Below are positions 1 to 64,000 of a stretch of DNA of 64,000 nucleotides, piece after piece (position 1 is the stretch's first letter; every line of letters begins with the position of its first letter). The DNA comes from Prevotella sp. oral taxon 475 (GTDB lineage: Bacteria > Bacteroidota > Bacteroidia > Bacteroidales > Bacteroidaceae). The notes under the pieces are model-generated. The model made no database searches. It had not been told where the DNA came from and saw only the letters and a program-made list of their open reading frames with translations. The translations under genes and the position numbers were made by a program. Location: contig NZ_CP072334.1 in the NCBI RefSeq assembly GCF_018127805.1, positions 434,001 through 498,000 of the forward strand, read 5' to 3'.

Positions 1-569
1 GGGTTTTCGTTGAGGAGGAAGGTCAGCACCAACGAGTAGAGCACGCCCACGAGTCCGAGCGAGAAGAACGTCTGATTCCACGAGAAATGATGGGCCAGGT
101 TGGCTCCGAATCCGCCCAATCCCTGCCCCACGTAGAGTCCGGTCATGTGCACACCGATGGCCAATGAGCGCGAACGACCCGTGTGCCAGTCGGCTATCAG
201 AGCCAAAGCCGATGGAATGTACAGAGCTTCGCTCACACCCATCAAGGCGCGTAGCACGTAAAGCTGCTCAAAACTGGTGGCGAATCCCATCGAGAGAGTC
301 ACTGCCGACCAGACAAACAAACTGCCCACCACAAGCCACTTCCGACTGACTTTGTCGGCGATCACGCCGGCAAACGGACTGAAACAGCCATACACCCACA
401 TAAACACGGCCATCAATGCGCCGAAGGTCTCGGCCTTGTTCAGTTCGACGATGTCGGCTTTTATGGCACCTTGCATCGTGGAGAGCATTTGTCGGTCCAT
501 GTAGTTCAACAAGGCCACCACCCAAAGCAGGGCTACGACCAACCAAGGATAATATTTTCGATGTGTCAT
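1..569 (-). CDS. MFS permease, probably for sialic acid or a related sugar acid (3' end cut by window edge)
   Basis: The minus strand is open from an ATG at 569 to the window edge, giving the first 189 residues of a major facilitator. The N-terminus (MTHRKYYPWLVVALLWVVALL) runs into a first membrane helix. The MFS loop 2-3 signature follows (GVIADKVSRKWLVVGS), as does a helix-4 region (LRALMGVSEALYIPSA) typical of the anion:cation symporter/NanT-like branch. The gene lies directly downstream of nanM on the same strand, separated only by a short tandem repeat, so sialic acid or its anhydro form is the most likely substrate; this is inferred from context. The C-terminal half is outside the window. 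The family call is firm, the substrate is not. Confidence 0.85.
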   Translation of the reverse strand, partial: MTHRKYYPWLVVALLWVVALLNYMDRQMLSTMQGAIKADIVELNKAETFGALMAVFMWVYGCFSPFAGVIADKVSRKWLVVGSLFVWSAVTLSMGFATSFEQLYVLRALMGVSEALYIPSALALIADWHTGRSRSLAIGVHMTGLYVGQGLGGFGANLAHHFSWNQTFFSLGLVGVLYSLVLTFLLNEN

Positions 570-575
570 TTTTTT

Positions 576-672
576 AAGTTGACGAGTTGAGGAGTTGACG
601 AGTTAATAAGTTGAGGAGTTGACGAGTTAATGAGTTGAGAAGTTGACGAGTTAATGAGTTGAGAAGTTGACA
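576..672. repeat. 24-bp tandem repeat between nanM and the MFS gene
   Basis: The segment is made of about four imperfect copies of a 24-bp unit built from two related 12-mers, GAGTTGACGAGT and TAATGAGTTGAG. It fills most of the gap between the nanM stop and the MFS start and has no coding frame. It may vary in copy number by slippage. Confidence 0.8.
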
Positions 673-706
673 AGGATATATCTTTTACTAACTACTTATT
701 CCTTCT

Positions 707-1834
707 CTACTTACTCCTCACCCGCACAATCTCCGGTGTGCGGATGCCGGGCTTCAGTTCGCCACCCACAACATACACCCAGCCATCGTGATAGGCCAAG
801 GCACAGCCGGCGCGCGCCAAGCAAGGGTCTTGCAGCAGTTCGTGCCAGGAACCATTCTTGTAGAGTAATGCACGACGATTGAACCGATACCACTCGGGAG
901 CGTGTGTGAGATAGCCCTCAGGCAGCCGATTCAATGCCGCCAGAAACACCTCCTTGTTCACGCCGCCCACTGCCAGCACGTCGCCCGAAGGCAGACCGAT
1001 GGCCGCTGCTCCACCCAGGAACACCTCCTCGTTCTGCTCATCAACGGGTGCCGCAAGAGGGCTCCATTCCCCTTTCTCCGTCAGCAAGAGTCCGCCCAAA
1101 GCCAACTCTGCCGCATGCGTTTCCGTCTTAGGAGCGAATCCACCCCAAACGGCCAGCCCACCATTTTCCAGCTGAGCCGCCACCGGTTGCACCCGAGCGA
1201 TACCCGGCATCTCGGTCTCCTCCGTCCAACCGTTCTCGAGACAAGTCATGTCCAACGACCAAACCCGCCGCGAAGCCTTCCCGTCGCAGTTTCCGCCCAG
1301 CACAAACACCTTCTGGCCTACAGCCACTCCGGCCATATTATCTAAAGCATGGGGCAGCGAAGGCAGCGAGTCTATCGTCACGTCGGCAGCATCCGCCTCG
1401 TTGTTCGTTCCGTTTTTCAGTTCGCCTCGGAGTCTGATCACCGTCGTCAAGCTCCCCTTGGCATTGTTTCCGCCGATAAAAAGCAGCGAATTCTCATACA
1501 CCACACTTACGCCATAGGCCGCCGGAGCAGGCAGCTCGCCCACCTTTCGCCACGCAAGTCGAGGCTTCTGGCCCAGTCTTGCCGCATAAATGGCTTGGTA
1601 ATATCGTTTCTCTCCGCCCTCGGCCACAGGTTTCTCGGGGAAATTACAGCCGCCCGATACATACAGCCAGCCATTCATAACCCCACAGAAACACGCCGAC
1701 ACGCCTTTCTCATACCCCTGTTCGGTGCAGGGAAAGCCTTCCATCTTTTGGAGCGCCATCGTTGTTTGTGCCATTGTTTTTATTGAAAAAGGATTGATCA
1801 AGAGAGATAAAATAACAATAAATTTCAGTTGCAT
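707..1834 (-). CDS. nanM: N-acetylneuraminate epimerase/mutarotase family protein (cyclically permuted Kelch propeller)
   Basis: 375 residues. A signal peptide (KFIVILSLLINPFSIKTMAQ) suggests export to the periplasm. The rest shows repeated Kelch-type blades with GG pairs, such as YVSGGCNFPEKP near residue 58, LLFIGGNNAKG, KVFVLGGNCDGK and a final WVYVVGGELKPG. These match the cyclically permuted mutarotase family that includes NanM, which converts alpha- to beta-N-acetylneuraminic acid and processes anhydro-sialic acid. A Bacteroidota-type promoter lies upstream and an MFS permease downstream, consistent with a small sialic acid uptake unit. No aldolase, kinase or epimerase genes are visible here; they could lie beyond the left edge. 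Family confidence is high; substrate specificity is inferred. Confidence 0.88.
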   Translation of the reverse strand: MQLKFIVILSLLINPFSIKTMAQTTMALQKMEGFPCTEQGYEKGVSACFCGVMNGWLYVSGGCNFPEKPVAEGGEKRYYQAIYAARLGQKPRLAWRKVGELPAPAAYGVSVVYENSLLFIGGNNAKGSLTTVIRLRGELKNGTNNEADAADVTIDSLPSLPHALDNMAGVAVGQKVFVLGGNCDGKASRRVWSLDMTCLENGWTEETEMPGIARVQPVAAQLENGGLAVWGGFAPKTETHAAELALGGLLLTEKGEWSPLAAPVDEQNEEVFLGGAAAIGLPSGDVLAVGGVNKEVFLAALNRLPEGYLTHAPEWYRFNRRALLYKNGSWHELLQDPCLARAGCALAYHDGWVYVVGGELKPGIRTPEIVRVRSK

Positions 1835-1903
1835 CGGTCTATCTTTTAATCGTATCTTGTTTAATCCTCGGTAAATAATAATAATTTTTAGTTATATCGA
1901 CCA

Positions 1904-1935
1904 CAAAGATACTCTAAAATACATAAACCAACAAG
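1904..1935 (-). promoter_or_regulatory. Promoter of nanM
   Basis: On the minus strand a CTTG (1932-1935) is followed after 20 bp by TATCTTTG (1904-1911), matching the Bacteroidota -33/-7 arrangement. It sits about 70 bp before the nanM start. Confidence 0.7.
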
Positions 1936-2021
1936 GCCTTTCTGCTTTTTCGCATGTCTTTTTTTCTTCTGTTGAATAAGCAACCTCGATTTTCAAACGG
2001 ACCGAACAGGGTACAAACACG

Positions 2022-2050
2022 AAAAAAGCCCCTTGTGATAAGGAGCTTTT
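2022..2050 (-). terminator. Intrinsic terminator after the coiled-coil gene
   Basis: On the minus strand AGCTCCTT and AAGGGGCT form a short stem (one G-U pair) around a TATCAC loop and are followed by a run of six T. It lies about 45 bp after the stop codon at 2095. Confidence 0.75.
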
Positions 2051-2094
2051 CTCGTGCGCATACCTCTTTGATCGGTATAGCGATAGGGTTGGTT

Positions 2095-2517
2095 TTATTG
2101 CGAAACGAATTCGATTCTCTTGTTGAGTTGGTCGAGTTGGTTTTGCGTTTTCGACATTTTCTCTTCCAGTTTCTTCAACTTTTTCCTTTGGTTATCCAGT
2201 CTTTTATTGGCCTTTGTCACCTTTTTCAGTTGTTTGGCCCGTTCTTTGGCCGCCTTGGCCACAGCCGCAGCGTTCTCGGTGGAGTAGGTAATCACCTGTG
2301 TCGCGTCAGCATTGGCATTCACTTCAGTAGCCTCAGCCTGATACTTATCAAGCTTAGCCAGCTCTTTTTCGTAACAGATTTTCAGCGCGTTCAACTTAGT
2401 TGTCAGCTTCAACACCTCCTGCCGGGCTTTCAGATTCTTGATTTCCGAATCGTTTGCTGCCCGACCTGTCATCCCCAAACAAAGCATCATGAGCGATGCA
2501 AATATCCATTTCTTCAT
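2095..2517 (-). CDS. Small exported coiled-coil protein of unknown function
   Basis: 140 residues counted from the ATG at 2517. This start is chosen because it opens a clean signal peptide (MKKWIFASLMMLCLGMTGRA) and has AAGTTCAAGAAA just upstream; a frame extension to 2565 adds 16 residues in front of it with no support. The mature part is almost wholly helical and rich in Lys, Glu, Gln and Ala, with heptad-like spacing from about residue 25 to the end (LKARQEVLKLTTKLNALK, then LDNQRKKLKKLEEKMSKTQ). No enzymatic motif is visible. It is probably periplasmic. A terminator follows, so it is likely transcribed alone. Confidence 0.7.
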   Translation of the reverse strand: MKKWIFASLMMLCLGMTGRAANDSEIKNLKARQEVLKLTTKLNALKICYEKELAKLDKYQAEATEVNANADATQVITYSTENAAAVAKAAKERAKQLKKVTKANKRLDNQRKKLKKLEEKMSKTQNQLDQLNKRIEFVSQ

Positions 2518-2660
2518 TTTCTTGAACTTGTTTAATGATACACTCTCGTCTTTTATACGTTGCAAAATTACAATAATTTCATGACATTCACCACCTTATT
2601 TTATATAAGATATAAGATGCAGTTCCTTTTTTGACGTAGAACAAGGTCTGTGCCCTCCGT

Positions 2661-3284
2661 CTATTCCACCGGAACCAGTCCCTCGATGTAGCGGCAAAGG
2701 ATAGAGATGCCCTTCTCGTTCTCGCCTCCTTGCGGGATAATGAGGTCTGCATAGCGTTTGGTAGGCTCGATAAACTGCTCATGCATGGGCTTGAGCACCT
2801 CGAGATAGCGTTCCACCACCATCGAAACCGTTCGTCCGCGATCGATCGTGTCTCGCTGAATGTTGCGTATCAGACGCTCGTCCGGATCGGCGTCGACAAA
2901 GATTTTCAGATCCATAATATCCCGTAGCCGTTTGTTGAGCAGCGTCATGATGCCCTCAATGATAATCACCGGCTTCGGTTCGATGTGGATCGTCTCCTTC
3001 AGACGGTTGCACAGCAGATACGAATAGGTGGGTTGTTCTACGGCCATTCCGTTGCGAAGGTCGTTCACCTGTTTGGTCAGCAGTTTCCAGTCGAAGGCAT
3101 CGGGATGGTCGAAATTGATGGCATGGCGTTCTTCCTCGGTCATGTCCGAAGTGTCGTTGTAGTAAGAATCGAGTGGAACCACGGCCACATAATGCGGTGG
3201 AAGGGCCTCGGCAATCTTTTTTACAACGGTTGTTTTGCCCGAACCGGTTCCTCCGGCGATGCCGATAATGGTTGTCTTGTGCAT
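2661..3284 (-). CDS. udk: Uridine kinase
   Basis: 207 residues, the normal length for Udk. The enzyme phosphorylates uridine and cytidine in pyrimidine salvage. A P-loop GGTGSGKT occupies residues 11-18. The substrate-binding LDSYYND follows near residue 39 and INFDHPDAFDW near 58, both hallmarks of uridine kinases. The middle section (KPVIIIEGIMTLL) is the second nucleotide-binding strand, and the lid carries RDTIDRGRTV. It ends shortly after the promoter-less stretch behind the coiled-coil gene and starts 25 bp after the glycosylase-family gene upstream on the same strand, so a shared transcript with that gene is likely. Confidence 0.96.
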   Translation of the reverse strand: MHKTTIIGIAGGTGSGKTTVVKKIAEALPPHYVAVVPLDSYYNDTSDMTEEERHAINFDHPDAFDWKLLTKQVNDLRNGMAVEQPTYSYLLCNRLKETIHIEPKPVIIIEGIMTLLNKRLRDIMDLKIFVDADPDERLIRNIQRDTIDRGRTVSMVVERYLEVLKPMHEQFIEPTKRYADLIIPQGGENEKGISILCRYIEGLVPVE

Positions 3285-3309
3285 AAGTTGGGGGATTAAT
3301 GAGTGGTTT

Positions 3310-3924
3310 CTAAAGCACCTCTTTGAACATCTTCTCGTATCTCTCGGCTTTCGCTTCCAGCTTCATCGGATAGGCACGCGAACTGCTGGGCATGCGATAG
3401 AGCCGCATCTCGCGCCCGTCGTCTTCGAATGTGAACGGCACATACTGTCCCACGGCCGGCAGTTGGGAGATGTTGAATCGGGTCATCAGCACGTTGGTGG
3501 CCAACTGTCCCGTAGTGACTACCGCTCGGCATTGGGGGATTCGCCTGAGCAATGCGGCCAAATCGGTAGCCTCCACCACCTCCAAATCTTTGTCGGCAGC
3601 CGTCCCTGTGGTGCGTCTCACAGCCGTAGCCGTGTCGAAAATGCCCACCCCGAGGCGCTCTAAGAAAGGTTTCAGCTCGTCTAATCGGAACGTCTTGCGC
3701 TCCTTATCCACAAAATATTCCTTATCGTGGAAGAACACCTGTCCGTAGATACGCCACATATCGTTGATGAAGTTGGGGTAGTAGAAGTGCATGCACCACC
3801 GCTTTTGTGCCGGCGGAAAACTGCCGAGCATCAGCAGTTTGCATCCTTCGGGCAGAAACGGACTGAGTGGATGGCGTTCGACGGGCAGTGTGTGTTGCGG
3901 TTCTTGCAGAGTGTGTTGTGTCAT
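3310..3924 (-). CDS. Uracil-DNA glycosylase family protein (Mug/TDG-like fold)
   Basis: 204 residues. The N-terminal motif LLMLGSFPPAQKRW corresponds to the active-site loop of the UDG superfamily, and RMPSSSRAYP near the C-terminus corresponds to the second conserved loop. Between them, VGIFDTATAVRRTTG and AVVTTGQLATNVL resemble the core strands of the Mug-like branch. Such proteins remove uracil or mismatched bases from DNA, or are uncharacterised relatives. It is located between udk and an EEP-family gene on the same strand with short gaps. I am confident of the superfamily but not of the substrate base. Confidence 0.78.
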   Translation of the reverse strand: MTQHTLQEPQHTLPVERHPLSPFLPEGCKLLMLGSFPPAQKRWCMHFYYPNFINDMWRIYGQVFFHDKEYFVDKERKTFRLDELKPFLERLGVGIFDTATAVRRTTGTAADKDLEVVEATDLAALLRRIPQCRAVVTTGQLATNVLMTRFNISQLPAVGQYVPFTFEDDGREMRLYRMPSSSRAYPMKLEAKAERYEKMFKEVL

Positions 3925-3952
3925 CTCTTCGTACTTTTGCTTGGAGAGAGCA

Positions 3953-5005
3953 TCACTTTTGCTCTTTCACCAAATAGACCGCCACGGGCAAATGGTCGCT
4001 GAATCCGTCGAGCCACACGCCACCCGCCGTGGTGCGCTTGGGCGAACCCTTATACTTCCCTTCGGTTTGGAAGAGATAGTCGCGCTTGAAGATTTGGTGT
4101 TTCCAATATTTCAGTGTCGCAAAATCTTTCGTTCCGTGTCGGTTCAACAAGTTGGGCGAGAGCAGAATCTGGTCGAACAGGTTCCACGCCCCCTGATAGA
4201 GCAACGTGCCCACGCCCTCTTTCACCAAGATGTTATACCAAGGGTTGTACATCTCGTCGTTCCCCACCTCGTCGATCTGGCCCTTTCCGCCCAGAGCCTC
4301 GCAGATACTTTTGTCGATAGGATCGTCGTTCATATCGCCCATCACCAGCACTTTGCAGGCAGAGTCTTCGCGCAGCAGCGAGTCTTTGATAGCTCTGATT
4401 TGCCGTGCACCCTGTTCGCGATAGAAGCTATCGCTGAATCTACTGGGCAAATGGCACACTACCACCGCCACAGGCTCGCCGGCCAGCGTGCCGCAGATGG
4501 TGAGAAAGCCACGCGTCAAGAAGTCGCTGTCTTTTGCCAGCGTTTGAATATAAGGCACCAGTTTCACCGTACGCACGGAGAACAGCGAGGGGTTATAGAG
4601 CAGGGCGCAGTCGATGCCGCGGCGGTCGGGCCCCTCTACGTGCACATATCGGTAGCCGCGTTGTGCCAGTTGAGGCTGAGCGGTGAGGTCGTCGAGCACC
4701 TTGTGGTTCTCCACCTCAGCCAGTCCGACGAACGCGCAACCCACGTTCGGTAGCACATCCGTACCCAAATCGGCCAGTGCGCGCGCCATATTGTGCAACT
4801 TGTGCGTATATTTCATCCCGTTCCATCGATACGATCCGGTGGGCAGAAACTCATAATCCCGTTTCCCCTCGTCGTGACACGTGTCGAAAAGGTTCTCCAT
4901 ATTGTAAAAGCCCACACCGTAGACAGAAAACTTTTTCTGTGCCGACAGCGCCGAGACGGCCAACAGAGCCACCGTCAAGACCCATACTCGTTTGATTGTT
5001 CTCAT
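3953..5005 (-). CDS. Exported endonuclease/exonuclease/phosphatase family protein
   Basis: 350 residues with a signal peptide (TVALLAVSALSAQ). The fold's metal and catalytic motifs are present in order: YNMENLFDT near residue 35, LAEVENHKVL, RRGIDCALLY, VVVCHLPSRF, VMGDMNDDP and the final FSDHLPVAV. This is the DNase I/sphingomyelinase superfamily of Mg-dependent phosphodiesterases. Substrate (nucleic acid, lipid or phosphosugar) cannot be told. It resembles the EEP gene at 37366 in its N-terminal ENLFD and EFLP segments, so the two are probably paralogues. A 22-bp repeat array lies upstream. Confidence 0.88.
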   Translation of the reverse strand: MRTIKRVWVLTVALLAVSALSAQKKFSVYGVGFYNMENLFDTCHDEGKRDYEFLPTGSYRWNGMKYTHKLHNMARALADLGTDVLPNVGCAFVGLAEVENHKVLDDLTAQPQLAQRGYRYVHVEGPDRRGIDCALLYNPSLFSVRTVKLVPYIQTLAKDSDFLTRGFLTICGTLAGEPVAVVVCHLPSRFSDSFYREQGARQIRAIKDSLLREDSACKVLVMGDMNDDPIDKSICEALGGKGQIDEVGNDEMYNPWYNILVKEGVGTLLYQGAWNLFDQILLSPNLLNRHGTKDFATLKYWKHQIFKRDYLFQTEGKYKGSPKRTTAGGVWLDGFSDHLPVAVYLVKEQK

Positions 5006-5216
5006 CTTCTTTCTGATTCGTTTTTCGGTCGATGCCTCTCTCGTTGCTCAGTTTGCAGAAGGCAGCATCTATCCCGGCAGTGCGGGCCTTCCCATTTTCT
5101 GCGTGTGAGAGAAAGCGTTTGTCGTATGCAAATATCGTCAATTAATTTGAGAAATCAAGGTCGAACCACAAGAATTTCATTCGCTTCGAACATCAGGTAA
5201 AAGAGCGTTGCTTCTG

Positions 5217-5304
5217 CAAAAGCTAAGAAAACGTTGTGCGAAAACTAAGAAAATGGAGGTCAAAAGCTAAGAAAACGCAAGGCAAAAGCTAAGAAAATGC
5301 AGCC
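5217..5304. repeat. 22-bp intergenic repeat array A (four units, one orientation)
   Basis: Four back-to-back 22-bp units begin at 5217, 5239, 5261 and 5283. Each starts CAAAAGCTAAGAAAA (the second CGAAAACTAAGAAAA) and ends with a variable 7-mer of the form CGNNNNN or TGNNNNN. The array is in the 396-bp gap between two minus-strand genes. I see no gene or other clear signal in the rest of that gap. Confidence 0.92.
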
Positions 5305-5401
5305 GGCTTTCTATGCTTCTGATTTTCAATGTTTTATGAAATACTTCCGGAAGACTCGGACGGTCCTTTCGCAAAGGGCCGCAAGCAGAACCTTTCCACT
5401 C

Positions 5402-6298
5402 TTAGAAAGAGATGTCGAGACCGGCATCGACGGTGGTGTAATTCTTGCGGACGGGCACGATGGGAGCCGTGTCGTAGATGAGGCGATAGGTGCCACGAAC
5501 GCCGATCTTTGGCGTAATGCGATAGAGTAGGTCGGCGGCACCACCCCATCGGGCACTCTTGAGATAGCCGTCGGGCTTGCCTTGATGAATGGCTGTGGTA
5601 GTGAGCTCCCACCGGTCTCCGAGCGAATGTCTGAAACTCAGCGATAAATGACTTTTCACGCTGCGGCTATAGGCATGCGGGTTGGTGCCTGTGGGCGGAT
5701 CGGGATAGGCCCATTTCTCAAACTCATAGAAAAATCCTACGGCTGCAAAGAGCAGACAATGGGTGGAGTTCACGATTCGGTAGCGCGATTGTAAACCGGT
5801 AGAAACCTTGAACGTCATCCCTCTACTGCCTGCCCATTGCGACTCTACGTAAGGATAAACCTCAAAGGCATGGTGCAGCAAATAGCGATATTCGGCGTGA
5901 ACATGCCCGCCGCTCACGGTGATTTGCTTGCCATAGGTGGCAAATTCGAGTTTGTTGATGAGATTCACCACGCGGTTTCGTCCTATCAATAGGTTGAGAT
6001 TGGCCGTGTTTTTAAGGGTGAGCACATTCTCTTTCTCGGTTTTGAAATCGAGAACGGGCTGCAAGGAGCCCTGAATCGTTTTCGTACTGTCGATGTTCAT
6101 CGTTAAATTCTCCGAGAAAAGCATCTGTGCTTGTGCCGGAAATGATGCGACAAGACCGAATAAGAGATAAAGACATCGTTGCCTGATGGTCGACTTTTGC
6201 TTACCTGTTGTTCCGAATCGTCTTGCCAAACGGTTGTTAAGACGACGGCTTTCTGGCTTCTTGGGGGCTCTCAACCCTGTTGCTTGTTCCTGAATCAT
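5402..6298 (-). CDS. Outer membrane beta-barrel protein, DUF481-like
   Basis: 298 residues from the ATG at 6298. A longer open frame reaches 6454, but a TATCTTTG promoter element lies at 6345-6352 inside that extension, so transcription should begin after it. The start leaves an unusually long basic N-region of about 40 residues before the signal-peptide core (YLLFGLVASFPAQAQ). The mature part is a series of amphipathic strands ending in Phe (TTVDAGLDISF), with FKTEKENVLTLKNTANLNL and FRHSLGDRWELTT patterns as in the DUF481 (YdiY-like) outer-membrane family. Function is unknown; the barrel prediction is solid, the family assignment moderate. Confidence 0.7.
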   Translation of the reverse strand: MIQEQATGLRAPKKPESRRLNNRLARRFGTTGKQKSTIRQRCLYLLFGLVASFPAQAQMLFSENLTMNIDSTKTIQGSLQPVLDFKTEKENVLTLKNTANLNLLIGRNRVVNLINKLEFATYGKQITVSGGHVHAEYRYLLHHAFEVYPYVESQWAGSRGMTFKVSTGLQSRYRIVNSTHCLLFAAVGFFYEFEKWAYPDPPTGTNPHAYSRSVKSHLSLSFRHSLGDRWELTTTAIHQGKPDGYLKSARWGGAADLLYRITPKIGVRGTYRLIYDTAPIVPVRKNYTTVDAGLDISF

Positions 6299-6344
6299 TC
6301 TTTTTTTGCTTTCTGTTATTATTCGTTTTTGTTGATTTTCGCTG

Positions 6345-6352
6345 CAAAGATA
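6345..6352 (-). promoter_or_regulatory. -7 element of the DUF481-like gene
   Basis: TATCTTTG on the minus strand, 47 bp before the chosen start. The -33 element is weak (a TTTA about 18 bp upstream). This element decides the start codon of the gene. The remaining gap up to 6609 shows no clear plus-strand promoter for the next gene. Confidence 0.6.
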
Positions 6353-6609
6353 AGGGTATTTCGTTGGATAAACGGACGTTGGTGGCGATATGACCAAGTG
6401 TCGTTGTTTCGTCTCTCCGCACTCCTGTACAGGAGGCAGATGCCAAGTTGTCAAGTTCTCTGCGAGAGATTCTTCCCCCTTTTCTCTTCTCCTCCACTAC
6501 CTTTTTGCGTCAAGAACTTAACATTCTTTATATATTTTCTTTTCCCTCTTGACGCAAGTTTTCCTAAACTTGCCATTTAAAAGGCAAACATAACTTAACG
6601 AGACGAGAT

Positions 6610-7359
6610 ATGAAAAGAAAACAACTCTGGCTCATAGCCTTGGCAATGATCGTTGCGGGAACGGGATTTCAATCCTGCCGCGATGAGAACAATGACGATA
6701 GCCTGTCTTATCCTACAGCTCTCGTCACCGTAAAGCCCAATACGACCAACTCGTCGTTTACGATGCAACTCAACGACTCGGTGGTGTTGCTGCCCGCTAA
6801 CATCAAAGAGGCACCCTTCGGAAGTAAAGAGGTGAGGGCACTGGTCAACTATACTCTTGCCGAAGAGAATACGGCCCACAGCGGAAAGATGGTGAACATC
6901 AACTGGATCGATAGCATCCGCACCAAGAATATGGCTCCGACGCTGGGCGATAAGAATACGGCTACCTATGGAACCGACCCTCTCGAGGTGGTGAACGACT
7001 GGGTGAGCATTGCCGAAGACGGATACCTCACCCTGCGCTTTAGAACGAGATGGGGAGTGGGGGTTCGGCATTTGGTGAATCTTGTGCCCACCGGCGATCA
7101 GAAAGATCCCTACCAAGTGACGTTCTTTCACAACGCACAGAAAGATCTCTACGGACGAGTGGGAGATGGTATCGTGGCTTTCCGGCTCGATCGATTGCCC
7201 GATACGAAAGGTAAAACCGTGTGGCTCACCTTGAAATGGAACTCTTATAGTGGAATGAAAATGGCCAAATTCAAATACTGCACCCGAAAGGAGACCCACG
7301 CTTCTCACACCCACATGGCGGCAATGACGGCACCGGTGCAGACCAACAGAATAGACTGA
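6610..7359 (+). CDS. NigD-like lipoprotein
   Basis: 249 residues. The N-terminus is a lipoprotein signal (LWLIALAMIVAGTGFQSC, Cys 24 as the lipidated residue) followed by an acidic linker. The body has the two-domain layout of the NigD-like family: an N-terminal OB-like part (YPTALVTVKP, VRALVNYTL) and a C-terminal beta domain (WVSIAEDGYLTLRFRTRWG, then KTVWLTLKWNSYSG). NigD was named from a bacteriocin cluster of Prevotella nigrescens, but the family is widespread and its function is unknown. The ECF sigma factor begins two bases after this stop, so this gene heads a three-gene operon. Confidence 0.85.
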   Translation: MKRKQLWLIALAMIVAGTGFQSCRDENNDDSLSYPTALVTVKPNTTNSSFTMQLNDSVVLLPANIKEAPFGSKEVRALVNYTLAEENTAHSGKMVNINWIDSIRTKNMAPTLGDKNTATYGTDPLEVVNDWVSIAEDGYLTLRFRTRWGVGVRHLVNLVPTGDQKDPYQVTFFHNAQKDLYGRVGDGIVAFRLDRLPDTKGKTVWLTLKWNSYSGMKMAKFKYCTRKETHASHTHMAAMTAPVQTNRID

Positions 7360-7361
7360 AA

Positions 7362-7931
7362 GTGCATTTTTTCATCGGAGACAAAGAAAAACAGTTGGTA
7401 AAACGTATGCATGACGGCGAAAACGCGGCCATGAAGGAGTTCTACACGCTGTATATCGACTATCTCACAGGGGTTTGTGCACGCTATATCGATCAGGATG
7501 ACGACCTGAAAGATGTCCTTCAAGATGGCATTGTTAAGATCATTACACGCATCCGGGAGTTTAACTACAGAGGACCTGGTTCGCTACAGGCCTGGGCCAC
7601 GCGGATTGTGGTGAATCAATCGCTCTCGTTTCTGAAGAATCGACAACGCAACGGCTTTGCTTCGCTCGTGGCAGATGTGCCCGACGAGAAAGAAATAGAC
7701 GATCCGCCCATACGCGATGTGCCCGCAGAGGTGATTCATCAAATGGTGAGAGAACTGCCCGAAGGCTATCGAATGGTGTTCAACCTCTTCGTCTTCGAGA
7801 ACAAAAGTCACCAGGAGATTGCCCAGCTTCTGGGCATTAAGAAAGATAGTTCGGCCTCCCAGCTGCACAGAGCTAAGAATCTGCTGGCCCGAAAAATAGA
7901 AATGTATAACCATTCAATGGAACCACGATGA
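7362..7931 (+). CDS. ECF-type RNA polymerase sigma factor
   Basis: 189 residues from a GTG start at 7362. GTG is preferred over the ATG at 7407 because the residues between (GDKEKQLVKRMHDGENAAM) form the normal first helix of sigma region 2. Region 2 continues with DDLKDVLQDGIVKIITRI, and region 4 is seen in VFNLFVFENKSHQEIAQLLGIKKDSSASQLHRAK (read as two adjoining pieces). There is no anti-sigma gene of FecR type next to it; the overlapping downstream gene with one membrane segment probably plays that part. The sigma likely responds to an envelope signal. Confidence 0.9.
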   Translation: MHFFIGDKEKQLVKRMHDGENAAMKEFYTLYIDYLTGVCARYIDQDDDLKDVLQDGIVKIITRIREFNYRGPGSLQAWATRIVVNQSLSFLKNRQRNGFASLVADVPDEKEIDDPPIRDVPAEVIHQMVRELPEGYRMVFNLFVFENKSHQEIAQLLGIKKDSSASQLHRAKNLLARKIEMYNHSMEPR

Positions 7932-9184
7932 AAGAACAATGGAGAAAAGAGTTGCAAGAGAAGCTGGCCGACTATCGACAGACGGCCCCCTTGCTGTCGT
8001 GGGAAGAGATAGAAGAAAGGATAACACCCGCGTTGGGTCAGCCAAAGCCGCGCCGAGGGCTCGCTAACAGATGGGCGGCAGCGGCAGTGGCTCTGCTGGT
8101 GGGCGGCGCAACAGTGCTGCTCTTGCATCGCAACGGTGAAAACTTGAACGCTTATCAAGGTGCATCGACGTCGCAGATGGGCCTCAACGTACCGCAAACA
8201 GAAATCAATCATCTGCCGGGAGGGCAGATCGCAGCGGCAGAAAAAACGCAACGACCGAACATAGAGAGTAACATTAGGACACAAACCGCTATCGATGAAG
8301 ACGCTTGGGCAGAGGTTCCGGTCGAGGAAACAGGGGCAAACACCGCTGCCATAACCCGTACCGAGACAACCGAATCTGCCGAAACCTCCAAAAACAGTAC
8401 TGACAATCGGGGGCAGACTCCCCCCAAATGCAACGCCGAGGCTCACGTTTCGCCCGGCAATCCTTTCCTCTCTAAACACCAACAGAGAGGAACCGCCTCT
8501 TCGCTCACCGCTAAAGTGTATGTCTCGGGGGCGATGATGGCATCCAATGGAAGCAATGCCGTGAGGCATGCGCTGGGACAGGCCAATGCCATCGGTGTGG
8601 TTTATGATTCGGAAATGAATGAACCCGCCGACCGAGAACTGAAAAATCAATCCGCACAATCTTCTCAAGAGGTGCACCATCGGCAGCCCGTTCGCTTCGG
8701 AATGTCGGTTCGCTACGCCTTGAACCGCAGATGGAGCGTGGAGGGAGGTCTGACTTATAGCAGGCATTACTCTGAGATAACGAAGAAATCGGGGCAATAT
8801 GCCAGTGAAACTCAACAAACACTCCACTTCATCGGTATTCCGCTGAACGCCAACTACCGGATATGGGGCAACAAACGCTTCCAAATCTATGCCTCGGCAG
8901 GGGCAATGGGCGAGAAGATGGTGAGCGGAAAGACCCGCACAAAGGCTCGATATGCTGACACATCGGCCGAAAACGAGACTACCGAAAAGGTGAAAATGCC
9001 AGAGATACAGCTCTCGGTGAACGCCGGTATCGGGGCCGAATGCCAACTCGATAAGGTCTTCAGTGTGTACGTAGAGCCGGGTGTGAGCCACCATTTCAAG
9101 AACGGCAACAATCTGGCCACTATCTATAAAGATCGTCCTACCAACTTCAATCTCAACATCGGCTTAAGATGTTCGCTGAGATAA
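7928..9184 (+). CDS. Membrane-anchored outer-membrane beta-barrel-like protein, partner of the ECF sigma
   Basis: 418 residues, overlapping the sigma stop by four bases (ATGA), so translation is coupled. Residues 1-45 are cytoplasmic and contain WEEIEERITPAL. One membrane helix follows (AAAVALLVGGATVLLL). A long low-complexity linker rich in Thr, Glu and Asn covers about residues 70-190, and the C-terminal 170 residues look like an eight-stranded barrel of the PorT/OmpA-beta type (FGMSVRYALNRRWSVEGGL and FNLNIGLRCSLR at the end). This layout is common behind Bacteroidota ECF factors and suggests an anti-sigma-like sensor. That role is inferred. Confidence 0.75.
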   Translation: MKEQWRKELQEKLADYRQTAPLLSWEEIEERITPALGQPKPRRGLANRWAAAAVALLVGGATVLLLHRNGENLNAYQGASTSQMGLNVPQTEINHLPGGQIAAAEKTQRPNIESNIRTQTAIDEDAWAEVPVEETGANTAAITRTETTESAETSKNSTDNRGQTPPKCNAEAHVSPGNPFLSKHQQRGTASSLTAKVYVSGAMMASNGSNAVRHALGQANAIGVVYDSEMNEPADRELKNQSAQSSQEVHHRQPVRFGMSVRYALNRRWSVEGGLTYSRHYSEITKKSGQYASETQQTLHFIGIPLNANYRIWGNKRFQIYASAGAMGEKMVSGKTRTKARYADTSAENETTEKVKMPEIQLSVNAGIGAECQLDKVFSVYVEPGVSHHFKNGNNLATIYKDRPTNFNLNIGLRCSLR

Positions 9185-9203
9185 ATGGCTTTACCGCATT
9201 CAG

Positions 9204-9237
9204 CTTGTTTCGGACTGACTTTATTTTCGTACCTTTG
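9204..9237 (+). promoter_or_regulatory. Promoter of the deacetylase/glycosyltransferase operon
   Basis: CTTG at 9204-9207 and TACCTTTG at 9230-9237, spaced 22 bp. The -7 element ends 26 bp before the start of the deacetylase gene. Confidence 0.65.
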
Positions 9238-9263
9238 CAGCCGAGACTTAATCAGGTAAAGAT

Positions 9264-10049
9264 ATGATATTACTGAGTTTTGATACCGAGGAGTTCGACG
9301 TTCCGCGCGAACATGGCATAGATATTTCGCTGGAAGAGGGAGTATGCGTCTCGGTAGAAGGTACCCGTCGCATTCTGGATTGTTTGAAAGCGAACGGCGT
9401 AAAGGCCACTTTCTTCTGCACAGGCAACTTTGCTCAGCAGGCTCCAGCCACACTTCGCCGCATTATTGACGAGGGACACGAAGTGGCTTGCCACGGAGTG
9501 GACCATTGGAGACCTAAGACTGACGACGTGTTGCAGTCGAAACAGATTCTCGAAGACGTGACTGGCCTACCGATGAAAGGCTATCGGCAGCCCCGTATGT
9601 TCCCTGTGAGTGACGAAGATATTCAAAATGCCGGCTTCTTATACAACTCTTCGCTCAATCCGGCTTTTATTCCAGGACGTTATATGCACCTCACCACACC
9701 CCGAACATGGTTTATGCAGGGCGATGTGATGCAGATTCCGGCCTCGGTGACTCCCCTTTTACGCTTCCCCCTCTTTTGGTTGTCCTTGCATAATCTGCCC
9801 CAATGGCTCTATCATGCCATGGTTCGGCGTGTATTACGGCACGATGGCTACTTCGTTACCTATTTCCATCCCTGGGAATTTTACGACCTTCAGGCACATT
9901 CCGAGTACAGAATGCCATTTATTATCCGCCATCACAGCGGGTGGGAGATGGTAAACAGGCTCGACCGACTCGTAAAAATGCTGAAGAATCGAGGCGAAGA
10001 GTTCATCACCTACGCTGAATTTGTTCAACGAAAACACCCTGTACGATGA
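9264..10049 (+). CDS. Polysaccharide deacetylase (NodB) family protein
   Basis: 261 residues without a signal peptide. The N-terminal strand LLSFDTEEFDVP holds the metal-binding Asp region of NodB domains. KATFFCTGNFAQQ and GHEVACHGVDHWRP (conserved His pair) follow. GYRQPRMFPVSDEDI is the third motif and YFVTYFHPWEFYDL the C-terminal His motif. The family removes N-acetyl or O-acetyl groups from sugars. The next gene is a GT2 glycosyltransferase overlapping by four bases, so both probably act on one polyprenyl-linked or cell-envelope glycan. The particular substrate cannot be read from the sequence. Confidence 0.88.
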   Translation: MILLSFDTEEFDVPREHGIDISLEEGVCVSVEGTRRILDCLKANGVKATFFCTGNFAQQAPATLRRIIDEGHEVACHGVDHWRPKTDDVLQSKQILEDVTGLPMKGYRQPRMFPVSDEDIQNAGFLYNSSLNPAFIPGRYMHLTTPRTWFMQGDVMQIPASVTPLLRFPLFWLSLHNLPQWLYHAMVRRVLRHDGYFVTYFHPWEFYDLQAHSEYRMPFIIRHHSGWEMVNRLDRLVKMLKNRGEEFITYAEFVQRKHPVR

Positions 10050-11008
10050 CGAAATTGGCTCTTGTTCTGCCTTGTTACAATGAGGAGGAAGTGCTTGAGA
10101 CATCCGTTGCACGTCTCACCGAGTTGCTTCGCGGTTTGATTTCCGACGGAACACTCCACCCGGACAGTATGATGGTGTTCGTCAACGATGGTAGTCGCGA
10201 TCGCACTTGGCAACTCATTGTGCGCGCCAGCAGGTCGAATCGTCTCGTTCGAGGCATTCATCTGACACGAAACGTGGGGCATCAGAACGCCATCATGGCC
10301 GGAATGCTCACCGCACGGACGTGGGCTGACGTGGTGATTACCATCGATGCCGACCTGCAAGACGATCTCTCGGCCATCCCTCGCATGCTGGAACACTATC
10401 GCGAAGGTAGCGATATTGTCTACGGCGTGAAGGTTTCGCGTCGTGCCGACCCTGTTTTCAAACGGCTATCGGCCATGGCTTTCTACCGATTACAACAGAA
10501 AATGGGGGTAGACAGCGTGTTTAATCATGCCGACTTCCGACTGATGAGTCGCCGAGCACTTGACATATTGGCCGACTATGGTGAGCGAAACCTCTATCTA
10601 CGCGGACTGATCCCGTTGATAGGACTCCCGTCTGCCACCGTAGACGACGTGATTAGCGAGCGCACGGCAGGCACATCCAAATACACGCTCAAACGAATGC
10701 TCTCGCTGGCACTTGACGGAATCACCTCGTTTTCAGTTCGTCCCATTTACGGCATCCTCTATTTGGGGTGTTTCTTTCTGTTGCTCAGTCTGTTCATCGG
10801 TTTCTATGTACTGCACGCTCTCATTGTTCACACAGCCTATCCGGGCTGGGCTTCGCTCATGCTCAGCATGTGGTTCATCGGTGGTATTGTGCTTCTTTCC
10901 ATCGGTGTGGTGGGTGTTTACGTGGGAAAAATCTACACCGAGGCGAAGCATCGTCCGTTGTTCAACATCCAAGAGATCGTGGGTGGAGAAGAAGATTCCG
11001 AACTTTAA
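10046..11008 (+). CDS. GT2 glycosyltransferase of the polyprenyl-phosphate (DPM1/ArnC-like) type
   Basis: 320 residues. The GT2 nucleotide-binding start is LALVLPCYNEEEVL; VFVNDGSRDRTW and TIDADLQDDLSAIP (the DxD motif) follow, and RGLIPLIG plus the ERTAGTSKYTLKRM segment is characteristic of enzymes that move sugars onto polyprenyl phosphate. Two C-terminal membrane helices (LGCFFLLLSLFIGFYVL and WFIGGIVLLSIGVVGVYVG) anchor it. Together with the preceding deacetylase it resembles envelope-lipid modification pairs such as those adding aminosugars, but that comparison is only contextual. Confidence 0.9.
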   Translation: MTKLALVLPCYNEEEVLETSVARLTELLRGLISDGTLHPDSMMVFVNDGSRDRTWQLIVRASRSNRLVRGIHLTRNVGHQNAIMAGMLTARTWADVVITIDADLQDDLSAIPRMLEHYREGSDIVYGVKVSRRADPVFKRLSAMAFYRLQQKMGVDSVFNHADFRLMSRRALDILADYGERNLYLRGLIPLIGLPSATVDDVISERTAGTSKYTLKRMLSLALDGITSFSVRPIYGILYLGCFFLLLSLFIGFYVLHALIVHTAYPGWASLMLSMWFIGGIVLLSIGVVGVYVGKIYTEAKHRPLFNIQEIVGGEEDSEL

Positions 11009-11180
11009 GGAAAAAGCTTTTTCGTAGTAAGGAGTGAAAGAATAAGGAGAAAAAGAGTAAGTAGCAAGAAAGAAAAGAGTAAGGAGGGAAGTCATCAGAA
11101 GTAAGGAGATCGTCATAAAAAGACATTCTCTTGCTCTTGATGACTTCTCTCTTTCCTCTTTATCACTTCCTCCTCTTCTT
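11009..11180. other. Non-coding purine-rich then pyrimidine-rich tract at the left flank of the mobile element
   Basis: From 11010 to about 11110 the plus strand is nearly all A and G with repeats of AGTAAGGAG; from about 11125 to 11215 it is nearly all C and T. Arms GAAGTCATCA (11089-11098) and TGATGACTTC (11138-11147) form a perfect 10-bp inverted repeat across the switch. It might fold as a transcript end for the glycosyltransferase operon. No coding frame is credible. Confidence 0.6.
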
Positions 11181-11191
11181 CTTACAACCGA
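11181..11191 (+). repeat. Candidate left attachment repeat
   Basis: CTTACAACCGA, identical to 26822-26832. Joining the left flank to the sequence right of the second copy would place this 11-mer next to a 22-bp repeat array, as expected for an uninterrupted intergenic region. However, similar pyrimidine-rich strings occur elsewhere in this window, so chance similarity is possible. Confidence 0.4.
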
Positions 11192-11334
11192 CTCCTCCCC
11201 TCCTTACACGTAAAGATGATTTCTAAAACGTATCTAATTGAGAAAGAAGAAGTTACCTTATGATACAAACTAAACAGGTAACAATTTGGAAACGAGCGAA
11301 GTGCTTTCTGTCGCATGTTTCTACATCAACAAAG

Positions 11335-11388
11335 AACGCTTGTTATTCTATTTGCAAAGATAATCATTTACTTTGAATAACAAGCGTT
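11335..11388. terminator. Perfect 14-bp inverted repeat near the left end of the element
   Basis: AACGCTTGTTATTC (11335-11348) and GAATAACAAGCGTT (11375-11388) flank a 26-bp loop. On the plus strand the second arm runs into TTTTT, as in an intrinsic terminator, and on the minus strand it lies 70 bp after the relaxase stop. It may isolate the element from neighbouring transcription. The rest of the gap 11192-11460 also holds GTTACC/GGTAAC sites (11252 and about 11276) but no gene. Confidence 0.55.
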
Positions 11389-11460
11389 TTTGATAAGATT
11401 TTCGTTCATTTGCGTCATCATTGAGTTTTTTGGTGATTGGAAATAGAGAAGAGCTAGCTT

Positions 11461-12540
11461 TTATATACCTCTTCCTCTTTTCTTCTTTTTCTTGGCTTGG
11501 TTTCTGAGTTTTCGTTGCCATACCGTCTCAGCATAATCATCGCCATGTGTCTGTGGATTGATAAGTCCACCTGCTCCCGAAATTATTTCTTCAGCAGCAT
11601 TCAAGACAGTGCTTGCTACATTTCCTACGGCTTGTGCAATAGGTGAAGTTTCGTTTGCTTTTGTAGGCGGTGTGTACGAACGGCTGGGAGGAACAAGTTG
11701 ATAGGCTGTATCCGGTTGGGGTTTGCTCTTTTCCTGCTCGTGCGCCATTATTTGAGCTTTTGTCATTATCTCCTTTGTTTCGGCTTTATTGCCTGCTTCA
11801 AAGTTCTTTTGCAAAGAACGGTAGCCGAACTCCCTGCCGATTTCGGAAGCCTTGAAACATTGCCCGCCAAAGGAGAACTTCAAACCGTATACTTTGCCCT
11901 GCTTATTCTTCAAGCGTTCGATAGTTATACCACTCTTGTTAAGGTCGTAGAGAAACATGGAGTGTCCCGTGATGCCTGTGCCTTTGTATTTTTCAAGTAG
12001 AGCATAGCAAATCTTCTGTATTTGTTGCTTGGTCTGTTCTCTCGTAGGATTGGCTTTTGTTTTCTGATGCTTCCTCTCCGCCCTGACCTCCTTTGCGATA
12101 GTCAAGCCTTTCGAGCGGCTGATTTCCTCCGCCACTCTTGCTGCCCTGTTGCTTACAAAAGTGGTATCATAGACCTCCCCATACAGGCTGATGCGGTTGG
12201 CAATGATATGGATATGTCTGTTGTCGGTGTCCTTGTGTGCTACCGCCACCCATTGGTGTTTGTCAAGTCCCATTTGTTTGGCAAACAGATGGGCTATCCT
12301 CATAAGTTCTGACACAGGTAGCTTTCTTTCGTCTTGTGGTGCGATACCAATTTCAATGCGGAGGAACTTGTTCCTGCAACGTGTGTTGTAATCGCTGACC
12401 ACTTTCATTTCTTCATAGATAGCCTTCGGTTCTCTGCTGCAAAGGTTATGGAAGGCAAGCCGACTGCCGAGCTTGCCCTCTCTGAAAATATAATCCAAAG
12501 CCGTGCTTCCGTGCGCTATTGCCTTACACTTTCCTATCAT
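11461..12540 (-). CDS. Relaxase/mobilization nuclease
   Basis: 359 residues. This is the DNA strand transferase that nicks the origin of transfer. An N-terminal MIGKCKAIAHGSTALDYIF and the histidine cluster HKDTDNRHIHIIANR near residue 105 are the catalytic and metal-binding parts of Bacteroidota MobB/BmgA-type relaxases. The C-terminal third is a Lys-rich, Pro-rich tail ending KKKKRGRGI. The start overlaps the end of the mobC gene by 17 bases, so the two are translationally linked. No helicase or coupling domain is present, consistent with a mobilizable rather than self-conjugative element. Confidence 0.93.
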   Translation of the reverse strand: MIGKCKAIAHGSTALDYIFREGKLGSRLAFHNLCSREPKAIYEEMKVVSDYNTRCRNKFLRIEIGIAPQDERKLPVSELMRIAHLFAKQMGLDKHQWVAVAHKDTDNRHIHIIANRISLYGEVYDTTFVSNRAARVAEEISRSKGLTIAKEVRAERKHQKTKANPTREQTKQQIQKICYALLEKYKGTGITGHSMFLYDLNKSGITIERLKNKQGKVYGLKFSFGGQCFKASEIGREFGYRSLQKNFEAGNKAETKEIMTKAQIMAHEQEKSKPQPDTAYQLVPPSRSYTPPTKANETSPIAQAVGNVASTVLNAAEEIISGAGGLINPQTHGDDYAETVWQRKLRNQAKKKKKRGRGI

Positions 12541-12955
12541 TCTCCATTAGATTTAAGAGTTTAATAGCCCTTTCCTCAATGCGGTATTTTTGATTGAAGA
12601 AACGCTTAAATGCTTCCCTTGCCAGATAAGAAAGACTTTGGGTAATCAGTACCCATGCATCATCCTTTACCTTGATAAGATTGGAAATATGTGAGAAGAA
12701 GTAGGCCGCTCGTCTGAGTAGTTCGATGGCTTCCCTTTCATTGTCGGTCATCTTGGGAACAGCTGCCACTTCACCGTTAAGGAGTATCTCACGGCAGTAG
12801 TCTGAGAACTTCCGCCCTGTACTTTCCGCCTTTGACTTGATACGTTGCTTTTCCTCTAAAGTACATCTTGCCTTGATGAACTCCGTCTTGTTCATCCTCG
12901 CTTCTTCCTTACCTCGTTGCTGCCACTTGGCAGTCTTTCTATTATATCTGTTCAT
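12524..12955 (-). CDS. Relaxosome accessory protein, MobC family
   Basis: 143 residues. The N-terminal third is basic (KTAKWQQRGKEEARMNKTEF), followed by RCTLEEKQRIKSKAESTGRK, the ribbon-helix-helix-like segment of MobC proteins that bind near oriT and help the relaxase open DNA. The central part (AIELLRRAAYFFSHISNLIK) is the usual second conserved helix. A start at the internal Met 21 is possible. It overlaps the relaxase gene downstream and has 360 bp of non-coding DNA upstream, where oriT would be expected. Confidence 0.85.
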   Translation of the reverse strand: MNRYNRKTAKWQQRGKEEARMNKTEFIKARCTLEEKQRIKSKAESTGRKFSDYCREILLNGEVAAVPKMTDNEREAIELLRRAAYFFSHISNLIKVKDDAWVLITQSLSYLAREAFKRFFNQKYRIEERAIKLLNLMENDRKV

Positions 12956-13079
12956 ATAAGTTTCTTTGAAAGTTAATCATCGTAGATGATTTGTTATTGC
13001 TTAATTTCTGAACACTGACCGATGAGAACGGAGTGATTACGATCTAATCTTCCCGACAATTAAACGAGGGGAGCAAGCG

Positions 13080-13099
13080 CAGTTTGTGGGTACAAACTG
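13080..13099. other. Candidate oriT inverted repeat
   Basis: CAGTTTG (13080-13086) and CAAACTG (13093-13099) are perfect 7-bp arms around TGGGTA. A second short palindrome, GAATGCTATGCATTC, lies at 13160-13174. Both are in the 362-bp non-coding gap (12956-13317) just upstream of mobC, the usual place for oriT in Bacteroidota mobilizable elements. No nic site is recognisable with certainty. Confidence 0.4.
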
Positions 13100-13252
13100 A
13101 CGTCTTGCAATGTCAGCTAACGTTCCATTTACGCATAAAGCGTTTTGTCGTCCAAAAATGAATGCTATGCATTCAGAAGATTAACTGTGTTCGTGGCATT
13201 CCCACCATTCAATGTGTTCAGTAAAAATCTATTGTTGGTACTACCCTAAAAC

Positions 13253-13304
13253 GGTCGAGGATTTTGAGTGAAAGGGGCGTTCCTTTTTCTAAAAACCCTC
13301 GACC
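13253..13304 (-). terminator. Long inverted repeat behind the DUF3408 gene
   Basis: GGTCGAGG (13253-13260) and CCTCGACC (13297-13304), each flanked by A/T runs that extend the pairing with few mismatches. It starts 14 bp after the DUF3408 stop on the minus strand and the 3' arm is followed by GTTTTAGG. It may be a terminator, or part of the transfer origin. Confidence 0.5.
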
Positions 13305-13317
13305 ATTTTTCTGTTGT

Positions 13318-13782
13318 TTACAGCTTCCTCCATTTCTCTACATCCTCACCGTATTCCTCCAAATGGTTGCGCACGATGTTCTCCACGAAACTTGAGAGGT
13401 TGCTGCCCCTGTCACCCAACCTGCGCACGATGAGGTTCGCACGTTCCTGTGTTTCCTTACTCAGGTAAACCGCTTTTCTCTCGCTTAGCTTTGCGGGAAC
13501 GAGGAACGCTTGCTTGTATGCTTCGAGTGTCTCTTTTCTCATCTTGGCACTGATGCGTCTTTGAACGGTTGCATTCTCTGTATGCTGTGCAGGCTCGGAT
13601 GGCGTGGCATGCTCTATGATATGCTCTGTTTCTTGTTGTTTTTGCTCTTGAGTATTTCTCTTTCCTTTTGCCCGAAACTCAGCGACGGTCTGTTCACTTG
13701 AACTTTTAGCTGGGCTTATACCAAAAGTTTCTCCGATGAAACGATCTATTTCTTCTATGTTTCTTTTTTCCTTTTTCATCAC
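13318..13782 (-). CDS. DUF3408-family mobile-element protein
   Basis: 154 residues. The first 70 are polar and probably disordered (many Gln, Glu, Thr). The C-terminal half (KQAFLVPAKLSERKAVYLSK, then ERANLIVRRLGDRGSNLSSF and VENIVRNHLEEY) is the DUF3408 core, which resembles a ribbon-helix-helix DNA-binding fold and is found mainly in Bacteroidota conjugative and mobilizable elements. Its place upstream of mobC and the relaxase suggests a role in relaxosome assembly or regulation. The exact function is not known to me. Confidence 0.78.
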   Translation of the reverse strand: MMKKEKRNIEEIDRFIGETFGISPAKSSSEQTVAEFRAKGKRNTQEQKQQETEHIIEHATPSEPAQHTENATVQRRISAKMRKETLEAYKQAFLVPAKLSERKAVYLSKETQERANLIVRRLGDRGSNLSSFVENIVRNHLEEYGEDVEKWRKL

Positions 13783-14543
13783 TCTATCTTATTTTAAGTC
13801 TGACTTGTTTTACCGTTTCCAAACTTTTTCATCCTTCTTCTTACTACATACTATTCTGTGATAAGTAATTGATAATCAGTAATGCTTGATAGTGTAGGGC
13901 GATACTACGCATTTTACTACATTTGGCTACTACAAGTTTGAAGGAATGGAGATGGGGAAGCTTTCCCCGTTGCTTATACTTGCCTGCATCTGCGTTCTTT
14001 TTCATTATTCCCTTGAATTGGTTTCCAAGAGTGAAGTTAGGGTGAGAATGCGTAACTTCCAAGCATTCAGAGTCTTCTTGCATAATGTTGCACCTGTCTG
14101 CTGTAAAATTCTTAGGGAAACGGGCAGGCAAGAAGAGCATTTATTGCCTCATTAAGCAAAAAATGGGTGACAGGAAAGAAAGGTTAGCAGAAATATGATT
14201 GCCGTTGTTTGCTTTCAGATGCACTCTTTTGCTTTGATTACCTTATTAACCTCATTTGTGCAGTGGTAAGAACATCAATCTGTCTCTTTTGTCCTTGTCA
14301 TAGCGCTACAAGCTGCCACTTGAATGAAAAGCGATAGAATGAGAAATATCCGATATTAATTTTGCATCGAAAAAAGAAGACGGGGCAGGAAAACGCAAAT
14401 GCGAACCGATGATGCAGATTGCCCTTTTCCTTATTCTTCCCTACACTTCCCTGCTGTTCTCCACTACTTTGAGAGGTGCACGCACGCCATTATCTTTGCC
14501 GATGGAAACAGGAAAAATTTGAAATAACAAATAATAACAAAAT
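13783..14543. other. 761-bp gap between the mobilization genes and the excisionase-like genes
   Basis: I find no convincing gene. Two overlapping opposed frames of 98 (13844-14140 minus) and 69 (13946-14155 plus) codons exist but lack family features or a start signal. The only clear element is the promoter at 14468-14498 at the right end. Confidence 0.5.
14468..14498 (+). promoter_or_regulatory. Promoter of the two HTH genes
   Basis: TTTG at 14468-14471 and TATCTTTG at 14491-14498, with exactly 19 bp between, a full match to the Bacteroidota consensus. Confidence 0.8.
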
Positions 14544-14840
14544 ATGATTATGAATTATTATGTCATTACGGAAACCAATTGGGCAAAGCTTCGGGATGAA
14601 ATTTTGAGCCTTGCGGAATGCTGTCACAAGGCTTTTGGAGAGAAGAGTAAGCACACGGACTGGCTGTACAACAGAGAAGTGTGCCGGCTGTTGAACATCA
14701 GCAAGCGCACCTTGCAGCATTATCGCGATACGAGTGTGCTGCCGTTTACGCAAATCGGGCACAAGTGCTATTACAAGCGCGAGGATGTGGAAAGTTTGCT
14801 ACTTTCAAAGACGAATAACTCTAAAAACAGACAGATATGA
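14544..14840 (+). CDS. Excisionase-like helix-turn-helix protein 1
   Basis: 98 residues. The C-terminal half carries a MerR/excisionase-type winged HTH: WLYNREVCRLLNISKRTLQH, then YRDTSVLPFTQIGHKCYYKR and a DVESLL helix. Such proteins in Bacteroidota elements bend DNA during excision or control the mobilization genes. The start could also be the ATG at 14550. The end overlaps the start of the following HTH gene by four bases. Confidence 0.85.
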   Translation: MIMNYYVITETNWAKLRDEILSLAECCHKAFGEKSKHTDWLYNREVCRLLNISKRTLQHYRDTSVLPFTQIGHKCYYKREDVESLLLSKTNNSKNRQI

Positions 14841-15133
14841 TGGAAACTGCAAGAGATTTGAACATGGAGACGGACGAGATACAGCTGGTCGTCTCGGCAT
14901 TGAGAGGTGTGGGGAAACGGATCATGGAAGTGGCACAGACACACAAGCCACTCTTTGCTGGCGAACATTTCCTCACGGGCAAGGAAGTGTGCGAGCGGCT
15001 GTATATCAGTCCCCGTACCTTGCAGGACTACCGCGACAGAAAAATTATCCCCTACACGCAATTTGCAGGGAAGATACTCTACAAGACTTCGGACTTGGAA
15101 AGGATGCTGGAGAAGAATTATAAGGGTATTTAG
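14837..15133 (+). CDS. Excisionase-like helix-turn-helix protein 2
   Basis: 98 residues, the same length and layout as the preceding protein and clearly its paralogue: FLTGKEVCERLYISPRTLQD is aligned to the first HTH helix pair and YRDRKIIPYTQFAGKILYK to the wing. The N-terminal 45 residues are helical and differ between the two. Coupled translation with its neighbour suggests they act together, perhaps as a heterodimer at the attachment sites; this is inferred. Confidence 0.85.
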   Translation: MMETARDLNMETDEIQLVVSALRGVGKRIMEVAQTHKPLFAGEHFLTGKEVCERLYISPRTLQDYRDRKIIPYTQFAGKILYKTSDLERMLEKNYKGI

Positions 15134-15244
15134 AGAACTATCGAAGGGTACAACGATTTTCCAAGGAGATAAACAACTATTGCATTTGTTATTGAACTTA
15201 AAAATATAAAGTTGGAATGACACTATTAAATAGAATACGAACAA

Positions 15245-15276
15245 TTGCTTTATTAATTATAAAATCCTTAACTTTG
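15245..15276 (+). promoter_or_regulatory. Promoter of the helicase/HEAT module
   Basis: TTG at 15245-15247 and TAACTTTG at 15269-15276, spaced 21 bp, 31 bp before the helicase start. The module therefore has its own promoter, separate from the HTH genes. Confidence 0.65.
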
Positions 15277-15306
15277 TAGAATAAATGGTTTCTAAAGTAA
15301 GTCGTT

Positions 15307-18300
15307 ATGTGTAATTTATTTCCAGACGAGCAAGTGGCAGTTGATTTTTCCGTCAAAATACCCATTTTTATAGGAAAAAATAAAAAGACCTATTATATTG
15401 GGAAAGAGAAAGGTATCCTTAAAAAGTATGAGGGTAATGCCTTTTCAGGCTATGAGTTTCATACCATACATGGATTTGTCTATTTTCTGTCGAAAAATAA
15501 AGATAAATATCCCACCGAGAGCTATAATGCAGTATTTTATCTTCAATTGGAGAAGGAACAAGAACTAACTTTAGAAGCAATCCAAAGTTGTAAGAAAAAA
15601 CTGCTTGTCGGAAAACATCCATCTGTTTCAAAAATTGTTTCTTCTTGGTATAATGGATTTCAATACAAACAGGAAAAACAAAACGAATCAGGAACCATTG
15701 TACAATATGGACTGCGCCCGCCTCAAATCGGTGCATTACATTCAATCTTAGCACACTGGAGTATTTCAAACAAATCAGCTTTGGTTGTAATGCCGACTGG
15801 GACTGGAAAAACAGAAACGATGCTCTGTCTATCAATAGCAAATCAAAATGAAAAAACATTAGTTATCGTCCCGACAGATTCATTACGAACACAAATCTCT
15901 AATAAATTTATTGAACTGGGTATTCTTAAAACAGAACCATTTGAAATTGTTGCAAATTCAGTCCTTTATCCAAAGGTTTCTGTACTTAAAACGACCATTG
16001 AAACAGTAGAGGATGCAAAGAAGATATTAGATGCCAATGTAATTGTTTCCACACCTCAAATTCTGACAAACCTCCTCAAAACAGGGAAAAGTAATATTTT
16101 AAATCTGATAGTTCAGCAATGTAATAATTTGATTGTAGATGAGGCACATCATATCGCAGCAAAAACTTGGAAAGAAATAAAGTTAAAATTTGAAGTCGCA
16201 GAAAAACCTGTATTGCTATTCACAGCAACCCCATTCAGAAATGATGGTGGTCGTATTGAAGGAGAAATCATATATAACTATCCTCTGTCTTTGGCACAAA
16301 GAGACAAGTATTATGAAAAAATCACATTTATCCCTATCGTAGATTTTAATCCCGCAACGGCCGATGAAAAGATTGCAGAAAAGGCTATTAACACACTAAA
16401 AAGAGATCTTGAAGCCGGATATGACCATATTTTAATGGCTCGTGTTGATGAGAGAAAAAAAGCAGAAGAAATTTACGAACAGATATATAAAAAACACTCA
16501 AAGTATTCTCCAGTCTTAATTCATAGTGGAATATCAAAAGTATCACAGCGAGAAATACTTGAAGGAATTAAAGAAAAACGACACCGAATTATTGTTTGTG
16601 TAGATATGCTTGGAGAAGGATTCGACCTTCCCCAATTAAAAATTTGTGCAATGCACGAAATGCACAAAAATATAACAACATCCTTCCAGTTCATTGGGAG
16701 GTTTACACGGACAACAGGAAGTAATCTTGGAACAGCGACTGTTATTGCTAATATCGTTGACAATAGATTTAAAGGTGTGTTAAATGAACTATATCGTAAA
16801 GATTCGGATTGGGATAAAATCATAAGCCAATCAAATGAAGATATTATCGGGAGCATTGTTAAAGAAGAAAGTTTCTTTAAGAACTTTTCGGACGTACCGA
16901 TACCACACAAAATACCTCTACGGAACATTATGCCAGCTATGAGCACTGTGGTATTTAAACTTTATGATAGCAATGTCTTTTGGCATCCTGAAAAGTATAT
17001 TGATTATTTCAAAAATAAAAAATATGAAACTGTTGCTGTTGAACATACTAAAAAGAATTTGCAAGTAATCATTGCACGTAACACGGAAAAAGTTGCTTGG
17101 GGAAAAATCGACGACCTGATTAATACGGAATACGACTTGTATATTGCATATTTGAACCCAGAGCAGAAACTTTTATATATCAACAGTTCAAATAATGGGT
17201 CTACTCATGATAAACTTGCAGAAGCATTAGTTGGTAAAAATATTTCTTTATACAATGAAAGTGATATATACAGGGTCTTGCATAATGTTTTTCAGTTGGA
17301 GTTGTTTAATCTTGGATTAAAATCACACTTGGATGGACCTATTAGTTTTACAATGTATGCAGGAAATGGAATTGTCAAAGGATTAAGCGAGATAGACAAA
17401 GGAATGCATAGTTCAAATTTATTTGGAACAGGATATGAAGACGGAGAAAAAATAACTATTGGATGTTCTAATAAGGGGCGTGTATGGACAAAGTTGGTTA
17501 AATCTATACCGGATTATTGTGAATGGTGTGATAAGATAGGAAGTAAATTGCTAGATGAAAGGATTGATACAAAAAATATTTTTGATTTTATTCAAAAGCC
17601 CGAAAGAATATCAACTTTTCCCTCGGGAAAAGTTCCAATATCAATCAAATGGAATGAGAAGTTTTACTATGACCCTCTATCAGCGATTGATGACTCCAAC
17701 TTGCTAATAGACCATAACATCGAGTTAGTAGCCTATACCTCCAATACTATTGATTTTGATATTATCACGGGAAATAGTATATCTTCATATAAGTTGGAAT
17801 TAGATGAAGATAAGAATGGTCGAGGATATAAATATAGCCTCATAAAAGGAAATCCAATTATTGTAAGTCAAAGAAAAGAAAGTAAAGACATTATAGATTT
17901 ATTCTTTGAGTATCCCCCTATCATATGGTTTCAAGACAATTCAAAAATGTACAATGATTTATTTTTCTTGTTCAACTATAAGTCCCCTATTTTCGATACG
18001 AAAAAGATATTGGTGTATAATTGGGACGGCGTCGATATTACTAAAGAATCGCAGAAAAAAACGAAACAGGAAGATTCGATACAGTATAGAATACTTGAGC
18101 TATTGAAGAAAGAATCGGAGTATGATATTATTTTTGACGATGACGATGCAAATGAGGCAAGCGATATCATCGCAATAAAAGGATATCAGTCAGAACATAA
18201 CAAACTTATATTTGAATTATATCATTGTAAATTTTCTTCCAACAAGAAACCTGGAGGGCGGTTGAAAGATTTATATGAAGTATGTGGGCAAGCACAAAGA

Positions 18301-18600
18301 AGTTATCATTGGAGGCATAATGCTATAGAGTTATTAAAGCATATGAACCGTAGAAATAGCACTCGACTTACGCAAGGAGGACCTTCACGCTTTGAAAAAG
18401 GTGGTGATAATGAATTACTGATAATCCAAAATATGCTATCATCGAGTTATTGCGATATTGAATTCCATATATATGTAGTTCAACCAGGAATAGAAAAGAA
18501 TAAATTAGTCAACAGCCCAGGTTCATTGTCACTACTTGGCGCAACGGACTTGTTGTTAAAGAGAACGGGGAATGAATTTTATATAATCACTAACGAATAA
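15307..18600 (+). CDS. Large superfamily II helicase with possible C-terminal nuclease domain (candidate defence protein)
   Basis: 1097 residues, AT-rich compared with the flanking chromosome. An N-terminal region of about 130 residues is of unknown type. The helicase core follows: LRPPQIGALHSIL near 137, Walker A MPTGTGKT at 162-169, DEAHH from 278, LLFTATPFRNDGG near 304 and QFIGRFTRT from 461. Residues 540-900 match nothing I recognise. Near the C-terminus, Asp 953 (ASDIIAIK) and FELYHCKFSS with Glu 970 and Lys 975 resemble a PD-(D/E)XK-type nuclease core, followed by GGRLKDLYEVCGQAQRS. Helicase-nuclease fusions of this size on mobile elements are often anti-phage or restriction factors. 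The helicase call is firm; nuclease and defence are inference. The next gene starts directly after its stop codon. Confidence 0.85.
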   Translation: MCNLFPDEQVAVDFSVKIPIFIGKNKKTYYIGKEKGILKKYEGNAFSGYEFHTIHGFVYFLSKNKDKYPTESYNAVFYLQLEKEQELTLEAIQSCKKKLLVGKHPSVSKIVSSWYNGFQYKQEKQNESGTIVQYGLRPPQIGALHSILAHWSISNKSALVVMPTGTGKTETMLCLSIANQNEKTLVIVPTDSLRTQISNKFIELGILKTEPFEIVANSVLYPKVSVLKTTIETVEDAKKILDANVIVSTPQILTNLLKTGKSNILNLIVQQCNNLIVDEAHHIAAKTWKEIKLKFEVAEKPVLLFTATPFRNDGGRIEGEIIYNYPLSLAQRDKYYEKITFIPIVDFNPATADEKIAEKAINTLKRDLEAGYDHILMARVDERKKAEEIYEQIYKKHSKYSPVLIHSGISKVSQREILEGIKEKRHRIIVCVDMLGEGFDLPQLKICAMHEMHKNITTSFQFIGRFTRTTGSNLGTATVIANIVDNRFKGVLNELYRKDSDWDKIISQSNEDIIGSIVKEESFFKNFSDVPIPHKIPLRNIMPAMSTVVFKLYDSNVFWHPEKYIDYFKNKKYETVAVEHTKKNLQVIIARNTEKVAWGKIDDLINTEYDLYIAYLNPEQKLLYINSSNNGSTHDKLAEALVGKNISLYNESDIYRVLHNVFQLELFNLGLKSHLDGPISFTMYAGNGIVKGLSEIDKGMHSSNLFGTGYEDGEKITIGCSNKGRVWTKLVKSIPDYCEWCDKIGSKLLDERIDTKNIFDFIQKPERISTFPSGKVPISIKWNEKFYYDPLSAIDDSNLLIDHNIELVAYTSNTIDFDIITGNSISSYKLELDEDKNGRGYKYSLIKGNPIIVSQRKESKDIIDLFFEYPPIIWFQDNSKMYNDLFFLFNYKSPIFDTKKILVYNWDGVDITKESQKKTKQEDSIQYRILELLKKESEYDIIFDDDDANEASDIIAIKGYQSEHNKLIFELYHCKFSSNKKPGGRLKDLYEVCGQAQRSYHWRHNAIELLKHMNRRNSTRLTQGGPSRFEKGGDNELLIIQNMLSSSYCDIEFHIYVVQPGIEKNKLVNSPGSLSLLGATDLLLKRTGNEFYIITNE

Positions 18601-19149
18601 ATGAAAGTCGATAATATATTGAACAAGATACTGCAAATAGAGCATGGTTTTCAGCACATCATTGATGGAGCCGACGAATTCCTTTCTACATACTCAAAAG
18701 AACAGTGCTTTGAATTTGCACTTGAATTGTTAAAGCACGAAGCCTATCAAGCACGAATGTTAGCAACAACGATATTGGGTAGATTGGCAGCAGAGAATAA
18801 TAATGCCCTTTACTTTCTGAAAGAGCGAATAAGCACCGATGAAAATTGGCGTGTGCAGGAAATGCTTGCAAAGGCCTTCGATGAAGTTTGCAAACACAGA
18901 GGATATGAAACGTCCTTACCTCTCATAGAAGAGTGGATAAATGACGATAATCCGAATGTTGTCCGTGCTGTAACAGAGGGATTGAGAATTTGGACAAGTC
19001 GCCCGTATTTCAAAGAAAAACCATCGGTAGCTATTGCTCTAATCAGTAAGCACAAAGCACATGAGAGCGAATATCTTCGGAAATCCGTGGGAAACGCTTT
19101 GAAAGATATAAGCAAGAAACATCGTGAATTGATACGAGCCGAAGTATAG
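18601..19149 (+). CDS. HEAT-repeat protein related to AlkC/AlkD DNA alkylation repair proteins
   Basis: 182 residues, starting at the base after the helicase stop, so the two are expressed as a unit. The protein is a row of helical pairs: EQCFEFALELLKHEAYQARM, WRVQEMLAKAFDEVC, NPNVVRAVTEGLRIW and a C-terminal EYLRKSVGNALKDISKKH. The last segment resembles the conserved C-terminal repeat of AlkC-type glycosylases (RRSVANHLNDI-like). It is shorter than a full AlkC or AlkD and I cannot identify the catalytic Asp or Glu with confidence. It may be a DNA-binding scaffold that targets the helicase, or a reduced glycosylase. Confidence 0.75.
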   Translation: MKVDNILNKILQIEHGFQHIIDGADEFLSTYSKEQCFEFALELLKHEAYQARMLATTILGRLAAENNNALYFLKERISTDENWRVQEMLAKAFDEVCKHRGYETSLPLIEEWINDDNPNVVRAVTEGLRIWTSRPYFKEKPSVAIALISKHKAHESEYLRKSVGNALKDISKKHRELIRAEV

Positions 19150-19223
19150 CAATGGGATTTATCCAATCCACGAGTTCTGTTTACTTATAAACTTGCAACT
19201 AAGTTGTTGAAATAAAGATTGCA

Positions 19224-20024
19224 ATGAATAAAGCGATTCTCTTTATATTCTCTGGACTGCCAGCAGTAGGAAAATCCACGCTTGCAAAGTCTGTTGTAAA
19301 GTATTTCGAAGCGGTTTACCTACGCATTGATACCATTGAACAAGGTTTGAAAGACTTATGCCATATCGATATTGAGGGGGAAGGCTATCGGCTGGCATAT
19401 CGTATGGCAGCCGACAATCTGCAATTGGGCAACAATGTAGTGGCTGATTGCTGCAACCCTATTGAACTGACAAGGCGAGAATGGGAAGATGTTGCTGTCA
19501 ATAACAACTGCCGTTTCGTAAACATTGAGGTTGTTTGTTCGGATAAGACAGAACACAAAAAGCGTGCAGAACAGAGAAATGCAGAAGTAGCAAATATGAA
19601 ACTACCTGTGTGGAACGACATAGAAAACCGAGAATATCACGAGTGGCACAAAAACCGCATCATCATTGACACAGCAGGAAAGACCATTAAACAATGCCAA
19701 ACCGAACTAAAAGAAAAGGTTGCCGATAGTCTTTCGCAAAAAGGAGATGGTCAAGAATATGAAAGCATAGACGATTCGCTGAAAGCAACCATCATAGAAA
19801 AGCTCTGTTATACAAAATTTGTGTATGACAGAATAAACCGAAAGCTCGGACTTTATCTATCGCCACAAGAAATAGAAAGTTTTATTTCAGACATTATCAT
19901 GCATACAGACACGAATCATTTCCTGAAAAAAGGAAAGAACTATTATATAACTAATGATACAGAACATATCCGTATCACCGTTAACTCTTGTACATTCAGA
20001 GTTATTTCAACTGATAAAATATAA
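19224..20024 (+). CDS. P-loop kinase fused to a DUF3781-like domain
   Basis: 266 residues. Residues 1-170 are a small P-loop kinase: FIFSGLPAVGKSTLAKSV is the Walker A region, LRIDTIEQG the next strand, and NNVVADCCNPIELTRREW with a later VEVVC-like strand (NIEVVCSDKTEHKKR) gives the fold of zeta-toxin or chloramphenicol-phosphotransferase-like kinases. Residues about 186-266 (EKLCYTKFVYDRINRKLGL, then FLKKGKNYYITN and IRITVNSCTFRVI) match my memory of DUF3781, normally a free-standing protein of some 80 residues. The fusion suggests the two activities act on one substrate. Substrate unknown. It starts 74 bp after the HEAT gene and precedes the ClbS-like gene by nine bases. Confidence 0.78.
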   Translation: MNKAILFIFSGLPAVGKSTLAKSVVKYFEAVYLRIDTIEQGLKDLCHIDIEGEGYRLAYRMAADNLQLGNNVVADCCNPIELTRREWEDVAVNNNCRFVNIEVVCSDKTEHKKRAEQRNAEVANMKLPVWNDIENREYHEWHKNRIIIDTAGKTIKQCQTELKEKVADSLSQKGDGQEYESIDDSLKATIIEKLCYTKFVYDRINRKLGLYLSPQEIESFISDIIMHTDTNHFLKKGKNYYITNDTEHIRITVNSCTFRVISTDKI

Positions 20025-20033
20025 AAAAAAACA

Positions 20034-20567
20034 ATGGCACGAGCAACAACAAAAGTGGATTTAATAACATCTGCTAATGGACAATTTGAGAAGATGTGGA
20101 AGCTCATAGACAGTATGAGCGAAGAGCTACAGACAGCAACCTTTGCAGAAAAAATGGCTGCAATGGGCAAAGAAGCACATTGGAGTAGGGACAAAAATCT
20201 GCGCGATGTACTTGTTCATCTGTATGAATGGCATCAGTTGTTACTGAATTGGATAAACTCCAATCGTGAGGGAGAATGCAAATCTTTTCTTCCTGAGCCT
20301 TATAATTGGAAAACATATCCAGTAATGAACGTGGAGTTTTGGAAGAAACATCAAAACACATCGCTATCAGATGCAAAGGCAATGTTAAAAGAAAGCCATC
20401 AACAAGTAATGGAATTGATTGCAACTTTCTCTGACAACGAACTCTTTAACAAGGGCATATTCGATTGGACGGGCACCTCTACGCTTGGTTCTTATAGTGT
20501 TTCAGCAACTTCAAGCCATTATGATTGGGCGATAAAGAAAATAAAAGTACATATTAAAACACAATAA
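20034..20567 (+). CDS. ClbS/DfsB-family four-helix-bundle protein
   Basis: 177 residues, the normal family length. MARATTKVDLITSANGQFEK, HWSRDKNLRDVLVHLYEWH and LLNWINSNREGE with a C-terminal ATSSHYDWAIKKIK are hallmark segments. ClbS is the self-protection hydrolase against colibactin, and the family is related to DinB-like bundles, but many members have other or unknown substrates. It sits in a row of small single-domain enzymes behind the kinase gene, as often seen in cargo that detoxifies small molecules. Family call is firm, the colibactin link is only by homology. Confidence 0.88.
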   Translation: MARATTKVDLITSANGQFEKMWKLIDSMSEELQTATFAEKMAAMGKEAHWSRDKNLRDVLVHLYEWHQLLLNWINSNREGECKSFLPEPYNWKTYPVMNVEFWKKHQNTSLSDAKAMLKESHQQVMELIATFSDNELFNKGIFDWTGTSTLGSYSVSATSSHYDWAIKKIKVHIKTQ

Positions 20568-20627
20568 ACAAACAATAGAAATCTTATAATAAGGCTAATA
20601 AAGAAACGTGGAAGATAAGAAAAAAGT

Positions 20628-21593
20628 ATGGAACTACAAACAAAACGCCTGCTATTGAGAGCATGGAAAGAAAGCGATGCTGAAGCATTATACAAGTATG
20701 CACGGAATCCGAACGTTGGTCCTATTGCTGGTTGGCCACCGCATACAAGTGTAGAGAACAGTCGTGAAATTATAAAGGCAGTACTCTCTGCTCCTGAAAC
20801 CTATGCGGTTGTGTTGAAAGAAACTGGCGAAGCTGTCGGCAGCATTGGGATAATGACCGCAAGAAGTGAAATCCACAGTGCAAAAATGGTAGACAATGAG
20901 TGTGAAATAGGTTATTGGATTGGTGAGCCCTATTGGGGACAAGGCTTGATTCCTGAAGCTGTAAACGAATTGCTTCGGTATGCTTTTGAGAACTTACGGC
21001 AAACTACGGTTTGGTGTGGGTACTACGACGGAAACAAGAAATCGAAACGAGCACAAGAGAAATGCGGATTCGTTTACAGCCATACAGAAGAAAATAAACC
21101 TGTTCCATTGCTGAACGAAGTTCGCACAGAACACTTCACAAAAATCAGCCAGCAAGAATGGCGAACTACCTCCCTCGTCGCCATGAACGAAGTAGATGTT
21201 CACAAAAAACAACAAAACATGAAAGAAAAGTCTATCATATCTCATCAAGCCGACGGGCAAACATTCTTGGAAGTCCTTTCAGAAAAACAATTCATCGGCT
21301 GTGTGCAAGACGCCTTAGACTTGATAGGCGAATTCTTCGGGCAGTATTACGATGGAATAATAATCCACGAGCATAACATTTCTCCCCACTTCTTCGAACT
21401 AAAAACAAGACTCGCGGGCGATATTCTTTAAAAGTTCTCTAACTATCGCCTTCGCCTTGCCATCGTCGGCGATTGGTCGAAATATACCAGCCATAGTCTC
21501 GCCGCTTTCATCGTCGAAAGTAACAGAGGTCGCATGGTAAATTTCGCCACCTCAACCGAAGAAGCTGTGGCGTTATTATCGAGGTTTAAGTAA
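20628..21593 (+). pseudogene. GNAT acetyltransferase fused to a DUF4180-like domain, interrupted by an in-frame TAA
   Basis: The first open part (20628-21431, 267 residues) holds a RimJ-type GNAT domain: RLLLRAWKESDAEALYKYAR, CEIGYWIGEPYWGQGLIPEA and NKKSKRAQEKCGF. From Met 198 (base 21219) a second domain begins, with FIGCVQDALDLIGEFF and IIIHEHNISPHFFELKTRL, as in the DUF4180 family. At 21429-21431 a TAA stands where family members have Gln (CAA would differ by one base); the same frame then continues to 21593 with KFSNYRLRLAIVGDWSKY and GRMVNFATSTEEAVALL, the rest of DUF4180. So one nonsense change truncates the second domain. The GNAT part may still work. Confidence 0.8.
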
Positions 21594-21668
21594 ACTACTA
21601 AAACAGAAATCGATGCAATCAACCTGTTTAGAACATTACACACACTAACATTAAAGGGAAAATAAACG

Positions 21669-22713
21669 ATGGAAGATTATTATAACGTGAGTTCGATATA
21701 AGAAGTTTCTCCAATATATTATCTATAAGGCACTTAGAGATGTAATAAACTCCAAAATAAAGAAATAATCTTGTAATTCGAGTATTTATTACCACTTAAA
21801 AGAGTTATAGAGTTTTATTTTATCTAATCAAGTCTATTTTAAGAAGAATTGATTATAACCTAATATGATTATAATCAATAAGAAACGGAATATTTTCATT
21901 CAATTCTTATATCGAACTCACGTTATTATAAGACAAATAAGGAAGCATGGAATGCAAGAACAAAAATTCATTTGCACTCTTCATTTTACGACTTGGATAA
22001 ATTCAAGAAAGAGGTAAAGTCTGTTCCCGACTTGGATTTGTCTTTGTTGGGAGACATTCGGGGAAAGTCTATTCTGCATCTTCAATGTCATTTCGGCATG
22101 GATACGCTGTCCCTGTCAAAGATGGGAGCCAATGTCGTGGGAGTGGATTTCTCGGAAGAGGCTATACAAACGGCAAAGTCTTTGAATGAGGAATTAGGAC
22201 TGAATGCACAATTCTGCTGCTGCAACATCTACGATGCACCTGTCGTGCTGCAAGGACAACAGTTTGATATTGTATATACATCTTACGGTGTTGTTAATTG
22301 GTTGCCCGACTTAACCCAATGGGGACATGTAATTTCACAAATGCTGAAAGACTGTGGAAGGTTCGTTATAGTGGAATTTCACCCCGTATTATGGATGTTC
22401 AATGAAGATTTTTCTCAAGTCCGATATGCTTATTCGCGCAAAGAACCTTACGTTGTGGAAGAAGCAACCTACACAGATTCGGAAAATGACAATCGGCAAA
22501 AGACTGTTACGTGGAATCACGGGGCTGGCTATAGTGCTGAATGGTTTGCTCTGTAATGGTTTGCAGATAAAGTCTTTCGAAGAGTATGATTACTCGCTTT
22601 TCAACCTGTTCGGGAACATGATTGCCGAAAAGAACGGAACGTTCAAAATCGCAGGAAAGAATGGTGAGATACCGATGCTGTTTTCTGTTGTTGCCGTGAA
22701 ACCTCCAAGATGA
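21669..22713 (+). pseudogene. Class I SAM-dependent methyltransferase, broken by an insertion and a frameshift
   Basis: The original start is the ATG at 21669 (MEDYY), followed after 17 bp by a 237-bp insertion (21686-21922). Removing it with one copy of the 9-bp duplication restores MEDYYKTNKEAWNARTK and joins in frame to the body at 21972. The body has SILHLQCHFGMDTLSLSKMG (SAM-binding motif I), NVVGVDFSEEAI and FDIVYTSYGVVNWLPDL. At 22521-22524 a run of four G shifts the frame: the current frame ends at 22556, while dropping one G continues HGLAIVLNGLLCNGLQIKSF to the family C-terminus and a stop at 22713. A truncated protein from the TTG at 21972 is conceivable but unlikely to be active. 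Confidence 0.88.
21686..21922. mobile_element. MITE-like insertion with 19-bp perfect terminal inverted repeats
   Basis: 237 bp starting CGTGAGTTCGATATAAGAA and ending in its exact reverse complement, flanked on both sides by TTATTATAA (21677-21685 and 21923-21931), which looks like a 9-bp target duplication. It has no gene. It is AT-rich and sits inside the 5' end of the methyltransferase gene. It was probably moved by a transposase encoded elsewhere. The duplication length is slightly uncertain because the terminal repeats and flanks share an ATAA. Confidence 0.85.
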
Positions 22714-22769
22714 AGGAAAATTTGATAAGAAAGAAACGGCATGACTATTGAGAAAAGGTCGTGAGATAT

Positions 22770-22812
22770 AAAGAACTTGTTCCATTAAGTACAGAGCAAG
22801 TTCTTTCTGTTT
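22770..22812 (+). terminator. Terminator behind the methyltransferase pseudogene
   Basis: AAAGAACTTG (22770-22779) pairs with CAAGTTCTTT (22797-22806) and is followed by CTGTTT. It lies 57 bp after the old stop codon and would end the cargo transcript. Confidence 0.6.
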
Positions 22813-22900
22813 AATCTGCTTCAAGTTCCGTTGTTTATCGGATAAATTAATTTATTTTTTCTTAAACTACTTTATTGTATGGAGTTAGATAAACTCGGAA

Positions 22901-23359
22901 TTACCTGTATCTCTTCATAATGTATTTCAGCCTTGGAGTCTCAATTACTTCATTGATTTCAAACCCAAGTTTCTCATAAATCCTCTTTGCTTTTTGGTTG
23001 AAATCAAAGACCGTTAGGGAAATACTTTTAATATTATCATCCTCAAGAATGAAATCTACAAATCTTTTTAGGGCCTCAGTCCCAAAGCCCAATCCTGTTT
23101 TTCGGGAATCTATTACAAATCTACCTATGTGTATGTTATCCTTGCCAATTCGTACTTCTTGTATCATTCCGATAAATTCCCCTTGGTTGAATATCGAAAA
23201 CACATTTCCCAAGTCCTTTATTTTATCATAGTCCAGCGGGTAAGAAATTTTGGGACCCATCCATTGCTCCTGAAACTCTTTTCCTTGTTCATTGGACCAT
23301 TCACATAAAAGCAAGGCATTGTCTTTATTTATTCCCTTTTCAATTCTAATATCCCTCAT
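22901..23359 (-). CDS. GNAT family N-acetyltransferase
   Basis: 152 residues from the ATG at 23359. An upstream extension to 23422 is rejected because a TATCTTTG promoter element (23385-23392) lies within it. The protein begins MRDIRIEKGINKDNALLLCE; the acetyl-CoA-binding region is IGRFVIDSRKTGLGFGTEAL (motif A, R-x-x-G-x-G-x) and the C-terminal motif B is VFDFNQKAKRIYEKLGFEI. Substrate unknown. It is convergent with the rest of the cargo and is read in the same direction as the integrases. Confidence 0.88.
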   Translation of the reverse strand: MRDIRIEKGINKDNALLLCEWSNEQGKEFQEQWMGPKISYPLDYDKIKDLGNVFSIFNQGEFIGMIQEVRIGKDNIHIGRFVIDSRKTGLGFGTEALKRFVDFILEDDNIKSISLTVFDFNQKAKRIYEKLGFEINEVIETPRLKYIMKRYR

Positions 23360-23384
23360 CTCGTTAAAAGTTTCGGTTATATTG

Positions 23385-23392
23385 CAAAGATA
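23385..23392 (-). promoter_or_regulatory. -7 element of the GNAT gene
   Basis: TATCTTTG on the minus strand, 25 bp before the chosen ATG; TTG about 23 bp further upstream is a possible -33 element. Confidence 0.55.
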
Positions 23393-23508
23393 TACAAATT
23401 GTTTGAAATATAAAACAAGCATCGCCTTGCTTTTCGATGCAAAAGTTGCAAACTGTAGTTTGTTGTAGTAATAGCGATTTCTCCTTTCTGACTACACAAT
23501 GCCAATCC

Positions 23509-23575
23509 TTTTTCTTTCACCGTATTATCCCTCCTTGTAGTAATGTAGTAAGATAATATCGGTGAAAGAAAAAAG
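23509..23575. repeat. Twenty-base inverted repeat between the GNAT gene and the integrase operon
   Basis: TTTTCTTTCACCG followed by TATTATC on the left pairs with GATAATATCGGTGAAAG and AAAA on the right, with one bulged base. The loop is about 22 bp. It lies between the end of the 134-residue gene and the GNAT promoter. The T and A runs are inside the stem, so a classic terminator is uncertain. Confidence 0.6.
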
Positions 23576-23579
23576 TGTA

Positions 23580-23984
23580 TCAATTGATACTGCCACTTCC
23601 GTATAGAAATATCTGTTTTACCATAGGTGTGGGGTGTTGTAACTCTTGGCAGATGTGTTTTCTGAACAAGTGGGCTTCCATGCTGTCCAATTGATAAGAC
23701 AAAGCGATGATGATTGTGAGTGGATAAAGCGGAGCATATCCTCGCAGTCGTCCGTTCACATAGACTTCCTGCTCCCCTGTATCCCTTTCGTCGGGTTGCA
23801 GGGGAGAGACTTTTAGTAGAAGTTGCAGACGATAATTGAGCTTCCTCCATGTTACACTAAAGAAATCTACCAGTTCACTCTCTGTCATGGCTATATCGCC
23901 TTTGCCTTTGCGAATGATTTGCATCTTGTCGCCCCACTCGAAATAGCTGCACTCTCTTTTTGTCTGATGGTGATTGACATTCAT
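23580..23984 (-). CDS. Hypothetical protein coupled to the integrase gene
   Basis: 134 residues. I recognise no named family. The start overlaps the stop of the integrase gene by four bases, so it is translated from the integrase transcript. Visible features are a mixed helix-rich body (MTESELVDFFSVTWRKLNYR and PLYPLTIIIALSYQLDSMEA) and no signal peptide. The coupling with an integrase suggests a role in integration or excision, for instance as an accessory DNA-binding factor. That is inference only. Confidence 0.6.
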   Translation of the reverse strand: MNVNHHQTKRECSYFEWGDKMQIIRKGKGDIAMTESELVDFFSVTWRKLNYRLQLLLKVSPLQPDERDTGEQEVYVNGRLRGYAPLYPLTIIIALSYQLDSMEAHLFRKHICQELQHPTPMVKQIFLYGSGSIN

Positions 23985-25225
23985 ACGGCTTCCTCCCTTA
24001 TTTCTTCTTTTTGATGTTTCCTTATCAATCTGTCCATATCCTCCGAAATCTTATTATCGGTAACCTGTGCGTAGATTTGAGTACTGGATATAGAGGCGTG
24101 CCCCATCATCTTGGCAATGCTTTCGATAGGTATCCCTGCACTTAAACTCATCGTGCCGAATGTGTGCCTCGCCATGTGGTAGGACAACCGTTCTCTGATG
24201 CCACAAGCCTTGCCCACAATGCTCAGCTTTGCACTCATCACGCTACGGCTACAAGCACAGTGAAAAATAAAGTCGTCACCTTTTTCTTTCACCGTCTGCA
24301 TTTCTTTCATGCTGGGTTGTTCTTCCTTACATTGATTGATGATGGCCTCCGCTATCGGGTGCAGGGGTACAATAAACTCCACCTTTGTCTTCTGCCTTTC
24401 TTTACGGATATATTTCTGTCCGTCGGCTGCCGTTTGAATATGTCCAAATTGCAAATGTTCCATATCAGCAATAGCCAAGCCCGTAAAGCATGAGAAGATA
24501 AACATCCGTCTTGCTTGTTCTGCCTCTTCATCGTTTACTCTCAATGCCATGAGTTTGGCAACATCGCTCTTTTGCAGAAAGCGTATCTTCTGTTCCGCTT
24601 TCTCGTACTTGGAATTCTCAAAGGGATTGCAACGGATTAACCTCTGACTGACCGCACAGTACATCAGCCTACTCAGCCAACAAAGGTAACGATTTAGGGT
24701 AGCTGTTGCCAAACCTCGTCTTTTCAGATAGAAACGGTATTCTTCAAACAAGTCTTCCGTTATAGTGGCTATGACTATATCCGTCATTCCCTTATCCTTT
24801 ACAAACTCTGTAAGTAACTTGTCTGAATAGAGAAGATTCTGATAAGTGCTTTTTGCTCTTGATTTACCCACGCACTCTTTAACGGATTGCAGTTCTGTCT
24901 TGCTCATGGCAAGAAGTGTTGTCGGTGTGGTGGCTATTCCCTGCAAACGGTTTTTAAGCAGTTCCACACTTACCACTCCGTCCTTTATCAGAATATCCTG
25001 ATAGGTCTTCTCTACAAGTTCCTTAAACTCGCCGATTCTTTGATTGGTCTTCTTGTCGGTTGTCAGTCCTTGTTTGCTGTTCCACTCGGAGGACTTGCAT
25101 TCCTCGCCTGTGGTAATGGCGGTACTCTTTCCGTCTATGGTGATACGGCAGAGAATGGCGGTCTTGCCGTCTGCCTTTGTTTTCTGTCTGTTGATATAGA
25201 ATAGTGTCTTGAATGTACTTCTCAT
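23981..25225 (-). CDS. Tyrosine recombinase (integrase) 1
   Basis: 414 residues, usual for Bacteroidota integrases with an arm-binding N-terminal domain (first 100 residues), a core-binding SAM-like domain (about 105-205, KSTYQNLLYSDKLLTEFVKD) and a catalytic domain. Catalytic residues visible are Lys in RQKTKVEFIVPL, the HMARHTFGT box (His, Arg), HASISSTQIYAQV with the nucleophile Tyr. The box I position, TGLAIADM, has Ala where Arg is classical; the same substitution class is known in IntDOT. A second integrase gene lies 56 bp upstream on the same strand. Confidence 0.93.
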   Translation of the reverse strand: MRSTFKTLFYINRQKTKADGKTAILCRITIDGKSTAITTGEECKSSEWNSKQGLTTDKKTNQRIGEFKELVEKTYQDILIKDGVVSVELLKNRLQGIATTPTTLLAMSKTELQSVKECVGKSRAKSTYQNLLYSDKLLTEFVKDKGMTDIVIATITEDLFEEYRFYLKRRGLATATLNRYLCWLSRLMYCAVSQRLIRCNPFENSKYEKAEQKIRFLQKSDVAKLMALRVNDEEAEQARRMFIFSCFTGLAIADMEHLQFGHIQTAADGQKYIRKERQKTKVEFIVPLHPIAEAIINQCKEEQPSMKEMQTVKEKGDDFIFHCACSRSVMSAKLSIVGKACGIRERLSYHMARHTFGTMSLSAGIPIESIAKMMGHASISSTQIYAQVTDNKISEDMDRLIRKHQKEEIREEAV

Positions 25226-25281
25226 AGTCTTGTTGTTTTAATTTCTGGAATGAATGCATAAGAATATACAAAGTATAAAGA

Positions 25282-26511
25282 TTAGATAGCCAACTGCATA
25301 TCTTCAGTGAAAGAAATGAAACGGTTAAACTCCTCAAAGAGTTTCTGTGGTGTAACCTTTGCATAACGTTCGGTCATACTTACGTTCGTATGTCCGAGCA
25401 TCTTACTCACCGTTTCGATTGGAACGCCCTGCTCTAAGGTGATAAGTGTGGCAAAGGTATGTCTTGCCATGTGCGAGGTAAAGGGAAAAGAAATACCTGC
25501 CCGTAGTCGCAAGGCTTTAAGACAGGACTGATAAGTGGAATATTTGATGAAAGGCAGCAGTGTTTCCCTTTCATCGCTGTGCATTTTCTCAATTAAGCGA
25601 ACTGCTTCCGGCAACAATTTGATACGACAAAGCACACCCGTCTTCTGTCGGTTGAACTTCAACCACAAACTACCTGCATCATCACGAACAAGATGCTTCT
25701 TGCTTAGTTCCATCAAATCACAATAAGCTGCACCGGTATAACAGGCGAAGAGAAACACATCACGAGCAGTTCCCATTTCCTCTTCCAATTCATCAAAGCA
25801 GATTGCTTTCAGTTTGTTCAATGCTTCTTGGTCAAGTGCCTTGGGCGCTTTCTTCTCCCCGCGTTCTATATGGACTTTGTCAAACAGAAGCGTATCAGCC
25901 AACCCCTCACGATAAGCCAACCTGCAGACGGTCTTCAAATCTGCTGCAACTCTGAAGAATGTGCTTTGCTGATGACCGAGTTCGCCAAGACAAAATGCTT
26001 GTAATTCGTAGATAAAGTTTTCTGTCAGCTGCGAGAAAGCCAAATCCGAAACATGATACTTCCTCTGAATAAACTCCTGTAACCTTTTCCGAGTGGAATG
26101 ATAGGCGTACATAGACCCTTCCTTGATGTCTATACCGATATGGCTTTCTTTCTCCTTGATGAGCATATCCAACCTTTCGATGAGCATGCATCGTGCCTGC
26201 ACACTCCCTTGAAACAGTTCCTTTACATCGGTTGCATCAAATGGCTGCCCTTTGGCAATCAACGATTGAGAGGCAGATTGAATGGAAAGCAGCAGGTTCT
26301 CCAATCTCCCATTAACCTCCACCGCCTCACGGCTCTTGCCATCCATTCTGCTCTCACGTGGATTCCATAAGTCGGGATTGCAGGAGAGCTTACAACTGAA
26401 CTGCGCAATACTCCTTCCAAGAGTTATCCGCCCCATAATCGGAGCTTTCCCCAACTTGTCCAAACTGCTCTTTTTAAGGTAGAGCAACACCTTCATTTTC
26501 TCTGTTTTCAT
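25282..26511 (-). CDS. Tyrosine recombinase (integrase) 2
   Basis: 409 residues with the same domain plan as its neighbour but low similarity in the N-terminal half. The catalytic set is in NRQKTGVLCRIKLLP (Lys), HMARHTFATLITLEQG (His-x-x-Arg) and GHTNVSMTERYAKVT (His, Tyr). Box I reads TGAAYCDL, again lacking the classical Arg. Being at the end of the element, it is the likelier of the two to recombine at the right boundary. The start ATG directly follows a hairpin (26512-26553) that could control its translation. Two tandem integrases occur in several Bacteroidota mobilizable elements. Confidence 0.93.
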   Translation of the reverse strand: MKTEKMKVLLYLKKSSLDKLGKAPIMGRITLGRSIAQFSCKLSCNPDLWNPRESRMDGKSREAVEVNGRLENLLLSIQSASQSLIAKGQPFDATDVKELFQGSVQARCMLIERLDMLIKEKESHIGIDIKEGSMYAYHSTRKRLQEFIQRKYHVSDLAFSQLTENFIYELQAFCLGELGHQQSTFFRVAADLKTVCRLAYREGLADTLLFDKVHIERGEKKAPKALDQEALNKLKAICFDELEEEMGTARDVFLFACYTGAAYCDLMELSKKHLVRDDAGSLWLKFNRQKTGVLCRIKLLPEAVRLIEKMHSDERETLLPFIKYSTYQSCLKALRLRAGISFPFTSHMARHTFATLITLEQGVPIETVSKMLGHTNVSMTERYAKVTPQKLFEEFNRFISFTEDMQLAI

Positions 26512-26553
26512 ACGCTTTAATATTTGTGGGTAAAATTACCCGAATTAAAGCGT
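26512..26553 (-). promoter_or_regulatory. Two-step hairpin directly before the integrase 2 start codon
   Basis: Outer arms ACGCTTTAAT (26512-26521) and ATTAAAGCGT (26544-26553), inner arms GGGTAA and TTACCC. On the minus strand the second outer arm ends at the base before the ATG, where a ribosome would bind. It may be a translational control, or an operator for an HTH protein. Confidence 0.55.
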
Positions 26554-26613
26554 TCCTCACATACGCAGAAAACTGCCGACCAAAGCAACAACCACATGAG
26601 CGAAAATATTTCA

Positions 26614-26680
26614 GTTACCGAATGCTACACCATCGTTACCAACATCAAAACAAGGTAACACTCTGGTAACTGAACTTCTG
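26614..26680. other. Cluster of GTTACC/GGTAAC sites at the right end of the element
   Basis: GTTACC at 26614 and 26634, GGTAAC at about 26656 and 26667. The first, GTTACCGAATGCTACA, matches 13 of 16 bases of GTTACCTTATGATACA at 11252 near the left end in the same orientation. These may be integrase or excisionase binding sites. The rest of 26681-26821 has no gene. Confidence 0.45.
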
Positions 26681-26821
26681 CCTAAATCTGCATATTTCTG
26701 CCCTTTACAAACAGAGCAATATCATGCTAATTTGTGCATTCCCTCCTCATTATCAGTTAGTTTGTGCCAACTCCTATACTTCTTCATTTTCATTGATTAG
26801 TTACTACTTACTACTTCCCTC

Positions 26822-26832
26822 CTTACAACCGA
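26822..26832 (+). repeat. Candidate right attachment repeat
   Basis: CTTACAACCGA, identical to 11181-11191. It overlaps the first unit of a chromosomal 22-bp repeat array, so DNA right of it is judged chromosomal. Confidence 0.4.
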
Positions 26833-26910
26833 AAAGCTAAGGTTTTACACTCTATTTTCTTAGCTTTTGCGATGTGTTTTCTTAGCTTTCACACCTCAAA
26901 AGCTAAGAGA
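26830..26910. repeat. 22-bp intergenic repeat array B (mixed orientation)
   Basis: Four cores in the order plus (CGAAAAGCTAAGG, 26830), minus (TTTTCTTAGCTTTTG), minus (TTTTCTTAGCTTTC) and plus (CAAAAGCTAAGAG). The first plus and first minus cores could pair, as could the last two. Variable bases between the two minus cores keep the 20-22 bp spacing. Confidence 0.85.
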
Positions 26911-27071
26911 ATAAAATTCGGTGTCTCAGATGTTTGAGTATCAACGGTTTACAATATTAAAATTAACGGGAATCGTTGTTCTCTCAATCGAATAGCTTGG
27001 GGGCGATGCAGAGTGGAAGGTTGCTTTCTGCAATTTAGGGCATTCCCTATCTCATCGTGGGGAAAATCCTC

Positions 27072-27101
27072 TTGACAGATGTGCCGAAAGCCATAATTTT
27101 G
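27072..27101 (+). promoter_or_regulatory. Promoter of the glycine-zipper lipoprotein gene
   Basis: TTG at 27072-27074 and TAATTTTG at 27094-27101, spaced 19 bp, about 95 bp before the gene. The interval 26911-27071 shows nothing I can name. Confidence 0.6.
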
Positions 27102-27197
27102 CAGCTGTAAACGGGACGCAACGCCACCCAACGACAGGCAAGGCCAAGATACGCTCCGACGGAGAGAAGGCAGTCATCCCCTAAAAACAGTAAGACG

Positions 27198-28043
27198 ATG
27201 AGAGGAAACAGATGGATAGCAACGATGAGTGTTGCGATATGGCTTAGCAGTTGCGGCACCTATACAGGTTCAGGGATCTATGTCGGTGCCACGTTAGGTT
27301 CTGTTTTGGGGAGTGCCATTGGCGGAATCGGCGGCGGAGCCAGAGGTTCTGACATCGGAACGATTGTCGGTATGGCCGCCGGAGCAGCCGTAGGGACGGC
27401 AATAGACGCACAAGCCGAAGCAAAAGAACGGCAAGGAGCCGACGAACGCTACGAGCGCAGAAAGCCTGAAGGCAGCCGTGCACACGAGGAAGATGACGCT
27501 TACTATCACAAAAAATCCGATCGTGAACCCCAAACGGTGATAGACGAGAGCGGGTTTGATGCGCAAAACGGCGGTGACGACCGTTTGTACGATTTCACCG
27601 GCGTAGAATATACGGGCGATTATAGTGCACAACGTCCCACAACGGCTCCCTTTTCGCAGGCAGAAATAAGCCCCGTGCCGAGCATAGAACACCCGTTTGC
27701 ACTGGAAATACGCAACGCCCGCTTCGTAGATGCCAATCAAGACAGGGCCATCTCTCGCGGAGAGCTTTGCAAAGTGATCTTCGAGGTGTGGAACAACGGT
27801 AGAGAAACGATCTATGATGTTCAGCCCTTGGTTGAAGAGATCGGCCGAAAGAGCCATCTATACATCTCGCCCGGCATTCACATTGAGAAGATAGAGGCTG
27901 GCAAAGCCATCCGATACACCGCGCTGGTGCAGGCAGCTAAACGCTTGAAGGCGGGCAGTGTGAAGATTTGCGTCTCGGTGTTGCAGGGCAATGGAAATGT
28001 TGTTTCCAAGGTCACGGAATTCAATATACCCACCCATCGGTGA
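27198..28043 (+). CDS. Glycine-zipper lipoprotein
   Basis: 281 residues. A lipoprotein signal ends in IWLSSC (Cys 19). Residues 25-70 are a glycine-zipper membrane segment (GATLGSVLGSAIGGIGGG and IGTIVGMAAGAAVGTAID), like those of SlyB/YmgG-type proteins. A charged linker (about 70-150) follows, then a C-terminal beta domain with ARFVDANQDRAISRGEL, which looks like an EF-hand-type acidic loop leading into a CARDB-like adhesive fold (VIFEVWNNGRETIYDV). It is likely anchored in the outer membrane and partly periplasmic. Function unknown. Confidence 0.78.
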   Translation: MRGNRWIATMSVAIWLSSCGTYTGSGIYVGATLGSVLGSAIGGIGGGARGSDIGTIVGMAAGAAVGTAIDAQAEAKERQGADERYERRKPEGSRAHEEDDAYYHKKSDREPQTVIDESGFDAQNGGDDRLYDFTGVEYTGDYSAQRPTTAPFSQAEISPVPSIEHPFALEIRNARFVDANQDRAISRGELCKVIFEVWNNGRETIYDVQPLVEEIGRKSHLYISPGIHIEKIEAGKAIRYTALVQAAKRLKAGSVKICVSVLQGNGNVVSKVTEFNIPTHR

Positions 28044-28395
28044 GAACAGGATATACAGAGAGTATTGAATAGAAGAAAAAGAGAATTGGAAGTGTGGGGC
28101 GGATGCTTGCGTCTGCCCCAACTAAAAAGGCATTAGAGAGTATACGAATACCCAAAAAGAGAGTCGAATTACACACACAAGAGAGTTATTTTACAATAGA
28201 AAGAATCCACTGGCAAGTAGGCCCCGAGCCCTTGTCGGTGGTTTTTGTTTTGACAGAGGTTCCCCTTACGGATGGTGTTAGGAGACAGATCGTAGGGGCA
28301 TCGGACAATCCCCACAAATGATGAGCGAGTTTTTTAGTCGGAAATGGCTATCTTTGCATCCCCTAACGGTGCAGCGTGCACCGCAAGAAATAGCG
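28044..28395. other. 352-bp gap with a hairpin and the MFS promoter
   Basis: TGGGGC and GCCCCA (28095-28120) form a GC-rich hairpin with a short A/T-rich tail, a possible transcript end for the lipoprotein gene. A TATCTTTG at 28349-28356 precedes the MFS gene. No further gene is visible. Confidence 0.55.
28349..28356 (+). promoter_or_regulatory. -7 element of the MFS-hemN-hemG operon
   Basis: TATCTTTG, 39 bp before the ATG at 28396. It lies after an in-frame upstream ATG at 28318, which is therefore not used. Confidence 0.6.
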
Positions 28396-29604
28396 ATGAG
28401 ATTAGACAAAACAAAAACATTCAAGCTCTCCACTTTCTTCTGTCTGTACTTGGCACAGGCCGTTCCGATGAGCTTTTTCACCACGGCTTTGCAGGTGATC
28501 ATGCGCGAACAGCAATTCTCGCTCTCGGCCATCGCCCTGTTGCAGTTGGTCAAACTGCCGTGGATACTGAAGATGTTGTGGTCGCCGATGATCGATAGGG
28601 CGTGCACAACCACACGAGGCTACAAACGATTGATTGTGGGTAGCGAGGTGGTTTACGCCCTTTTGATTCTTCTGGCGGGCGTGCTCAACCTGCAAATCAA
28701 CGTCGGCACGATTGTTGTACTGGTGCTATTGTCGCTCGTTGCCTCGGCAACGCAAGATATAGGGACGGACGCTTTGGTCATCCTTTCTTCGCAAAAACGC
28801 GAGAAAGCCTTGCTCAACAGTATGCAGTCGATGGGTAGTTTCGGCGGAAGTTTGGTGGGTAGCGGCCTACTTTTGATGGTGTTGCACCGCTACGGCTGGA
28901 ACATGGTGACGCAATGCCTCAGCGTGTTTGTGCTGGTGGCAGTGGTTCCGCTGCTCTTGAATAAGAATATCCAATTGCAAAAACCCAAAGACACGCGCCA
29001 ACGGGCTCGCTGGAGCGATTTTGTTTGGTTCTTTACGCAGCGCGGTATCTGGCGGCAAATTGTCTTCTTAGCCCTCTATTATATGGGCATCATCGGCATT
29101 ATGTCTACGTTAAAACCCTATATGGTAGACTTAGGCTACTCGATGCGCGAGATAGGAGTGATGAATGGGGTCGTAGGAGTGGCCTCTGCTTTTGTCGTTT
29201 CCTATCCTGCGGGAATGCTGGTGCGGCATTTCGGCTATGGGCGCACTCGGGTTTTCTTCGCTATTGTGATGCTCGTAGCCACGTCGTTCTTTGTCGTTCT
29301 CTCGCTCGGAAGGCCCTCTACGCCTTGGCTCATCGCTGCCATCGCCCTGTTATGGGCCAGTTATGGCATGGCTACGGTGGTGGTTTATACGTCTGCTATG
29401 CAGCATGTGCGACAGGGAAAAGAAGGAACCGACTTCACCGTTCAAACCGTTTTGACACATCTCACGGGCATTGTGGCGGCCGTTTTCAGTGGGATGGTGG
29501 CCGATAGGCTGGGTTATACGGCGATGTTCTCCCTGCAAACACTATTGGCTTTGGCCGCTTTGATATACGTCGTTTTAGCCTTTGGAAAAAGAAAAGCACT
29601 ATGA
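28396..29604 (+). CDS. MFS transporter, AmpG-like, in an operon with late haem biosynthesis genes
   Basis: 402 residues from the ATG at 28396, chosen because the promoter is downstream of the alternative ATG at 28318. About twelve membrane helices can be traced, starting KLSTFFCLYLAQAVPMSFFT. QVIMREQQFSLSAIALLQL and WSPMIDRACTTTRGYKR resemble the AmpG/PAT sub-family, which carries muropeptides, acetyl-CoA or similar. The ATGA overlap with hemN ties it to porphyrin synthesis, so a porphyrin or precursor may be its cargo; this is only an association. Confidence 0.82.
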   Translation: MRLDKTKTFKLSTFFCLYLAQAVPMSFFTTALQVIMREQQFSLSAIALLQLVKLPWILKMLWSPMIDRACTTTRGYKRLIVGSEVVYALLILLAGVLNLQINVGTIVVLVLLSLVASATQDIGTDALVILSSQKREKALLNSMQSMGSFGGSLVGSGLLLMVLHRYGWNMVTQCLSVFVLVAVVPLLLNKNIQLQKPKDTRQRARWSDFVWFFTQRGIWRQIVFLALYYMGIIGIMSTLKPYMVDLGYSMREIGVMNGVVGVASAFVVSYPAGMLVRHFGYGRTRVFFAIVMLVATSFFVVLSLGRPSTPWLIAAIALLWASYGMATVVVYTSAMQHVRQGKEGTDFTVQTVLTHLTGIVAAVFSGMVADRLGYTAMFSLQTLLALAALIYVVLAFGKRKAL

Positions 29605-30968
29605 CCAACGAACAGATACTACAAAAATACAACACGCCTGTGCCGCGTTATACAAGCTATCCACCTGCCAACAGCTTCGAAACGTTCAGCAACGAGGCCT
29701 ATATAAAAGAGGTAGAAGCCTCCAACGATGCACCCAACAATCATCTTTCTTTCTACATCCATGTGCCGTTCTGCCGGCATCTGTGCCACTATTGCGGCTG
29801 CAACTCGCTGCCGATGGCGAAAGATGAGACCGTAGAAGCCTATTTTCAGGCCTTGCATCAAGAGCTGGACATCTTGCTGCCATACCTCAATAAGAGTCGG
29901 AAAATCTCTCAAATACACTACGGCGGAGGAAGTCCGTCGTCCATACCACTGCATTATATCAAAGCGTTGAACGAGCATTTGCTCTCAGCTTTCGACACCA
30001 TCGATCGGCCGGAGATAGCCATCGAATGCCATCCGGGCTATCTTTCTCAGGAGGATTGGACGTTTCTCACCGACTGCGGATTCACCCGTTACAGTTTGGG
30101 AATTCAGGATTTCAACGATAAGGTGTTAGAAACGGTCAACCGTCGACCCTCTCTCCTGCCCGTGGAAACCATTCTCGACATCCTGCGAGGCAGCGGAGCG
30201 CGAGTGAATCTCGACTTTATTTATGGCCTTCCGGGCCAATCTGCCGACAGCTTCGAACAGACAATCGAGCGGGCTATCTCACTGCATCCCGACCGCTTGG
30301 TCACTTTCAGTTATGCACATGTGCCGTGGTTGTATAAGAGTCAGTTGATTTTGGAGCGGGCCGGACTGCCCCATAACGACGAGAAAGTGCAGATGTTCGC
30401 TCGTGTTTCTAGGCTTCTCACCCATTCAGGTTACTGTCATATCGGCATGGATCACTTCGTTTTGCCCGACGACGACTTGCAAAAAGCTTTGGAAACGCAT
30501 CAACTTCATCGCAATTTTCAAGGCTATTGTCCGCGCAGAATCACAGCCCAGGTCTATGCCTTGGGTGTTTCCGGCATCAGTCAATTGGACGGAGCGTATG
30601 CCCAAAATACCAAAAACGTTCGCCAATACATCACGCAACTCTCCGCTCATCAGCTCTGTATCGAGCGCGGTTATGCCCTGAACGCCCGGCAAAGGGTGGC
30701 CCGCGAGGTGATAGAAAGTTTAATGTGCAACAACCGCATTTCGTGGAACGACCTGTCGCAACGTCTCCATCTCGCTCCCGAAGAGGTGAAAGTAGCCATG
30801 CACTACGACGAAAACCGCTTGCAGGAGATGGCCCATGACGGACTCATCGTTTTCGATTCGCAACACATCGCTATGACTTCGGTTGGTTCGCCTTTCGTTC
30901 GTAACGTAGCGGCAGCCCTCGATCCGATGATGGTGAACACCGATAAGAGATTCTCGAAACCCGTATAA
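29601..30968 (+). CDS. hemN: Oxygen-independent coproporphyrinogen III oxidase
   Basis: 455 residues, the HemN length. The radical-SAM iron-sulfur motif is CRHLCHYCGC at residues 58-67 (Cys 58, 62, 65). The N-terminal VPRYTSYPPANSF is a HemN-specific feature, followed by YGGGSPSSIP, VNLDFIYGLPGQSADSFE and HIGMDHFVLPDDDL. The C-terminal HemN domain has FQGYCPRRI and GVSGISQLDGAYAQN. It oxidatively decarboxylates coproporphyrinogen III without oxygen in the cytoplasm, fitting an anaerobe. It overlaps the MFS gene and precedes hemG. Confidence 0.96.
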   Translation: MTNEQILQKYNTPVPRYTSYPPANSFETFSNEAYIKEVEASNDAPNNHLSFYIHVPFCRHLCHYCGCNSLPMAKDETVEAYFQALHQELDILLPYLNKSRKISQIHYGGGSPSSIPLHYIKALNEHLLSAFDTIDRPEIAIECHPGYLSQEDWTFLTDCGFTRYSLGIQDFNDKVLETVNRRPSLLPVETILDILRGSGARVNLDFIYGLPGQSADSFEQTIERAISLHPDRLVTFSYAHVPWLYKSQLILERAGLPHNDEKVQMFARVSRLLTHSGYCHIGMDHFVLPDDDLQKALETHQLHRNFQGYCPRRITAQVYALGVSGISQLDGAYAQNTKNVRQYITQLSAHQLCIERGYALNARQRVAREVIESLMCNNRISWNDLSQRLHLAPEEVKVAMHYDENRLQEMAHDGLIVFDSQHIAMTSVGSPFVRNVAAALDPMMVNTDKRFSKPV

Positions 30969-30979
30969 CAACAAGAGAA

Positions 30980-32353
30980 ATGGAAACGATACAACCTCAA
31001 AAGGTGGACACCGTCGTGGTGGGAGCCGGACTCACAGGACTCACAACAGCCCATACGCTGCGGCAAAAAGGCATCGACGTATGGGTGATAGAGAAGGAAA
31101 ACCGCATCGGCGGACAGATTCGCACCTATCAGGAAGCGGGATTTACGTTTGAGAGCGGCCCTAATACCGGCGTCATTGCCAACCCCGAAGTGGCCGAACT
31201 CTTCAGCTCGCTCGAGCCCTTTGGCTGCCGATTGATCACTGCCAACGAAGAGGCCCGGCAACGATGGATCTGGAAACGTGGGCAGTTTCACCTGCTTCCC
31301 GTGGGCCTGAAGGGCAGCATTTACACCTCGCTCTTCAGTTGGTATGACAAGTTTCGCATTCTTGGCGAGCCTTTTCGAGCCAAAGGCACCGATCCCGATG
31401 AGAGCGTTGCCCAGTTGGTGGCCCGCAGATTGGGCCGCTCTTACGTCGATTATGCCGTCGACCCATTCATCGGTGGCATCTACGCCGGCGACCCCTCGCA
31501 GCTCGTTACACGCTTTGCCCTGCCCAAACTCTACAATCTTGAGCAGACCTACGGTAGTTTTATACGCGGTGCCATCGCAAAGATGCGCGAGCCAAAAAGC
31601 CCCCGCGACCGATTGGCCACCCGTGAAGTGTTCTCCGTCGAGGGCGGTTTGGAGCAGTTGATCGCCGCCTTGGGCCGAGCCGCTGGTCCCGAACGCATCG
31701 TGCTCGGCGCGCAAAACACCTGCATTACGCCTGTTGAGGAAGGTTGGAAAGTAGCTTGGCAGCGTGCAGACGGCACTCCACAAGCATTGCATTGTCGGCA
31801 GGTCGTCACCACCATCGGAGCCTACGCCCTGCCATCGCTCCTGCCTTTCGTCTCCAAGGAGCAGATCATGCCGCTCACACAGCTGCGTTATGCCCCCATT
31901 ATACAGGTATCGGTAGGGATCAAAGACGTGCGTGGGAGAAGCCATCGAGCCTTTGGCGGACTGGTTCCCTCCTGCGAACACCGCCCCGTTCTGGGCGTTC
32001 TCTTCCCCTCGTCGTGCTTTGCGGGTCGCGCTCCGCAAGGAGGTGAGGTTTATTCGTTCTTCCTTGGCGGCATCCGTCATCCCGAAATGTTCGACAAAAG
32101 TGATGCCGACATCACGCAAATCATCCTGACTGAGCTTCGCGAAATGCTCGCCTTGCCGGCCGATATGCACCCCGCCCTCATTCGTATCTTTCGCCATCGC
32201 CATGCCATTCCGCAGTACGAGCAGAGCAGTAACGAGCGTTTGGCCGCCATCAAGACTCTCGAACGTCAGTTCGACGGACTTACCATCGCCGGCAATCTGC
32301 GTGATGGCATCGGCATGGCAGACAGAATCAAGCAGGGTTGCACCCTCTTTTAA
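30980..32353 (+). CDS. hemG: Protoporphyrinogen oxidase
   Basis: 457 residues. An FAD-binding VVVGAGLTGLTTA is at residues 12-24 (GxGxxG at 15-20), followed by IEKENRIGGQIRTYQEAGF. RWIWKRGQFHLLPVG and FIGGIYAGDPSQLVTRFALP are typical of the HemY-type PPO family. The C-terminal LTIAGNLRDGIGMADRIKQG is the second FAD segment. It oxidises protoporphyrinogen IX to protoporphyrin IX just before iron insertion. It follows hemN by 11 bp. A ferrochelatase gene is not in the window. The symbol hemG or hemY is used for this family. Confidence 0.93.
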   Translation: METIQPQKVDTVVVGAGLTGLTTAHTLRQKGIDVWVIEKENRIGGQIRTYQEAGFTFESGPNTGVIANPEVAELFSSLEPFGCRLITANEEARQRWIWKRGQFHLLPVGLKGSIYTSLFSWYDKFRILGEPFRAKGTDPDESVAQLVARRLGRSYVDYAVDPFIGGIYAGDPSQLVTRFALPKLYNLEQTYGSFIRGAIAKMREPKSPRDRLATREVFSVEGGLEQLIAALGRAAGPERIVLGAQNTCITPVEEGWKVAWQRADGTPQALHCRQVVTTIGAYALPSLLPFVSKEQIMPLTQLRYAPIIQVSVGIKDVRGRSHRAFGGLVPSCEHRPVLGVLFPSSCFAGRAPQGGEVYSFFLGGIRHPEMFDKSDADITQIILTELREMLALPADMHPALIRIFRHRHAIPQYEQSSNERLAAIKTLERQFDGLTIAGNLRDGIGMADRIKQGCTLF

Positions 32354-32380
32354 AATAAAGAAAGAAGAAAAGACGGCCTG

Positions 32381-32463
32381 CAAAAGCTAAGAAAACGAGT
32401 TGCAAAAGCTAAGGAAATGCACGGCGAAAGCTAAGAAAATGAGCGTCAAAAGCTAAGGTTTTG
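32381..32463. repeat. 22-bp intergenic repeat array D (four units, one orientation)
   Basis: Units start at 32381, 32403, 32425 and 32447. Cores are CAAAAGCTAAGAAAA, CAAAAGCTAAGGAAA, CGAAAGCTAAGAAAA and CAAAAGCTAAGGTTT. The array lies between the convergent hemG and HxlR-type genes, 27 bp after the hemG stop. Confidence 0.92.
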
Positions 32464-32515
32464 AAAAACATTTTGCAAGGCCTTGAGAGTCAGACGCTTG
32501 CAAAGCGTGTTTCCG

Positions 32516-32869
32516 TTATCTGTTTTCTCCTGCCGTCACGGTATCGAAATGCGTCTCTGCCCACGCCAATAAGATGTCGAGATTGGGCATGAGCGATTGC
32601 CCAACAGGGGTAAGCGAATATTCCACACGAGGCGGAACCTCGGGGTAGAGCTTACGGTGAACGAGATGACAACTTTCCAAATTCTTCAGCGTTTGCGAGA
32701 GCATCTTTTGCGAACAGTCGGGAATGCTGCGGTCCAATTCGCTGAAACGCATCGTGCCCGTTGTGTTTTGATGCAACTCATAGAGCACCAATAGGCTCCA
32801 TTTGTTGCTAAAACGACTCACCACCTGTCGGATAGGACAAGTGGGATAAAGGTTTTTCTTTTCTTTCAT
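32516..32869 (-). CDS. HxlR-family transcriptional regulator
   Basis: 117 residues. The winged-helix core has the family signature CPIRQVVSRFSNKWSLLVLY, with MRFSELDRSIPDCSQKMLSQ as the recognition part and RKLYPEVPPRVEYSLTPVG as the wing. HxlR-type regulators usually control detoxification of aldehydes, quinones or oxidants and often sit divergent from their target, here the DJ-1/PfpI gene about 285 bp away. A TATCTTTG lies at 32874-32881 on the minus strand, so close to the ATG that the transcript would have almost no leader. Confidence 0.88.
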   Translation of the reverse strand: MKEKKNLYPTCPIRQVVSRFSNKWSLLVLYELHQNTTGTMRFSELDRSIPDCSQKMLSQTLKNLESCHLVHRKLYPEVPPRVEYSLTPVGQSLMPNLDILLAWAETHFDTVTAGENR

Positions 32870-33086
32870 GTTGCAAAGATAGGGCAGGCGAATAGAGAGA
32901 AAACCGTTTTTCCGTCTGTCGATTGCCCATCATTTGGTGCAAAGGTAACAATAGTTTCTTTTCGTAAGTGTATTCATTCTCCCCAATTTTATTATAAGGT
33001 TAATCTTTATTAAATGTGTTTTCGGTGTTGTCACTGTCTGTCTAATTCCTACCCAGAGGTAAGCACCTCACCTCCTTGTAACTCTC

Positions 33087-33117
33087 TTGCACCGCATCTC
33101 AAAAGCAACTATCTTTG
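33087..33117 (+). promoter_or_regulatory. Promoter of the DJ-1/PfpI gene
   Basis: TTG at 33087-33089 and TATCTTTG at 33110-33117 with 20 bp between. The 284-bp gap with the HxlR gene holds no other gene. Confidence 0.75.
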
Positions 33118-33153
33118 CACCACAAAGATCAACCATCTTAAAAGACAAGAAAA

Positions 33154-33681
33154 ATGAGTAAAAAAGTAGCAGTAGTAGCCGTCAATCCGGTGAATGGTCT
33201 GGGTCTTTTCAGTTATTTGGAGACCTTTTTTGAAAACAAAATCGACTATCGCGTATTTGCCGTTTACGACGACGTGAATATCCGAACCAACTCGGGTGTT
33301 GCCTTGAAAGTCGACGACGTGATTGCCCATCTCGTGGGCAAGAGCAATGAATATGATGCTCTTATCTTTGCCTGCGGCGACGCTGTGCCGGTGTTTGCCC
33401 AAAATATGGACAAACCTTACAACCAAATGCTGTTGCAGGTGATCAAAGAGTTCGGGCAGTCGGGTAAACTCCTTATCGGTCATTGCGGTGCAGGCGTGTT
33501 CTTCGATATGGCCGAAGTGGATACCGGACGCCAGGTGGCGTGTCATCCTTACGTAAAAGATGCGGTGAAGAACGGTGTCTACAGCGATGCACCTTACGTC
33601 GTAGATGGAACTCTTTTCACTGCCGCCGAAGAAAATGAGCTGCATCTGATGCTGCCAGAAGTGGTGAAAGCTCTGCAATAA
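33154..33681 (+). CDS. DJ-1/PfpI family protein
   Basis: 175 residues. AVVAVNPVNGLGLFSYLETFF is the first strand and acidic region, and LLIGHCGAGVFFDMAE holds the nucleophile-elbow Cys 111. CHPYVKDAVKNGVYSDAPYV completes the fold. Family members are glyoxalase/deglycase-like stress proteins, proteases or chaperones; the particular activity is unknown. It is divergent from an HxlR regulator and ends before a strong terminator, so it is likely a single-gene stress unit. Confidence 0.85.
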   Translation: MSKKVAVVAVNPVNGLGLFSYLETFFENKIDYRVFAVYDDVNIRTNSGVALKVDDVIAHLVGKSNEYDALIFACGDAVPVFAQNMDKPYNQMLLQVIKEFGQSGKLLIGHCGAGVFFDMAEVDTGRQVACHPYVKDAVKNGVYSDAPYVVDGTLFTAAEENELHLMLPEVVKALQ

Positions 33682-33768
33682 GTTCAGGCTCTGCACAGCG
33701 AAAAGCAGAGCATCCATCCGCAGAGGACGGAACTCCGTATCGCTAAAACAAACTTCGTATAACGGAAA

Positions 33769-33803
33769 TGCCCGTTGCCAACAGTCGGCAACGGGCGTTT
33801 TTC
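33769..33803 (+). terminator. Strong intrinsic terminator after the DJ-1 gene
   Basis: CCCGTTGCC and GGCAACGGG pair perfectly around ACAGTC and are followed by CGTTTTT. Confidence 0.85.
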
Positions 33804-33839
33804 ATGCTGCATTTGGGCTTCGTATTCAATTTTTTACAC

Positions 33840-33847
33840 TATCTTTG
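33840..33847 (+). promoter_or_regulatory. -7 element of the GH92 gene
   Basis: TATCTTTG, 34 bp before the ATG. The -33 element is not well defined (TTTG 25 bp upstream). Confidence 0.6.
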
Positions 33848-33881
33848 TACCAACAAAACCTAAAAAAACAATCTCCACACA

Positions 33882-36176
33882 ATGAAGACGACCCTCAAAA
33901 CTACATTTATTACTCTCCTTTTTAGCCTCTTGGGCAGTGCCATGGCTCAGGCAGGAAGTGGCGAAAAGACCTTTCCTGTAGACTATGTGAGTACGCTTGT
34001 GGGCACACAATCGAGCTATCAACTTTCCACCGGCAACACCTATCCAGCCATTGCCTTGCCATGGGGCATGAATTTTTGGGTTCCTCAGACCGGGAAAATG
34101 GGCGATGGATGGGTGTATACCTATGGAGCCGAGAAGATAAGAGGCCTGAAACAGACGCATCAACCCAGTCCGTGGATCAATGATTACGGGCAATTCGCCG
34201 TGATGCCTACCACCGGACGACTGGTGTTCGATGAAGAACGACGGGCGAGTTGGTTCTCTCATAAAGCCGAAACGGCACGTCCTTACTATTATCAAGTATA
34301 TCTTGCCGACCACGATGTGACAGCAGAGATGGCTCCGACAGAGAGAGCTGTGGTGATGAGAATGACTTTTCCACAGACCGATAGTGCCTCGTTCGTAGTG
34401 GATGCCTTCGACAATGGGTCGTTTGTGAAGGTGATTCCGGCAGAGCAAAAGATAGTGGGCTTCACCACAAAGAACAGCGGTGGCGTGCCAGAAGGCTTTA
34501 AAAACTACTTTGTGATGCAGTTCGATCGTCCCTTCGACTATGTCTATGCCGTGCGAGACGGCATCATCACACCATCCGATTCGGCTCTATGCAACCACGC
34601 CGGAGCCATTGTCGGCTTCAAAACCACTCGGCAAGGCGAGCGCGTTTGTGTGCGTATCGCCTCATCGTTTATCAGTGAAGAGCAAGCATGGCGCAACCTG
34701 AAAGAGGTAGGAAACGCCACGTTGGAAGAGGTGAAAGCAAGAGGTCGGCAACGATGGAACGAGATGTTGGGACGCATCGAGGTGCAGGATGACGATATAG
34801 ACCATCTTCGCACGTTCTATTCTTGTCTCTATCGCTCGTTGCTTTTCCCCCGACAGCTTTTCGAATACGATGCTTCGGGCCGACCGTTGCATAGAAGTCC
34901 CTACAACGGAGCGGTGCTTCCGGGACGCATGTACACCGACACGGGCTTTTGGGACACCTTTCGCAGTCTTTTTCCGCTACTCAATCTCCTTTATCCCGAG
35001 GTGAGTCGAGGTGTTCAGGAAGGCTTGAAGAATGCCTATCAAGAGAGCGGTTTCCTACCCGAATGGGCCAGTCCGGGCCACCGAAACTGTATGGTAGGCA
35101 ACAATTCGGCATCCATTGTGGCCGACGCTTACCTCTGCGGATTGCACGAAAGCGATGCCGAGACGCTTTGGAAGGCCGTGACTCATGGAGCCAACGCCGT
35201 GCATCCCTCTGTGAAATCGACAGGAAGATGGGGCTATGAGCTTTACAATCGACTGGGATTTGTGCCTTATGATGTGAAGATTAACGAAAGTGTGGCACGC
35301 ACATTAGAGTATGCTTACGACGACTGGTGCATCTTTCAGCTGGGCAAAGCCTTGGGAAAGACCAAGCGCGAGTTGGAACCTTACCGCAGAAGAGCCCTCA
35401 ATTATCGCAACGTTTTCGATCCGCAGACCCGCTTGATGAGGGGCCGGAACAGCGACGGAACTTTCCAATCGCCCTTCAATCCCTTCAAATGGGGCGACGC
35501 TTTTACCGAGGGAAACAGTTGGCATTACACCTGGTCGGTGTTTCACGACCCAAAAGGGCTCATTCGTCTCATGGGCGGCAATGCCGCGTTCAACGCCATG
35601 CTCGACTCCGTTTTCAACCTTCCGCCCCTCTTCGATGCCAGTTATTACGGACAGGTGATTCACGAAATACGCGAGATGCAACTCATGAATATGGGCAATT
35701 ATGCCCATGGCAATCAGCCCATTCAGCATGCCATCTATCTCTATAACTACTCGGGCGAACCCTGGAAAACGCAGTATTGGGTGCGCGAAGTGATGAATCG
35801 GCTCTACACCGCTGCTCCCGACGGCTATTGCGGCGATGAAGACAACGGACAAACCTCGGCTTGGTATGTCTTCTCAGCCCTGGGTTTCTACCCCGTATGT
35901 CCGGGTAGTGGACAGTATGTCTTAGGCTCTCCCTATTTCAAACGCATCGTTCTGCATCTGCCCGGAGGAAAAACCACCGAGATTTCCGCTCCGAACAACA
36001 GTCCGAATAACCGATATGTGGCCGAACTTTTCCTCAATGGGCAGCCCTATACACACAATTACGTCACCCGAAACGAACTTCTTGCGGGCGCATCGCTTAG
36101 GTTCCGGCTCTCACCCACGCCTAATCGGCAGCGCGGAACAGCCGCCGCAGATGCTCCTTACTCTTTCTCCGAATAG
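33882..36176 (+). CDS. GH92 family alpha-mannosidase
   Basis: 764 residues with a signal peptide (ITLLFSLLGSAMAQA). GH92 features in order: VDYVSTLVGTQSSYQLSTGN, YPAIALPWGMNFWVP, IRGLKQTHQPSPWINDYGQF, an alpha-toroid region with GFWDTFRSLFPLLNLLYPE and GFLPEWASPGHRNCMVGNNS, and the catalytic-base region CGDEDNGQTSAWYVFSALGF. GH92 enzymes remove alpha-linked mannose from host N-glycans, mostly with calcium. It probably acts in the periplasm or on the surface. It is alone between a terminator and a 22-bp repeat array. Linkage specificity is not readable. Confidence 0.95.
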   Translation: MKTTLKTTFITLLFSLLGSAMAQAGSGEKTFPVDYVSTLVGTQSSYQLSTGNTYPAIALPWGMNFWVPQTGKMGDGWVYTYGAEKIRGLKQTHQPSPWINDYGQFAVMPTTGRLVFDEERRASWFSHKAETARPYYYQVYLADHDVTAEMAPTERAVVMRMTFPQTDSASFVVDAFDNGSFVKVIPAEQKIVGFTTKNSGGVPEGFKNYFVMQFDRPFDYVYAVRDGIITPSDSALCNHAGAIVGFKTTRQGERVCVRIASSFISEEQAWRNLKEVGNATLEEVKARGRQRWNEMLGRIEVQDDDIDHLRTFYSCLYRSLLFPRQLFEYDASGRPLHRSPYNGAVLPGRMYTDTGFWDTFRSLFPLLNLLYPEVSRGVQEGLKNAYQESGFLPEWASPGHRNCMVGNNSASIVADAYLCGLHESDAETLWKAVTHGANAVHPSVKSTGRWGYELYNRLGFVPYDVKINESVARTLEYAYDDWCIFQLGKALGKTKRELEPYRRRALNYRNVFDPQTRLMRGRNSDGTFQSPFNPFKWGDAFTEGNSWHYTWSVFHDPKGLIRLMGGNAAFNAMLDSVFNLPPLFDASYYGQVIHEIREMQLMNMGNYAHGNQPIQHAIYLYNYSGEPWKTQYWVREVMNRLYTAAPDGYCGDEDNGQTSAWYVFSALGFYPVCPGSGQYVLGSPYFKRIVLHLPGGKTTEISAPNNSPNNRYVAELFLNGQPYTHNYVTRNELLAGASLRFRLSPTPNRQRGTAAADAPYSFSE

Positions 36177-36220
36177 CATCTTAGAACCCTTTGTTGATGG
36201 GACGAGACGAGAACGCTTTC

Positions 36221-36303
36221 CCATCTCTTAGCTTTTGGCCTGCATTTTCTTAGCTTTCGCCATGCGTTTTCTTAGCTTTTGCACGCCAAAAGCTAAGAGA
36301 TAG
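36221..36303. repeat. 22-bp intergenic repeat array E (minus, minus, minus, plus)
   Basis: Three minus-oriented cores (CTTAGCTTTTGGCC, TTTTCTTAGCTTTCG, TTTTCTTAGCTTTTG) are followed by one plus core (CCAAAAGCTAAGAGAT). The last two make a perfect hairpin CTTAGCTTTTG/CAAAAGCTAAG, and the outermost pair is a 17-bp inverted repeat (ATCTCTTAGCTTTTGGC and its complement). It lies 44 bp after the GH92 stop. Confidence 0.9.
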
Positions 36304-36457
36304 AGAAGAGGGTTTGATCCTTCCAACTCTTCAGGTTTGGCCAAGAGAGCTAAAAAGGTTAATTTTGTATGGTTTTTCGAAGCAAGAACGGGTTGTTTTT
36401 GCAGACCCTTAGTGGGATGAGGCCAGAGAAACGAATCCATTTTAAACAAACAAAAAC

Positions 36458-37369
36458 ATGACCGAAGAAAGAACTCTGATGCATCATGTGGTGGCCTTTG
36501 TCACGGTAGCCATATGGGGTTCCACGTTCATCTCTACCAAACTGTTGATTCATGCCGGGTTGTCGCCTGCGCAAATCTTTACGTTACGTTTTCTCATAGC
36601 CTATGTGCTGATGCTCGTTGTGGGGCTTTGGGGGCCGCGTGGGTTAGGTGGCCGCCGACTGTTGAGCGACAGTTGGCAAGACGAAGCCTGCATGATGTTG
36701 CTCGGAATCACAGGAGGTTCGGCATTTTTCCTTTTCCAAAACGAAGCCTTGGCCTTCTCTACGGCCACCAATGTGTCGTTGATCGTCTGCTCGTGCCCGT
36801 TGTTCACGATGATTTTGTTACGTCTTTTTTATGCAGACACCTCTCTGGGGCGGTGGCAAGTGTTAGGAACGGTCTTCTCTTTCGTAGGGATGGCTGTGGT
36901 GGTGCTTAACGGGCAGTTTGTACTCAACCTCTCTCCCTTGGGCGATTTCTTAGCCCTTTGCGCTTGTTTGGCGTGGGCGGTCTACTCGCTCGTCATCAAA
37001 CGCATGAACAAACGTTACAATAGCTTCTTCATCACCCGCAAAGTGTTTTTCTACGGACTGCTGACGATGTTGCCCTATTACGCCTTTGTGCCTCGGTTTC
37101 CCCAGTGGCAACTGTTGCTTCGACCGGAGATTGTGGCGCATTTGCTCTTTCTGGGCGTACTGGCCTCGATGGTTTGCTTCCTGACATGGACGTGGGTGAT
37201 GGGTAAACTCGGAGCGATGCGCGCCACCAACTATATCTACGTCAACCCCATTACCACGATTGTGTTTGCCGCTTGGGTGCTGCATGAAACCATCACCGCT
37301 TATTTCATCGTCGGAACACTGCTCATCCTGCTGGGACTTTTCCTCAGCGGAAAGATTCAAAACCGATGA
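36458..37369 (+). CDS. DMT superfamily transporter (two EamA domains)
   Basis: 303 residues with about ten membrane helices in two repeated halves. The first EamA half has VAIWGSTFISTKLLIHAGLS and GGSAFFLFQNEALAFSTATN; the second begins GDFLALCACLAWAVYSLVIK and ends TIVFAAWVLHETITAYFIVG. Family members export or import metabolites such as amino acids or nucleotides. The stop overlaps the following EEP gene by four bases. Substrate unknown. Confidence 0.9.
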   Translation: MTEERTLMHHVVAFVTVAIWGSTFISTKLLIHAGLSPAQIFTLRFLIAYVLMLVVGLWGPRGLGGRRLLSDSWQDEACMMLLGITGGSAFFLFQNEALAFSTATNVSLIVCSCPLFTMILLRLFYADTSLGRWQVLGTVFSFVGMAVVVLNGQFVLNLSPLGDFLALCACLAWAVYSLVIKRMNKRYNSFFITRKVFFYGLLTMLPYYAFVPRFPQWQLLLRPEIVAHLLFLGVLASMVCFLTWTWVMGKLGAMRATNYIYVNPITTIVFAAWVLHETITAYFIVGTLLILLGLFLSGKIQNR

Positions 37370-38349
37370 ATGCTCTGCTCGTTCTGCTGCTCTCGGTCTT
37401 TACCTTGGTGCAACTCAACTGCGAAAATCTTTTCGACTGCACCCACGACCCGCAGAAAGCCGATCAGGAATTCTTGCCCGATGCCGCCAAACATTGGACG
37501 GTGGCGCGGTATTGGAAGAAACTGAACCGCATCGGTCAGGAGATTATCGCCTGCGGAGGCGAAGGTTCTGTCTGGGCATTGCCCGATGTGGTGGCTTTGT
37601 GCGAGGTGGAAAACGACAGCGTTATGCGTGATCTCACGCGCCGTTCCTTGCTTCGCACCGCCCGATACGAATATGTGATGACCCATTCGCCCGACCGTCG
37701 AGGCATCAACGTGGCCCTTTTGTATTCGCCTTTCACCTTTTCGCTGCTCAAGAGTTATGCCTTGCGCATACCACCGATGGCCGGAAGACCGCCCACGCGC
37801 GACATTTTGTATGTCAAAGGCCTCACCGCGGCGGTAGATACCCTGCATCTCTTCGTGCTGCATGCCCCGAGTAAGGCCGGCGGAGAGGTCGAGACGCGCC
37901 CGTTTCGTATAGCGGTGGCGCGAAGATTGTGCCAATCGGTCGACTCGATTCGCCGTCTCGAGCCCCACGCCCGCATCCTTGTGGTAGGCGATTTCAACGA
38001 CGATGGCAAGGCCGAATCGCTCCAACTGATGGCTCAAAGCGGACTGACCGACGTTTCTCTCAATGCCTGTGGCACGCACGGAGCTAAAGGAACCTATCGT
38101 TATCAAGGCGAGTGGAGCTGCTTAGACCATGTTTTTGCCTCTTCCGAAATCGCGGATAAGGGTGTGAGCTGCACCATCTTCGATGCTCCTTTCTTGCTGG
38201 AAGCGGATGAAAAGTATGGAGGCTGGCGACCGTGGCGCACATATTTCGGTCCTAAATACCAAGGTGGATTCAGCGATCACCTGCCCTTGGTGGTGCGGTT
38301 GGGCGTGTCTTCTTCTGCTTCTTCTAACCCGTTGGAATCCACAGAATAA
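37366..38349 (+). CDS. Endonuclease/exonuclease/phosphatase family protein
   Basis: 327 residues, translationally coupled to the DMT gene. A short hydrophobic leader (LLVLLLSVFTLVQL) precedes NCENLFDCTHDPQKADQEFL. Catalytic motifs: ALCEVENDSVM, RRGINVALLY, LFVLHAPSKAGG, LVVGDFNDDG and FSDHLPLVV. It lines up with the exported EEP protein at 3953-5005 from the ENLFD segment onward. Substrate unknown. Confidence 0.86.
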   Translation: MNALLVLLLSVFTLVQLNCENLFDCTHDPQKADQEFLPDAAKHWTVARYWKKLNRIGQEIIACGGEGSVWALPDVVALCEVENDSVMRDLTRRSLLRTARYEYVMTHSPDRRGINVALLYSPFTFSLLKSYALRIPPMAGRPPTRDILYVKGLTAAVDTLHLFVLHAPSKAGGEVETRPFRIAVARRLCQSVDSIRRLEPHARILVVGDFNDDGKAESLQLMAQSGLTDVSLNACGTHGAKGTYRYQGEWSCLDHVFASSEIADKGVSCTIFDAPFLLEADEKYGGWRPWRTYFGPKYQGGFSDHLPLVVRLGVSSSASSNPLESTE

Positions 38350-38360
38350 CAGAGCCCTTT

Positions 38361-38446
38361 TCAATAGCTAAGAAAACGCACTGCGAAAGCTAAGAAAATG
38401 CAGACTCATCTCTTAGTTTTTGGCTTGCGTTTTCTTAGCTTTTGAA
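38361..38446. repeat. 22-bp intergenic repeat array F (plus, plus, minus, minus)
   Basis: Two plus cores (ATAGCTAAGAAAACGCA, GCGAAAGCTAAGAAAATG) face two minus cores (ATCTCTTAGTTTTTGGC, TGCGTTTTCTTAGCTTTTG). The first and last cores can pair (GCTAAGAAAACGCA with TGCGTTTTCTTAGC). It begins 12 bp after the EEP stop. Confidence 0.9.
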
Positions 38447-38599
38447 AAACGTCTTCCTGGTGTGAAGAAAATAAAGGCTCCGAATGAGGAGGACGATAGG
38501 AATAGGGAGGGTATCTTTCACCTTATTATATATAAGGTTGTTGGGGAAACAGTCCATTGACAAAATGGACAGAGCGTGTATCAAGCCGCATAAAGATGA

Positions 38600-38748
38600 G
38601 AGCAAAACGGAGAGTACCCGGTGGTTGAAACAGCCTCTTGGATGGGCTTTACATCCCCCTCTTATTTCGTCAAACGTTTGAAAGAGCAGTTTCACACCCG
38701 GCTGAACGAGGTGCAAAGCGAAATGCTGTGGATGCAGAAACACTTGAA
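38600..38748 (+). pseudogene. Remnant of an AraC-family regulator (C-terminal HTH half only)
   Basis: From 38600 the plus strand reads EQNGEYPVVETASWMGFTSP and then SYFVKRLKEQF, matching the second helix-turn-helix of AraC-type DNA-binding domains, including those of Bacteroidota hybrid two-component regulators. An in-frame TGA lies just before it (38597) and nothing of the first half is recognisable upstream, so the gene is a fragment. A later ATG at 38621 would give only a 79-residue frame that runs into the HU terminator. Confidence 0.65.
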
Positions 38749-38753
38749 AGAGA

Positions 38754-38801
38754 GGGCAAAAAGAGAAGAGGGCCGTTCCCATTTGGGAAACAGCCCTCTT
38801 C
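38754..38801 (-). terminator. Terminator of the HU gene
   Basis: On the minus strand AAGAGGGC and GCCCTCTT with an inner CCC/GGG pairing form a long stem followed by CTCTTTTTG. It begins about 20 bp after the HU stop. Confidence 0.85.
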
Positions 38802-38822
38802 CAACCTTTATGGTATGGCGTA

Positions 38823-39095
38823 TTATTGAATGGCGTCTGTCAGTTCAGCACCAGCCTTGAATTTAGCCACTTTCTTAGCGGCAATCTTGATTTTCTGCTT
38901 GGTAGCGGGGTTGATACCTTCGCGTGCGGGACGCTCGTTCACGCTAAACGTGCCGAAGCCAACCAGCTGTACTTTGTCACCTGCTACGAGAGCTGCTTTC
39001 AATGCACCTACGCATGCGTCTAATGCTTTCTTCGAATCAGCTTTGCTCAAGCCCGAGCCAGCTGCGATTTTGTCGATCAATTCAGTTTTGTTCAT
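38823..39095 (-). CDS. HU/IHF-family DNA-binding protein
   Basis: 90 residues, the standard length. MNKTELIDKIAAGSGLSKAD, then VQLVGFGTFSVNERPAREG and INPATKQKIKIAAKKVAKFK with the DNA-inserting Pro in the beta arm. A nucleoid protein that bends DNA. The gene stands alone with a strong promoter and terminator, as expected for an abundant protein. Confidence 0.96.
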   Translation of the reverse strand: MNKTELIDKIAAGSGLSKADSKKALDACVGALKAALVAGDKVQLVGFGTFSVNERPAREGINPATKQKIKIAAKKVAKFKAGAELTDAIQ

Positions 39096-39148
39096 ATTAT
39101 TTGAATTATAAAGTGATAAATGTTAGTCCTTTTATCTGGTTTTGCTGA

Positions 39149-39179
39149 CAAATATAGAGCATTACTTTTAAAGGACAAA
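39149..39179 (-). promoter_or_regulatory. Promoter of the HU gene
   Basis: TTTG (39176-39179) and TATATTTG (39149-39156) on the minus strand, spaced 19 bp: a full consensus promoter. Confidence 0.8.
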
Positions 39180-39261
39180 CAAAAAATAAAAAAAAGTCAA
39201 GAGATTTTTGAAATTTTGTCGTTAGACGGCCCTTTTTATGCCCATTGACGGATATTTTTAG

Positions 39262-39269
39262 TACTTTTG
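39262..39269 (+). promoter_or_regulatory. -7 element of the rhomboid operon
   Basis: TACTTTTG, 35 bp before the ATG at 39305. It falls inside an upstream in-frame extension of the rhomboid gene, which supports the later start. Confidence 0.55.
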
Positions 39270-39304
39270 CGCGCACAAAAACGCTAAAAAACGACTGTAT
39301 AGAA

Positions 39305-40225
39305 ATGGGCAACATACCTACTGTAACGAAGAATCTGCTGATCGTCAACGTGCTGGCTTATTTGGCGACGGTGGTTCTGAAAACTTCGCTTGGCATTGAC
39401 TTGAACGACCTGCTCGGACTCCACTTTTTTATGGCGTCGGACTTTAGGGTGTATCAGCTCTTTACCTATATGTTTATGCACGGCGGACTGGCTCACATCT
39501 TCTTTAATATGTTTGCCCTGTGGATGTTCGGCGTGGTGGTGGAGCGCGTTTGGGGACCAAGAAAATTTCTGTTCTATTATCTTTCGTGCGGAGTGGGGGC
39601 CGGATTGATGCAGGAATTGGCGCAGTTTGTAGAGATTTATCTCGACTTCAACGCGCAGGCACCTATCGGTGTGGCCGATGCTTTTGCGTTGATGCGGCAT
39701 TATACGACGCAGCTCAACGGGCTTACCACGGTGGGCGCATCGGGTGCTATCTATGCCATTCTGTTGGCTTTTGGTATGATTTTCCCCGAAAACAGAATCT
39801 TTATCTTTCCTCTCCCCATCCCGATCAAGGCCAAATGGTTCGTGGTGTTTTACGCCGTTTTGGAGCTTTATCAGGCCATGACAGGAGCAGGCGGCAACGT
39901 GGCGCACCTTGCTCACCTGGGCGGAATGGTGTTTGGCTTCTTCATGATTCGCTATTGGCAGCGACATCCCTCGCAAAACTATAGACAAACGGGGGGAGGC
40001 AATGTGTTCGAAAAGATGAAGGAGACTTTTGGTAAGTACAACCAAACAGGGCAACAACCCTTCGAACAGGAGCCGCAACGCGAGAGCGACTGGGACTATA
40101 ACGCCCGTAAAAAGAGAGAACAGGAGGAGATAGACCGTATATTGGACAAAATACGGAAGAGCGGATACGACAGTCTGACGAGGGATGAGAAGCAAAGACT
40201 CTTCGATCAAAGTAAGAAAAAATAA
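39305..40225 (+). CDS. Rhomboid family intramembrane serine protease
   Basis: 306 residues from the ATG at 39305. The first helix is NLLIVNVLAYLATVVL. The motif MFMHGGLAHIFFNMFALWMF (loop 1 and helix 2) and VGASGAIYAILLAFGM with the catalytic Ser 146 are the rhomboid signatures; the helix 6 histidines lie in HLAHLGGMVFGF (201 or 204). A hydrophilic C-terminal tail (from about 230, rich in Gln, Glu and Lys) is cytoplasmic. Substrates unknown. Nine bases separate it from the EEP gene, so they form an operon. Confidence 0.95.
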   Translation: MGNIPTVTKNLLIVNVLAYLATVVLKTSLGIDLNDLLGLHFFMASDFRVYQLFTYMFMHGGLAHIFFNMFALWMFGVVVERVWGPRKFLFYYLSCGVGAGLMQELAQFVEIYLDFNAQAPIGVADAFALMRHYTTQLNGLTTVGASGAIYAILLAFGMIFPENRIFIFPLPIPIKAKWFVVFYAVLELYQAMTGAGGNVAHLAHLGGMVFGFFMIRYWQRHPSQNYRQTGGGNVFEKMKETFGKYNQTGQQPFEQEPQRESDWDYNARKKREQEEIDRILDKIRKSGYDSLTRDEKQRLFDQSKKK

Positions 40226-40234
40226 GACGACGGT

Positions 40235-41323
40235 ATGCTGGAAAACATGAAGAAATGGACTGCTCAGCTGATGGGAGGAGCCAACGTGGCAACTATTCTC
40301 GTGATGCTGGTAGTGGGCTATTCGGACAGACTCAATCCCATTGACTACCCTTTCCTCTCTACGCTGGGACTGGCGTTCCCCGTTTTCTTAGTCATCAACT
40401 GCGCTTTTCTTGTTTTCTGGGCTTTCTTCAAACTGCGTGGCTGCATCCTTCCGCTGGTGGGCTTCATCGTTTGCTATGCACCCGTGCGCACGTACGTACC
40501 TTTTAATATCACGAAAACAGCACCCGAAGGAGCTATCAAGGTGATGTCTTACAATGTTTTTCTCTTTGGCGGCGGTGGAGTGCCTGATGAAGAACGTTGG
40601 AAAATGCTCGATTACATCAAGCAACAGAATGCCGATATTCTCTGTCTTCAAGAGGCCAACTTGGGCGGTCCCTTTCAAAAGACAATCGATTCGCTGTTCA
40701 ATTCTATCTACGCTTATCAGGATTTTAGAGACAAAGGCATCACGGGCGATCGACTGGCGTTCTATAGCAAATATCCCATTCTTGGGGCCCGAAAGATTGA
40801 ATACCCGGCTTCAGACAATTTTAGTATGGCCTATCTGTTGGATTTGGGCAGCGATACGGTGATTGTTATCAATAATCATTTCGCTACAACCGGACTCACC
40901 GAGGAGCAACGGCAGAACTTCAAAACCATGATGAAAGGCGAAATGCAGGCGGGACAAGTGAAGAACGAATCGAAAAAGCTGGTGCACAAGTTGAGCGAAT
41001 ATGCTCAGATAAGAGCTCCGCAGGTGGAAGCCGTGGCGCAGTTTGTGCGTGAACACAGGAATAGAAGCGTGATTCTCTGCGGCGATTTTAACGACAGTCC
41101 GATTTCTTTTGCACGGCATCGGTTGGCCAAAGAACTCACCGACTGCTACGTGGAGAGCGGTAACGGGCCAGGTATCAGCTATCATCGCAATAGCTTTTAT
41201 GTGCGGATAGATTACATCATGTGTTCTCCCGACTGGCAACCGTATGGCTGCCAGGTAGACAACAGAATTAAAACCTCTGACCATTACCCCATTTTTTGCT
41301 GGTTGAAAAAGCTCCGCAAATAG
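40235..41323 (+). CDS. Membrane-anchored endonuclease/exonuclease/phosphatase family protein
   Basis: 362 residues. Three N-terminal membrane helices (VATILVMLVVGYS, LGLAFPVFLVINCAFLVFWA and a third at GCILPLVGFIVCYAP) precede the EEP domain: VMSYNVFLFGGGG, LCLQEANLGG, RLAFYSKYPILG, VILCGDFNDSP and a final KTSDHYPIF. The alternative start is Met 5. The plan is that of envelope-anchored Bacteroidota EEP proteins next to rhomboid genes; function unknown. Confidence 0.88.
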   Translation: MLENMKKWTAQLMGGANVATILVMLVVGYSDRLNPIDYPFLSTLGLAFPVFLVINCAFLVFWAFFKLRGCILPLVGFIVCYAPVRTYVPFNITKTAPEGAIKVMSYNVFLFGGGGVPDEERWKMLDYIKQQNADILCLQEANLGGPFQKTIDSLFNSIYAYQDFRDKGITGDRLAFYSKYPILGARKIEYPASDNFSMAYLLDLGSDTVIVINNHFATTGLTEEQRQNFKTMMKGEMQAGQVKNESKKLVHKLSEYAQIRAPQVEAVAQFVREHRNRSVILCGDFNDSPISFARHRLAKELTDCYVESGNGPGISYHRNSFYVRIDYIMCSPDWQPYGCQVDNRIKTSDHYPIFCWLKKLRK

Positions 41324-41376
41324 CTAAAAATTGACAATAAGCGGAACAAAGTTTTCCGTTACTCCTAAAAAATAAT

Positions 41377-41384
41377 TATCTTTG
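41377..41384 (+). promoter_or_regulatory. -7 element of secDF
   Basis: TATCTTTG, 48 bp before the secDF ATG; TTTT 21 bp upstream may serve as -33. Confidence 0.65.
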
Positions 41385-41432
41385 CACGGTTGTATCGTCA
41401 CAGAAAAACAATAAAACAAAAATAAAGTAAAA

Positions 41433-44400
41433 ATGCAAAACAAAGGTATCGTTATTGTAACTGCCGTCTTGTTGACGCTTGCAAGTATCTTCTACCTGTC
41501 GTTCTCCTTTGCTACCAGCTACTATGACAAGCAGGCCGCAGAGCTGAAAGACCCCATTGCCCAACAGAACTACAAAGACTCTGTGAAGTATCTTGGCATC
41601 TATTCTTATCAAAAATGCTTGGAAACACAGATTGGTCTCGGTCTGGACCTGAAGGGGGGAATGAACGTTATCTTGGAGATTAGCGTGCCGGATGTCATCG
41701 AAACGCTGGCAGACCACAAAAGCAATGCTGCTTTCTTGAAATCGTTGGAAGAGGCTAAAAAGGAAGAGGAAACCAGTCAGAGTGACTTTATATCCCTCTT
41801 TATCAAATACTACAAACAGAATGCACCGGGCCATCAACTGGCCGAACTCTTTGCTACGCAACAGCTCCAGGGAAAGGTTTCGCCGCAAAGCAGCGACTCG
41901 CAGGTGGAAAAGGTGTTGCGCCAAGAGGTGCAGGCGGCTATCGACAACTCGTTTAATGTGGTTCGCACGCGTATCGATAAGTTTGGTGTGGTTCAGCCCA
42001 ATATTCAAAAACTCGAAGGCCAAGAAGGACGTATCATGGTGGAAATGCCGGGCGTACGTGAGCCGGAGAGAGTGCGTAAATTGCTGCAGGGCTCGGCTAA
42101 CTTGGAGTTCTGGGAGACGTTCAACGCCTCGGAAATTATTCCTTACTTAACTCAGCTCGATGCTCGTCTGGCCAACGAAGGCTCGTCGGACACGGCCGCG
42201 GTAGACACTGCGGCTGCAAAAGCCAAGGCTGAAAAGGAAGTGGCTGCCGCGAAAGACAATGCTCCGAAATTTAAACTCAATACAGACGATAAGAAGACTG
42301 CGGCTGTAAAACAACAAAGCAGCGACGCACAGACCGCTGCTGCCTTGAAGGCGCACCCGCTCTTGGCACGCTTACAAACCACGGGTGGCAACGCCTTGAG
42401 CGTGGTGGGTTATGCCAACGTTCGCGATACGGCGGCCATCAACAAACTCATCTATGGCGATGTGGCCAAACAAGTGTTGCCGTCCGACCTGAAACTGCTC
42501 TGGAGTGCGAAACCTGCAGACGGTTTGAACGTCAAGAATATTTTCGAACTGCACGCCTTGAAGGTAACGACTACCAACGGACGAGCTCCGATGGAGGGCG
42601 ACGTTATCACCGATGCGAGCGACGAATTCAATCATATGAGCGGTGCCCCTGAGGTGAACATGCGAATGAACTCGGACGGTGCGCGTCGCTGGGCGGCACT
42701 TACGAAAGCTAATGTTGGTCGTGCCATTGCCATTGTTCTCGACGATGCCGTATACAGTGCACCGCGTGTGAACGGCGAAATCGATGGTGGTTCGTCTTCC
42801 ATTAGCGGAAACTTCACCATCGAAGACACCAAAGACCTGGCCAATACGCTGAAATCGGGTCGTATGCCGGCACCTGCCCGCATTGTGCAAGAAGAGGTGG
42901 TGGGCCCCACGCTCGGTGCCCAATCCATCCAGCAAGGTATCGAATCGTTCGCCATCGCCTTTGTTGTGCTCATGGCCTACATGATCTTGATGTACGGTTT
43001 TACACCCGGAATGATGGCCAACATGGCCCTCATCGTCAATCTGTTCTTCACGTTGGGCATCCTCACCTCTTTCCAGGCGGCCCTCACGATGTCGGGAATT
43101 GCCGGAATGGTGCTCTCGTTGGGTACGGCGGTAGATGCCAACGTGCTCATCTATGAACGAACGAAAGAAGAACTGGCTGCAGGAAAGGGCATCAAACAAG
43201 CCATCCGCGAGGGCTATGGCAATGCCTTCTCGGCTATCTTCGACTCCAACTTGACCAGTATTATCACCGGAATCATCCTCTATGTCTTTGGAACTGGGCC
43301 TATTCGAGGCTTTGCCACGACACTCATCATCGGTATCGTCTGCTCGTTCTTCACAGCTGTTTACCTCACACGTTTGGTTTACGAGTATCAGATGAAGAAA
43401 GACCGCTGGCTCGGACTTACCTTTACAACCGGTTTTTCGAAAAACTTCATGCAGAACGTGCGCTTCCCCTTCATGAGCATTTATAAGAAAACGTTTGCGT
43501 TGGTGGTTGTGCTGATCGTTGTATTCGTGGTGAGCTTCTTCACTCGCGGACTGAGTCGGAGCATCGACTTCACCGGTGGTCGCAACTACGTCGTGACCTT
43601 CGAAAAGCAAGTTCAGCCCGAGCAGGTGCGCTCCATCCTCTCCAATGCCTTCCCTGGCTGTACCACCGGCGCGCTGGCATTGGGAACTGACCACAAGACG
43701 ATTCGTATCTCGACCAACTATAAGATAGAGAGCAATAGCCCAACAGTGGACGACGAGGCCGAAACCATCCTCTACAACGCATTGAAGAAGGCCGGACTGG
43801 TTTCGCAGAAGAATGTCGAAGCCTTCAAGAACCCCGATATCCGCCAAGGCGGTTCCATCATCAGCAGTACGAAAGTGGGCCCATCGGTAGCGAAAGACAT
43901 CACCTACGGAGCCATCATCAGCGTATTCTTCGCCTTGATAGCGATCTTCGTCTACATTCTTATTCGTTTCCGCAACATCGCTTTCTCGGTAGGTTCCACT
44001 GTGGCACTGGCCATTGACACCACCATCGTCATCGGATTCTACTCGTTGCTGTGGGGATTCATGCCCTTCTCGCTGGAGATCGACCAAACCTTCATCGGTG
44101 CCATCCTCACCGTCATCGGTTATTCGATTAACGACAAGGTAGTGGTGTTCGACCGAATCCGCGAGAACATGCACCTGCACCAGAAGCAAGACTTCCGCAG
44201 TTTGTTCAACGACAGCATCAACCAGACCCTTGCCCGCACCATCAACACCTCGTTCTCGACGCTCATCGTGTTGCTCTGCATCCTCTTCCTTGGCGGCGAG
44301 AGCATCCAGAGCTTTGCCTTTGCGATGAGTCTTGGTGTCGTCTTTGGAACGCTCTCTTCCATCTTTATCGCGGCTCCCATCGCCTTCCTCACGCTGGGCA

Positions 44401-44444
44401 AGACGCAGAAGAGCCGTCCGCTCGAGGCCGAACTGGCTGTGTAA
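41433..44444 (+). CDS. secDF: Fused protein translocase subunit SecDF
   Basis: 1003 residues. The SecD half holds the first membrane helix, GLGLDLKGGMNVILEI (D1 motif near residue 72), a long periplasmic domain with an Ala/Lys-rich insert around 250-310, and the helix bundle near 500-630 (MANMALIVNLFFTLG and VLSLGTAVDANVLIYERTKE). The SecF half begins near 675, with IDFTGGRNYVVTFE and VIGYSINDKVVVFDRIRENM. It uses the proton gradient to help export. Fusion of the two is normal in Bacteroidota. It is transcribed alone and ends at a strong terminator. Confidence 0.96.
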   Translation: MQNKGIVIVTAVLLTLASIFYLSFSFATSYYDKQAAELKDPIAQQNYKDSVKYLGIYSYQKCLETQIGLGLDLKGGMNVILEISVPDVIETLADHKSNAAFLKSLEEAKKEEETSQSDFISLFIKYYKQNAPGHQLAELFATQQLQGKVSPQSSDSQVEKVLRQEVQAAIDNSFNVVRTRIDKFGVVQPNIQKLEGQEGRIMVEMPGVREPERVRKLLQGSANLEFWETFNASEIIPYLTQLDARLANEGSSDTAAVDTAAAKAKAEKEVAAAKDNAPKFKLNTDDKKTAAVKQQSSDAQTAAALKAHPLLARLQTTGGNALSVVGYANVRDTAAINKLIYGDVAKQVLPSDLKLLWSAKPADGLNVKNIFELHALKVTTTNGRAPMEGDVITDASDEFNHMSGAPEVNMRMNSDGARRWAALTKANVGRAIAIVLDDAVYSAPRVNGEIDGGSSSISGNFTIEDTKDLANTLKSGRMPAPARIVQEEVVGPTLGAQSIQQGIESFAIAFVVLMAYMILMYGFTPGMMANMALIVNLFFTLGILTSFQAALTMSGIAGMVLSLGTAVDANVLIYERTKEELAAGKGIKQAIREGYGNAFSAIFDSNLTSIITGIILYVFGTGPIRGFATTLIIGIVCSFFTAVYLTRLVYEYQMKKDRWLGLTFTTGFSKNFMQNVRFPFMSIYKKTFALVVVLIVVFVVSFFTRGLSRSIDFTGGRNYVVTFEKQVQPEQVRSILSNAFPGCTTGALALGTDHKTIRISTNYKIESNSPTVDDEAETILYNALKKAGLVSQKNVEAFKNPDIRQGGSIISSTKVGPSVAKDITYGAIISVFFALIAIFVYILIRFRNIAFSVGSTVALAIDTTIVIGFYSLLWGFMPFSLEIDQTFIGAILTVIGYSINDKVVVFDRIRENMHLHQKQDFRSLFNDSINQTLARTINTSFSTLIVLLCILFLGGESIQSFAFAMSLGVVFGTLSSIFIAAPIAFLTLGKTQKSRPLEAELAV

Positions 44445-44506
44445 GCAAAGATCCTGTGCCGCCAATACGCGGTATGTCGAAATCGGGATTAGTTCCCTAT
44501 CATTCG

Positions 44507-44547
44507 AAAGACGGACAAAGTGAATCTTTCACTTTGTCCGTCTTTTT
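44507..44547 (+). terminator. Strong terminator of secDF
   Basis: AAAGACGGACAAAGTGAA pairs perfectly with TTTCACTTTGTCCGTCTTT, with a loop of only a few bases, and ends in TTTTT. Confidence 0.92.
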
Positions 44548-44640
44548 GATGTCTGTTGGGGATTATTGTCGAAAAGAAGAGAAGGAAAATGAAGTTCGAT
44601 CTCCTTAGCTCTTATCCTTTAGGCCGGAAAAGAATCTTCT

Positions 44641-45047
44641 ATGCTCAAACTCTTAAGATTTCATGTAGAGAATCTTTTTTGATGCTCAGAATCTCAGAAT
44701 TTCGTGCAGAAAAACTTTTTTGATGCACAGAATCTCAGGATTTCGTGCAGAAAATCTTTTTTGATACTCAGAATCTCAGGATTTCGTGCAGAAAACCTCT
44801 TTTGATGCACAGAATCTCAGGATTTCGTGCAGAAAAACTTTTTTGATACTCAGAATCTCAGGATTTCGTGCAGAAAATCTTTTTTGATGCCCAGAATCTC
44901 AGGATTTCGTGCAGAAAATCTTTTTTGATGCCCAGAATCTCAGGATTTCGTGCAGAAAATCTTTTTTGATGCCCAGAACCTCAGAGTTTCGTGCAAAAAA
45001 TCTTTTGGGGGATCAAAATCTTTAAGGTTTCGTATAGGAAAAGTTTC
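44641..45047. repeat. 41-bp tandem repeat array downstream of secDF
   Basis: About ten consecutive 41-bp units, eight of them (44681-45008) nearly identical and the edge units decayed. The conserved inside of each unit is AGAATCTCAGGATTTCGTGC, followed by AGAAAATC and a run of six T, then GAT and a variable pair of bases. In some units GCAC before and GTGC after could pair. It is non-coding and lies between the secDF terminator and the tRNA gene. Confidence 0.93.
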
Positions 45048-45049
45048 TT

Positions 45050-45080
45050 CCCTACTCAAACTCTCAGGGTTTGAGTAGGG
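45050..45080. terminator. Hairpin at the right edge of the 41-bp array
   Basis: CCCTACTCAAAC and GTTTGAGTAGGG form a perfect 12-bp stem around a short loop. The stem contains the CTCA/AATCT-type core of the array, so it may be a decayed unit. It has no T run. The remaining gap 45081-45180 shows nothing else. Confidence 0.6.
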
Positions 45081-45180
45081 AAGATCAAATGAGAGCTCTA
45101 ATCAGTTCCTTTTTCTATAGGGAACATGAAGAGGGGGCAGAAAAGGAAGTATTACGGGTGTGTGGGGGTGTTTTTCTAAG

Positions 45181-45255
45181 TGGTACTTCCACCGGGAATC
45201 GAACCCGGATCAAAGGTTTAGGAAACCTACGTTCTATCCATTGAACTATGGAAGC
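45181..45255 (-). tRNA. tRNA-Arg, anticodon CCT
   Basis: On the minus strand the cloverleaf reads: acceptor GCTTCCA/TGGAAGT with a G-U first pair, D arm GTTC/GAAC, anticodon loop TTCCTAA giving CCT for the AGG codon, T arm CCGGG-TTCGATT-CCCGG and an encoded CCA end. The lowest pair of the anticodon stem is T-T. It has its own promoter and is followed by the 41-bp array. Confidence 0.93.
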
Positions 45256-45274
45256 GGCGTGCGAGACACGGCTG

Positions 45275-45305
45275 CAAAGGTACGGCAAAAGATGTAGACG
45301 GCAAA
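45275..45305 (-). promoter_or_regulatory. Promoter of tRNA-Arg
   Basis: TTTG (45302-45305) and TACCTTTG (45275-45282) on the minus strand with 19 bp between, about 20 bp before the mature 5' end. Confidence 0.8.
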
Positions 45306-45371
45306 ATCTGTGTTTGCTTTTGTTCCTGAGCCGATGTGTTTTCTCGCTACGGAGGAGAAGTCGGGTGGGTA

Positions 45372-46691
45372 TTATTCTTCTGCCTGTCCAAAGAGGGTGG
45401 CACTGGTGCTACCGGTGATTCTCACTTTGACGTATTGGCCGATGTGGTGGTCACCTTTGTCGAAGACGACCATTTTGTTTTGCTCGGTCCGCCCGCAAAG
45501 CTGTTCGCGACTGCGTTTGCTGGGGCCTTCTACCAGGACTTCACGCAGCCGTCCTTCTTCGCGACGGTTGGCTTGGGCAGAGTTCTCGTTCTGAACTTGA
45601 ATGAGTTCGTTCAATCGGCGAATCTTCACCTCTTCGGGAACATTGTCGGGAAGATGCTTGGAGGCGTAGGTTCCGGGGCGTTCGCTGTATTTAAACATGA
45701 AGGCAGAGTCGTAGCCTACGGTGCGCATGATGTCGAGGGAGAGTTGGTGGTCGGCCTCCTCTTCGCCGTGGTAGCCCACGAAGATGTCGGTAGAGATACC
45801 GCAGTCGGGCACGATTTCTCGAATGGCACGAACGCGACTGAGGTACCATTCTACGGTGTATTTGCGGTTCATGAGCCGGAGCACTTTGTCCGACCCGCTT
45901 TGGATGGGCAGGTGGATGTGGCGGCAGACATTCGGTTCTTGAGCGATGACGTGGAGAGTTTCGTCGCTCATGTCTTTGGGATGAGGCGTGGAGAAGCGGA
46001 TGCGCATGGTGGGAACGGATCGAGCAATGGTGCGGAGAAGCTGGGGGAAGTCGACTGTGGCGTGACCGTTTTGGAATCGATAGCTATTCACGTTTTGCCC
46101 AAGTAGAGTGACTTCTTTGTAACCTTGGCGTTGCAACTGGCGAACTTCGTTGAGGATGCTTTCGACATCGCGGGAGCGTTCTCTGCCGCGGGTGTAGGGC
46201 ACGATGCAGTAGTGACAGAAGTTATCGCAGCCGCGCATGATGCTGACGAACCCGCTGACCTTGGCCAGTGCAACGCGCTGGGGAAGGATGTCGCGGTAGG
46301 TTTCGGTTCGGGAGAGGGCGATGTCGATGGCTTTGTTGCCGGCTTCAGCTTGCGCCATCATGTCGGGGAGGTTCAGATAGGAGTCAGGACCAGCTACGAG
46401 CTGAGCGTGATGGTTCTCGAGAAGATCTTCTTTCACGCGTTCGGCCATGCAACCGAGTACGCCAAGAATCACCTTCCGACCTTTCTTCTGCTCGGCATGC
46501 AAGGTGTCCAGGCGGGCGTAGATTTTGTTTTCGGCGTTTTCTCTCACGCTGCACGTGTTCATGAAGATGGCATCGGCCTCCGCTTCGTGCTCGCAGAGTT
46601 CGTATCCGGCCATCTGCATGACCGAGGCGACTACTTCGCTGTCTGCCACATTCATCTGGCAACCGTATGTTTCTATATAAAGCTTTTTCAT
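45372..46691 (-). CDS. miaB: tRNA-2-methylthio-N6-dimethylallyladenosine synthase
   Basis: 439 residues. The N-terminal UPF0004 domain carries the three auxiliary-cluster cysteines 11, 47 and 81 (YIETYGCQMN, NTCSVREN, GVLGCMAE). The radical-SAM motif is CDNFCHYC with Cys 155, 159 and 162, followed by VPYTRGRERSR. A TRAM domain closes the protein (VLVEGPSKRSREQLCGRTEQ and YVKVRITGSTSATLFG). MiaB adds a methylthio group to A37 of tRNAs reading U-starting codons. It has a divergent promoter pair with the ABC gene. Confidence 0.97.
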   Translation of the reverse strand: MKKLYIETYGCQMNVADSEVVASVMQMAGYELCEHEAEADAIFMNTCSVRENAENKIYARLDTLHAEQKKGRKVILGVLGCMAERVKEDLLENHHAQLVAGPDSYLNLPDMMAQAEAGNKAIDIALSRTETYRDILPQRVALAKVSGFVSIMRGCDNFCHYCIVPYTRGRERSRDVESILNEVRQLQRQGYKEVTLLGQNVNSYRFQNGHATVDFPQLLRTIARSVPTMRIRFSTPHPKDMSDETLHVIAQEPNVCRHIHLPIQSGSDKVLRLMNRKYTVEWYLSRVRAIREIVPDCGISTDIFVGYHGEEEADHQLSLDIMRTVGYDSAFMFKYSERPGTYASKHLPDNVPEEVKIRRLNELIQVQNENSAQANRREEGRLREVLVEGPSKRSREQLCGRTEQNKMVVFDKGDHHIGQYVKVRITGSTSATLFGQAEE

Positions 46692-46710
46692 TATTCTTTG
46701 ATTTTGGATG

Positions 46711-46718
46711 CAAAGGTA
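46711..46718 (-). promoter_or_regulatory. -7 element of miaB
   Basis: TACCTTTG on the minus strand, 19 bp before the miaB ATG, so the leader is only about a dozen bases. Confidence 0.65.
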
Positions 46719-46805
46719 CGAAATATTTTCACAACGACTGTGGCTGCTTCTGCCGGATGGAATGAGAAAACGGGAGGCTCTGACTCGTATTACAGCGTTC
46801 TTTTA

Positions 46806-46813
46806 TACCTTTG
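46806..46813 (+). promoter_or_regulatory. -7 element of the ABC ATPase gene
   Basis: TACCTTTG ending five bases before the ATG at 46819; the transcript is probably leaderless. It decides against an upstream in-frame start at 46708. Confidence 0.65.
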
Positions 46814-46818
46814 CTACC

Positions 46819-47619
46819 ATGAAAACGCTTATGCTCGAGAATCTGTCGGTGGGATATGATGACGGGGGAAGAGAACCCCGCGTGGTGCTTTCGGGCATTA
46901 ACGCAACCCTGCGGGCCGGCGAACTGACGGTCTTAGTGGGTGGCAACGGTCGAGGGAAGTCTACTTTGCTACGAACGCTGACAGGGTTTCAGAAGGCGCT
47001 GGCTGGTAGAACGATCTATCGAGAACAACCGATGGAGGTGGGGATCGACTTCACCAGACTATCTGTTTCTCAACGGGCGCGGATGGTGGGTGTAGTACTC
47101 ACGGCGCAGACGGCGGTGAGAAATCTCTCTGTAGGGGAGGTGGTGGCCTTGGGTCGCTCGCCCTACACCGATTTTTGGGGCGGATTATCCGCGGGAGACA
47201 GAGAGGTTGTGACTCGCGCTCTCCATCTGGTGGGCATCGAGGAACTGAGACATCGACGGGTGCAGACGCTGAGCGATGGTGAGCGACAGAAGATGATGAT
47301 TGCTAAAGCCTTGGCTCAGCAGACGCCGGTGATAATGCTTGACGAACCGACGGCCTTTCTCGACTTCCGGAGTAAAGTGGATGTTCTGCGGCTTCTCCGA
47401 GGATTGGCGCACGATACAGGGAGGATTGTTCTGCTCTCTACCCACGATTTGGAGCAAGCCATACCGCTATCGGACAAGCTGTGGGTGATTCGAGATGACA
47501 ACACGTTGGTCGTAACCTCTGTCGAGGAGCAGGGACTGCTGCGCGAACCGACAGAGAGCGAGAGTTATACACGGCAGTTGCTGCAATTGTTTGCTCCCGA
47601 AACGACCGTGTCGAGGTGA
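46819..47619 (+). CDS. ABC transporter ATP-binding protein, iron-siderophore/haem/cobalamin type
   Basis: 266 residues from the ATG at 46819. Walker A is GGNGRGKST (41-49), the Q-loop region is VVLTAQTAVRNLSVGE, the signature is LSDGERQK (152-159) and Walker B is VIMLDEPT (172-179), followed by LLSTHDLEQ. The VALGRSPYTDF motif is typical of FecE/BtuD/HmuV-like importers. No permease or binding-protein gene adjoins it, so its partners must be encoded elsewhere. The Arg in Walker A and the DGE form of the signature are family-acceptable variants. Confidence 0.9.
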   Translation: MKTLMLENLSVGYDDGGREPRVVLSGINATLRAGELTVLVGGNGRGKSTLLRTLTGFQKALAGRTIYREQPMEVGIDFTRLSVSQRARMVGVVLTAQTAVRNLSVGEVVALGRSPYTDFWGGLSAGDREVVTRALHLVGIEELRHRRVQTLSDGERQKMMIAKALAQQTPVIMLDEPTAFLDFRSKVDVLRLLRGLAHDTGRIVLLSTHDLEQAIPLSDKLWVIRDDNTLVVTSVEEQGLLREPTESESYTRQLLQLFAPETTVSR

Positions 47620-47644
47620 ACCACGTATCGGTTCTTTCTCTTTT

Positions 47645-47683
47645 ATAAAAAAGAAACCTGTCAGGCAAGAGAGCCCGACAGGT
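47645..47683 (-). terminator. Terminator of the greA-HIT operon
   Basis: ACCTGTC and GACAGGT with an inner GGGC/GCC pairing form a stem, followed on the minus strand by TTTCTTTTTT. It also lies within 40 bp of the ABC stop and may serve both directions. Confidence 0.8.
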
Positions 47684-47768
47684 GAGAGGGAAGGTGAGAG
47701 TGGCCTTTGTTTGGGCGTTCGCTTTCCGAACGAACAAAATAGGGAACGGCTCTCTCGATAATTGTTTC

Positions 47769-48173
47769 TTAATCCTTTTGTCGACAGAATTCGGCGTAAA
47801 TCTTCGCCGCTATTTCTTTCATCTTTGCTTCAGGAAGTGTCAGTTTCTCGCGTTTAAAGTCGGCATCGGCCTCTGAGTTCAGCGGGATGAGATGGATGTG
47901 GGCATGCGGAACTTCAAGGCCCAACACCACTTCTGCCACTTTGATGCAAGAAAGCACCGCCTTGACTGCCTTTGCTACGCGTTTGGCAAAGACGTGAAAG
48001 GCAGCCAATTCGTCGTCGTTCATGTCGAAGATGTAGTCTACCTCGCGTCGCGGAATCACCAACGTATGCCCTTCGACAAGCGGATGGATGTCGAGAAAGG
48101 CATAGAAATGCTCGCTCTCTGCGCATTTGTAACTGGGAATCTCACCCGCCGCAATCTTACTGAATAGGTCCAT
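47769..48173 (-). CDS. HIT family protein (histidine triad hydrolase)
   Basis: 134 residues. The triad HAHIHL lies in VPHAHIHLIPL near residue 92. The N-terminal SKIAAGEIPSYKCAESEHFY and DIHPLVEGHTLVIPRREV are typical of the Hint branch, which hydrolyses nucleoside phosphoramidates. It is second in an operon with greA, 93 bp downstream. Cytoplasmic. Confidence 0.93.
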   Translation of the reverse strand: MDLFSKIAAGEIPSYKCAESEHFYAFLDIHPLVEGHTLVIPRREVDYIFDMNDDELAAFHVFAKRVAKAVKAVLSCIKVAEVVLGLEVPHAHIHLIPLNSEADADFKREKLTLPEAKMKEIAAKIYAEFCRQKD

Positions 48174-48266
48174 AACGAATGTTGTTAAGTGAGTCTTGCC
48201 TGTTGCAGCCTTCTTGGCAAACTTCGAGGCAAGCGTATCGTTTTTTTCTTGTTGTCAGTGGAAGAG

Positions 48267-48734
48267 TTATCCCACTGTAATCTTGTCGATTCTCAGCTTG
48301 ATGGTGCCTCGCGGAATGGTGATTTCCACCTCGTCGCCCTCCTTTTTGTTGAGCAGTCCCTGTGCGATCGGTGTCGTGATGGCGATCTTCCCTTCCTTTA
48401 GGTTGGCTTCGTTTTCGCTCACGATGGTGTAGCACATCTTAGCTTGGGTGGCAAGATTGGTCATCTCTACTTTGGAAAGAATCTGCACGGCATCTGCGCT
48501 GAGACGCGAAGTGTCTACGATTTTCGCCTCGTTGATGGCCAATTTCATTCTGTTGATGCGGTCTTCCAGATGGGCCTGTGCCTCTTTTGCCGCCTCATAC
48601 TCCGAGTTCTCACTCAAGTCGCCTTTGTCTCTTGCTTCTGCAATAGCCGCTGACGCCTTCGGACGCTCTATCGATTCGAGTCGTTGCAAATCTGCTACGA
48701 GTTTCTCGTAGCCTTCTTGTGACATGTAAGCCAT
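48267..48734 (-). CDS. greA: Transcription elongation factor GreA
   Basis: 155 residues from the ATG at 48734; a further 24-codon extension lacks any GreA similarity. The N-terminal coiled coil is YEKLVADLQRLESIERPKAS with the tip acidic residues in DKGDLSENSEYEAAKEAQ, and the C-terminal FKBP-like part ends in GDEVEITIPRGTIKLRI. It rescues arrested RNA polymerase by stimulating transcript cleavage. A consensus promoter lies 120 bp upstream. Confidence 0.95.
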   Translation of the reverse strand: MAYMSQEGYEKLVADLQRLESIERPKASAAIAEARDKGDLSENSEYEAAKEAQAHLEDRINRMKLAINEAKIVDTSRLSADAVQILSKVEMTNLATQAKMCYTIVSENEANLKEGKIAITTPIAQGLLNKKEGDEVEITIPRGTIKLRIDKITVG

Positions 48735-48857
48735 ATTCTTTAAAACTTTAAAATGTTTGTCGTTTTGTTTTCCGGTGACAGTAAAATAATAAATCCCGAC
48801 AGCCATCTGTTGCCGGAATTTGTTACTCTAAAGTCTTGATTATGATTGTTTTCGCTG

Positions 48858-48888
48858 CAAAGATAGGCATTATTTCCATATGGGCCAA
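48858..48888 (-). promoter_or_regulatory. Promoter of greA
   Basis: TTG (48886-48888) and TATCTTTG (48858-48865) on the minus strand, spaced 20 bp. Confidence 0.75.
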
Positions 48889-48965
48889 CTTTTAATTGCT
48901 AAATATTCTTATGCCCATTTCTCAGCGAAAGCACCACAGTCGCGTTCTTTTATCAGTCAAGACGA

Positions 48966-49022
48966 AATAAAAACGAAGAGGTGAATGCTCGCTCTTGTCG
49001 AACGCAGCACCCACCTCCTCTT
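48966..49022 (-). terminator. Terminator of the minus-strand SusC/SusD operon
   Basis: On the minus strand AAGAGGAGGTG and CACCTCTT, with inner GTGCTGCG/CGAGCAT pairing, form an imperfect long stem, followed by CGTTTTTATTT. It begins about 70 bp after the SusD stop. Confidence 0.7.
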
Positions 49023-49092
49023 ATCTTTTAATACTTTTATCGAAGTGTCACAGGGACGATAGCTAAGCGGCAGTCCCTATTTTCGGAGTATA

Positions 49093-50748
49093 TCAGAAGT
49101 TAGACACATTCTGTTTGTCCCACCAAACCCGTGTTCCGCCGATGTCGCCTCTGAATTGTGTACTGGAATTTTCCTTGTTCAGTAGGTCGATACCCTTCTG
49201 CAATTCCGCGTTGTTGGTGTTGATGGCCACCGTCGAGTAGATGAGTCGGCGAATCTGTTCGTTGGTGTCGATAGTACCTTCGCTACTGTTCACCCGATTG
49301 GGGAAGAGCTTCGGATATCCTGTTCGACGATATTCGGCCCAAGCCTCGGTAGAGAGCGGGAAGTTGGCAATCCACTTTTGGGTGATGATGCGTTGCAGTT
49401 TCTCTTCGTTTGTAGCACTGTTGTCCCATTTTACGGAGAGCGTATTCATTGCAGCATGATTGTTGGCAGAGTTGGCCGGGTCGACATAGTTGGTTTGTAT
49501 GGTTGTTCCGTTGATGTAAGCCGTGATGTCCGCATTGCTGATACTGGTAATACCGGCATAGACGCCCTTGTATTTCACCTCGTTTTGGATGGACACCTTG
49601 ATGCCCTCTTCATAGAGATCTTTTGCCGTTCCGCCCATATTCCAGCCTCGTAGCGCACCTTCTGCACGCAGGAAGTAAGCTTCGGCCACCTTCATGACCG
49701 GCAACGGAGTAGCATAATCGCACACAATCGACGAGTAATTGGTCCATGCGTTGGGCTTATTGGGTAGATTGGAACCGCCGCGGATGCCGAGATACTTCGT
49801 ATTCTTGGCTACAACAACAGCGTTGTTCACCTTCACATCATCCGCATTCTTTTTCATATACAGAGCGATGCGTGGGTCATTGAATCCCTCCATGATCGTA
49901 ACCAGGCTGGCATTCATGCCGCAGTCGCCCCAAGCAAACATTCGTGTGAGTTCGTTGCTCAAGCCATGGTCGATCAGAATGTCTCTGTCCGATGCCGTGA
50001 GCACGCCGCCGGCTACAGCTTCTTCAGCCTTTTGTTTGGCCAAAGCAGGATTGGCCTTCACGATGCGCATGGCATAACGTAGCTTAAACTGATTGGCCAC
50101 CTTGATCCAAAGTTGTTTATCGCCATTGCACCAATAGTCGAATGCCTTCATTTGGTCGGCAGTCGAAGTGCCATGTTGGAAACCTTGAATAGCATCGTCA
50201 AGCAGTTTGAAGATTTCTGTGTAGACATCTTCCTGCTTGTCGTAGGCGAAAGACACGCCATTGCTTGCGATAACCGACTTATAAGCAATGGGTCCGTAGG
50301 CATCGGTAGCGTTTGCAGTGGCATAAGCCTGAACAACGCGCATCACAGCGGCGAAGTCCGAGATACCCTTTTCATCGCAAGCCTTGATCAGACGACGCGT
50401 ATTATTAAAGATGTGCAAGTAATAATTCTCATACATACCCCCGCAAAAACCTCGGTTGAGCTTATAGTCGGCGTTGCCGTTACCACTGAAGTTGTGCGGC
50501 GTCATGAAGTAACCGCCAAAGAGGTCTATGCTCAAGTTGGTCCAAAATTGGAACATATTCTGGTGGGGAGCATAAACATAGGTCATCGGCTCTATGAACT
50601 GTGCTGCGAAAGGCAAGTTGCTAGGATCTACTTCATACTGGTTCGTATTGAGATCGTTGAAATCTCCCGTACATCCGCCGAGCGTTATTCCGCTTGACAC
50701 AAACAAGGCGGAAGCCGCAGCGAGTGTAATAATTCTATTATATTTCAT
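49093..50748 (-). CDS. SusD/RagB family nutrient-binding lipoprotein (SusD-like 2 type)
   Basis: 551 residues. A lipoprotein signal ends in GITLGGC (Cys 26). FNDLNTNQYEVDPSN, VYAPHQNMFQFWTNLSIDLF and AVMRVVQAYATANATDAYGP are typical of the second SusD sub-family. TPR-like helices are seen in ATPLPVMKVAEAYFLRAEGA, and the C-terminus has WIANFPLSTEAWAEYRRTG. It binds a glycan or peptide at the cell surface as lid of the SusC porin. It is 13 bp downstream of its SusC. No glycosidase is next to it, so the ligand is unknown. Confidence 0.93.
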   Translation of the reverse strand: MKYNRIITLAAASALFVSSGITLGGCTGDFNDLNTNQYEVDPSNLPFAAQFIEPMTYVYAPHQNMFQFWTNLSIDLFGGYFMTPHNFSGNGNADYKLNRGFCGGMYENYYLHIFNNTRRLIKACDEKGISDFAAVMRVVQAYATANATDAYGPIAYKSVIASNGVSFAYDKQEDVYTEIFKLLDDAIQGFQHGTSTADQMKAFDYWCNGDKQLWIKVANQFKLRYAMRIVKANPALAKQKAEEAVAGGVLTASDRDILIDHGLSNELTRMFAWGDCGMNASLVTIMEGFNDPRIALYMKKNADDVKVNNAVVVAKNTKYLGIRGGSNLPNKPNAWTNYSSIVCDYATPLPVMKVAEAYFLRAEGALRGWNMGGTAKDLYEEGIKVSIQNEVKYKGVYAGITSISNADITAYINGTTIQTNYVDPANSANNHAAMNTLSVKWDNSATNEEKLQRIITQKWIANFPLSTEAWAEYRRTGYPKLFPNRVNSSEGTIDTNEQIRRLIYSTVAINTNNAELQKGIDLLNKENSSTQFRGDIGGTRVWWDKQNVSNF

Positions 50749-50761
50749 AGGATGTCGTATT

Positions 50762-53700
50762 TTAGAAGTTAAATTTTAAGTTCAGACCGAAGCTCCGAGA
50801 CGAAGGAAGGGTAAACATGTCCACTCCCTGCCAGCCGTTTCCGGTTCCGAGAGACACGTCCGGATCCATCGGAGCATCTTTATAGAAGAAGAAAAGGTTA
50901 CGACCGATGAGCGAAGCAGTGAGGTTTTTGCCATAGCCCAGAAGGTTACGGAAGGTGTAACCCAACGAAAGTTCACGCATCCGCACGTTGGTAGCCTTGT
51001 AAACATACAGTTCGTTGGCATACTGAGAGTTGAAATTGGTGGCTCCCACGGTGGTATAGAACTTCTTCGCGTCGTATTCCACTCCTTCGAACACAACCTT
51101 ACCGGCATTGCGAGCTGCTCCCGAGCGTTCGGAAACTCCCCAACCATCGAGCGTAGCCTCCGTCATGGAGAGCACCTTTCCACCCAACTTACTGTCGATG
51201 AGGAACGACAGCGTGAAGTCTTTATAGTTAAAGGTATTGCTCCAGCCCATGTTTACTTTGGCATTCATGTCGCCCACGTACTTCATATCTTTCATTCCGT
51301 CGCCGCCCAGACTGGGAGCACCGCTGTTGACCACCGGTTTCCCATCGCTGCCGCGTTTGATTTGCCGCACGTAAAGGTCGCCATAGTGTCCGCCCTTTTT
51401 GAGAATCACCTTCGCACCGCCATAGTCTGCGAGTGTCAGTCCATCAGAGAGTCCGTCGACAAGCTCCTTTATCTTATTCGAGTTATAGGCCATGTTGAAG
51501 CGAGTCACCCAGCTGAAGTCCTTATTGAAGTCCTGTCGCCACGAAGCACTGAGTTCAAAGCCGCTGTTTTGCACGTTGCCGGCATTTACATATTGCTGGC
51601 GGAGCCCCGTTTCCCAAGGAGCTTCCACGGCAAAGAACTGGTTCTTGGTGTTGGTTTTATAATAGGTGAGATTCACTTCCAGACGATTATCGAAGAACAT
51701 ACCGTCCAAGCCCACCTCGATAGAGTGGCTCTTTTCCGGTTTCAACGTAGTGAACGGAGCCTTAGAAGGCGGAGTGAGTGAACCTAAAGAGCCCAATGTG
51801 TATCTGGGGTTGCTCATAAATACGGGCACATCGTTACCCACGATAGAGTAAGAAGCACGAATCTTGAGCATGTTTACTTGCTTTCCGAAGTGAACAAACT
51901 TGTCGAGCAGCACACTGGTGCCCACAGAAGGATAGAAAAACGACATTCCGTTGGTGAAAGCCAGTGCCGACGACCAGTCGTTGCGGGCCGTAACATCCAC
52001 GAAGAGTGCGTCTTTATAGCCGAACTGTGCCGTTGCAAAGATGGCGTTCAGGCGTTTATCGGTGCGTGAGGGAACGACAGACATCTGGTAATAGTTGGAC
52101 GGCATGAAGACATTCGGATAATAAGCATTGCCCGAGGGTTTGCCATCCGTCATCACAAACTTAGAGTGTCCCCAGCCGATGAGATAGTTTCCTGTGCCCT
52201 TGGTTTTGGTAAAGCTGGTACCGGCGGTCACCGACAAGGCATAGATGTCTTTCCAAGTGTGGTTGTAAGAAGCGAGAAGGTCGCCGTAGAACTGTTCGTT
52301 GAACGTCTGTGAGTCCTTCATTGTGCCCATTTTATCACGTCCTCCCTCGCTCGAGGCATGCTGATTGAGCACCCAATGGTCGTCTCCGCGTTCGTAGCGC
52401 AGACGTCCTGTGAGCGACAGGCCTGCCATGATGTCGTATTTCACGGTTGCGCCGAAGTCGTAACGGTTGCGATCGTTGATGGGCACTTGTCGGTTCGTCA
52501 TCCAATACGGGTTGGAGAACTGCTCTTGGGCCACATTGGTCCATCGTTGCACGTTTGTATTGAGGGTGGGATCGTAGGCTTCGAATTTGTTTTTGTATCC
52601 ATCCCAGTCTTCACCTCTTGGGAAGAGATAGGCACCCGTGAGCGGATTGCTCAGGAAACCCGAGGCAGCCTGGTTCTTGATGTGCTGTTTGTTCAATCCT
52701 GCGCTTACGTCTACGTGGATGTTGTCAAGCACATTGAAGCCCACTTTTGCCAAAAGATTGTGGCTATTGTAAGTATTGCCCGGTGTGATGCCGTTAGAGC
52801 GCACATTGGCATAGGAGAAATAAGAAGAAATCTTTTCTGTTCCGCCTGCGATAGCAATCGAATTGTTCGTGGTGAAGCCCGTGCGGAAGAAGTCTTTGGC
52901 ATAGTTTTTAGCTGCAGTGCCCAACGGGTTGCCCCAGCTAAAGGTGCCGCTGTTGCTCATGCCATACTGGTTTTGGAACTTCGGTAGCACCAATGGCGTT
53001 TCCATCGTCGTGTTGCTCGACACCGTGATGCCCACTTTGCCCGCCTGGGCCGACTTGGTTGTAATCATGATGGCACCGTTAGCGGCCACTGCTCCGTAAA
53101 GGGCTGCAGCCGAAGCACCCTTCAAAAGCGTGATCTGAGCAATGTCATCCGGATTGATGGTAGACATGGCATCGCCTCCGTCATGACCTCCGCCATAGTT
53201 TCCGCTTACCTGCGAATCGGAGATATTCATCATCAAAGGCACACCATCGAGTACAATCAGCGGCTGGTTGCTACCGCTAATCGACTTGCTTCCACGGAAC
53301 AGAATTTTCGAGGCTCCGCCTGCACCCGTCGAGTTGGGCGTAATCGAGAGGCCTGCGCTCTTTCCCTGAAGCGAGTTGATCATGTTGATGTTCTTGATTT
53401 CGTTCACGTCTTTTCCGCCAACGGTCTGTGCGGCATAAGCAAGCGACTTGGCTTCGCGCTTGATGCCTAAGGCTGTGACCACCACTTCGGTCAAAACCTC
53501 CGAGTCGTCGTTGAGTGTGAAGTCGAGTTCGCGTCCGTTCCACACGGCCTCTGCACTTTTAAAGCCGATGAACGAAACCTGAATCACCGCTCCCGCTTTG
53601 ACGTTAGAGAGCGAGAAATTGCCTTCCACATCCGTTGTTGTGCCGCGCTGTGTGCCCTTCACAACCACGGAAGCACCGGTCACAGGTTCACCTTTGGCAT

Positions 53701-53845
53701 CTCTTACCACACCTTTGCATACACTGTTTTGTTGTGATGCCTGCGGTAAAGGCATACCATGGGCCCCTGCAAACGCTGCGTTTGCAGACAATGCCGACAA
53801 AGCCAGCATGAGGCCTACAATTTTCAATGGTCTATACATAAACAC
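50762..53845 (-). CDS. SusC/RagA family TonB-linked outer membrane transporter
   Basis: 1027 residues with a signal peptide (LKIVGLMLALSALSANAAFA). A carboxypeptidase-regulatory-like domain (VCKGVVRDAKGEPVTGASVV, about 42-120) is followed by the TonB box region (LTEVVVTALGIKR), the plug (NINMINSLQGKSAGLSITPN) and SKSISGSNQPLIVLDGVPL, and a 22-strand barrel ending in FGLNLKFNF. No STN domain, so it does not signal to an anti-sigma factor by itself. The start may be the second Met two codons later. It takes up the ligand presented by the SusD-like partner. Confidence 0.95.
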   Translation of the reverse strand: MFMYRPLKIVGLMLALSALSANAAFAGAHGMPLPQASQQNSVCKGVVRDAKGEPVTGASVVVKGTQRGTTTDVEGNFSLSNVKAGAVIQVSFIGFKSAEAVWNGRELDFTLNDDSEVLTEVVVTALGIKREAKSLAYAAQTVGGKDVNEIKNINMINSLQGKSAGLSITPNSTGAGGASKILFRGSKSISGSNQPLIVLDGVPLMMNISDSQVSGNYGGGHDGGDAMSTINPDDIAQITLLKGASAAALYGAVAANGAIMITTKSAQAGKVGITVSSNTTMETPLVLPKFQNQYGMSNSGTFSWGNPLGTAAKNYAKDFFRTGFTTNNSIAIAGGTEKISSYFSYANVRSNGITPGNTYNSHNLLAKVGFNVLDNIHVDVSAGLNKQHIKNQAASGFLSNPLTGAYLFPRGEDWDGYKNKFEAYDPTLNTNVQRWTNVAQEQFSNPYWMTNRQVPINDRNRYDFGATVKYDIMAGLSLTGRLRYERGDDHWVLNQHASSEGGRDKMGTMKDSQTFNEQFYGDLLASYNHTWKDIYALSVTAGTSFTKTKGTGNYLIGWGHSKFVMTDGKPSGNAYYPNVFMPSNYYQMSVVPSRTDKRLNAIFATAQFGYKDALFVDVTARNDWSSALAFTNGMSFFYPSVGTSVLLDKFVHFGKQVNMLKIRASYSIVGNDVPVFMSNPRYTLGSLGSLTPPSKAPFTTLKPEKSHSIEVGLDGMFFDNRLEVNLTYYKTNTKNQFFAVEAPWETGLRQQYVNAGNVQNSGFELSASWRQDFNKDFSWVTRFNMAYNSNKIKELVDGLSDGLTLADYGGAKVILKKGGHYGDLYVRQIKRGSDGKPVVNSGAPSLGGDGMKDMKYVGDMNAKVNMGWSNTFNYKDFTLSFLIDSKLGGKVLSMTEATLDGWGVSERSGAARNAGKVVFEGVEYDAKKFYTTVGATNFNSQYANELYVYKATNVRMRELSLGYTFRNLLGYGKNLTASLIGRNLFFFYKDAPMDPDVSLGTGNGWQGVDMFTLPSSRSFGLNLKFNF

Positions 53846-54114
53846 GTTTTTTATAGGTTTGTAATAATATGAGTGTCGATTGTTGTTGTAGATTGTTTGT
53901 TGCGACAGCGTTATGGTTGCTGTTATAGGACGATAAAAGTACGACTTTTCTGAAAAGGGAGACGAACGAAGACGACTAAAATTACAGGATTCTCTTATTT
54001 TTATACAAATTAAACATAAAACACGTGTAAATTAGTGGTGGTTAACACGCCAAAGTGCGCTCCATGCCGAGTGCTCGCTCTACTACTACTTACCCCTCTT
54101 CTTCTAACAACACT

Positions 54115-54198
54115 CCATCTCTTAGCTTTTGCATCTTGTTTTCTTAGCTTTCGCCGTGCGTTTTCTTAGCTTTTAGCGTGCCAAAGCTAAGAGATGGA
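54115..54198. repeat. 22-bp intergenic repeat array G (minus, minus, minus, plus)
   Basis: Same order as array E: cores CCATCTCTTAGCTTTTGC, TTTTCTTAGCTTTCGCCG, TTTTCTTAGCTTTTAGC and then GCCAAAGCTAAGAGATGG. The outer pair is an inverted repeat of about 18 bp with one mismatch. It precedes the sigma promoter. Confidence 0.9.
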
Positions 54199-54275
54199 AA
54201 CGTGTTTTGTAACTCGTTGATTAACAGATGGATAGAAAGGCGTTGTGGAAGTCTGGCTTTTCCGTCGTTTTTTGC

Positions 54276-54283
54276 TACCTTTG
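54276..54283 (+). promoter_or_regulatory. -7 element upstream of the ECF sigma gene
   Basis: TACCTTTG, leaving a leader of about 160 bp before the ATG at 54453. Confidence 0.5.
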
Positions 54284-54452
54284 CATGGGGCGAAACGAGC
54301 CATAGATGGCACCGAGGGACGAGTTTTCCGAAGTCGTAAAGCGTTAAATGATGTTAGACTTTCGGTGTAGTCCTATTGTTATCGGCAGTTTTCTTCGATA
54401 TGATTAATAGAAGCCTATTTCTCGACGATGCTTCCTTAAACACTTGCACACG

Positions 54453-55037
54453 ATGGACAATCTTTACCGCGAACTACTGTTGGTGGCCAAAGACAGCGAA
54501 TTGGCTTTCAATGGCTTTATGCACAGGTTTTCCAATGTGCTCTATTGTCATGCCTATGGCATTCTGGGGAGTCGCGAGATGGCAGAAGAGGTGGTGAGCG
54601 ACACGTTTTTCGAGGCTTGGAAAACTCGGAAACACCTTGTGGAGATGGACAACGTGCGTGGCTGGCTCAGTAGGGTGGTCTATCGAAAATCGGTAGACTA
54701 TCTGCGGCGAGAGAAGAAACGGCTGAAGCCTATCCATGTGGAAGACTTCGGGATAGAGGCTTTCTCTTTTCCCGATATGTGCACACCGTGCGACACACTC
54801 ATCTCTTCCGAAGAACTCTCTGCCATCAACGCCGCCATCGAAACACTGCCCCCGAAGTGCAAGTACGTGTTTTTCCTGGCCAAAGTGGAACGTTTACCCT
54901 ATCAGGAGATTGCCGAGATGCTGAGCATTTCTCTCTCCACGGTGAACTATCACGTCAATTATGCCCTTCAGGCATTGAAAAACCGACTTCTCAAACAGCA
55001 CGACGAGGAGAGACAATTCAAAAAGAAAGAACGATGA
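54453..55037 (+). CDS. ECF sigma factor of the FecI/RpoE type paired with FecR
   Basis: 194 residues from the ATG at 54453. A TTG three codons earlier is possible. Region 2 is FMHRFSNVLYCHAYGILGSR and EEVVSDTFFEAWKTRKHLVE; region 4 is LPPKCKYVFFLAKVERLPYQ with EIAEMLSISLSTVNYHVNYA as the DNA-recognising helix-turn-helix. The stop overlaps the FecR start by four bases. Together with FecR and a SusC carrying an STN domain downstream, this is the classic trans-envelope regulatory unit of Bacteroidota. Confidence 0.95.
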   Translation: MDNLYRELLLVAKDSELAFNGFMHRFSNVLYCHAYGILGSREMAEEVVSDTFFEAWKTRKHLVEMDNVRGWLSRVVYRKSVDYLRREKKRLKPIHVEDFGIEAFSFPDMCTPCDTLISSEELSAINAAIETLPPKCKYVFFLAKVERLPYQEIAEMLSISLSTVNYHVNYALQALKNRLLKQHDEERQFKKKER

Positions 55038-55966
55038 ACAAGAACATAGACGACCTGAAATTCGGCTCTTCCCCGGAGGAAACGTTGCTGGAGGATTTTC
55101 TCTTGCGCAGCGAGCCGCGCCAGATAGACACCACCGGCTTGATGGGAAAGGCCTATGCCAAGATTGCGATGCAGAAGAAACGGACGCGACGCAGACGGAC
55201 TTTTCTTGCCGCAGCGGTAGTTCTGCCTCTTGTCTTTTGCGCTGTTTGGATGGCCCTGCTGTGGCCTCTTGGTGGGCCGAAAGGAGACGGACGGATGCAG
55301 CCGGCTACCCATCGGGCACCGATGATGCTGCAAGCGGAGGTGAGACCGGGAGACACAATGCACCTAACGCTGCCCGATGGCACGCGGGTGATGGCCAATT
55401 CGCGTACGCGCATCTCGTGGCCGGAGGCCTTTTGCGGAGCTACACGCGACGTATATATCAAAGGTGAAGCCTATTTTGAGGTGGCCCACGACGGTGCTTG
55501 CCCGTTTGTGATTCACACGGGGCAGTTTGATGTGCGGGTGTTGGGTACGAAATTCTGTGTGGACAACTATGATGAGCAGGCTGCAAAGGTGGTGCTTGTG
55601 GAGGGCTCTGTCGAGGTGGAGACGCGCAATAACGACCGAGTGCGGATCCGTCCGAACGAGAAACTCCGCGTCTGTGGCGGTCAGTTTGTCTCCCGCGAGT
55701 CTGTCTCCACTGCCGATGAACTTTGTTGGTTGCAGGGCATGATTCGTCTGCAAGGCGACGAATTGGGCCGCGTGGCGCAGCGTTTGGAATATTATTACGG
55801 TAAGAAAATCGTTGTCGATCAACGCCTGCAACATCAACGGCTTTACGGAAAACTCCTTATTCGCAATTCCGTCTCTACTGTTCTCTCCAATCTTTGCAGT
55901 ATTGCTGGCGCGCGGGTGGTGGCCGATGGGCATTCTGTTACACTGCAAGGCGGCGAGGGAGCCTGA
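55034..55966 (+). CDS. FecR family anti-sigma factor
   Basis: 310 residues from the ATG at 55034. The cytoplasmic N-terminus ends at about 55, followed by a membrane helix (LAAAVVLPLVFCAVWMALL). The periplasmic FecR domain has MHLTLPDGTRVMANSRTRIS, RDVYIKGEAYFEVAHDG, FDVRVLGTKFCVDNY and VVLVEGSVEVETRNN. The C-terminal DUF4974 part starts near 240 (YYGKKIVVDQRLQHQRLYGK). It holds the sigma factor until the STN domain of the SusC protein signals that ligand is bound. Confidence 0.95.
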   Translation: MNKNIDDLKFGSSPEETLLEDFLLRSEPRQIDTTGLMGKAYAKIAMQKKRTRRRRTFLAAAVVLPLVFCAVWMALLWPLGGPKGDGRMQPATHRAPMMLQAEVRPGDTMHLTLPDGTRVMANSRTRISWPEAFCGATRDVYIKGEAYFEVAHDGACPFVIHTGQFDVRVLGTKFCVDNYDEQAAKVVLVEGSVEVETRNNDRVRIRPNEKLRVCGGQFVSRESVSTADELCWLQGMIRLQGDELGRVAQRLEYYYGKKIVVDQRLQHQRLYGKLLIRNSVSTVLSNLCSIAGARVVADGHSVTLQGGEGA

Positions 55967-55990
55967 CAAAGGGGAGGATGAAAAACAATT

Positions 55991-56037
55991 CAATTCTTTC
56001 CAATTCTTGCAAAATTGGAAAGAATTGGATAACTTTG
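55991..56037 (+). promoter_or_regulatory. Promoter overlaid by a perfect 15-bp palindrome, upstream of the second SusC/SusD pair
   Basis: TTG (56007-56009) and TAACTTTG (56030-56037) are spaced 20 bp. Arms CAATTCTTTCCAATT (55991-56005) and AATTGGAAAGAATTG (56013-56027) with a 7-bp centre cover the -33 element and spacer. No T run follows, so an operator is more likely than a terminator. Confidence 0.7.
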
Positions 56038-56063
56038 CGGTAACCCTCAAATGGCAGAACACG

Positions 56064-56156
56064 ATGAATAAGATAGAAAAAGCACCGCAGGTTAGTCTGG
56101 AGGAGATGGTGAAGACGATGCTGGAAGAAAGGCATTCGGAGCTTGTTGATCAATGA
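56064..56156 (+). CDS. Possible 30-residue peptide between FecR and SusC
   Basis: ATG at 56064, stop at 56154-56156: MNKIEKAPQVSLEEMVKTML then a short acidic end. It begins 27 bp after the promoter at 56007-56037 and is the first frame in that transcript. It is helical and acidic with no signal peptide. It resembles nothing I know; it may be a leader peptide, a stray frame, or the stub of a longer protein. The 217 bp from here to the SusC start hold no other feature. Confidence 0.35.
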   Translation: MNKIEKAPQVSLEEMVKTMLEERHSELVDQ

Positions 56157-56373
56157 ATTTCTAACCTGGGGAGGTTATTTAAATAAGGTGAAGAACAGAA
56201 AATGGGGAAGAAGACGTGAAAAAAATTATGATTTTTCTGTAAAAAAGTTCTTTTCCGACCTATAGATTTAAAAAAATCTTTCGTCTCTATCTATAGAAGC
56301 GCGTCGCATCAGGCTGTCGGCGCAGAAGCAATCTGCTATCAATCATTATTCATATATCTAAATCACATACCAC

Positions 56374-59300
56374 ATGCGAGAGAAATTCAGACAAGAAACA
56401 AGGCGTTGGCAACTGTTGCAACGCTCTGTGTCGGCATTGCTGTTGATGGCACCTTTGGGAATGTTTGCTGCTCCCACGGGCTCCGATCGGTTGGCGAATG
56501 TTTGTTATTCTGTTGCCGCAGAGCAACAGACAGTGGGCAGTGTGCTCGGTTATATCGAGAAGAATAGCAACTATGTCTTCTTGTATAATGCAGAGGTTCA
56601 AAAACTGCTGAACAATAAAGTGTCTGTGGCACTGGGCAATCGACCCGCGATGGACATTTTGAAAGATCTTTGTAGGGCTGCGGGATTGACTTTCCGTACA
56701 TCGGGAAATCAAATCACCCTGACAGCGGACAAGCATTCGTCGACATCGAAAAGCGAAAAGACGGGACAACGAACCATCTCGGGAACGGTGACCGACGCTG
56801 CCGGAGAACCTATCGTCGGAGCTACCATCTCGGAGAAAGGAGGACGCAACGGCGCAACAACCAATATCAACGGAGAGTTCTCTCTGGAGGTGAATACCGA
56901 TAATCTGCTCACCATTTCTTACGTGGGATTTACTCCGCAGACGCTGAAACCGCGCGAGGGTATGCACGTTACGCTGAAAGAAGAGGCGAAAGGATTGGAC
57001 GAAGTGGTGGTGATCGGCTATGGTACCAAGAAAAAGGCGAACCTCATTGGGGCGGTTAGTTTGGTAACTTCCGATGAACTGAAAGACCGTCCTGTAAGCA
57101 GTGTTGGTCAGATGTTGCAGGGTCAAGTGCCCAACCTCAATATTTCGTTCGGCTCGGGTATGCCCGGCGAAGCTACCAAACTGAACATCCGTGGAGCCAC
57201 TTCGCTGAAGAATACGGGTGCTCCACTGGTGCTCATCGATGGTGTTGAGGGTGACATCGATAGGATCAATCCCAACGATATCGAGTCGATTTCGGTTTTG
57301 AAGGATGCCGCTTCGGCCGCCATCTACGGAGCTCGTGCTGGCTTTGGCGTGATTATCATCACGACGAAATCTAACAAAGACGGTCAGGCACACATTACTT
57401 ATAATGGACGGTTTAGCTTCTCTGCTCCTACGACGAAAACCCAATTCATGACCAATGGTTATGAAACTGCTAAGTTGGTAGATACGTTCTTCAATGCTAC
57501 CTCGGGCAGCAGTTATTCTAAACTCACAGCCGACGACTACAAAGAACTGGAAGCTCGCCGGTATGACACGGTGGAAAACCCTGCTCGTCCCTGGGTAAAG
57601 GTGGGTACAGATGGTCGTTATCACTACTACGGAAACTTCGATTGGTACAACTATCTCTTCGATTTTTCACAGCCCACATGGAGCCATAACCTCAGTATCA
57701 ATGGCGGTAACAGCAAGATGAACTACATGTTGAGTGGCGGAATGAACGATAGAGATGGCGTTTATGCCCTCAGTAACGATAAATATCGTACGCGTACGCT
57801 CATGGCGAAGTTCAATGCGGAGGTCACTCCCTGGTTGAGCATCTTCAGTAGTGCGTCGTTGTTCAAGTCGAAATACCATCAGGCAGGTTATGACTTCGAA
57901 GGAGGCGGCAACGTGGGCAACCTTACTTTCCACGCCATGCCTTGGCTCGTACCCGTCAATCCCGATGGAACGAACGTCTATACGTTGCCCAATACCAGCG
58001 ATAAACCTGCCGATGGATTCGCTGCGATGCTGCGTACCGGCAATGGCTTTACCTCGGTGAACAAGACCGAACAGACCTATGCCGTGGGCGGTGTCTTAAA
58101 GTTGATGGAGGGATTGGAGCTGACCGGTAAGATGACTTATCGCACTTTCGTGAAGGATAAGTTGGCACGTACGGCCAATTTCCAATACTCCGAGCGACCG
58201 AGCGTGATTCAAACGGCTAATACTGGCTTCTTTGGCAATCGCCTGAAGGATGGCAGAACGACGAGTGATATTTACGTTTACGACCTTTATGGCAACTATC
58301 ACAAGACTTTTGCAGAGGCTCATAACCTCACCGTTATGGCGGGTATGAACTACGAAAAGGGAAGTTTCAAATGGGTAGAACCCTCGGGCAACGACCTGCT
58401 CTCTGAAACACTGAACGACCTGGCCTTGTCTGTAGGAGCCAAAAATGTGAAGGCTTGGCGCAACGAATACGCACTGCTGGGTTACTTCGGACGATTGAGC
58501 TACGACTATTTAGGTAAGTATATTGCCGAAGTCAACATGCGTTACGACGGCACTTCGCGTTTTAAGAGCAGCGATAGATGGGGCTTCTTCCCCTCGATGG
58601 CTTTGGGTTGGCGCATCAGTGAAGAGCAGTTCTTCACCTCATTAAAGCCCACCATCAGCAACTTGAAGCTACGTTTCTCGGTAGGTTCGCTGGGCAATCA
58701 GGTGACGGATGGTTACACCAATCCTTACTATCCCTATATTCGTACGATCTCATTGGAGAACACCACGAAGTTCAATTATATCTTTGACAACGCCCAAACC
58801 GTCTATGCCAAGATCGGTGCACCCGTCTCTGGCAGTCTGACTTGGGAGACTGTAGTGACCAAAAATGTGGGTCTCGACCTCGGTTTGCTCAACAACCGAC
58901 TCGGACTTACCCTTGATGTCTATCGCCGTAACACCAAAGACATGTTGGCAACATCGCTCACGCTGCCTGCCGTTTATGGTTATTCGGTTCCTTTAGAGAA
59001 CAATGGCGAACTGCGCACTACGGGTTTCGAACTCGCTGTTAGCTGGAACGATAAGTTCCTTTTGGCCGGAAAGCCTTTCTATTATGGTGTCACTGCGAGT
59101 CTGGCCGACAGTAAATCGAAACTCGTCAAGTATAAAGGCAACGAAACAAAGGTGCTTGGCAGTTACTATGAAGGTATGGAATGGGGCGAAATTTGGGGCT
59201 ATCGGGTAGAAGGAATCTACCAAACCGATGCTGAAGTAGCGGCCCGTGGCGTCGACCAATCTTTCTTAGGAAGCAAGTTTAGCAACAAAGCCGGCGACTT

Positions 59301-59901
59301 GATCTTTTCCGATTTGGATGGAAACAATAAGATCAACAATGGCAAAGGCACGCTCGAAGACCATGGCGACCTGGTGAAACTGGGTAATTCTCAGCCCAGA
59401 TACCACTACGGTTTCTCGCTCAATCTCTCTTGGTATGGTTTCGATATGTCGATGTTCTGGCAGGGAATAGGTAAGCAACATGTCTATCCCGGCGACAACA
59501 ACATGATGTTCTGGGGTCCGTATGCACGTGCTTACAGTTCGTTTATCCCCAAAGATTTCCCCGAAAAGGTGTGGTCTACGGAGAATCCCAATGCTTATTT
59601 CCCACGTGCCGGACAAGATCAGGCTCGCTGGTTTACCATGAGCAAGGTGAACGATCGCTATCTACAGAACGTGGCTTATTGCCGTTTGAAGAACTTCACT
59701 GTGGGTTATACCCTGCCCAAGACGCTGACAAAGAAGGCTTATCTTGAAAAGGTGCGCCTCTACTTCAGTGGCGAAAACCTTCTTACCACCACGAAGTTGA
59801 AGAGCGACTACTTAGATCCCGAGCAGATGACAACCGACAGAAACGGTCGCGTTTATCCCTTCTCGAAGACGTTCTCCTTCGGACTTGACGTTTCATTTTA
59901 A
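56374..59901 (+). CDS. SusC/RagA family TonB-linked transporter with N-terminal STN signalling domain
   Basis: 1175 residues. After the signal peptide (SVSALLLMAPLGMFAAP) comes an STN domain at about 45-115 (SVLGYIEKNSNYVFLYNAEV and AMDILKDLCRAAGLTF), then a carboxypeptidase-regulatory-like domain (ISGTVTDAAGEPIVGATISE, about 130-215), TonB-box-like LDEVVVIGYGTKKKANLIGA, plug (VSSVGQMLQGQVPNLNISFG, LVLIDGVEGDIDRINPNDIE) and a barrel ending KTFSFGLDVSF. The STN domain is the part that contacts FecR, so this porin both imports and senses its ligand. SusD and enzyme genes follow, ending in a GH89. Confidence 0.96.
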   Translation: MREKFRQETRRWQLLQRSVSALLLMAPLGMFAAPTGSDRLANVCYSVAAEQQTVGSVLGYIEKNSNYVFLYNAEVQKLLNNKVSVALGNRPAMDILKDLCRAAGLTFRTSGNQITLTADKHSSTSKSEKTGQRTISGTVTDAAGEPIVGATISEKGGRNGATTNINGEFSLEVNTDNLLTISYVGFTPQTLKPREGMHVTLKEEAKGLDEVVVIGYGTKKKANLIGAVSLVTSDELKDRPVSSVGQMLQGQVPNLNISFGSGMPGEATKLNIRGATSLKNTGAPLVLIDGVEGDIDRINPNDIESISVLKDAASAAIYGARAGFGVIIITTKSNKDGQAHITYNGRFSFSAPTTKTQFMTNGYETAKLVDTFFNATSGSSYSKLTADDYKELEARRYDTVENPARPWVKVGTDGRYHYYGNFDWYNYLFDFSQPTWSHNLSINGGNSKMNYMLSGGMNDRDGVYALSNDKYRTRTLMAKFNAEVTPWLSIFSSASLFKSKYHQAGYDFEGGGNVGNLTFHAMPWLVPVNPDGTNVYTLPNTSDKPADGFAAMLRTGNGFTSVNKTEQTYAVGGVLKLMEGLELTGKMTYRTFVKDKLARTANFQYSERPSVIQTANTGFFGNRLKDGRTTSDIYVYDLYGNYHKTFAEAHNLTVMAGMNYEKGSFKWVEPSGNDLLSETLNDLALSVGAKNVKAWRNEYALLGYFGRLSYDYLGKYIAEVNMRYDGTSRFKSSDRWGFFPSMALGWRISEEQFFTSLKPTISNLKLRFSVGSLGNQVTDGYTNPYYPYIRTISLENTTKFNYIFDNAQTVYAKIGAPVSGSLTWETVVTKNVGLDLGLLNNRLGLTLDVYRRNTKDMLATSLTLPAVYGYSVPLENNGELRTTGFELAVSWNDKFLLAGKPFYYGVTASLADSKSKLVKYKGNETKVLGSYYEGMEWGEIWGYRVEGIYQTDAEVAARGVDQSFLGSKFSNKAGDLIFSDLDGNNKINNGKGTLEDHGDLVKLGNSQPRYHYGFSLNLSWYGFDMSMFWQGIGKQHVYPGDNNMMFWGPYARAYSSFIPKDFPEKVWSTENPNAYFPRAGQDQARWFTMSKVNDRYLQNVAYCRLKNFTVGYTLPKTLTKKAYLEKVRLYFSGENLLTTTKLKSDYLDPEQMTTDRNGRVYPFSKTFSFGLDVSF

Positions 59902-59913
59902 AGCTATCCCATC

Positions 59914-61692
59914 ATGAAAAAGCTATTTATAACTCCATGTCTGGTTGCAGCGGCGTTGCTGACGAGCTGTAATCTCGACTTGGTTCCGCAAGATAAGCTT
60001 GCCGATACCAACTATTTCAATAATCGGGCAGAGCTGGAAGCCTTCACCAACGGTTTCTATTCCAGCATCCCGGAGGCTGCAACTCTGTATGGAGAGACGG
60101 CCGACATCATCATCCCCTCTACATTAACGTCCGAAGTTCTCGGAACTCGCACCGTGCCAGGTTCGGGCGGTGGATGGAGCTGGACGACCCTTTCAGACAT
60201 CAATACCTTCTTGCAGGGATCCAATCGTTGTCCCGATGAGGCCGCTCGGAAGGAGTATCAGGGTCTGGCACGTTTCTTCCGGGCCTACTTCTACTTTGAT
60301 AAAGTGAAGCATTTTGGCGAAGTTCCCTGGTTCGACGAGCCGTTATCCTCTACCGATGGCCGACTTTACGCACCGCGAACAGCCCGCAACGAGTTGATGA
60401 CCAAGATAAAAGAAGATCTCGATAACGCCATCGACAACCTGCCAACAGCCAAGAGTACCTACCGCGTCACCAAGTGGACCGCTTTGGCTTTGAAGTCGCG
60501 CGTCTTCCTTTACGAGGGCACTTATCGCAAGTATCACGGCATAGCCGGTTACGAACAGTACCTCAATGAAGCGGCATCGGCAGCAGAAGCCTTCATCGAC
60601 AACAGTCCTTACGGCATTTATAACGAAGGTTCGCAGCCCTATCGCGACCTCTTTGCCTCGGACAATGCAAAGAACACGGAAGTGATTTTGGCCCGCAACT
60701 TCAACCTGAAGCTCAACATCGTGCACAGTGCCAACCAGTATTTCTTTGCCGCAGGCACGTCTCCCGGCGTGAATAAGAAGATTGTGGACAGCTATTTGAT
60801 GAAAAACGGCACGCGGTTTACCGACTTAGCCGGCTATCAAACCAGGCAGTTCTACGCCGAAACGCAGAACCGTGACCCACGTCTTTCGCAGACAATCGTT
60901 ACCCCGGGCTTCACCCGTATCGGCAGTTCGACGGTGCTTCCGCCCGACTTCTCCGCAGCCACCACGGCCTATCAGATCATCAAATGGGTGAGCGATACTA
61001 AATCAGACGGTTACAACAAGTCGCACAACGACATGATCATCTTCCGTTCTGCCGAGGTGTATCTCAACTTTGCAGAGGCCAAAGCCGAGCTGGGCACATT
61101 GACACAGACCGACTTAGACAAGTCCATCAAGAAGATACGCGACCGTGTGGGCATGCCCAACCTCAGTCTCACGGCGGCCAATGCCAACCCCGACCCCTAT
61201 CTCTCGGCAGCCGAAACGGGCTATCCCAATGTGAGCGGGGCCAACAAAGGCATCATCTTAGAGATTCGTCGTGAGCGCACCATCGAGCTTTTGGCAGAAG
61301 GATTCCGCTACGACGACCTGATGAGATGGAAGGAAGGAAAAGCCTTTGAGAAGCAATTCAAGGGCATGTACATTCCCGCTCTCGACCCCGTGAAGCACTA
61401 TGTAGTGTGCGATCTCAACGGAAACGGCACGATAGACAACAACGATATCTGTATCTACGATGGCTCGTTGCCCAGCAAAACCACATATACAGAGCTGGCA
61501 CCCATCAGGTATTTCCGTAAGTTGAACACAGAAATCCGTTTATCCGGAGGCACAAGCGGCGGCAACATCATCGTGCATGACATTGCCAACGGTGCTCGCA
61601 CCTGGAACGAAAACCGCGATTATCTCTATCCCATCCCGCAAGATCAGATTACGCTCTACGGCGGTGTGATACAGCAGAACCCCAATTGGTAA
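59914..61692 (+). CDS. SusD family nutrient-binding lipoprotein
   Basis: 592 residues, 12 bp after its SusC. The lipoprotein signal ends in AALLTSC (Cys 19). LDLVPQDKLADTNYFNNRAE, RFFRAYFYFDKVKHFGEVPW and VTKWTALALKSRVFLYEGTY are canonical SusD TPR segments; the C-terminal GIILEIRRERTIELLAEGFR and YDDLMRWKEGKAFEKQF are the conserved SusD end. It sits on the outer surface and delivers a glycan to SusC. With a GH89 downstream the ligand may contain alpha-linked GlcNAc, as in gastric-type mucin or heparan-type chains. Confidence 0.96.
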   Translation: MKKLFITPCLVAAALLTSCNLDLVPQDKLADTNYFNNRAELEAFTNGFYSSIPEAATLYGETADIIIPSTLTSEVLGTRTVPGSGGGWSWTTLSDINTFLQGSNRCPDEAARKEYQGLARFFRAYFYFDKVKHFGEVPWFDEPLSSTDGRLYAPRTARNELMTKIKEDLDNAIDNLPTAKSTYRVTKWTALALKSRVFLYEGTYRKYHGIAGYEQYLNEAASAAEAFIDNSPYGIYNEGSQPYRDLFASDNAKNTEVILARNFNLKLNIVHSANQYFFAAGTSPGVNKKIVDSYLMKNGTRFTDLAGYQTRQFYAETQNRDPRLSQTIVTPGFTRIGSSTVLPPDFSAATTAYQIIKWVSDTKSDGYNKSHNDMIIFRSAEVYLNFAEAKAELGTLTQTDLDKSIKKIRDRVGMPNLSLTAANANPDPYLSAAETGYPNVSGANKGIILEIRRERTIELLAEGFRYDDLMRWKEGKAFEKQFKGMYIPALDPVKHYVVCDLNGNGTIDNNDICIYDGSLPSKTTYTELAPIRYFRKLNTEIRLSGGTSGGNIIVHDIANGARTWNENRDYLYPIPQDQITLYGGVIQQNPNW

Positions 61693-61701
61693 CCCCTATT
61701 T

Positions 61702-61761
61702 ACGGCGGGTGGGACCATCGAAAGGGCTCGATGCCCTGCGATGCGCCTACCCGCCGTTTTC
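61702..61761 (+). terminator. Terminator or attenuator inside the second SusC/SusD locus
   Basis: ACGGCGGGT (61702-61710) and ACCCGCCGT (61749-61757) pair perfectly, with an inner CATCG/CGATG hairpin, and run into TTTTCT. It lies 10 bp after the SusD stop, so the genes behind it may be expressed at a lower level. Confidence 0.8.
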
Positions 61762-61882
61762 TATCAAGTTCATTCACACATTCAGGAAAACAGAAAAAAG
61801 GCTATCGTTCGTCACGAAAGCGAACGGGCGAAGCCACTCGAAAATTCATCGATTCAACAACTTATTTATATATATATTTACA

Positions 61883-62785
61883 ATGCGACATTTTCTTCAC
61901 CCCTCTCTCATCCTCTCCACCCTTGCCTTTTGTGCCCTGCCCATGATGGGATGCGGTGGCAGCAACGGGTCTACGGGGAACATTCCCAACTTCCAACCCA
62001 AACCCGAAACGGAGACCTACAAGTATGAAAAACCCGCCGGCACACTGCGGCTGATGACCTACAACAGCTACTACTGCAAGAGCAACACAGGCGCACCCGC
62101 CTTTACCGACGAGAATACGCGAGCCTTTGGCGAGGTGATTAAGGCCCTGAATCCCGACGTTATCGCCATTCAAGAGCTCGACAGTGCCAGCCGTGAGCGT
62201 TTCAAGCGTTATCTTCTGCAAGACATCCAGCGAGTGGCGGGCAGCGACTACGAGATTGTTTTCGGTTCGGCAGCCAAGTACGACGGTGGTAAAATCGGCT
62301 GTGGTGTGATGTATAAAAAGAGCTTGCAGCCCAAGTCCATCCGTCAGGTAGAACTTCCTGGCAAAGAGGCGCGCAAGCTGGTTATCATCTCTTTCCCGCA
62401 GTTCACCTTCGTTGGCACGCACCTCGACTTAGAGGCGCGCCATCGGCAGAGCAGCATCGACCTGCTGCAACACGAGCTGCCGGCCTATGACACGACTCCC
62501 ATCTTCTTTGCAGGCGACCTCAACGATAGTCCCACATGGAAGCCGGAAGACTCTGCTTTCCCCAAGATACAAACGCTTTTCAACATCATCAGTGCCACGA
62601 CGGGCAGTCTTCCCGGTCAGCCCAACGTCACGATCGACTACGTATTGGTGGACAAAAAGCACGCCTCGCAGGTGGAAGTGAAGCAGACCAGCGTCGTATC
62701 GAAACTTCAGATCGATGGCACAACGAAAGACATCTCCACCGTTTCCGACCATTATCCCGTCTTTGTAGATGTCAAGTTGAAGTAG
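61883..62785 (+). CDS. Lipoprotein of the endonuclease/exonuclease/phosphatase family
   Basis: 300 residues from the ATG at 61883, which opens a lipoprotein signal (LILSTLAFCALPMMGC, Cys 23) followed by a Gly/Ser linker; the upstream extension lies in the terminator region and lacks a leader. EEP motifs: LRLMTYNSYYCKSN, VIAIQELDSASRERF, GGKIGCGVMYKK, FVGTHLDLEARHRQS, FFAGDLNDSP and TVSDHYPVFVDV. EEP lipoproteins are found in several Bacteroidota glycan loci; the substrate may be a phosphodiester or a sulfated/phosphorylated glycan. Part of the same locus as the GH89. Confidence 0.88.
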   Translation: MRHFLHPSLILSTLAFCALPMMGCGGSNGSTGNIPNFQPKPETETYKYEKPAGTLRLMTYNSYYCKSNTGAPAFTDENTRAFGEVIKALNPDVIAIQELDSASRERFKRYLLQDIQRVAGSDYEIVFGSAAKYDGGKIGCGVMYKKSLQPKSIRQVELPGKEARKLVIISFPQFTFVGTHLDLEARHRQSSIDLLQHELPAYDTTPIFFAGDLNDSPTWKPEDSAFPKIQTLFNIISATTGSLPGQPNVTIDYVLVDKKHASQVEVKQTSVVSKLQIDGTTKDISTVSDHYPVFVDVKLK

Positions 62786-62815
62786 TTGTACGTCGACAAG
62801 TTGACACCTCATTTT

Positions 62816-62900
62816 TCAAAAGATAAGCTTTTGACCTTCAAAACATGGTCTTTTGACTGTCAAAACACGGTCTTTTGACCTTCAAAAGATAAGCTTTTGC
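62816..62900. repeat. 22-bp-period array H of short palindromes
   Basis: Four 19-bp near-palindromes start at 62816, 62838, 62860 and 62882, separated by 3-bp CCT or CTG. Units are TCAAAAGATAAGCTTTTGA (first and nearly last) and TCAAAACATGGTCTTTTGA or its one-base variant. The period is 22 bp as in arrays A-G but the core differs. It lies between the EEP lipoprotein and GH89 genes. Confidence 0.9.
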
Positions 62901-62965
62901 AAGGCGATGTTTTATTGATAGCGTAAGTATCGTTCAATCAGCAATTTACAAATATATTTCTCACG

Positions 62966-64000
62966 ATGATTCGACACACGGTTTTTCGTCTTCTCTTCCT
63001 CGTTTTGTGCTGCGCATTCGGTGCCCCTGCACATGCCGATCGCTTCGATGGCGTGCGGCAGTTGTTGGCCCGTCGGTTCCCATCGCTGCGCGATAAAGTG
63101 ACGTTCGGCGAGCTGTCTAGCTCAGGAAAAGAAGCCTTCTCGATGAAGACGCAGAACGGGCGTCTTCTCATCCGGGCCAATTCGGCCTCTGCCGCAGCCG
63201 TGGGGCTCAATCATTATCTCAACCACTTCTGCCACGCCAGTCTGTCTCACAATGCCGACAATCTGCCCGCCACGTTGCGCATCGTGCCCATACAGGGTGA
63301 AGTGCGAGTGGAAACGGCGTTCCGCTATCGCTATGCACTCAACTATTGCACCTATAATTACACCTATTCTTTTTACAACTGGGCCGACTTCGAACGAGAA
63401 ATCGACTGGATGGCCCTTAACGGCATCAACCTGATGTTGGCCCCGATGGGGATGGAAAAAGTGTGGGCCGAGACGCTGCGGCAGCTTGGATTCAGTGAGA
63501 AAGACATAGCGCGATTCATCCCCGGGCCCGGTTATACGGCGTGGTGGCTCATGGGCAACCTCGAAGGATGGGGCGGACCGATGAGTCAACCCTTGATAGA
63601 GGCGCGCTATCGGTTGCAGAAAAAGATGCTGGCTCGCATGCGTTCGTTGGGCATCGAGCCCGTTGTGCAGGGCTTTCCGGGGCTTGTGCCCACGTTTTTC
63701 AAGGAAAAATATCCGCGGGCCAGGCTCATTCCGCAGGGCAAGTGGGGCAGTTTCGACCGTCCGTCGGTGCTATTGCCCGGCGATACGCTCTATCATCGGG
63801 TAGCAAAAGCCTATTATGAAAGCCTCATCAAGTGCTACGGTCGCCACTTCGAGTTCCTTGGCGGCGACCTCTTTCACGAAGGCGGCAACACCACCGGCGT
63901 CGATGTAGCACGCACGGCGGCAGAGGTTCAACGCACCATGCTCTCCTATTTTCCCCGCGCCAAATGGGTATTGCAAGGCTGGAACAAAAATCCCTCGCCG
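62966..64000 (+). CDS. GH89 family alpha-N-acetylglucosaminidase (3' end cut by window edge)
   Basis: The first 345 residues are present, open to the window edge; full family members have about 700. The signal peptide is FRLLFLVLCCAFGAPAHA. An N-terminal domain (LLARRFPSLRDKVTFGELSS and LIRANSASAAAVGLNHYL) precedes the GH89 catalytic domain: FRYRYALNYCTYNYTYSFYN from about 120, DWMALNGINLMLAPMGMEKV, WWLMGNLEGWGGPMSQPL and FEFLGGDLFHEGG. The family, named for human NAGLU, removes terminal alpha-linked GlcNAc from mucin-type glycans or heparan. It belongs to the SusC/SusD locus upstream. Confidence 0.95.
   Translation, partial: MIRHTVFRLLFLVLCCAFGAPAHADRFDGVRQLLARRFPSLRDKVTFGELSSSGKEAFSMKTQNGRLLIRANSASAAAVGLNHYLNHFCHASLSHNADNLPATLRIVPIQGEVRVETAFRYRYALNYCTYNYTYSFYNWADFEREIDWMALNGINLMLAPMGMEKVWAETLRQLGFSEKDIARFIPGPGYTAWWLMGNLEGWGGPMSQPLIEARYRLQKKMLARMRSLGIEPVVQGFPGLVPTFFKEKYPRARLIPQGKWGSFDRPSVLLPGDTLYHRVAKAYYESLIKCYGRHFEFLGGDLFHEGGNTTGVDVARTAAEVQRTMLSYFPRAKWVLQGWNKNPSP

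Follow-up and report, generated by a model that had tools for sequence, protein, structure and literature searches.

Intergenic tetrads of mirror-image DNA sites on an 11-bp lattice in an oral Prevotella, with a private word and a geometry found in relatives

The question raised by this locus of Prevotella sp. oral taxon 475 is what kind of element its short, evenly spaced intergenic arrays represent. The window, which is the whole 64,000-nucleotide stretch analysed, holds six arrays of one family where the earlier note had placed them, with frames starting at 5217, 26831, 32381, 36221, 38362 and 54115, and none overlaps a called gene (0/6). Array 1 (5217-5299, plus strand) has four 17-bp units at a 22-bp period, all of the type termed ka below and head to tail; its weakly conserved flank (5300-5343, minus strand) resembles two more degenerate 22-bp-phased units in a flank profile inflated by the choice of orientation. 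Array 2 (26831-26913; kk-like, ak, ak, ka) lies 0.3 kb from a tyrosine-integrase gene (25282-26511), array 3 (32381-32463, plus strand; ka, ka, ka, kk) 27 bp past an amine oxidase gene (30980-32353), array 4 (36221-36303; bk, ak, ak, kb, its end half-sites forming an inverted repeat) 44 bp past a GH92 gene (33882-36176), and array 5 (38362-38444; ka, ka, bk, ak) 12 bp past an Exo_endo_phos_3 gene (37366-38349). Array 6 (54115-54197; bk, ak, ak, kb) occupies the divergent gap between genes for a TonB-dependent receptor (50762-53710) and a sigma-70-family factor (54453-55037). Unit orientations are mixed in four of these six. The range first noted ran to 62,900, and a real array does end there: array 7 (62817-62899) has four units of the same 17+5 geometry at 22 bp, built on another word (CAAAAGATAAGCTTTTG in the outer units, CAAAACAYGGTCTTTTG in the inner ones).

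Each unit joins a 17-bp dyad to a spacer of 5 bp, half-sites recur at 11-bp intervals, and most arrays are four mirror-image sites at a pitch of 22 bp. Three classes of half-site are distinguished, CAAAAGCT (k), CRTTTTCT (a) and CCATCTCT (b), and the census of 65 four-unit arrays gave ka 94, ak 57, kk 55, kb 33 and bk 21. At least one half is classed k in all 260 of these units, a rule that the frame-based search did not impose, aa, ab and bb units having been permitted at detection. The 15-bp core CAAAAGCTAAGAAAA had been taken as constant between loci, with about 7 variable bases; every unit has a k half in one of several half-site combinations, five types over 260 units, and therefore the core is not constant and the unit may lie either way. 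It is merely the commonest asymmetric form of the dyad, and the dyads are separated by 5 variable bases. An inner unit flipped relative to both neighbours was seen in 0/65 four-unit arrays against 15.7 expected (0/2000 shuffles that low), the flip rule being broken by one five-unit array, 1992475, which is outside the 65-array statistics. The strict period that the earlier note described holds: spacing is 22 bp in 212/213 cases when the frame-based search allows 21-23 and 43-45 bp, and in a period-free scan the dyad-frame distance is 22 bp for 172/180 neighbouring matches lying no more than 50 bp from each other. So does the usual number of four, found in 63 of 71 chains, the others having five units (5), three (1) or two (2). 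The period is near two helix turns in being 2 x 11 bp, but is slightly more than two turns of B-DNA. Exact two-turn phasing in relaxed B-DNA would call for 21 bp, and the 22 bp found here count against it. CRISPR arrays, with near-identical repeats and long unique spacers, are a poor match for 17-bp units that vary in their half-sites and are separated by 5 bp.

The phenomenon is larger than the earlier note saw. The core, with up to two mismatches, has 22 matches in the window against 0.24 expected (100 dinucleotide shuffles), and the inner 13-mer occurs 345 times in the whole genome (184 plus, 161 minus) against 0 for its reversed control; the earlier note's refuting condition, a core no commoner than chance, is clearly not borne out. 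The frame-based search found 71 chains in a sample of 864 kb of the 2.56-Mb genome, from which we extrapolate to roughly 200 arrays in total. A weak chain at 1097041, whose sequence looks like a variant-word 22-bp array of greater length, was removed, and frames 1479819, 778671 and 1738123 were reset by hand, giving 70 arrays, 65 of which enter the four-unit statistics (1992475 is among the five left out). Besides the k/a/b family the genome carries one or more other word families and isolated odd arrays; the k/a/b and CGGGAG families show no significant spatial exclusion of each other (p 0.15). Arrays of the k/a/b family occur more densely in the half surrounding position 0 (49 in 464 kb vs 21 in 400 kb, p 0.008), origin and terminus being guessed from the GC skew of the sampled stretches.

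Beyond this genome the word disappears and the geometry persists. The exact paired word has 281 matches in the host and 0 in 397 congeners, and gave no match in the viral contigs searched for it. Congener G076 nevertheless has a similar array density and the same geometry with a different word. In lag scans, run at thresholds of 9.5 to 11 (8.5 gave mostly noise) with low-complexity matches filtered out, lag 22 gave 87 matches in the host, 80 in G076, 7 in G070, 5 each in G084 and G086 and 21 in 80 named loci, against 0 in E. coli and 0 in shuffled host DNA. The named kin compared include Prevotella, Leyella, Bacteroides and others, and lag 22 is the peak in several other Bacteroidales samples.

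Avoidance of genes by the arrays also stands on the larger sample, with 0/68 judged arrays overlapping a called gene (2 more lie at stretch edges) and 91/92 arrays of a motif-free scan outside called genes, the calls coming from a custom hexamer script, not a published caller, that misses genes such as the 1097-aa frame 15307-18600. Setting aside those not placeable in a gap of <1500 bp between two called genes (14/92 host, 19/100 G076 arrays), the 78 host arrays fall in tandem (43), divergent (19) and convergent (16) gaps, near random placement. They avoid the last stretch before genes: 4.9% of host arrays lie 60 bp or less from a 5' end against 19.4% under the null, and in G076 0 against 16.9%. 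Among intergenic regions of 250-1500 bp, 68/172 in the host and 73/189 in G076 hold an array, so that in two diverged congeners about 40% of the sampled mid-sized intergenic regions have one.

The explanation we prefer, at a probability of about one half, is that the arrays act in cis as double-stranded DNA and are the targets of a multimeric, cooperatively binding protein, one whose specificity differs between species and whose role is perhaps architectural. Each array would offer four dyads, that is eight half-sites on an 11-bp lattice, and in the simplest form four dimers of one putative DNA-binding protein would line up next to one another along a single face of the helix. Constant pitch and symmetric sites are what a cooperative-binding array should have, and this reading is favoured because of the exact phasing, the dyad units, the strict half-site rule and the lack of any excess likeness within arrays, where unit identity is 14.21 of 17 bases against 14.25 in shuffles. 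The earlier note's suggestion of a cooperatively binding protein thus gains from the phasing, the dyads and the half-site rule, and both binding and its cooperativity are still read from the sites, for a candidate binder. Its specificity would have shifted between species along with the sites. An architectural or insulating role, rather than control of one regulon, is suggested because all gap orientations are used, about 40% of the 250-1500-bp gaps hold an array and the 60 bp immediately ahead of start codons are avoided. Against this explanation, several word families coexist in one genome, and therefore one protein cannot serve all of them by sequence.

Mobile-element, RNA-hairpin and terminator readings suit the evidence less well. 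The first, somewhat unlikely in our judgement, would make the arrays old dispersed repeats of MITE or REPIN type, moved by a dyad-recognising transposase or recombinase and now decayed. Dispersal between genes, avoidance of the promoter-proximal 60 bp, a private word, positions unlike those in G076 and several word families per genome all agree with it, as does a flank weakly conserved on one side, as in an element end. The earlier note's alternative, REP-like repeats dispersed by a transposase, is the weaker of its two suggestions and draws on the same ground: a slight excess of spacer likeness is present (57 array pairs agreeing in at least 11 of their 15 spacer bases vs 38 +- 6.5 under a stratified null in which whole spacers were shuffled between like half-site neighbours, 2/200 shuffles being as high; the 57 pairs at 11-12 vs about 22 given by a column shuffle come from a null that is too loose), which therefore leaves room for old copying. 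A 22-bp array also lies no more than about 1.1 kb from each host Y1_Tnp gene, for the first a tetrad at 0.6 kb and for the second a variant-word array about 1.1 kb off; by eye, both genes lie amid another palindromic repeat. Recent transposon copies were rejected, as all pairs of the 65 four-unit arrays include no near-identical spacer pair; the best match is 12 of 15, where the usual null maximum is 13. Against mobility in general, units are no more alike within arrays than between them, orientation is array-specific, and spacers have diverged while spacing has not drifted. Y1_Tnp, with 2 matches in the host, 3 in G076 and 2 in G070, was not found in G084 or G086, both of which bear arrays.

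Operators of an ordinary though very large regulon are an improbable alternative. Dyads in intergenic DNA would suit it, and the conserved-flank side of an array faces a gene 5' end somewhat more often than not (43/68); however, divergent, tandem and convergent gaps are used at near-random rates, the promoter-proximal 60 bp are avoided, and none of 23 array-bearing host 5' ends shares its pairing with the G076 orthologue (0/23). Array-adjacent gene ends coincide between the host (G000) and G076 in 6/40 cases vs 25/215 (odds ratio 1.34, p 0.35), and a post-hoc split by 3' ends (p 0.027) is not relied on. Positional conservation was rejected, being seen in hand-picked cases only (an array 3' of GH92 in 7/80 named loci at a score of at least 10, the lag being 21 at 2 loci, 23 at one and 25 at another; amine oxidase with an array in 2/9 orthologues) and not in the systematic comparison. 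Positions are unconserved overall between the two genomes, a point that weighs against the preferred explanation, and any function must therefore be independent of particular genes over that distance.

RNA-level elements, whether hairpins, terminators or stabilisers of mRNA 3' ends, seem very unlikely. The four mixed-orientation window arrays do fold into strong hairpins (z -5.3 to -7.6), the odd-word array at 62817-62899 folds as well (z -3.2), and host arrays lie nearer 3' ends than random positions do (median 104 vs 186 bp; 223 vs 263 in G076). But in the two window arrays with head-to-tail units folding does not exceed that of shuffles (z +0.75 and +1.50), divergent gaps hold 19/78 host and 12/81 G076 arrays, and the sole Rfam match in the window at gathering scores is a tRNA. 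Intrinsic terminators, with a stem and T-run at 3' ends, were rejected on the same 19/78 arrays in divergent gaps and the unfolded head-to-tail arrays; a promoter element at a fixed position was rejected on the placement of the arrays. Least credible are passive minisatellites from local tandem duplication, which may account for single arrays elsewhere, given near-identical-unit period-22 arrays in some relatives (e.g. L073, L148) and the 23-nt minisatellite BrickBuilt of P. gingivalis (PMC4596501), but are contradicted for the k/a/b family by the absence of excess likeness within arrays, by four units in 63/71 chains with one word across 70 sampled arrays, and by a preference for lag 22 over unrelated words.

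Our search of open-access PMC papers found no paper on such arrays, which point to a putative, undescribed genome-wide protein-docking system. Tentatively, and with less assurance than for the protein sites themselves, we propose a cis-code of the Bacteroidales in which intergenic dyad tetrads on an 11-bp half-site lattice keep one geometry throughout the order. The word would change from species to species, together with a DNA-binding protein that evolves fast, binds cooperatively and serves to organise or insulate the chromosome. If a protein does bind, it would rank as a major chromosome-associated factor of a bacterial group common in gut and mouth, and the relatives would provide a natural series of variants that change the word and keep the geometry, making protein-DNA coevolution directly testable. 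Period-22 arrays in such genomes should not all be taken for ordinary minisatellites.

Among known systems, BIMEs and REPINs consist of palindromic units in mixed orientation. REP elements (PMC3733652) are short palindromic intergenic units, species-specific and present in many copies. The arrays resemble this group in being high-copy (345 13-mer matches), short, palindromic, intergenic (0/68 in genes), species-specific and of mixed orientation. Unlike REP, BIME and REPIN-RAYT systems, they keep a 22-bp lattice of usually four units, lack near-identical copies and need just one good half-site in each unit, and Y1_Tnp was not found in two array-bearing congeners. Plasmid iterons and centromere repeats of the ParR/parC type share short, cooperatively bound repeats whose pitch is constant at about one or two turns of the helix, but form one cluster per replicon, where the extrapolation here is to some 200 dispersed chromosomal arrays. 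The sites of Noc, SlmA and MatP (matS) are single short palindromes spread over the chromosome; our arrays are likewise dispersed, with more k/a/b arrays per kb in the half surrounding position 0, but are intergenic tetrads with a species-private word. BrickBuilt of Porphyromonas gingivalis (PMC4596501) is a minisatellite/MITE of 23 nt, spacer-less, with 1 to 22.8 repeats at 19 loci, indels of 0-6% within elements, a leader, a tail and inverted-repeat ends. It shares with our arrays a Bacteroidales host, a strictly intergenic position, a tandem unit of similar length, species restriction and distinct flanks, whereas the arrays described here are 22-bp tandems of dyads spaced by 5 bp, mostly in fours, at a number of loci some ten times greater on extrapolation, with indel-free spacing in 212/213 cases and weak flank conservation on one side only.

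The six arrays that the earlier note had reported in the window (at 5217, 26831, 32381, 36221, 38362 and 54115) are real, and their 15-bp core, at up to 2 mismatches, is far more frequent there than expected (22 matches vs. 0.24). Tandem Repeats Finder gives a period of 22 at five of them, all except the mixed-orientation array at 38362, and also at 62815-62899. Across the single contig of 2,560,308 bases, of which the window spans 434001-498000, the inner 13-mer AAAGCTAAGAAAA occurs 345 times, its reversed control never. An 864-kb sample of the genome, made up of the window and 40 evenly spaced stretches of 20 kb, holds 71 chains, with four units in 63 (the number described earlier as usual), five in 5, three in 1 and two in 2.

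The core itself is one form only of a palindromic dyad unit, with one half swapped; some units are the palindrome CAAAAGCTTAGCTTTTG. The half-sites are classed as k (CAAAAGCT), a (CRTTTTCT) and b (CCATCTCT). Each unit comprises two 6-bp arms in inverted orientation around five central bases, plus a spacer of 5 bp, so that half-sites follow at 11-bp steps; the variable stretch reported between cores does exist, but it is 5 bp rather than about 7, with a bias towards C-A-n-T-G. A weight-matrix scan that imposed no period gave 180 neighbouring pairs at most 50 bp apart: 136 on the same strand at 22 bp, 24 minus-plus at 20 bp, 12 plus-minus at 24 bp and 8 at other distances, the 20- and 24-bp values following from a 22-bp pitch with 17-bp dyad units read from the centre. 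The period is as strict as had been claimed: in a half-site chain search permitting 21-23 and 43-45 bp, 212 of 213 spacings are exactly 22, and the lone exception, of 45 bp, links what is presumably a chance match. At least one half is classed k in all 260 units of the 65 four-unit arrays. An inner unit is flipped relative to both neighbours in none of these (15.7 expected; none of 2000 shuffles gave so low a value), and minus-plus neighbours outnumber plus-minus by 17 to 3; the five-unit array at 1992475, outside the four-unit count, violates the flip rule. Pitch, symmetry, one good half per unit and the usual unit number are observed features of the arrays. About 44 bp of flank on one side is weakly conserved in phase with the array and resembles two decayed units, a signal inflated because array orientations were chosen to maximise it. 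Purine-rich GGAGTAAGGAGGAAAGTAGTAAG-type tracts lie within 60 bp past the opposite end in 12 of 70 sampled arrays, on one side.

Genes were called with our own hexamer caller, and the claim that the arrays never enter them is borne out, with 0 of 68 inside a called gene (2 further arrays were unjudged); in a motif-free scan, 91 of 92 arrays here and all 100 in the relative G076 are clear of called genes. In both genomes the arrays fall into gene contexts nearly as randomly placed ones would: 43 tandem, 19 divergent and 16 convergent among 78 placed arrays (null.62/.22/.16), and 42, 12 and 27 among 81 in G076 (null.55/.20/.25). The 60 bp preceding starts are depleted (4.9% vs. 19.4%; G076, 0 vs. 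16.9%), and 68 of 172 intergenic regions of 250-1500 bp hold arrays, as do 73 of 189 in G076. GC skew in the sample suggests an origin near position 0, and the chromosome half around it is about twice as dense in arrays (49 in 464 kb vs. 21 in 400 kb, p 0.008), a weak result. Three endonuclease/exonuclease/phosphatase-family genes in the window (3953-4972, 37366-38349 and 61883-62785) each adjoin an array, perhaps by chance, and an HU-family gene (PF00216) at 38823-39095 lies 0.4 kb from array 38362. The region at about 11000-26500, which encodes a DUF3408 protein together with two tyrosine integrases, is probably a mobile island and holds no arrays.

The word is private to this genome; a lag of 22 recurs in most Bacteroidales samples. 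Exact paired-core matches number 281 here and 0 in 397 congeneric genomes, with none in the named genome collection (where the organism's own kin may be absent) or in viral contigs; for the unpaired 13-mer the maximum is 3 matches per genome among 60 others of the family. The motif-free scan, which scores similarity among four 17-mers, direct or inverted, at lags 16-35 (score at least 10.5), peaks at lag 22 in most Bacteroidales samples: 87 in our sample (11 at the next-best lag), 80 in 1.0 Mb of G076 (next best 2), and 5, 7 and 5 in the relatives G084, G070 and G086. The relative G063 (55 kb) gives one at each of lags 22 and 23; E. coli K-12 (200 kb) gives none at lag 22 and single ones at 18, 24 and 32; our DNA shuffled in 500-bp blocks gives 0 throughout. 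The 80 named loci give 21 at lag 22, 6 at lag 21 and 0-1 at others, the loci with lag-22 arrays including Bacteroides xylanisolvens, B. congonensis, B. muris, Leyella stercorea and Parabacteroides species; intergenic position is unproven there, since open frames of about 80-130 aa cross the array in several of the 21. Some relatives also have lag-21 arrays (L109 at 9046, with no open frame across, and L120 at 7506). The G076 units have a symmetrised profile of about YAATTTGMNKCAAATTR, and a word from them has 83 matches in G076 and 6 in the relative G343, the remaining 396 genomes having no more than 3 apiece. A second tetrad family in our genome, with the word CGGGAGRTSAYCTCCCG, has 9 arrays in the 864-kb sample (262-2119 kb; stretches L035, L038, L041, L044, L045, L048, L061 and L063), and single arrays carry still other words, one at window 62817. 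Other repeats in the window are a 41-bp tandem repeat of about 9 copies adjoining tRNA-Arg (44641-45006; period 41 is the second commonest among 15-45 bp in the sample, at 31 possibly overlapping TRF rows), an 8/24-bp repeat of AGTTGACG type clear of called genes (577-671), and a pyrimidine-rich tract of TRF period about 22 that looks unlike the dyad arrays (11127-11183).

Our preferred explanation is a multimeric DNA-binding protein that would bind cooperatively, for instance as four dimers on one helix face, and whose specificity may drift jointly with its sites; the protein, its cooperativity and its role are what we infer. A common consensus with little or no genealogy, diverged spacers and fixed spacing is what binding-site selection would be expected to leave. 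The arrays may descend from old copying: spacer pairs at least 11/15 alike are in slight excess (57 vs. 38 +- 6.5, a level reached in 2 of 200 stratified shuffles), but no pair among 65 arrays is nearly identical (best spacer match 12 of 15 bases, shuffles mostly 13). As to the transposase-spread REP-like element that had been proposed, a 22-bp array lies in our genome within about 1.1 kb of each of two Y1_Tnp (RAYT-like) genes (44270-44611, L219; 1098172-1098513, L220), a proximity that could be chance given the array density; the transposases are not a constant partner, with 0 matches in G084 and G086. By eye, both genes are embedded in a different palindromic repeat, of ACCAACCGC.. GCGGTTGGTCTGTTGG type. 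A function at the RNA level, for which the folding of mixed-orientation window arrays (z -5.3 to -7.6) and, moderately, of the odd-word array (z -3.2) would speak, is unlikely because neither of the two head-to-tail window arrays folds (z +0.75, +1.50) and 19 of the 78 placed arrays lie in divergent gaps. There is no sign of local duplication, asymmetric units within an array being 14.21/17 identical against 14.25 when shuffled.

Array positions are not conserved between this genome and G076, which counts against a simple functional account. Among 255 comparable gene ends from 139 reciprocal best hits with G076, array-adjacent ends coincide in 6 of 40 cases, as compared with 25 of 215, which gives an odds ratio of 1.34 (p 0.35); for ends with at least 150 bp on both sides the figures are 6 of 21 and 17 of 44. 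Every one of the six coincidences falls at a 3' end, a split made post hoc (p 0.027). Orthologues of GH92 and amine oxidase genes have a same-side array in some species and none in others.

No description of such arrays was found in the open-access PMC literature, and novelty is provisional since the search covered open-access papers only. PMC5771137 and PMC3733652 deal with P. gingivalis resequencing and REP families, respectively. The nearest system in this literature is BrickBuilt of Porphyromonas gingivalis (PMC4596501), a minisatellite within a MITE that occupies 19 loci, where it has from 1 to 22.8 repeats; its repeat is of 23 nt and spacer-less, whereas the present arrays have a 22-bp pitch and 5-bp spacers.
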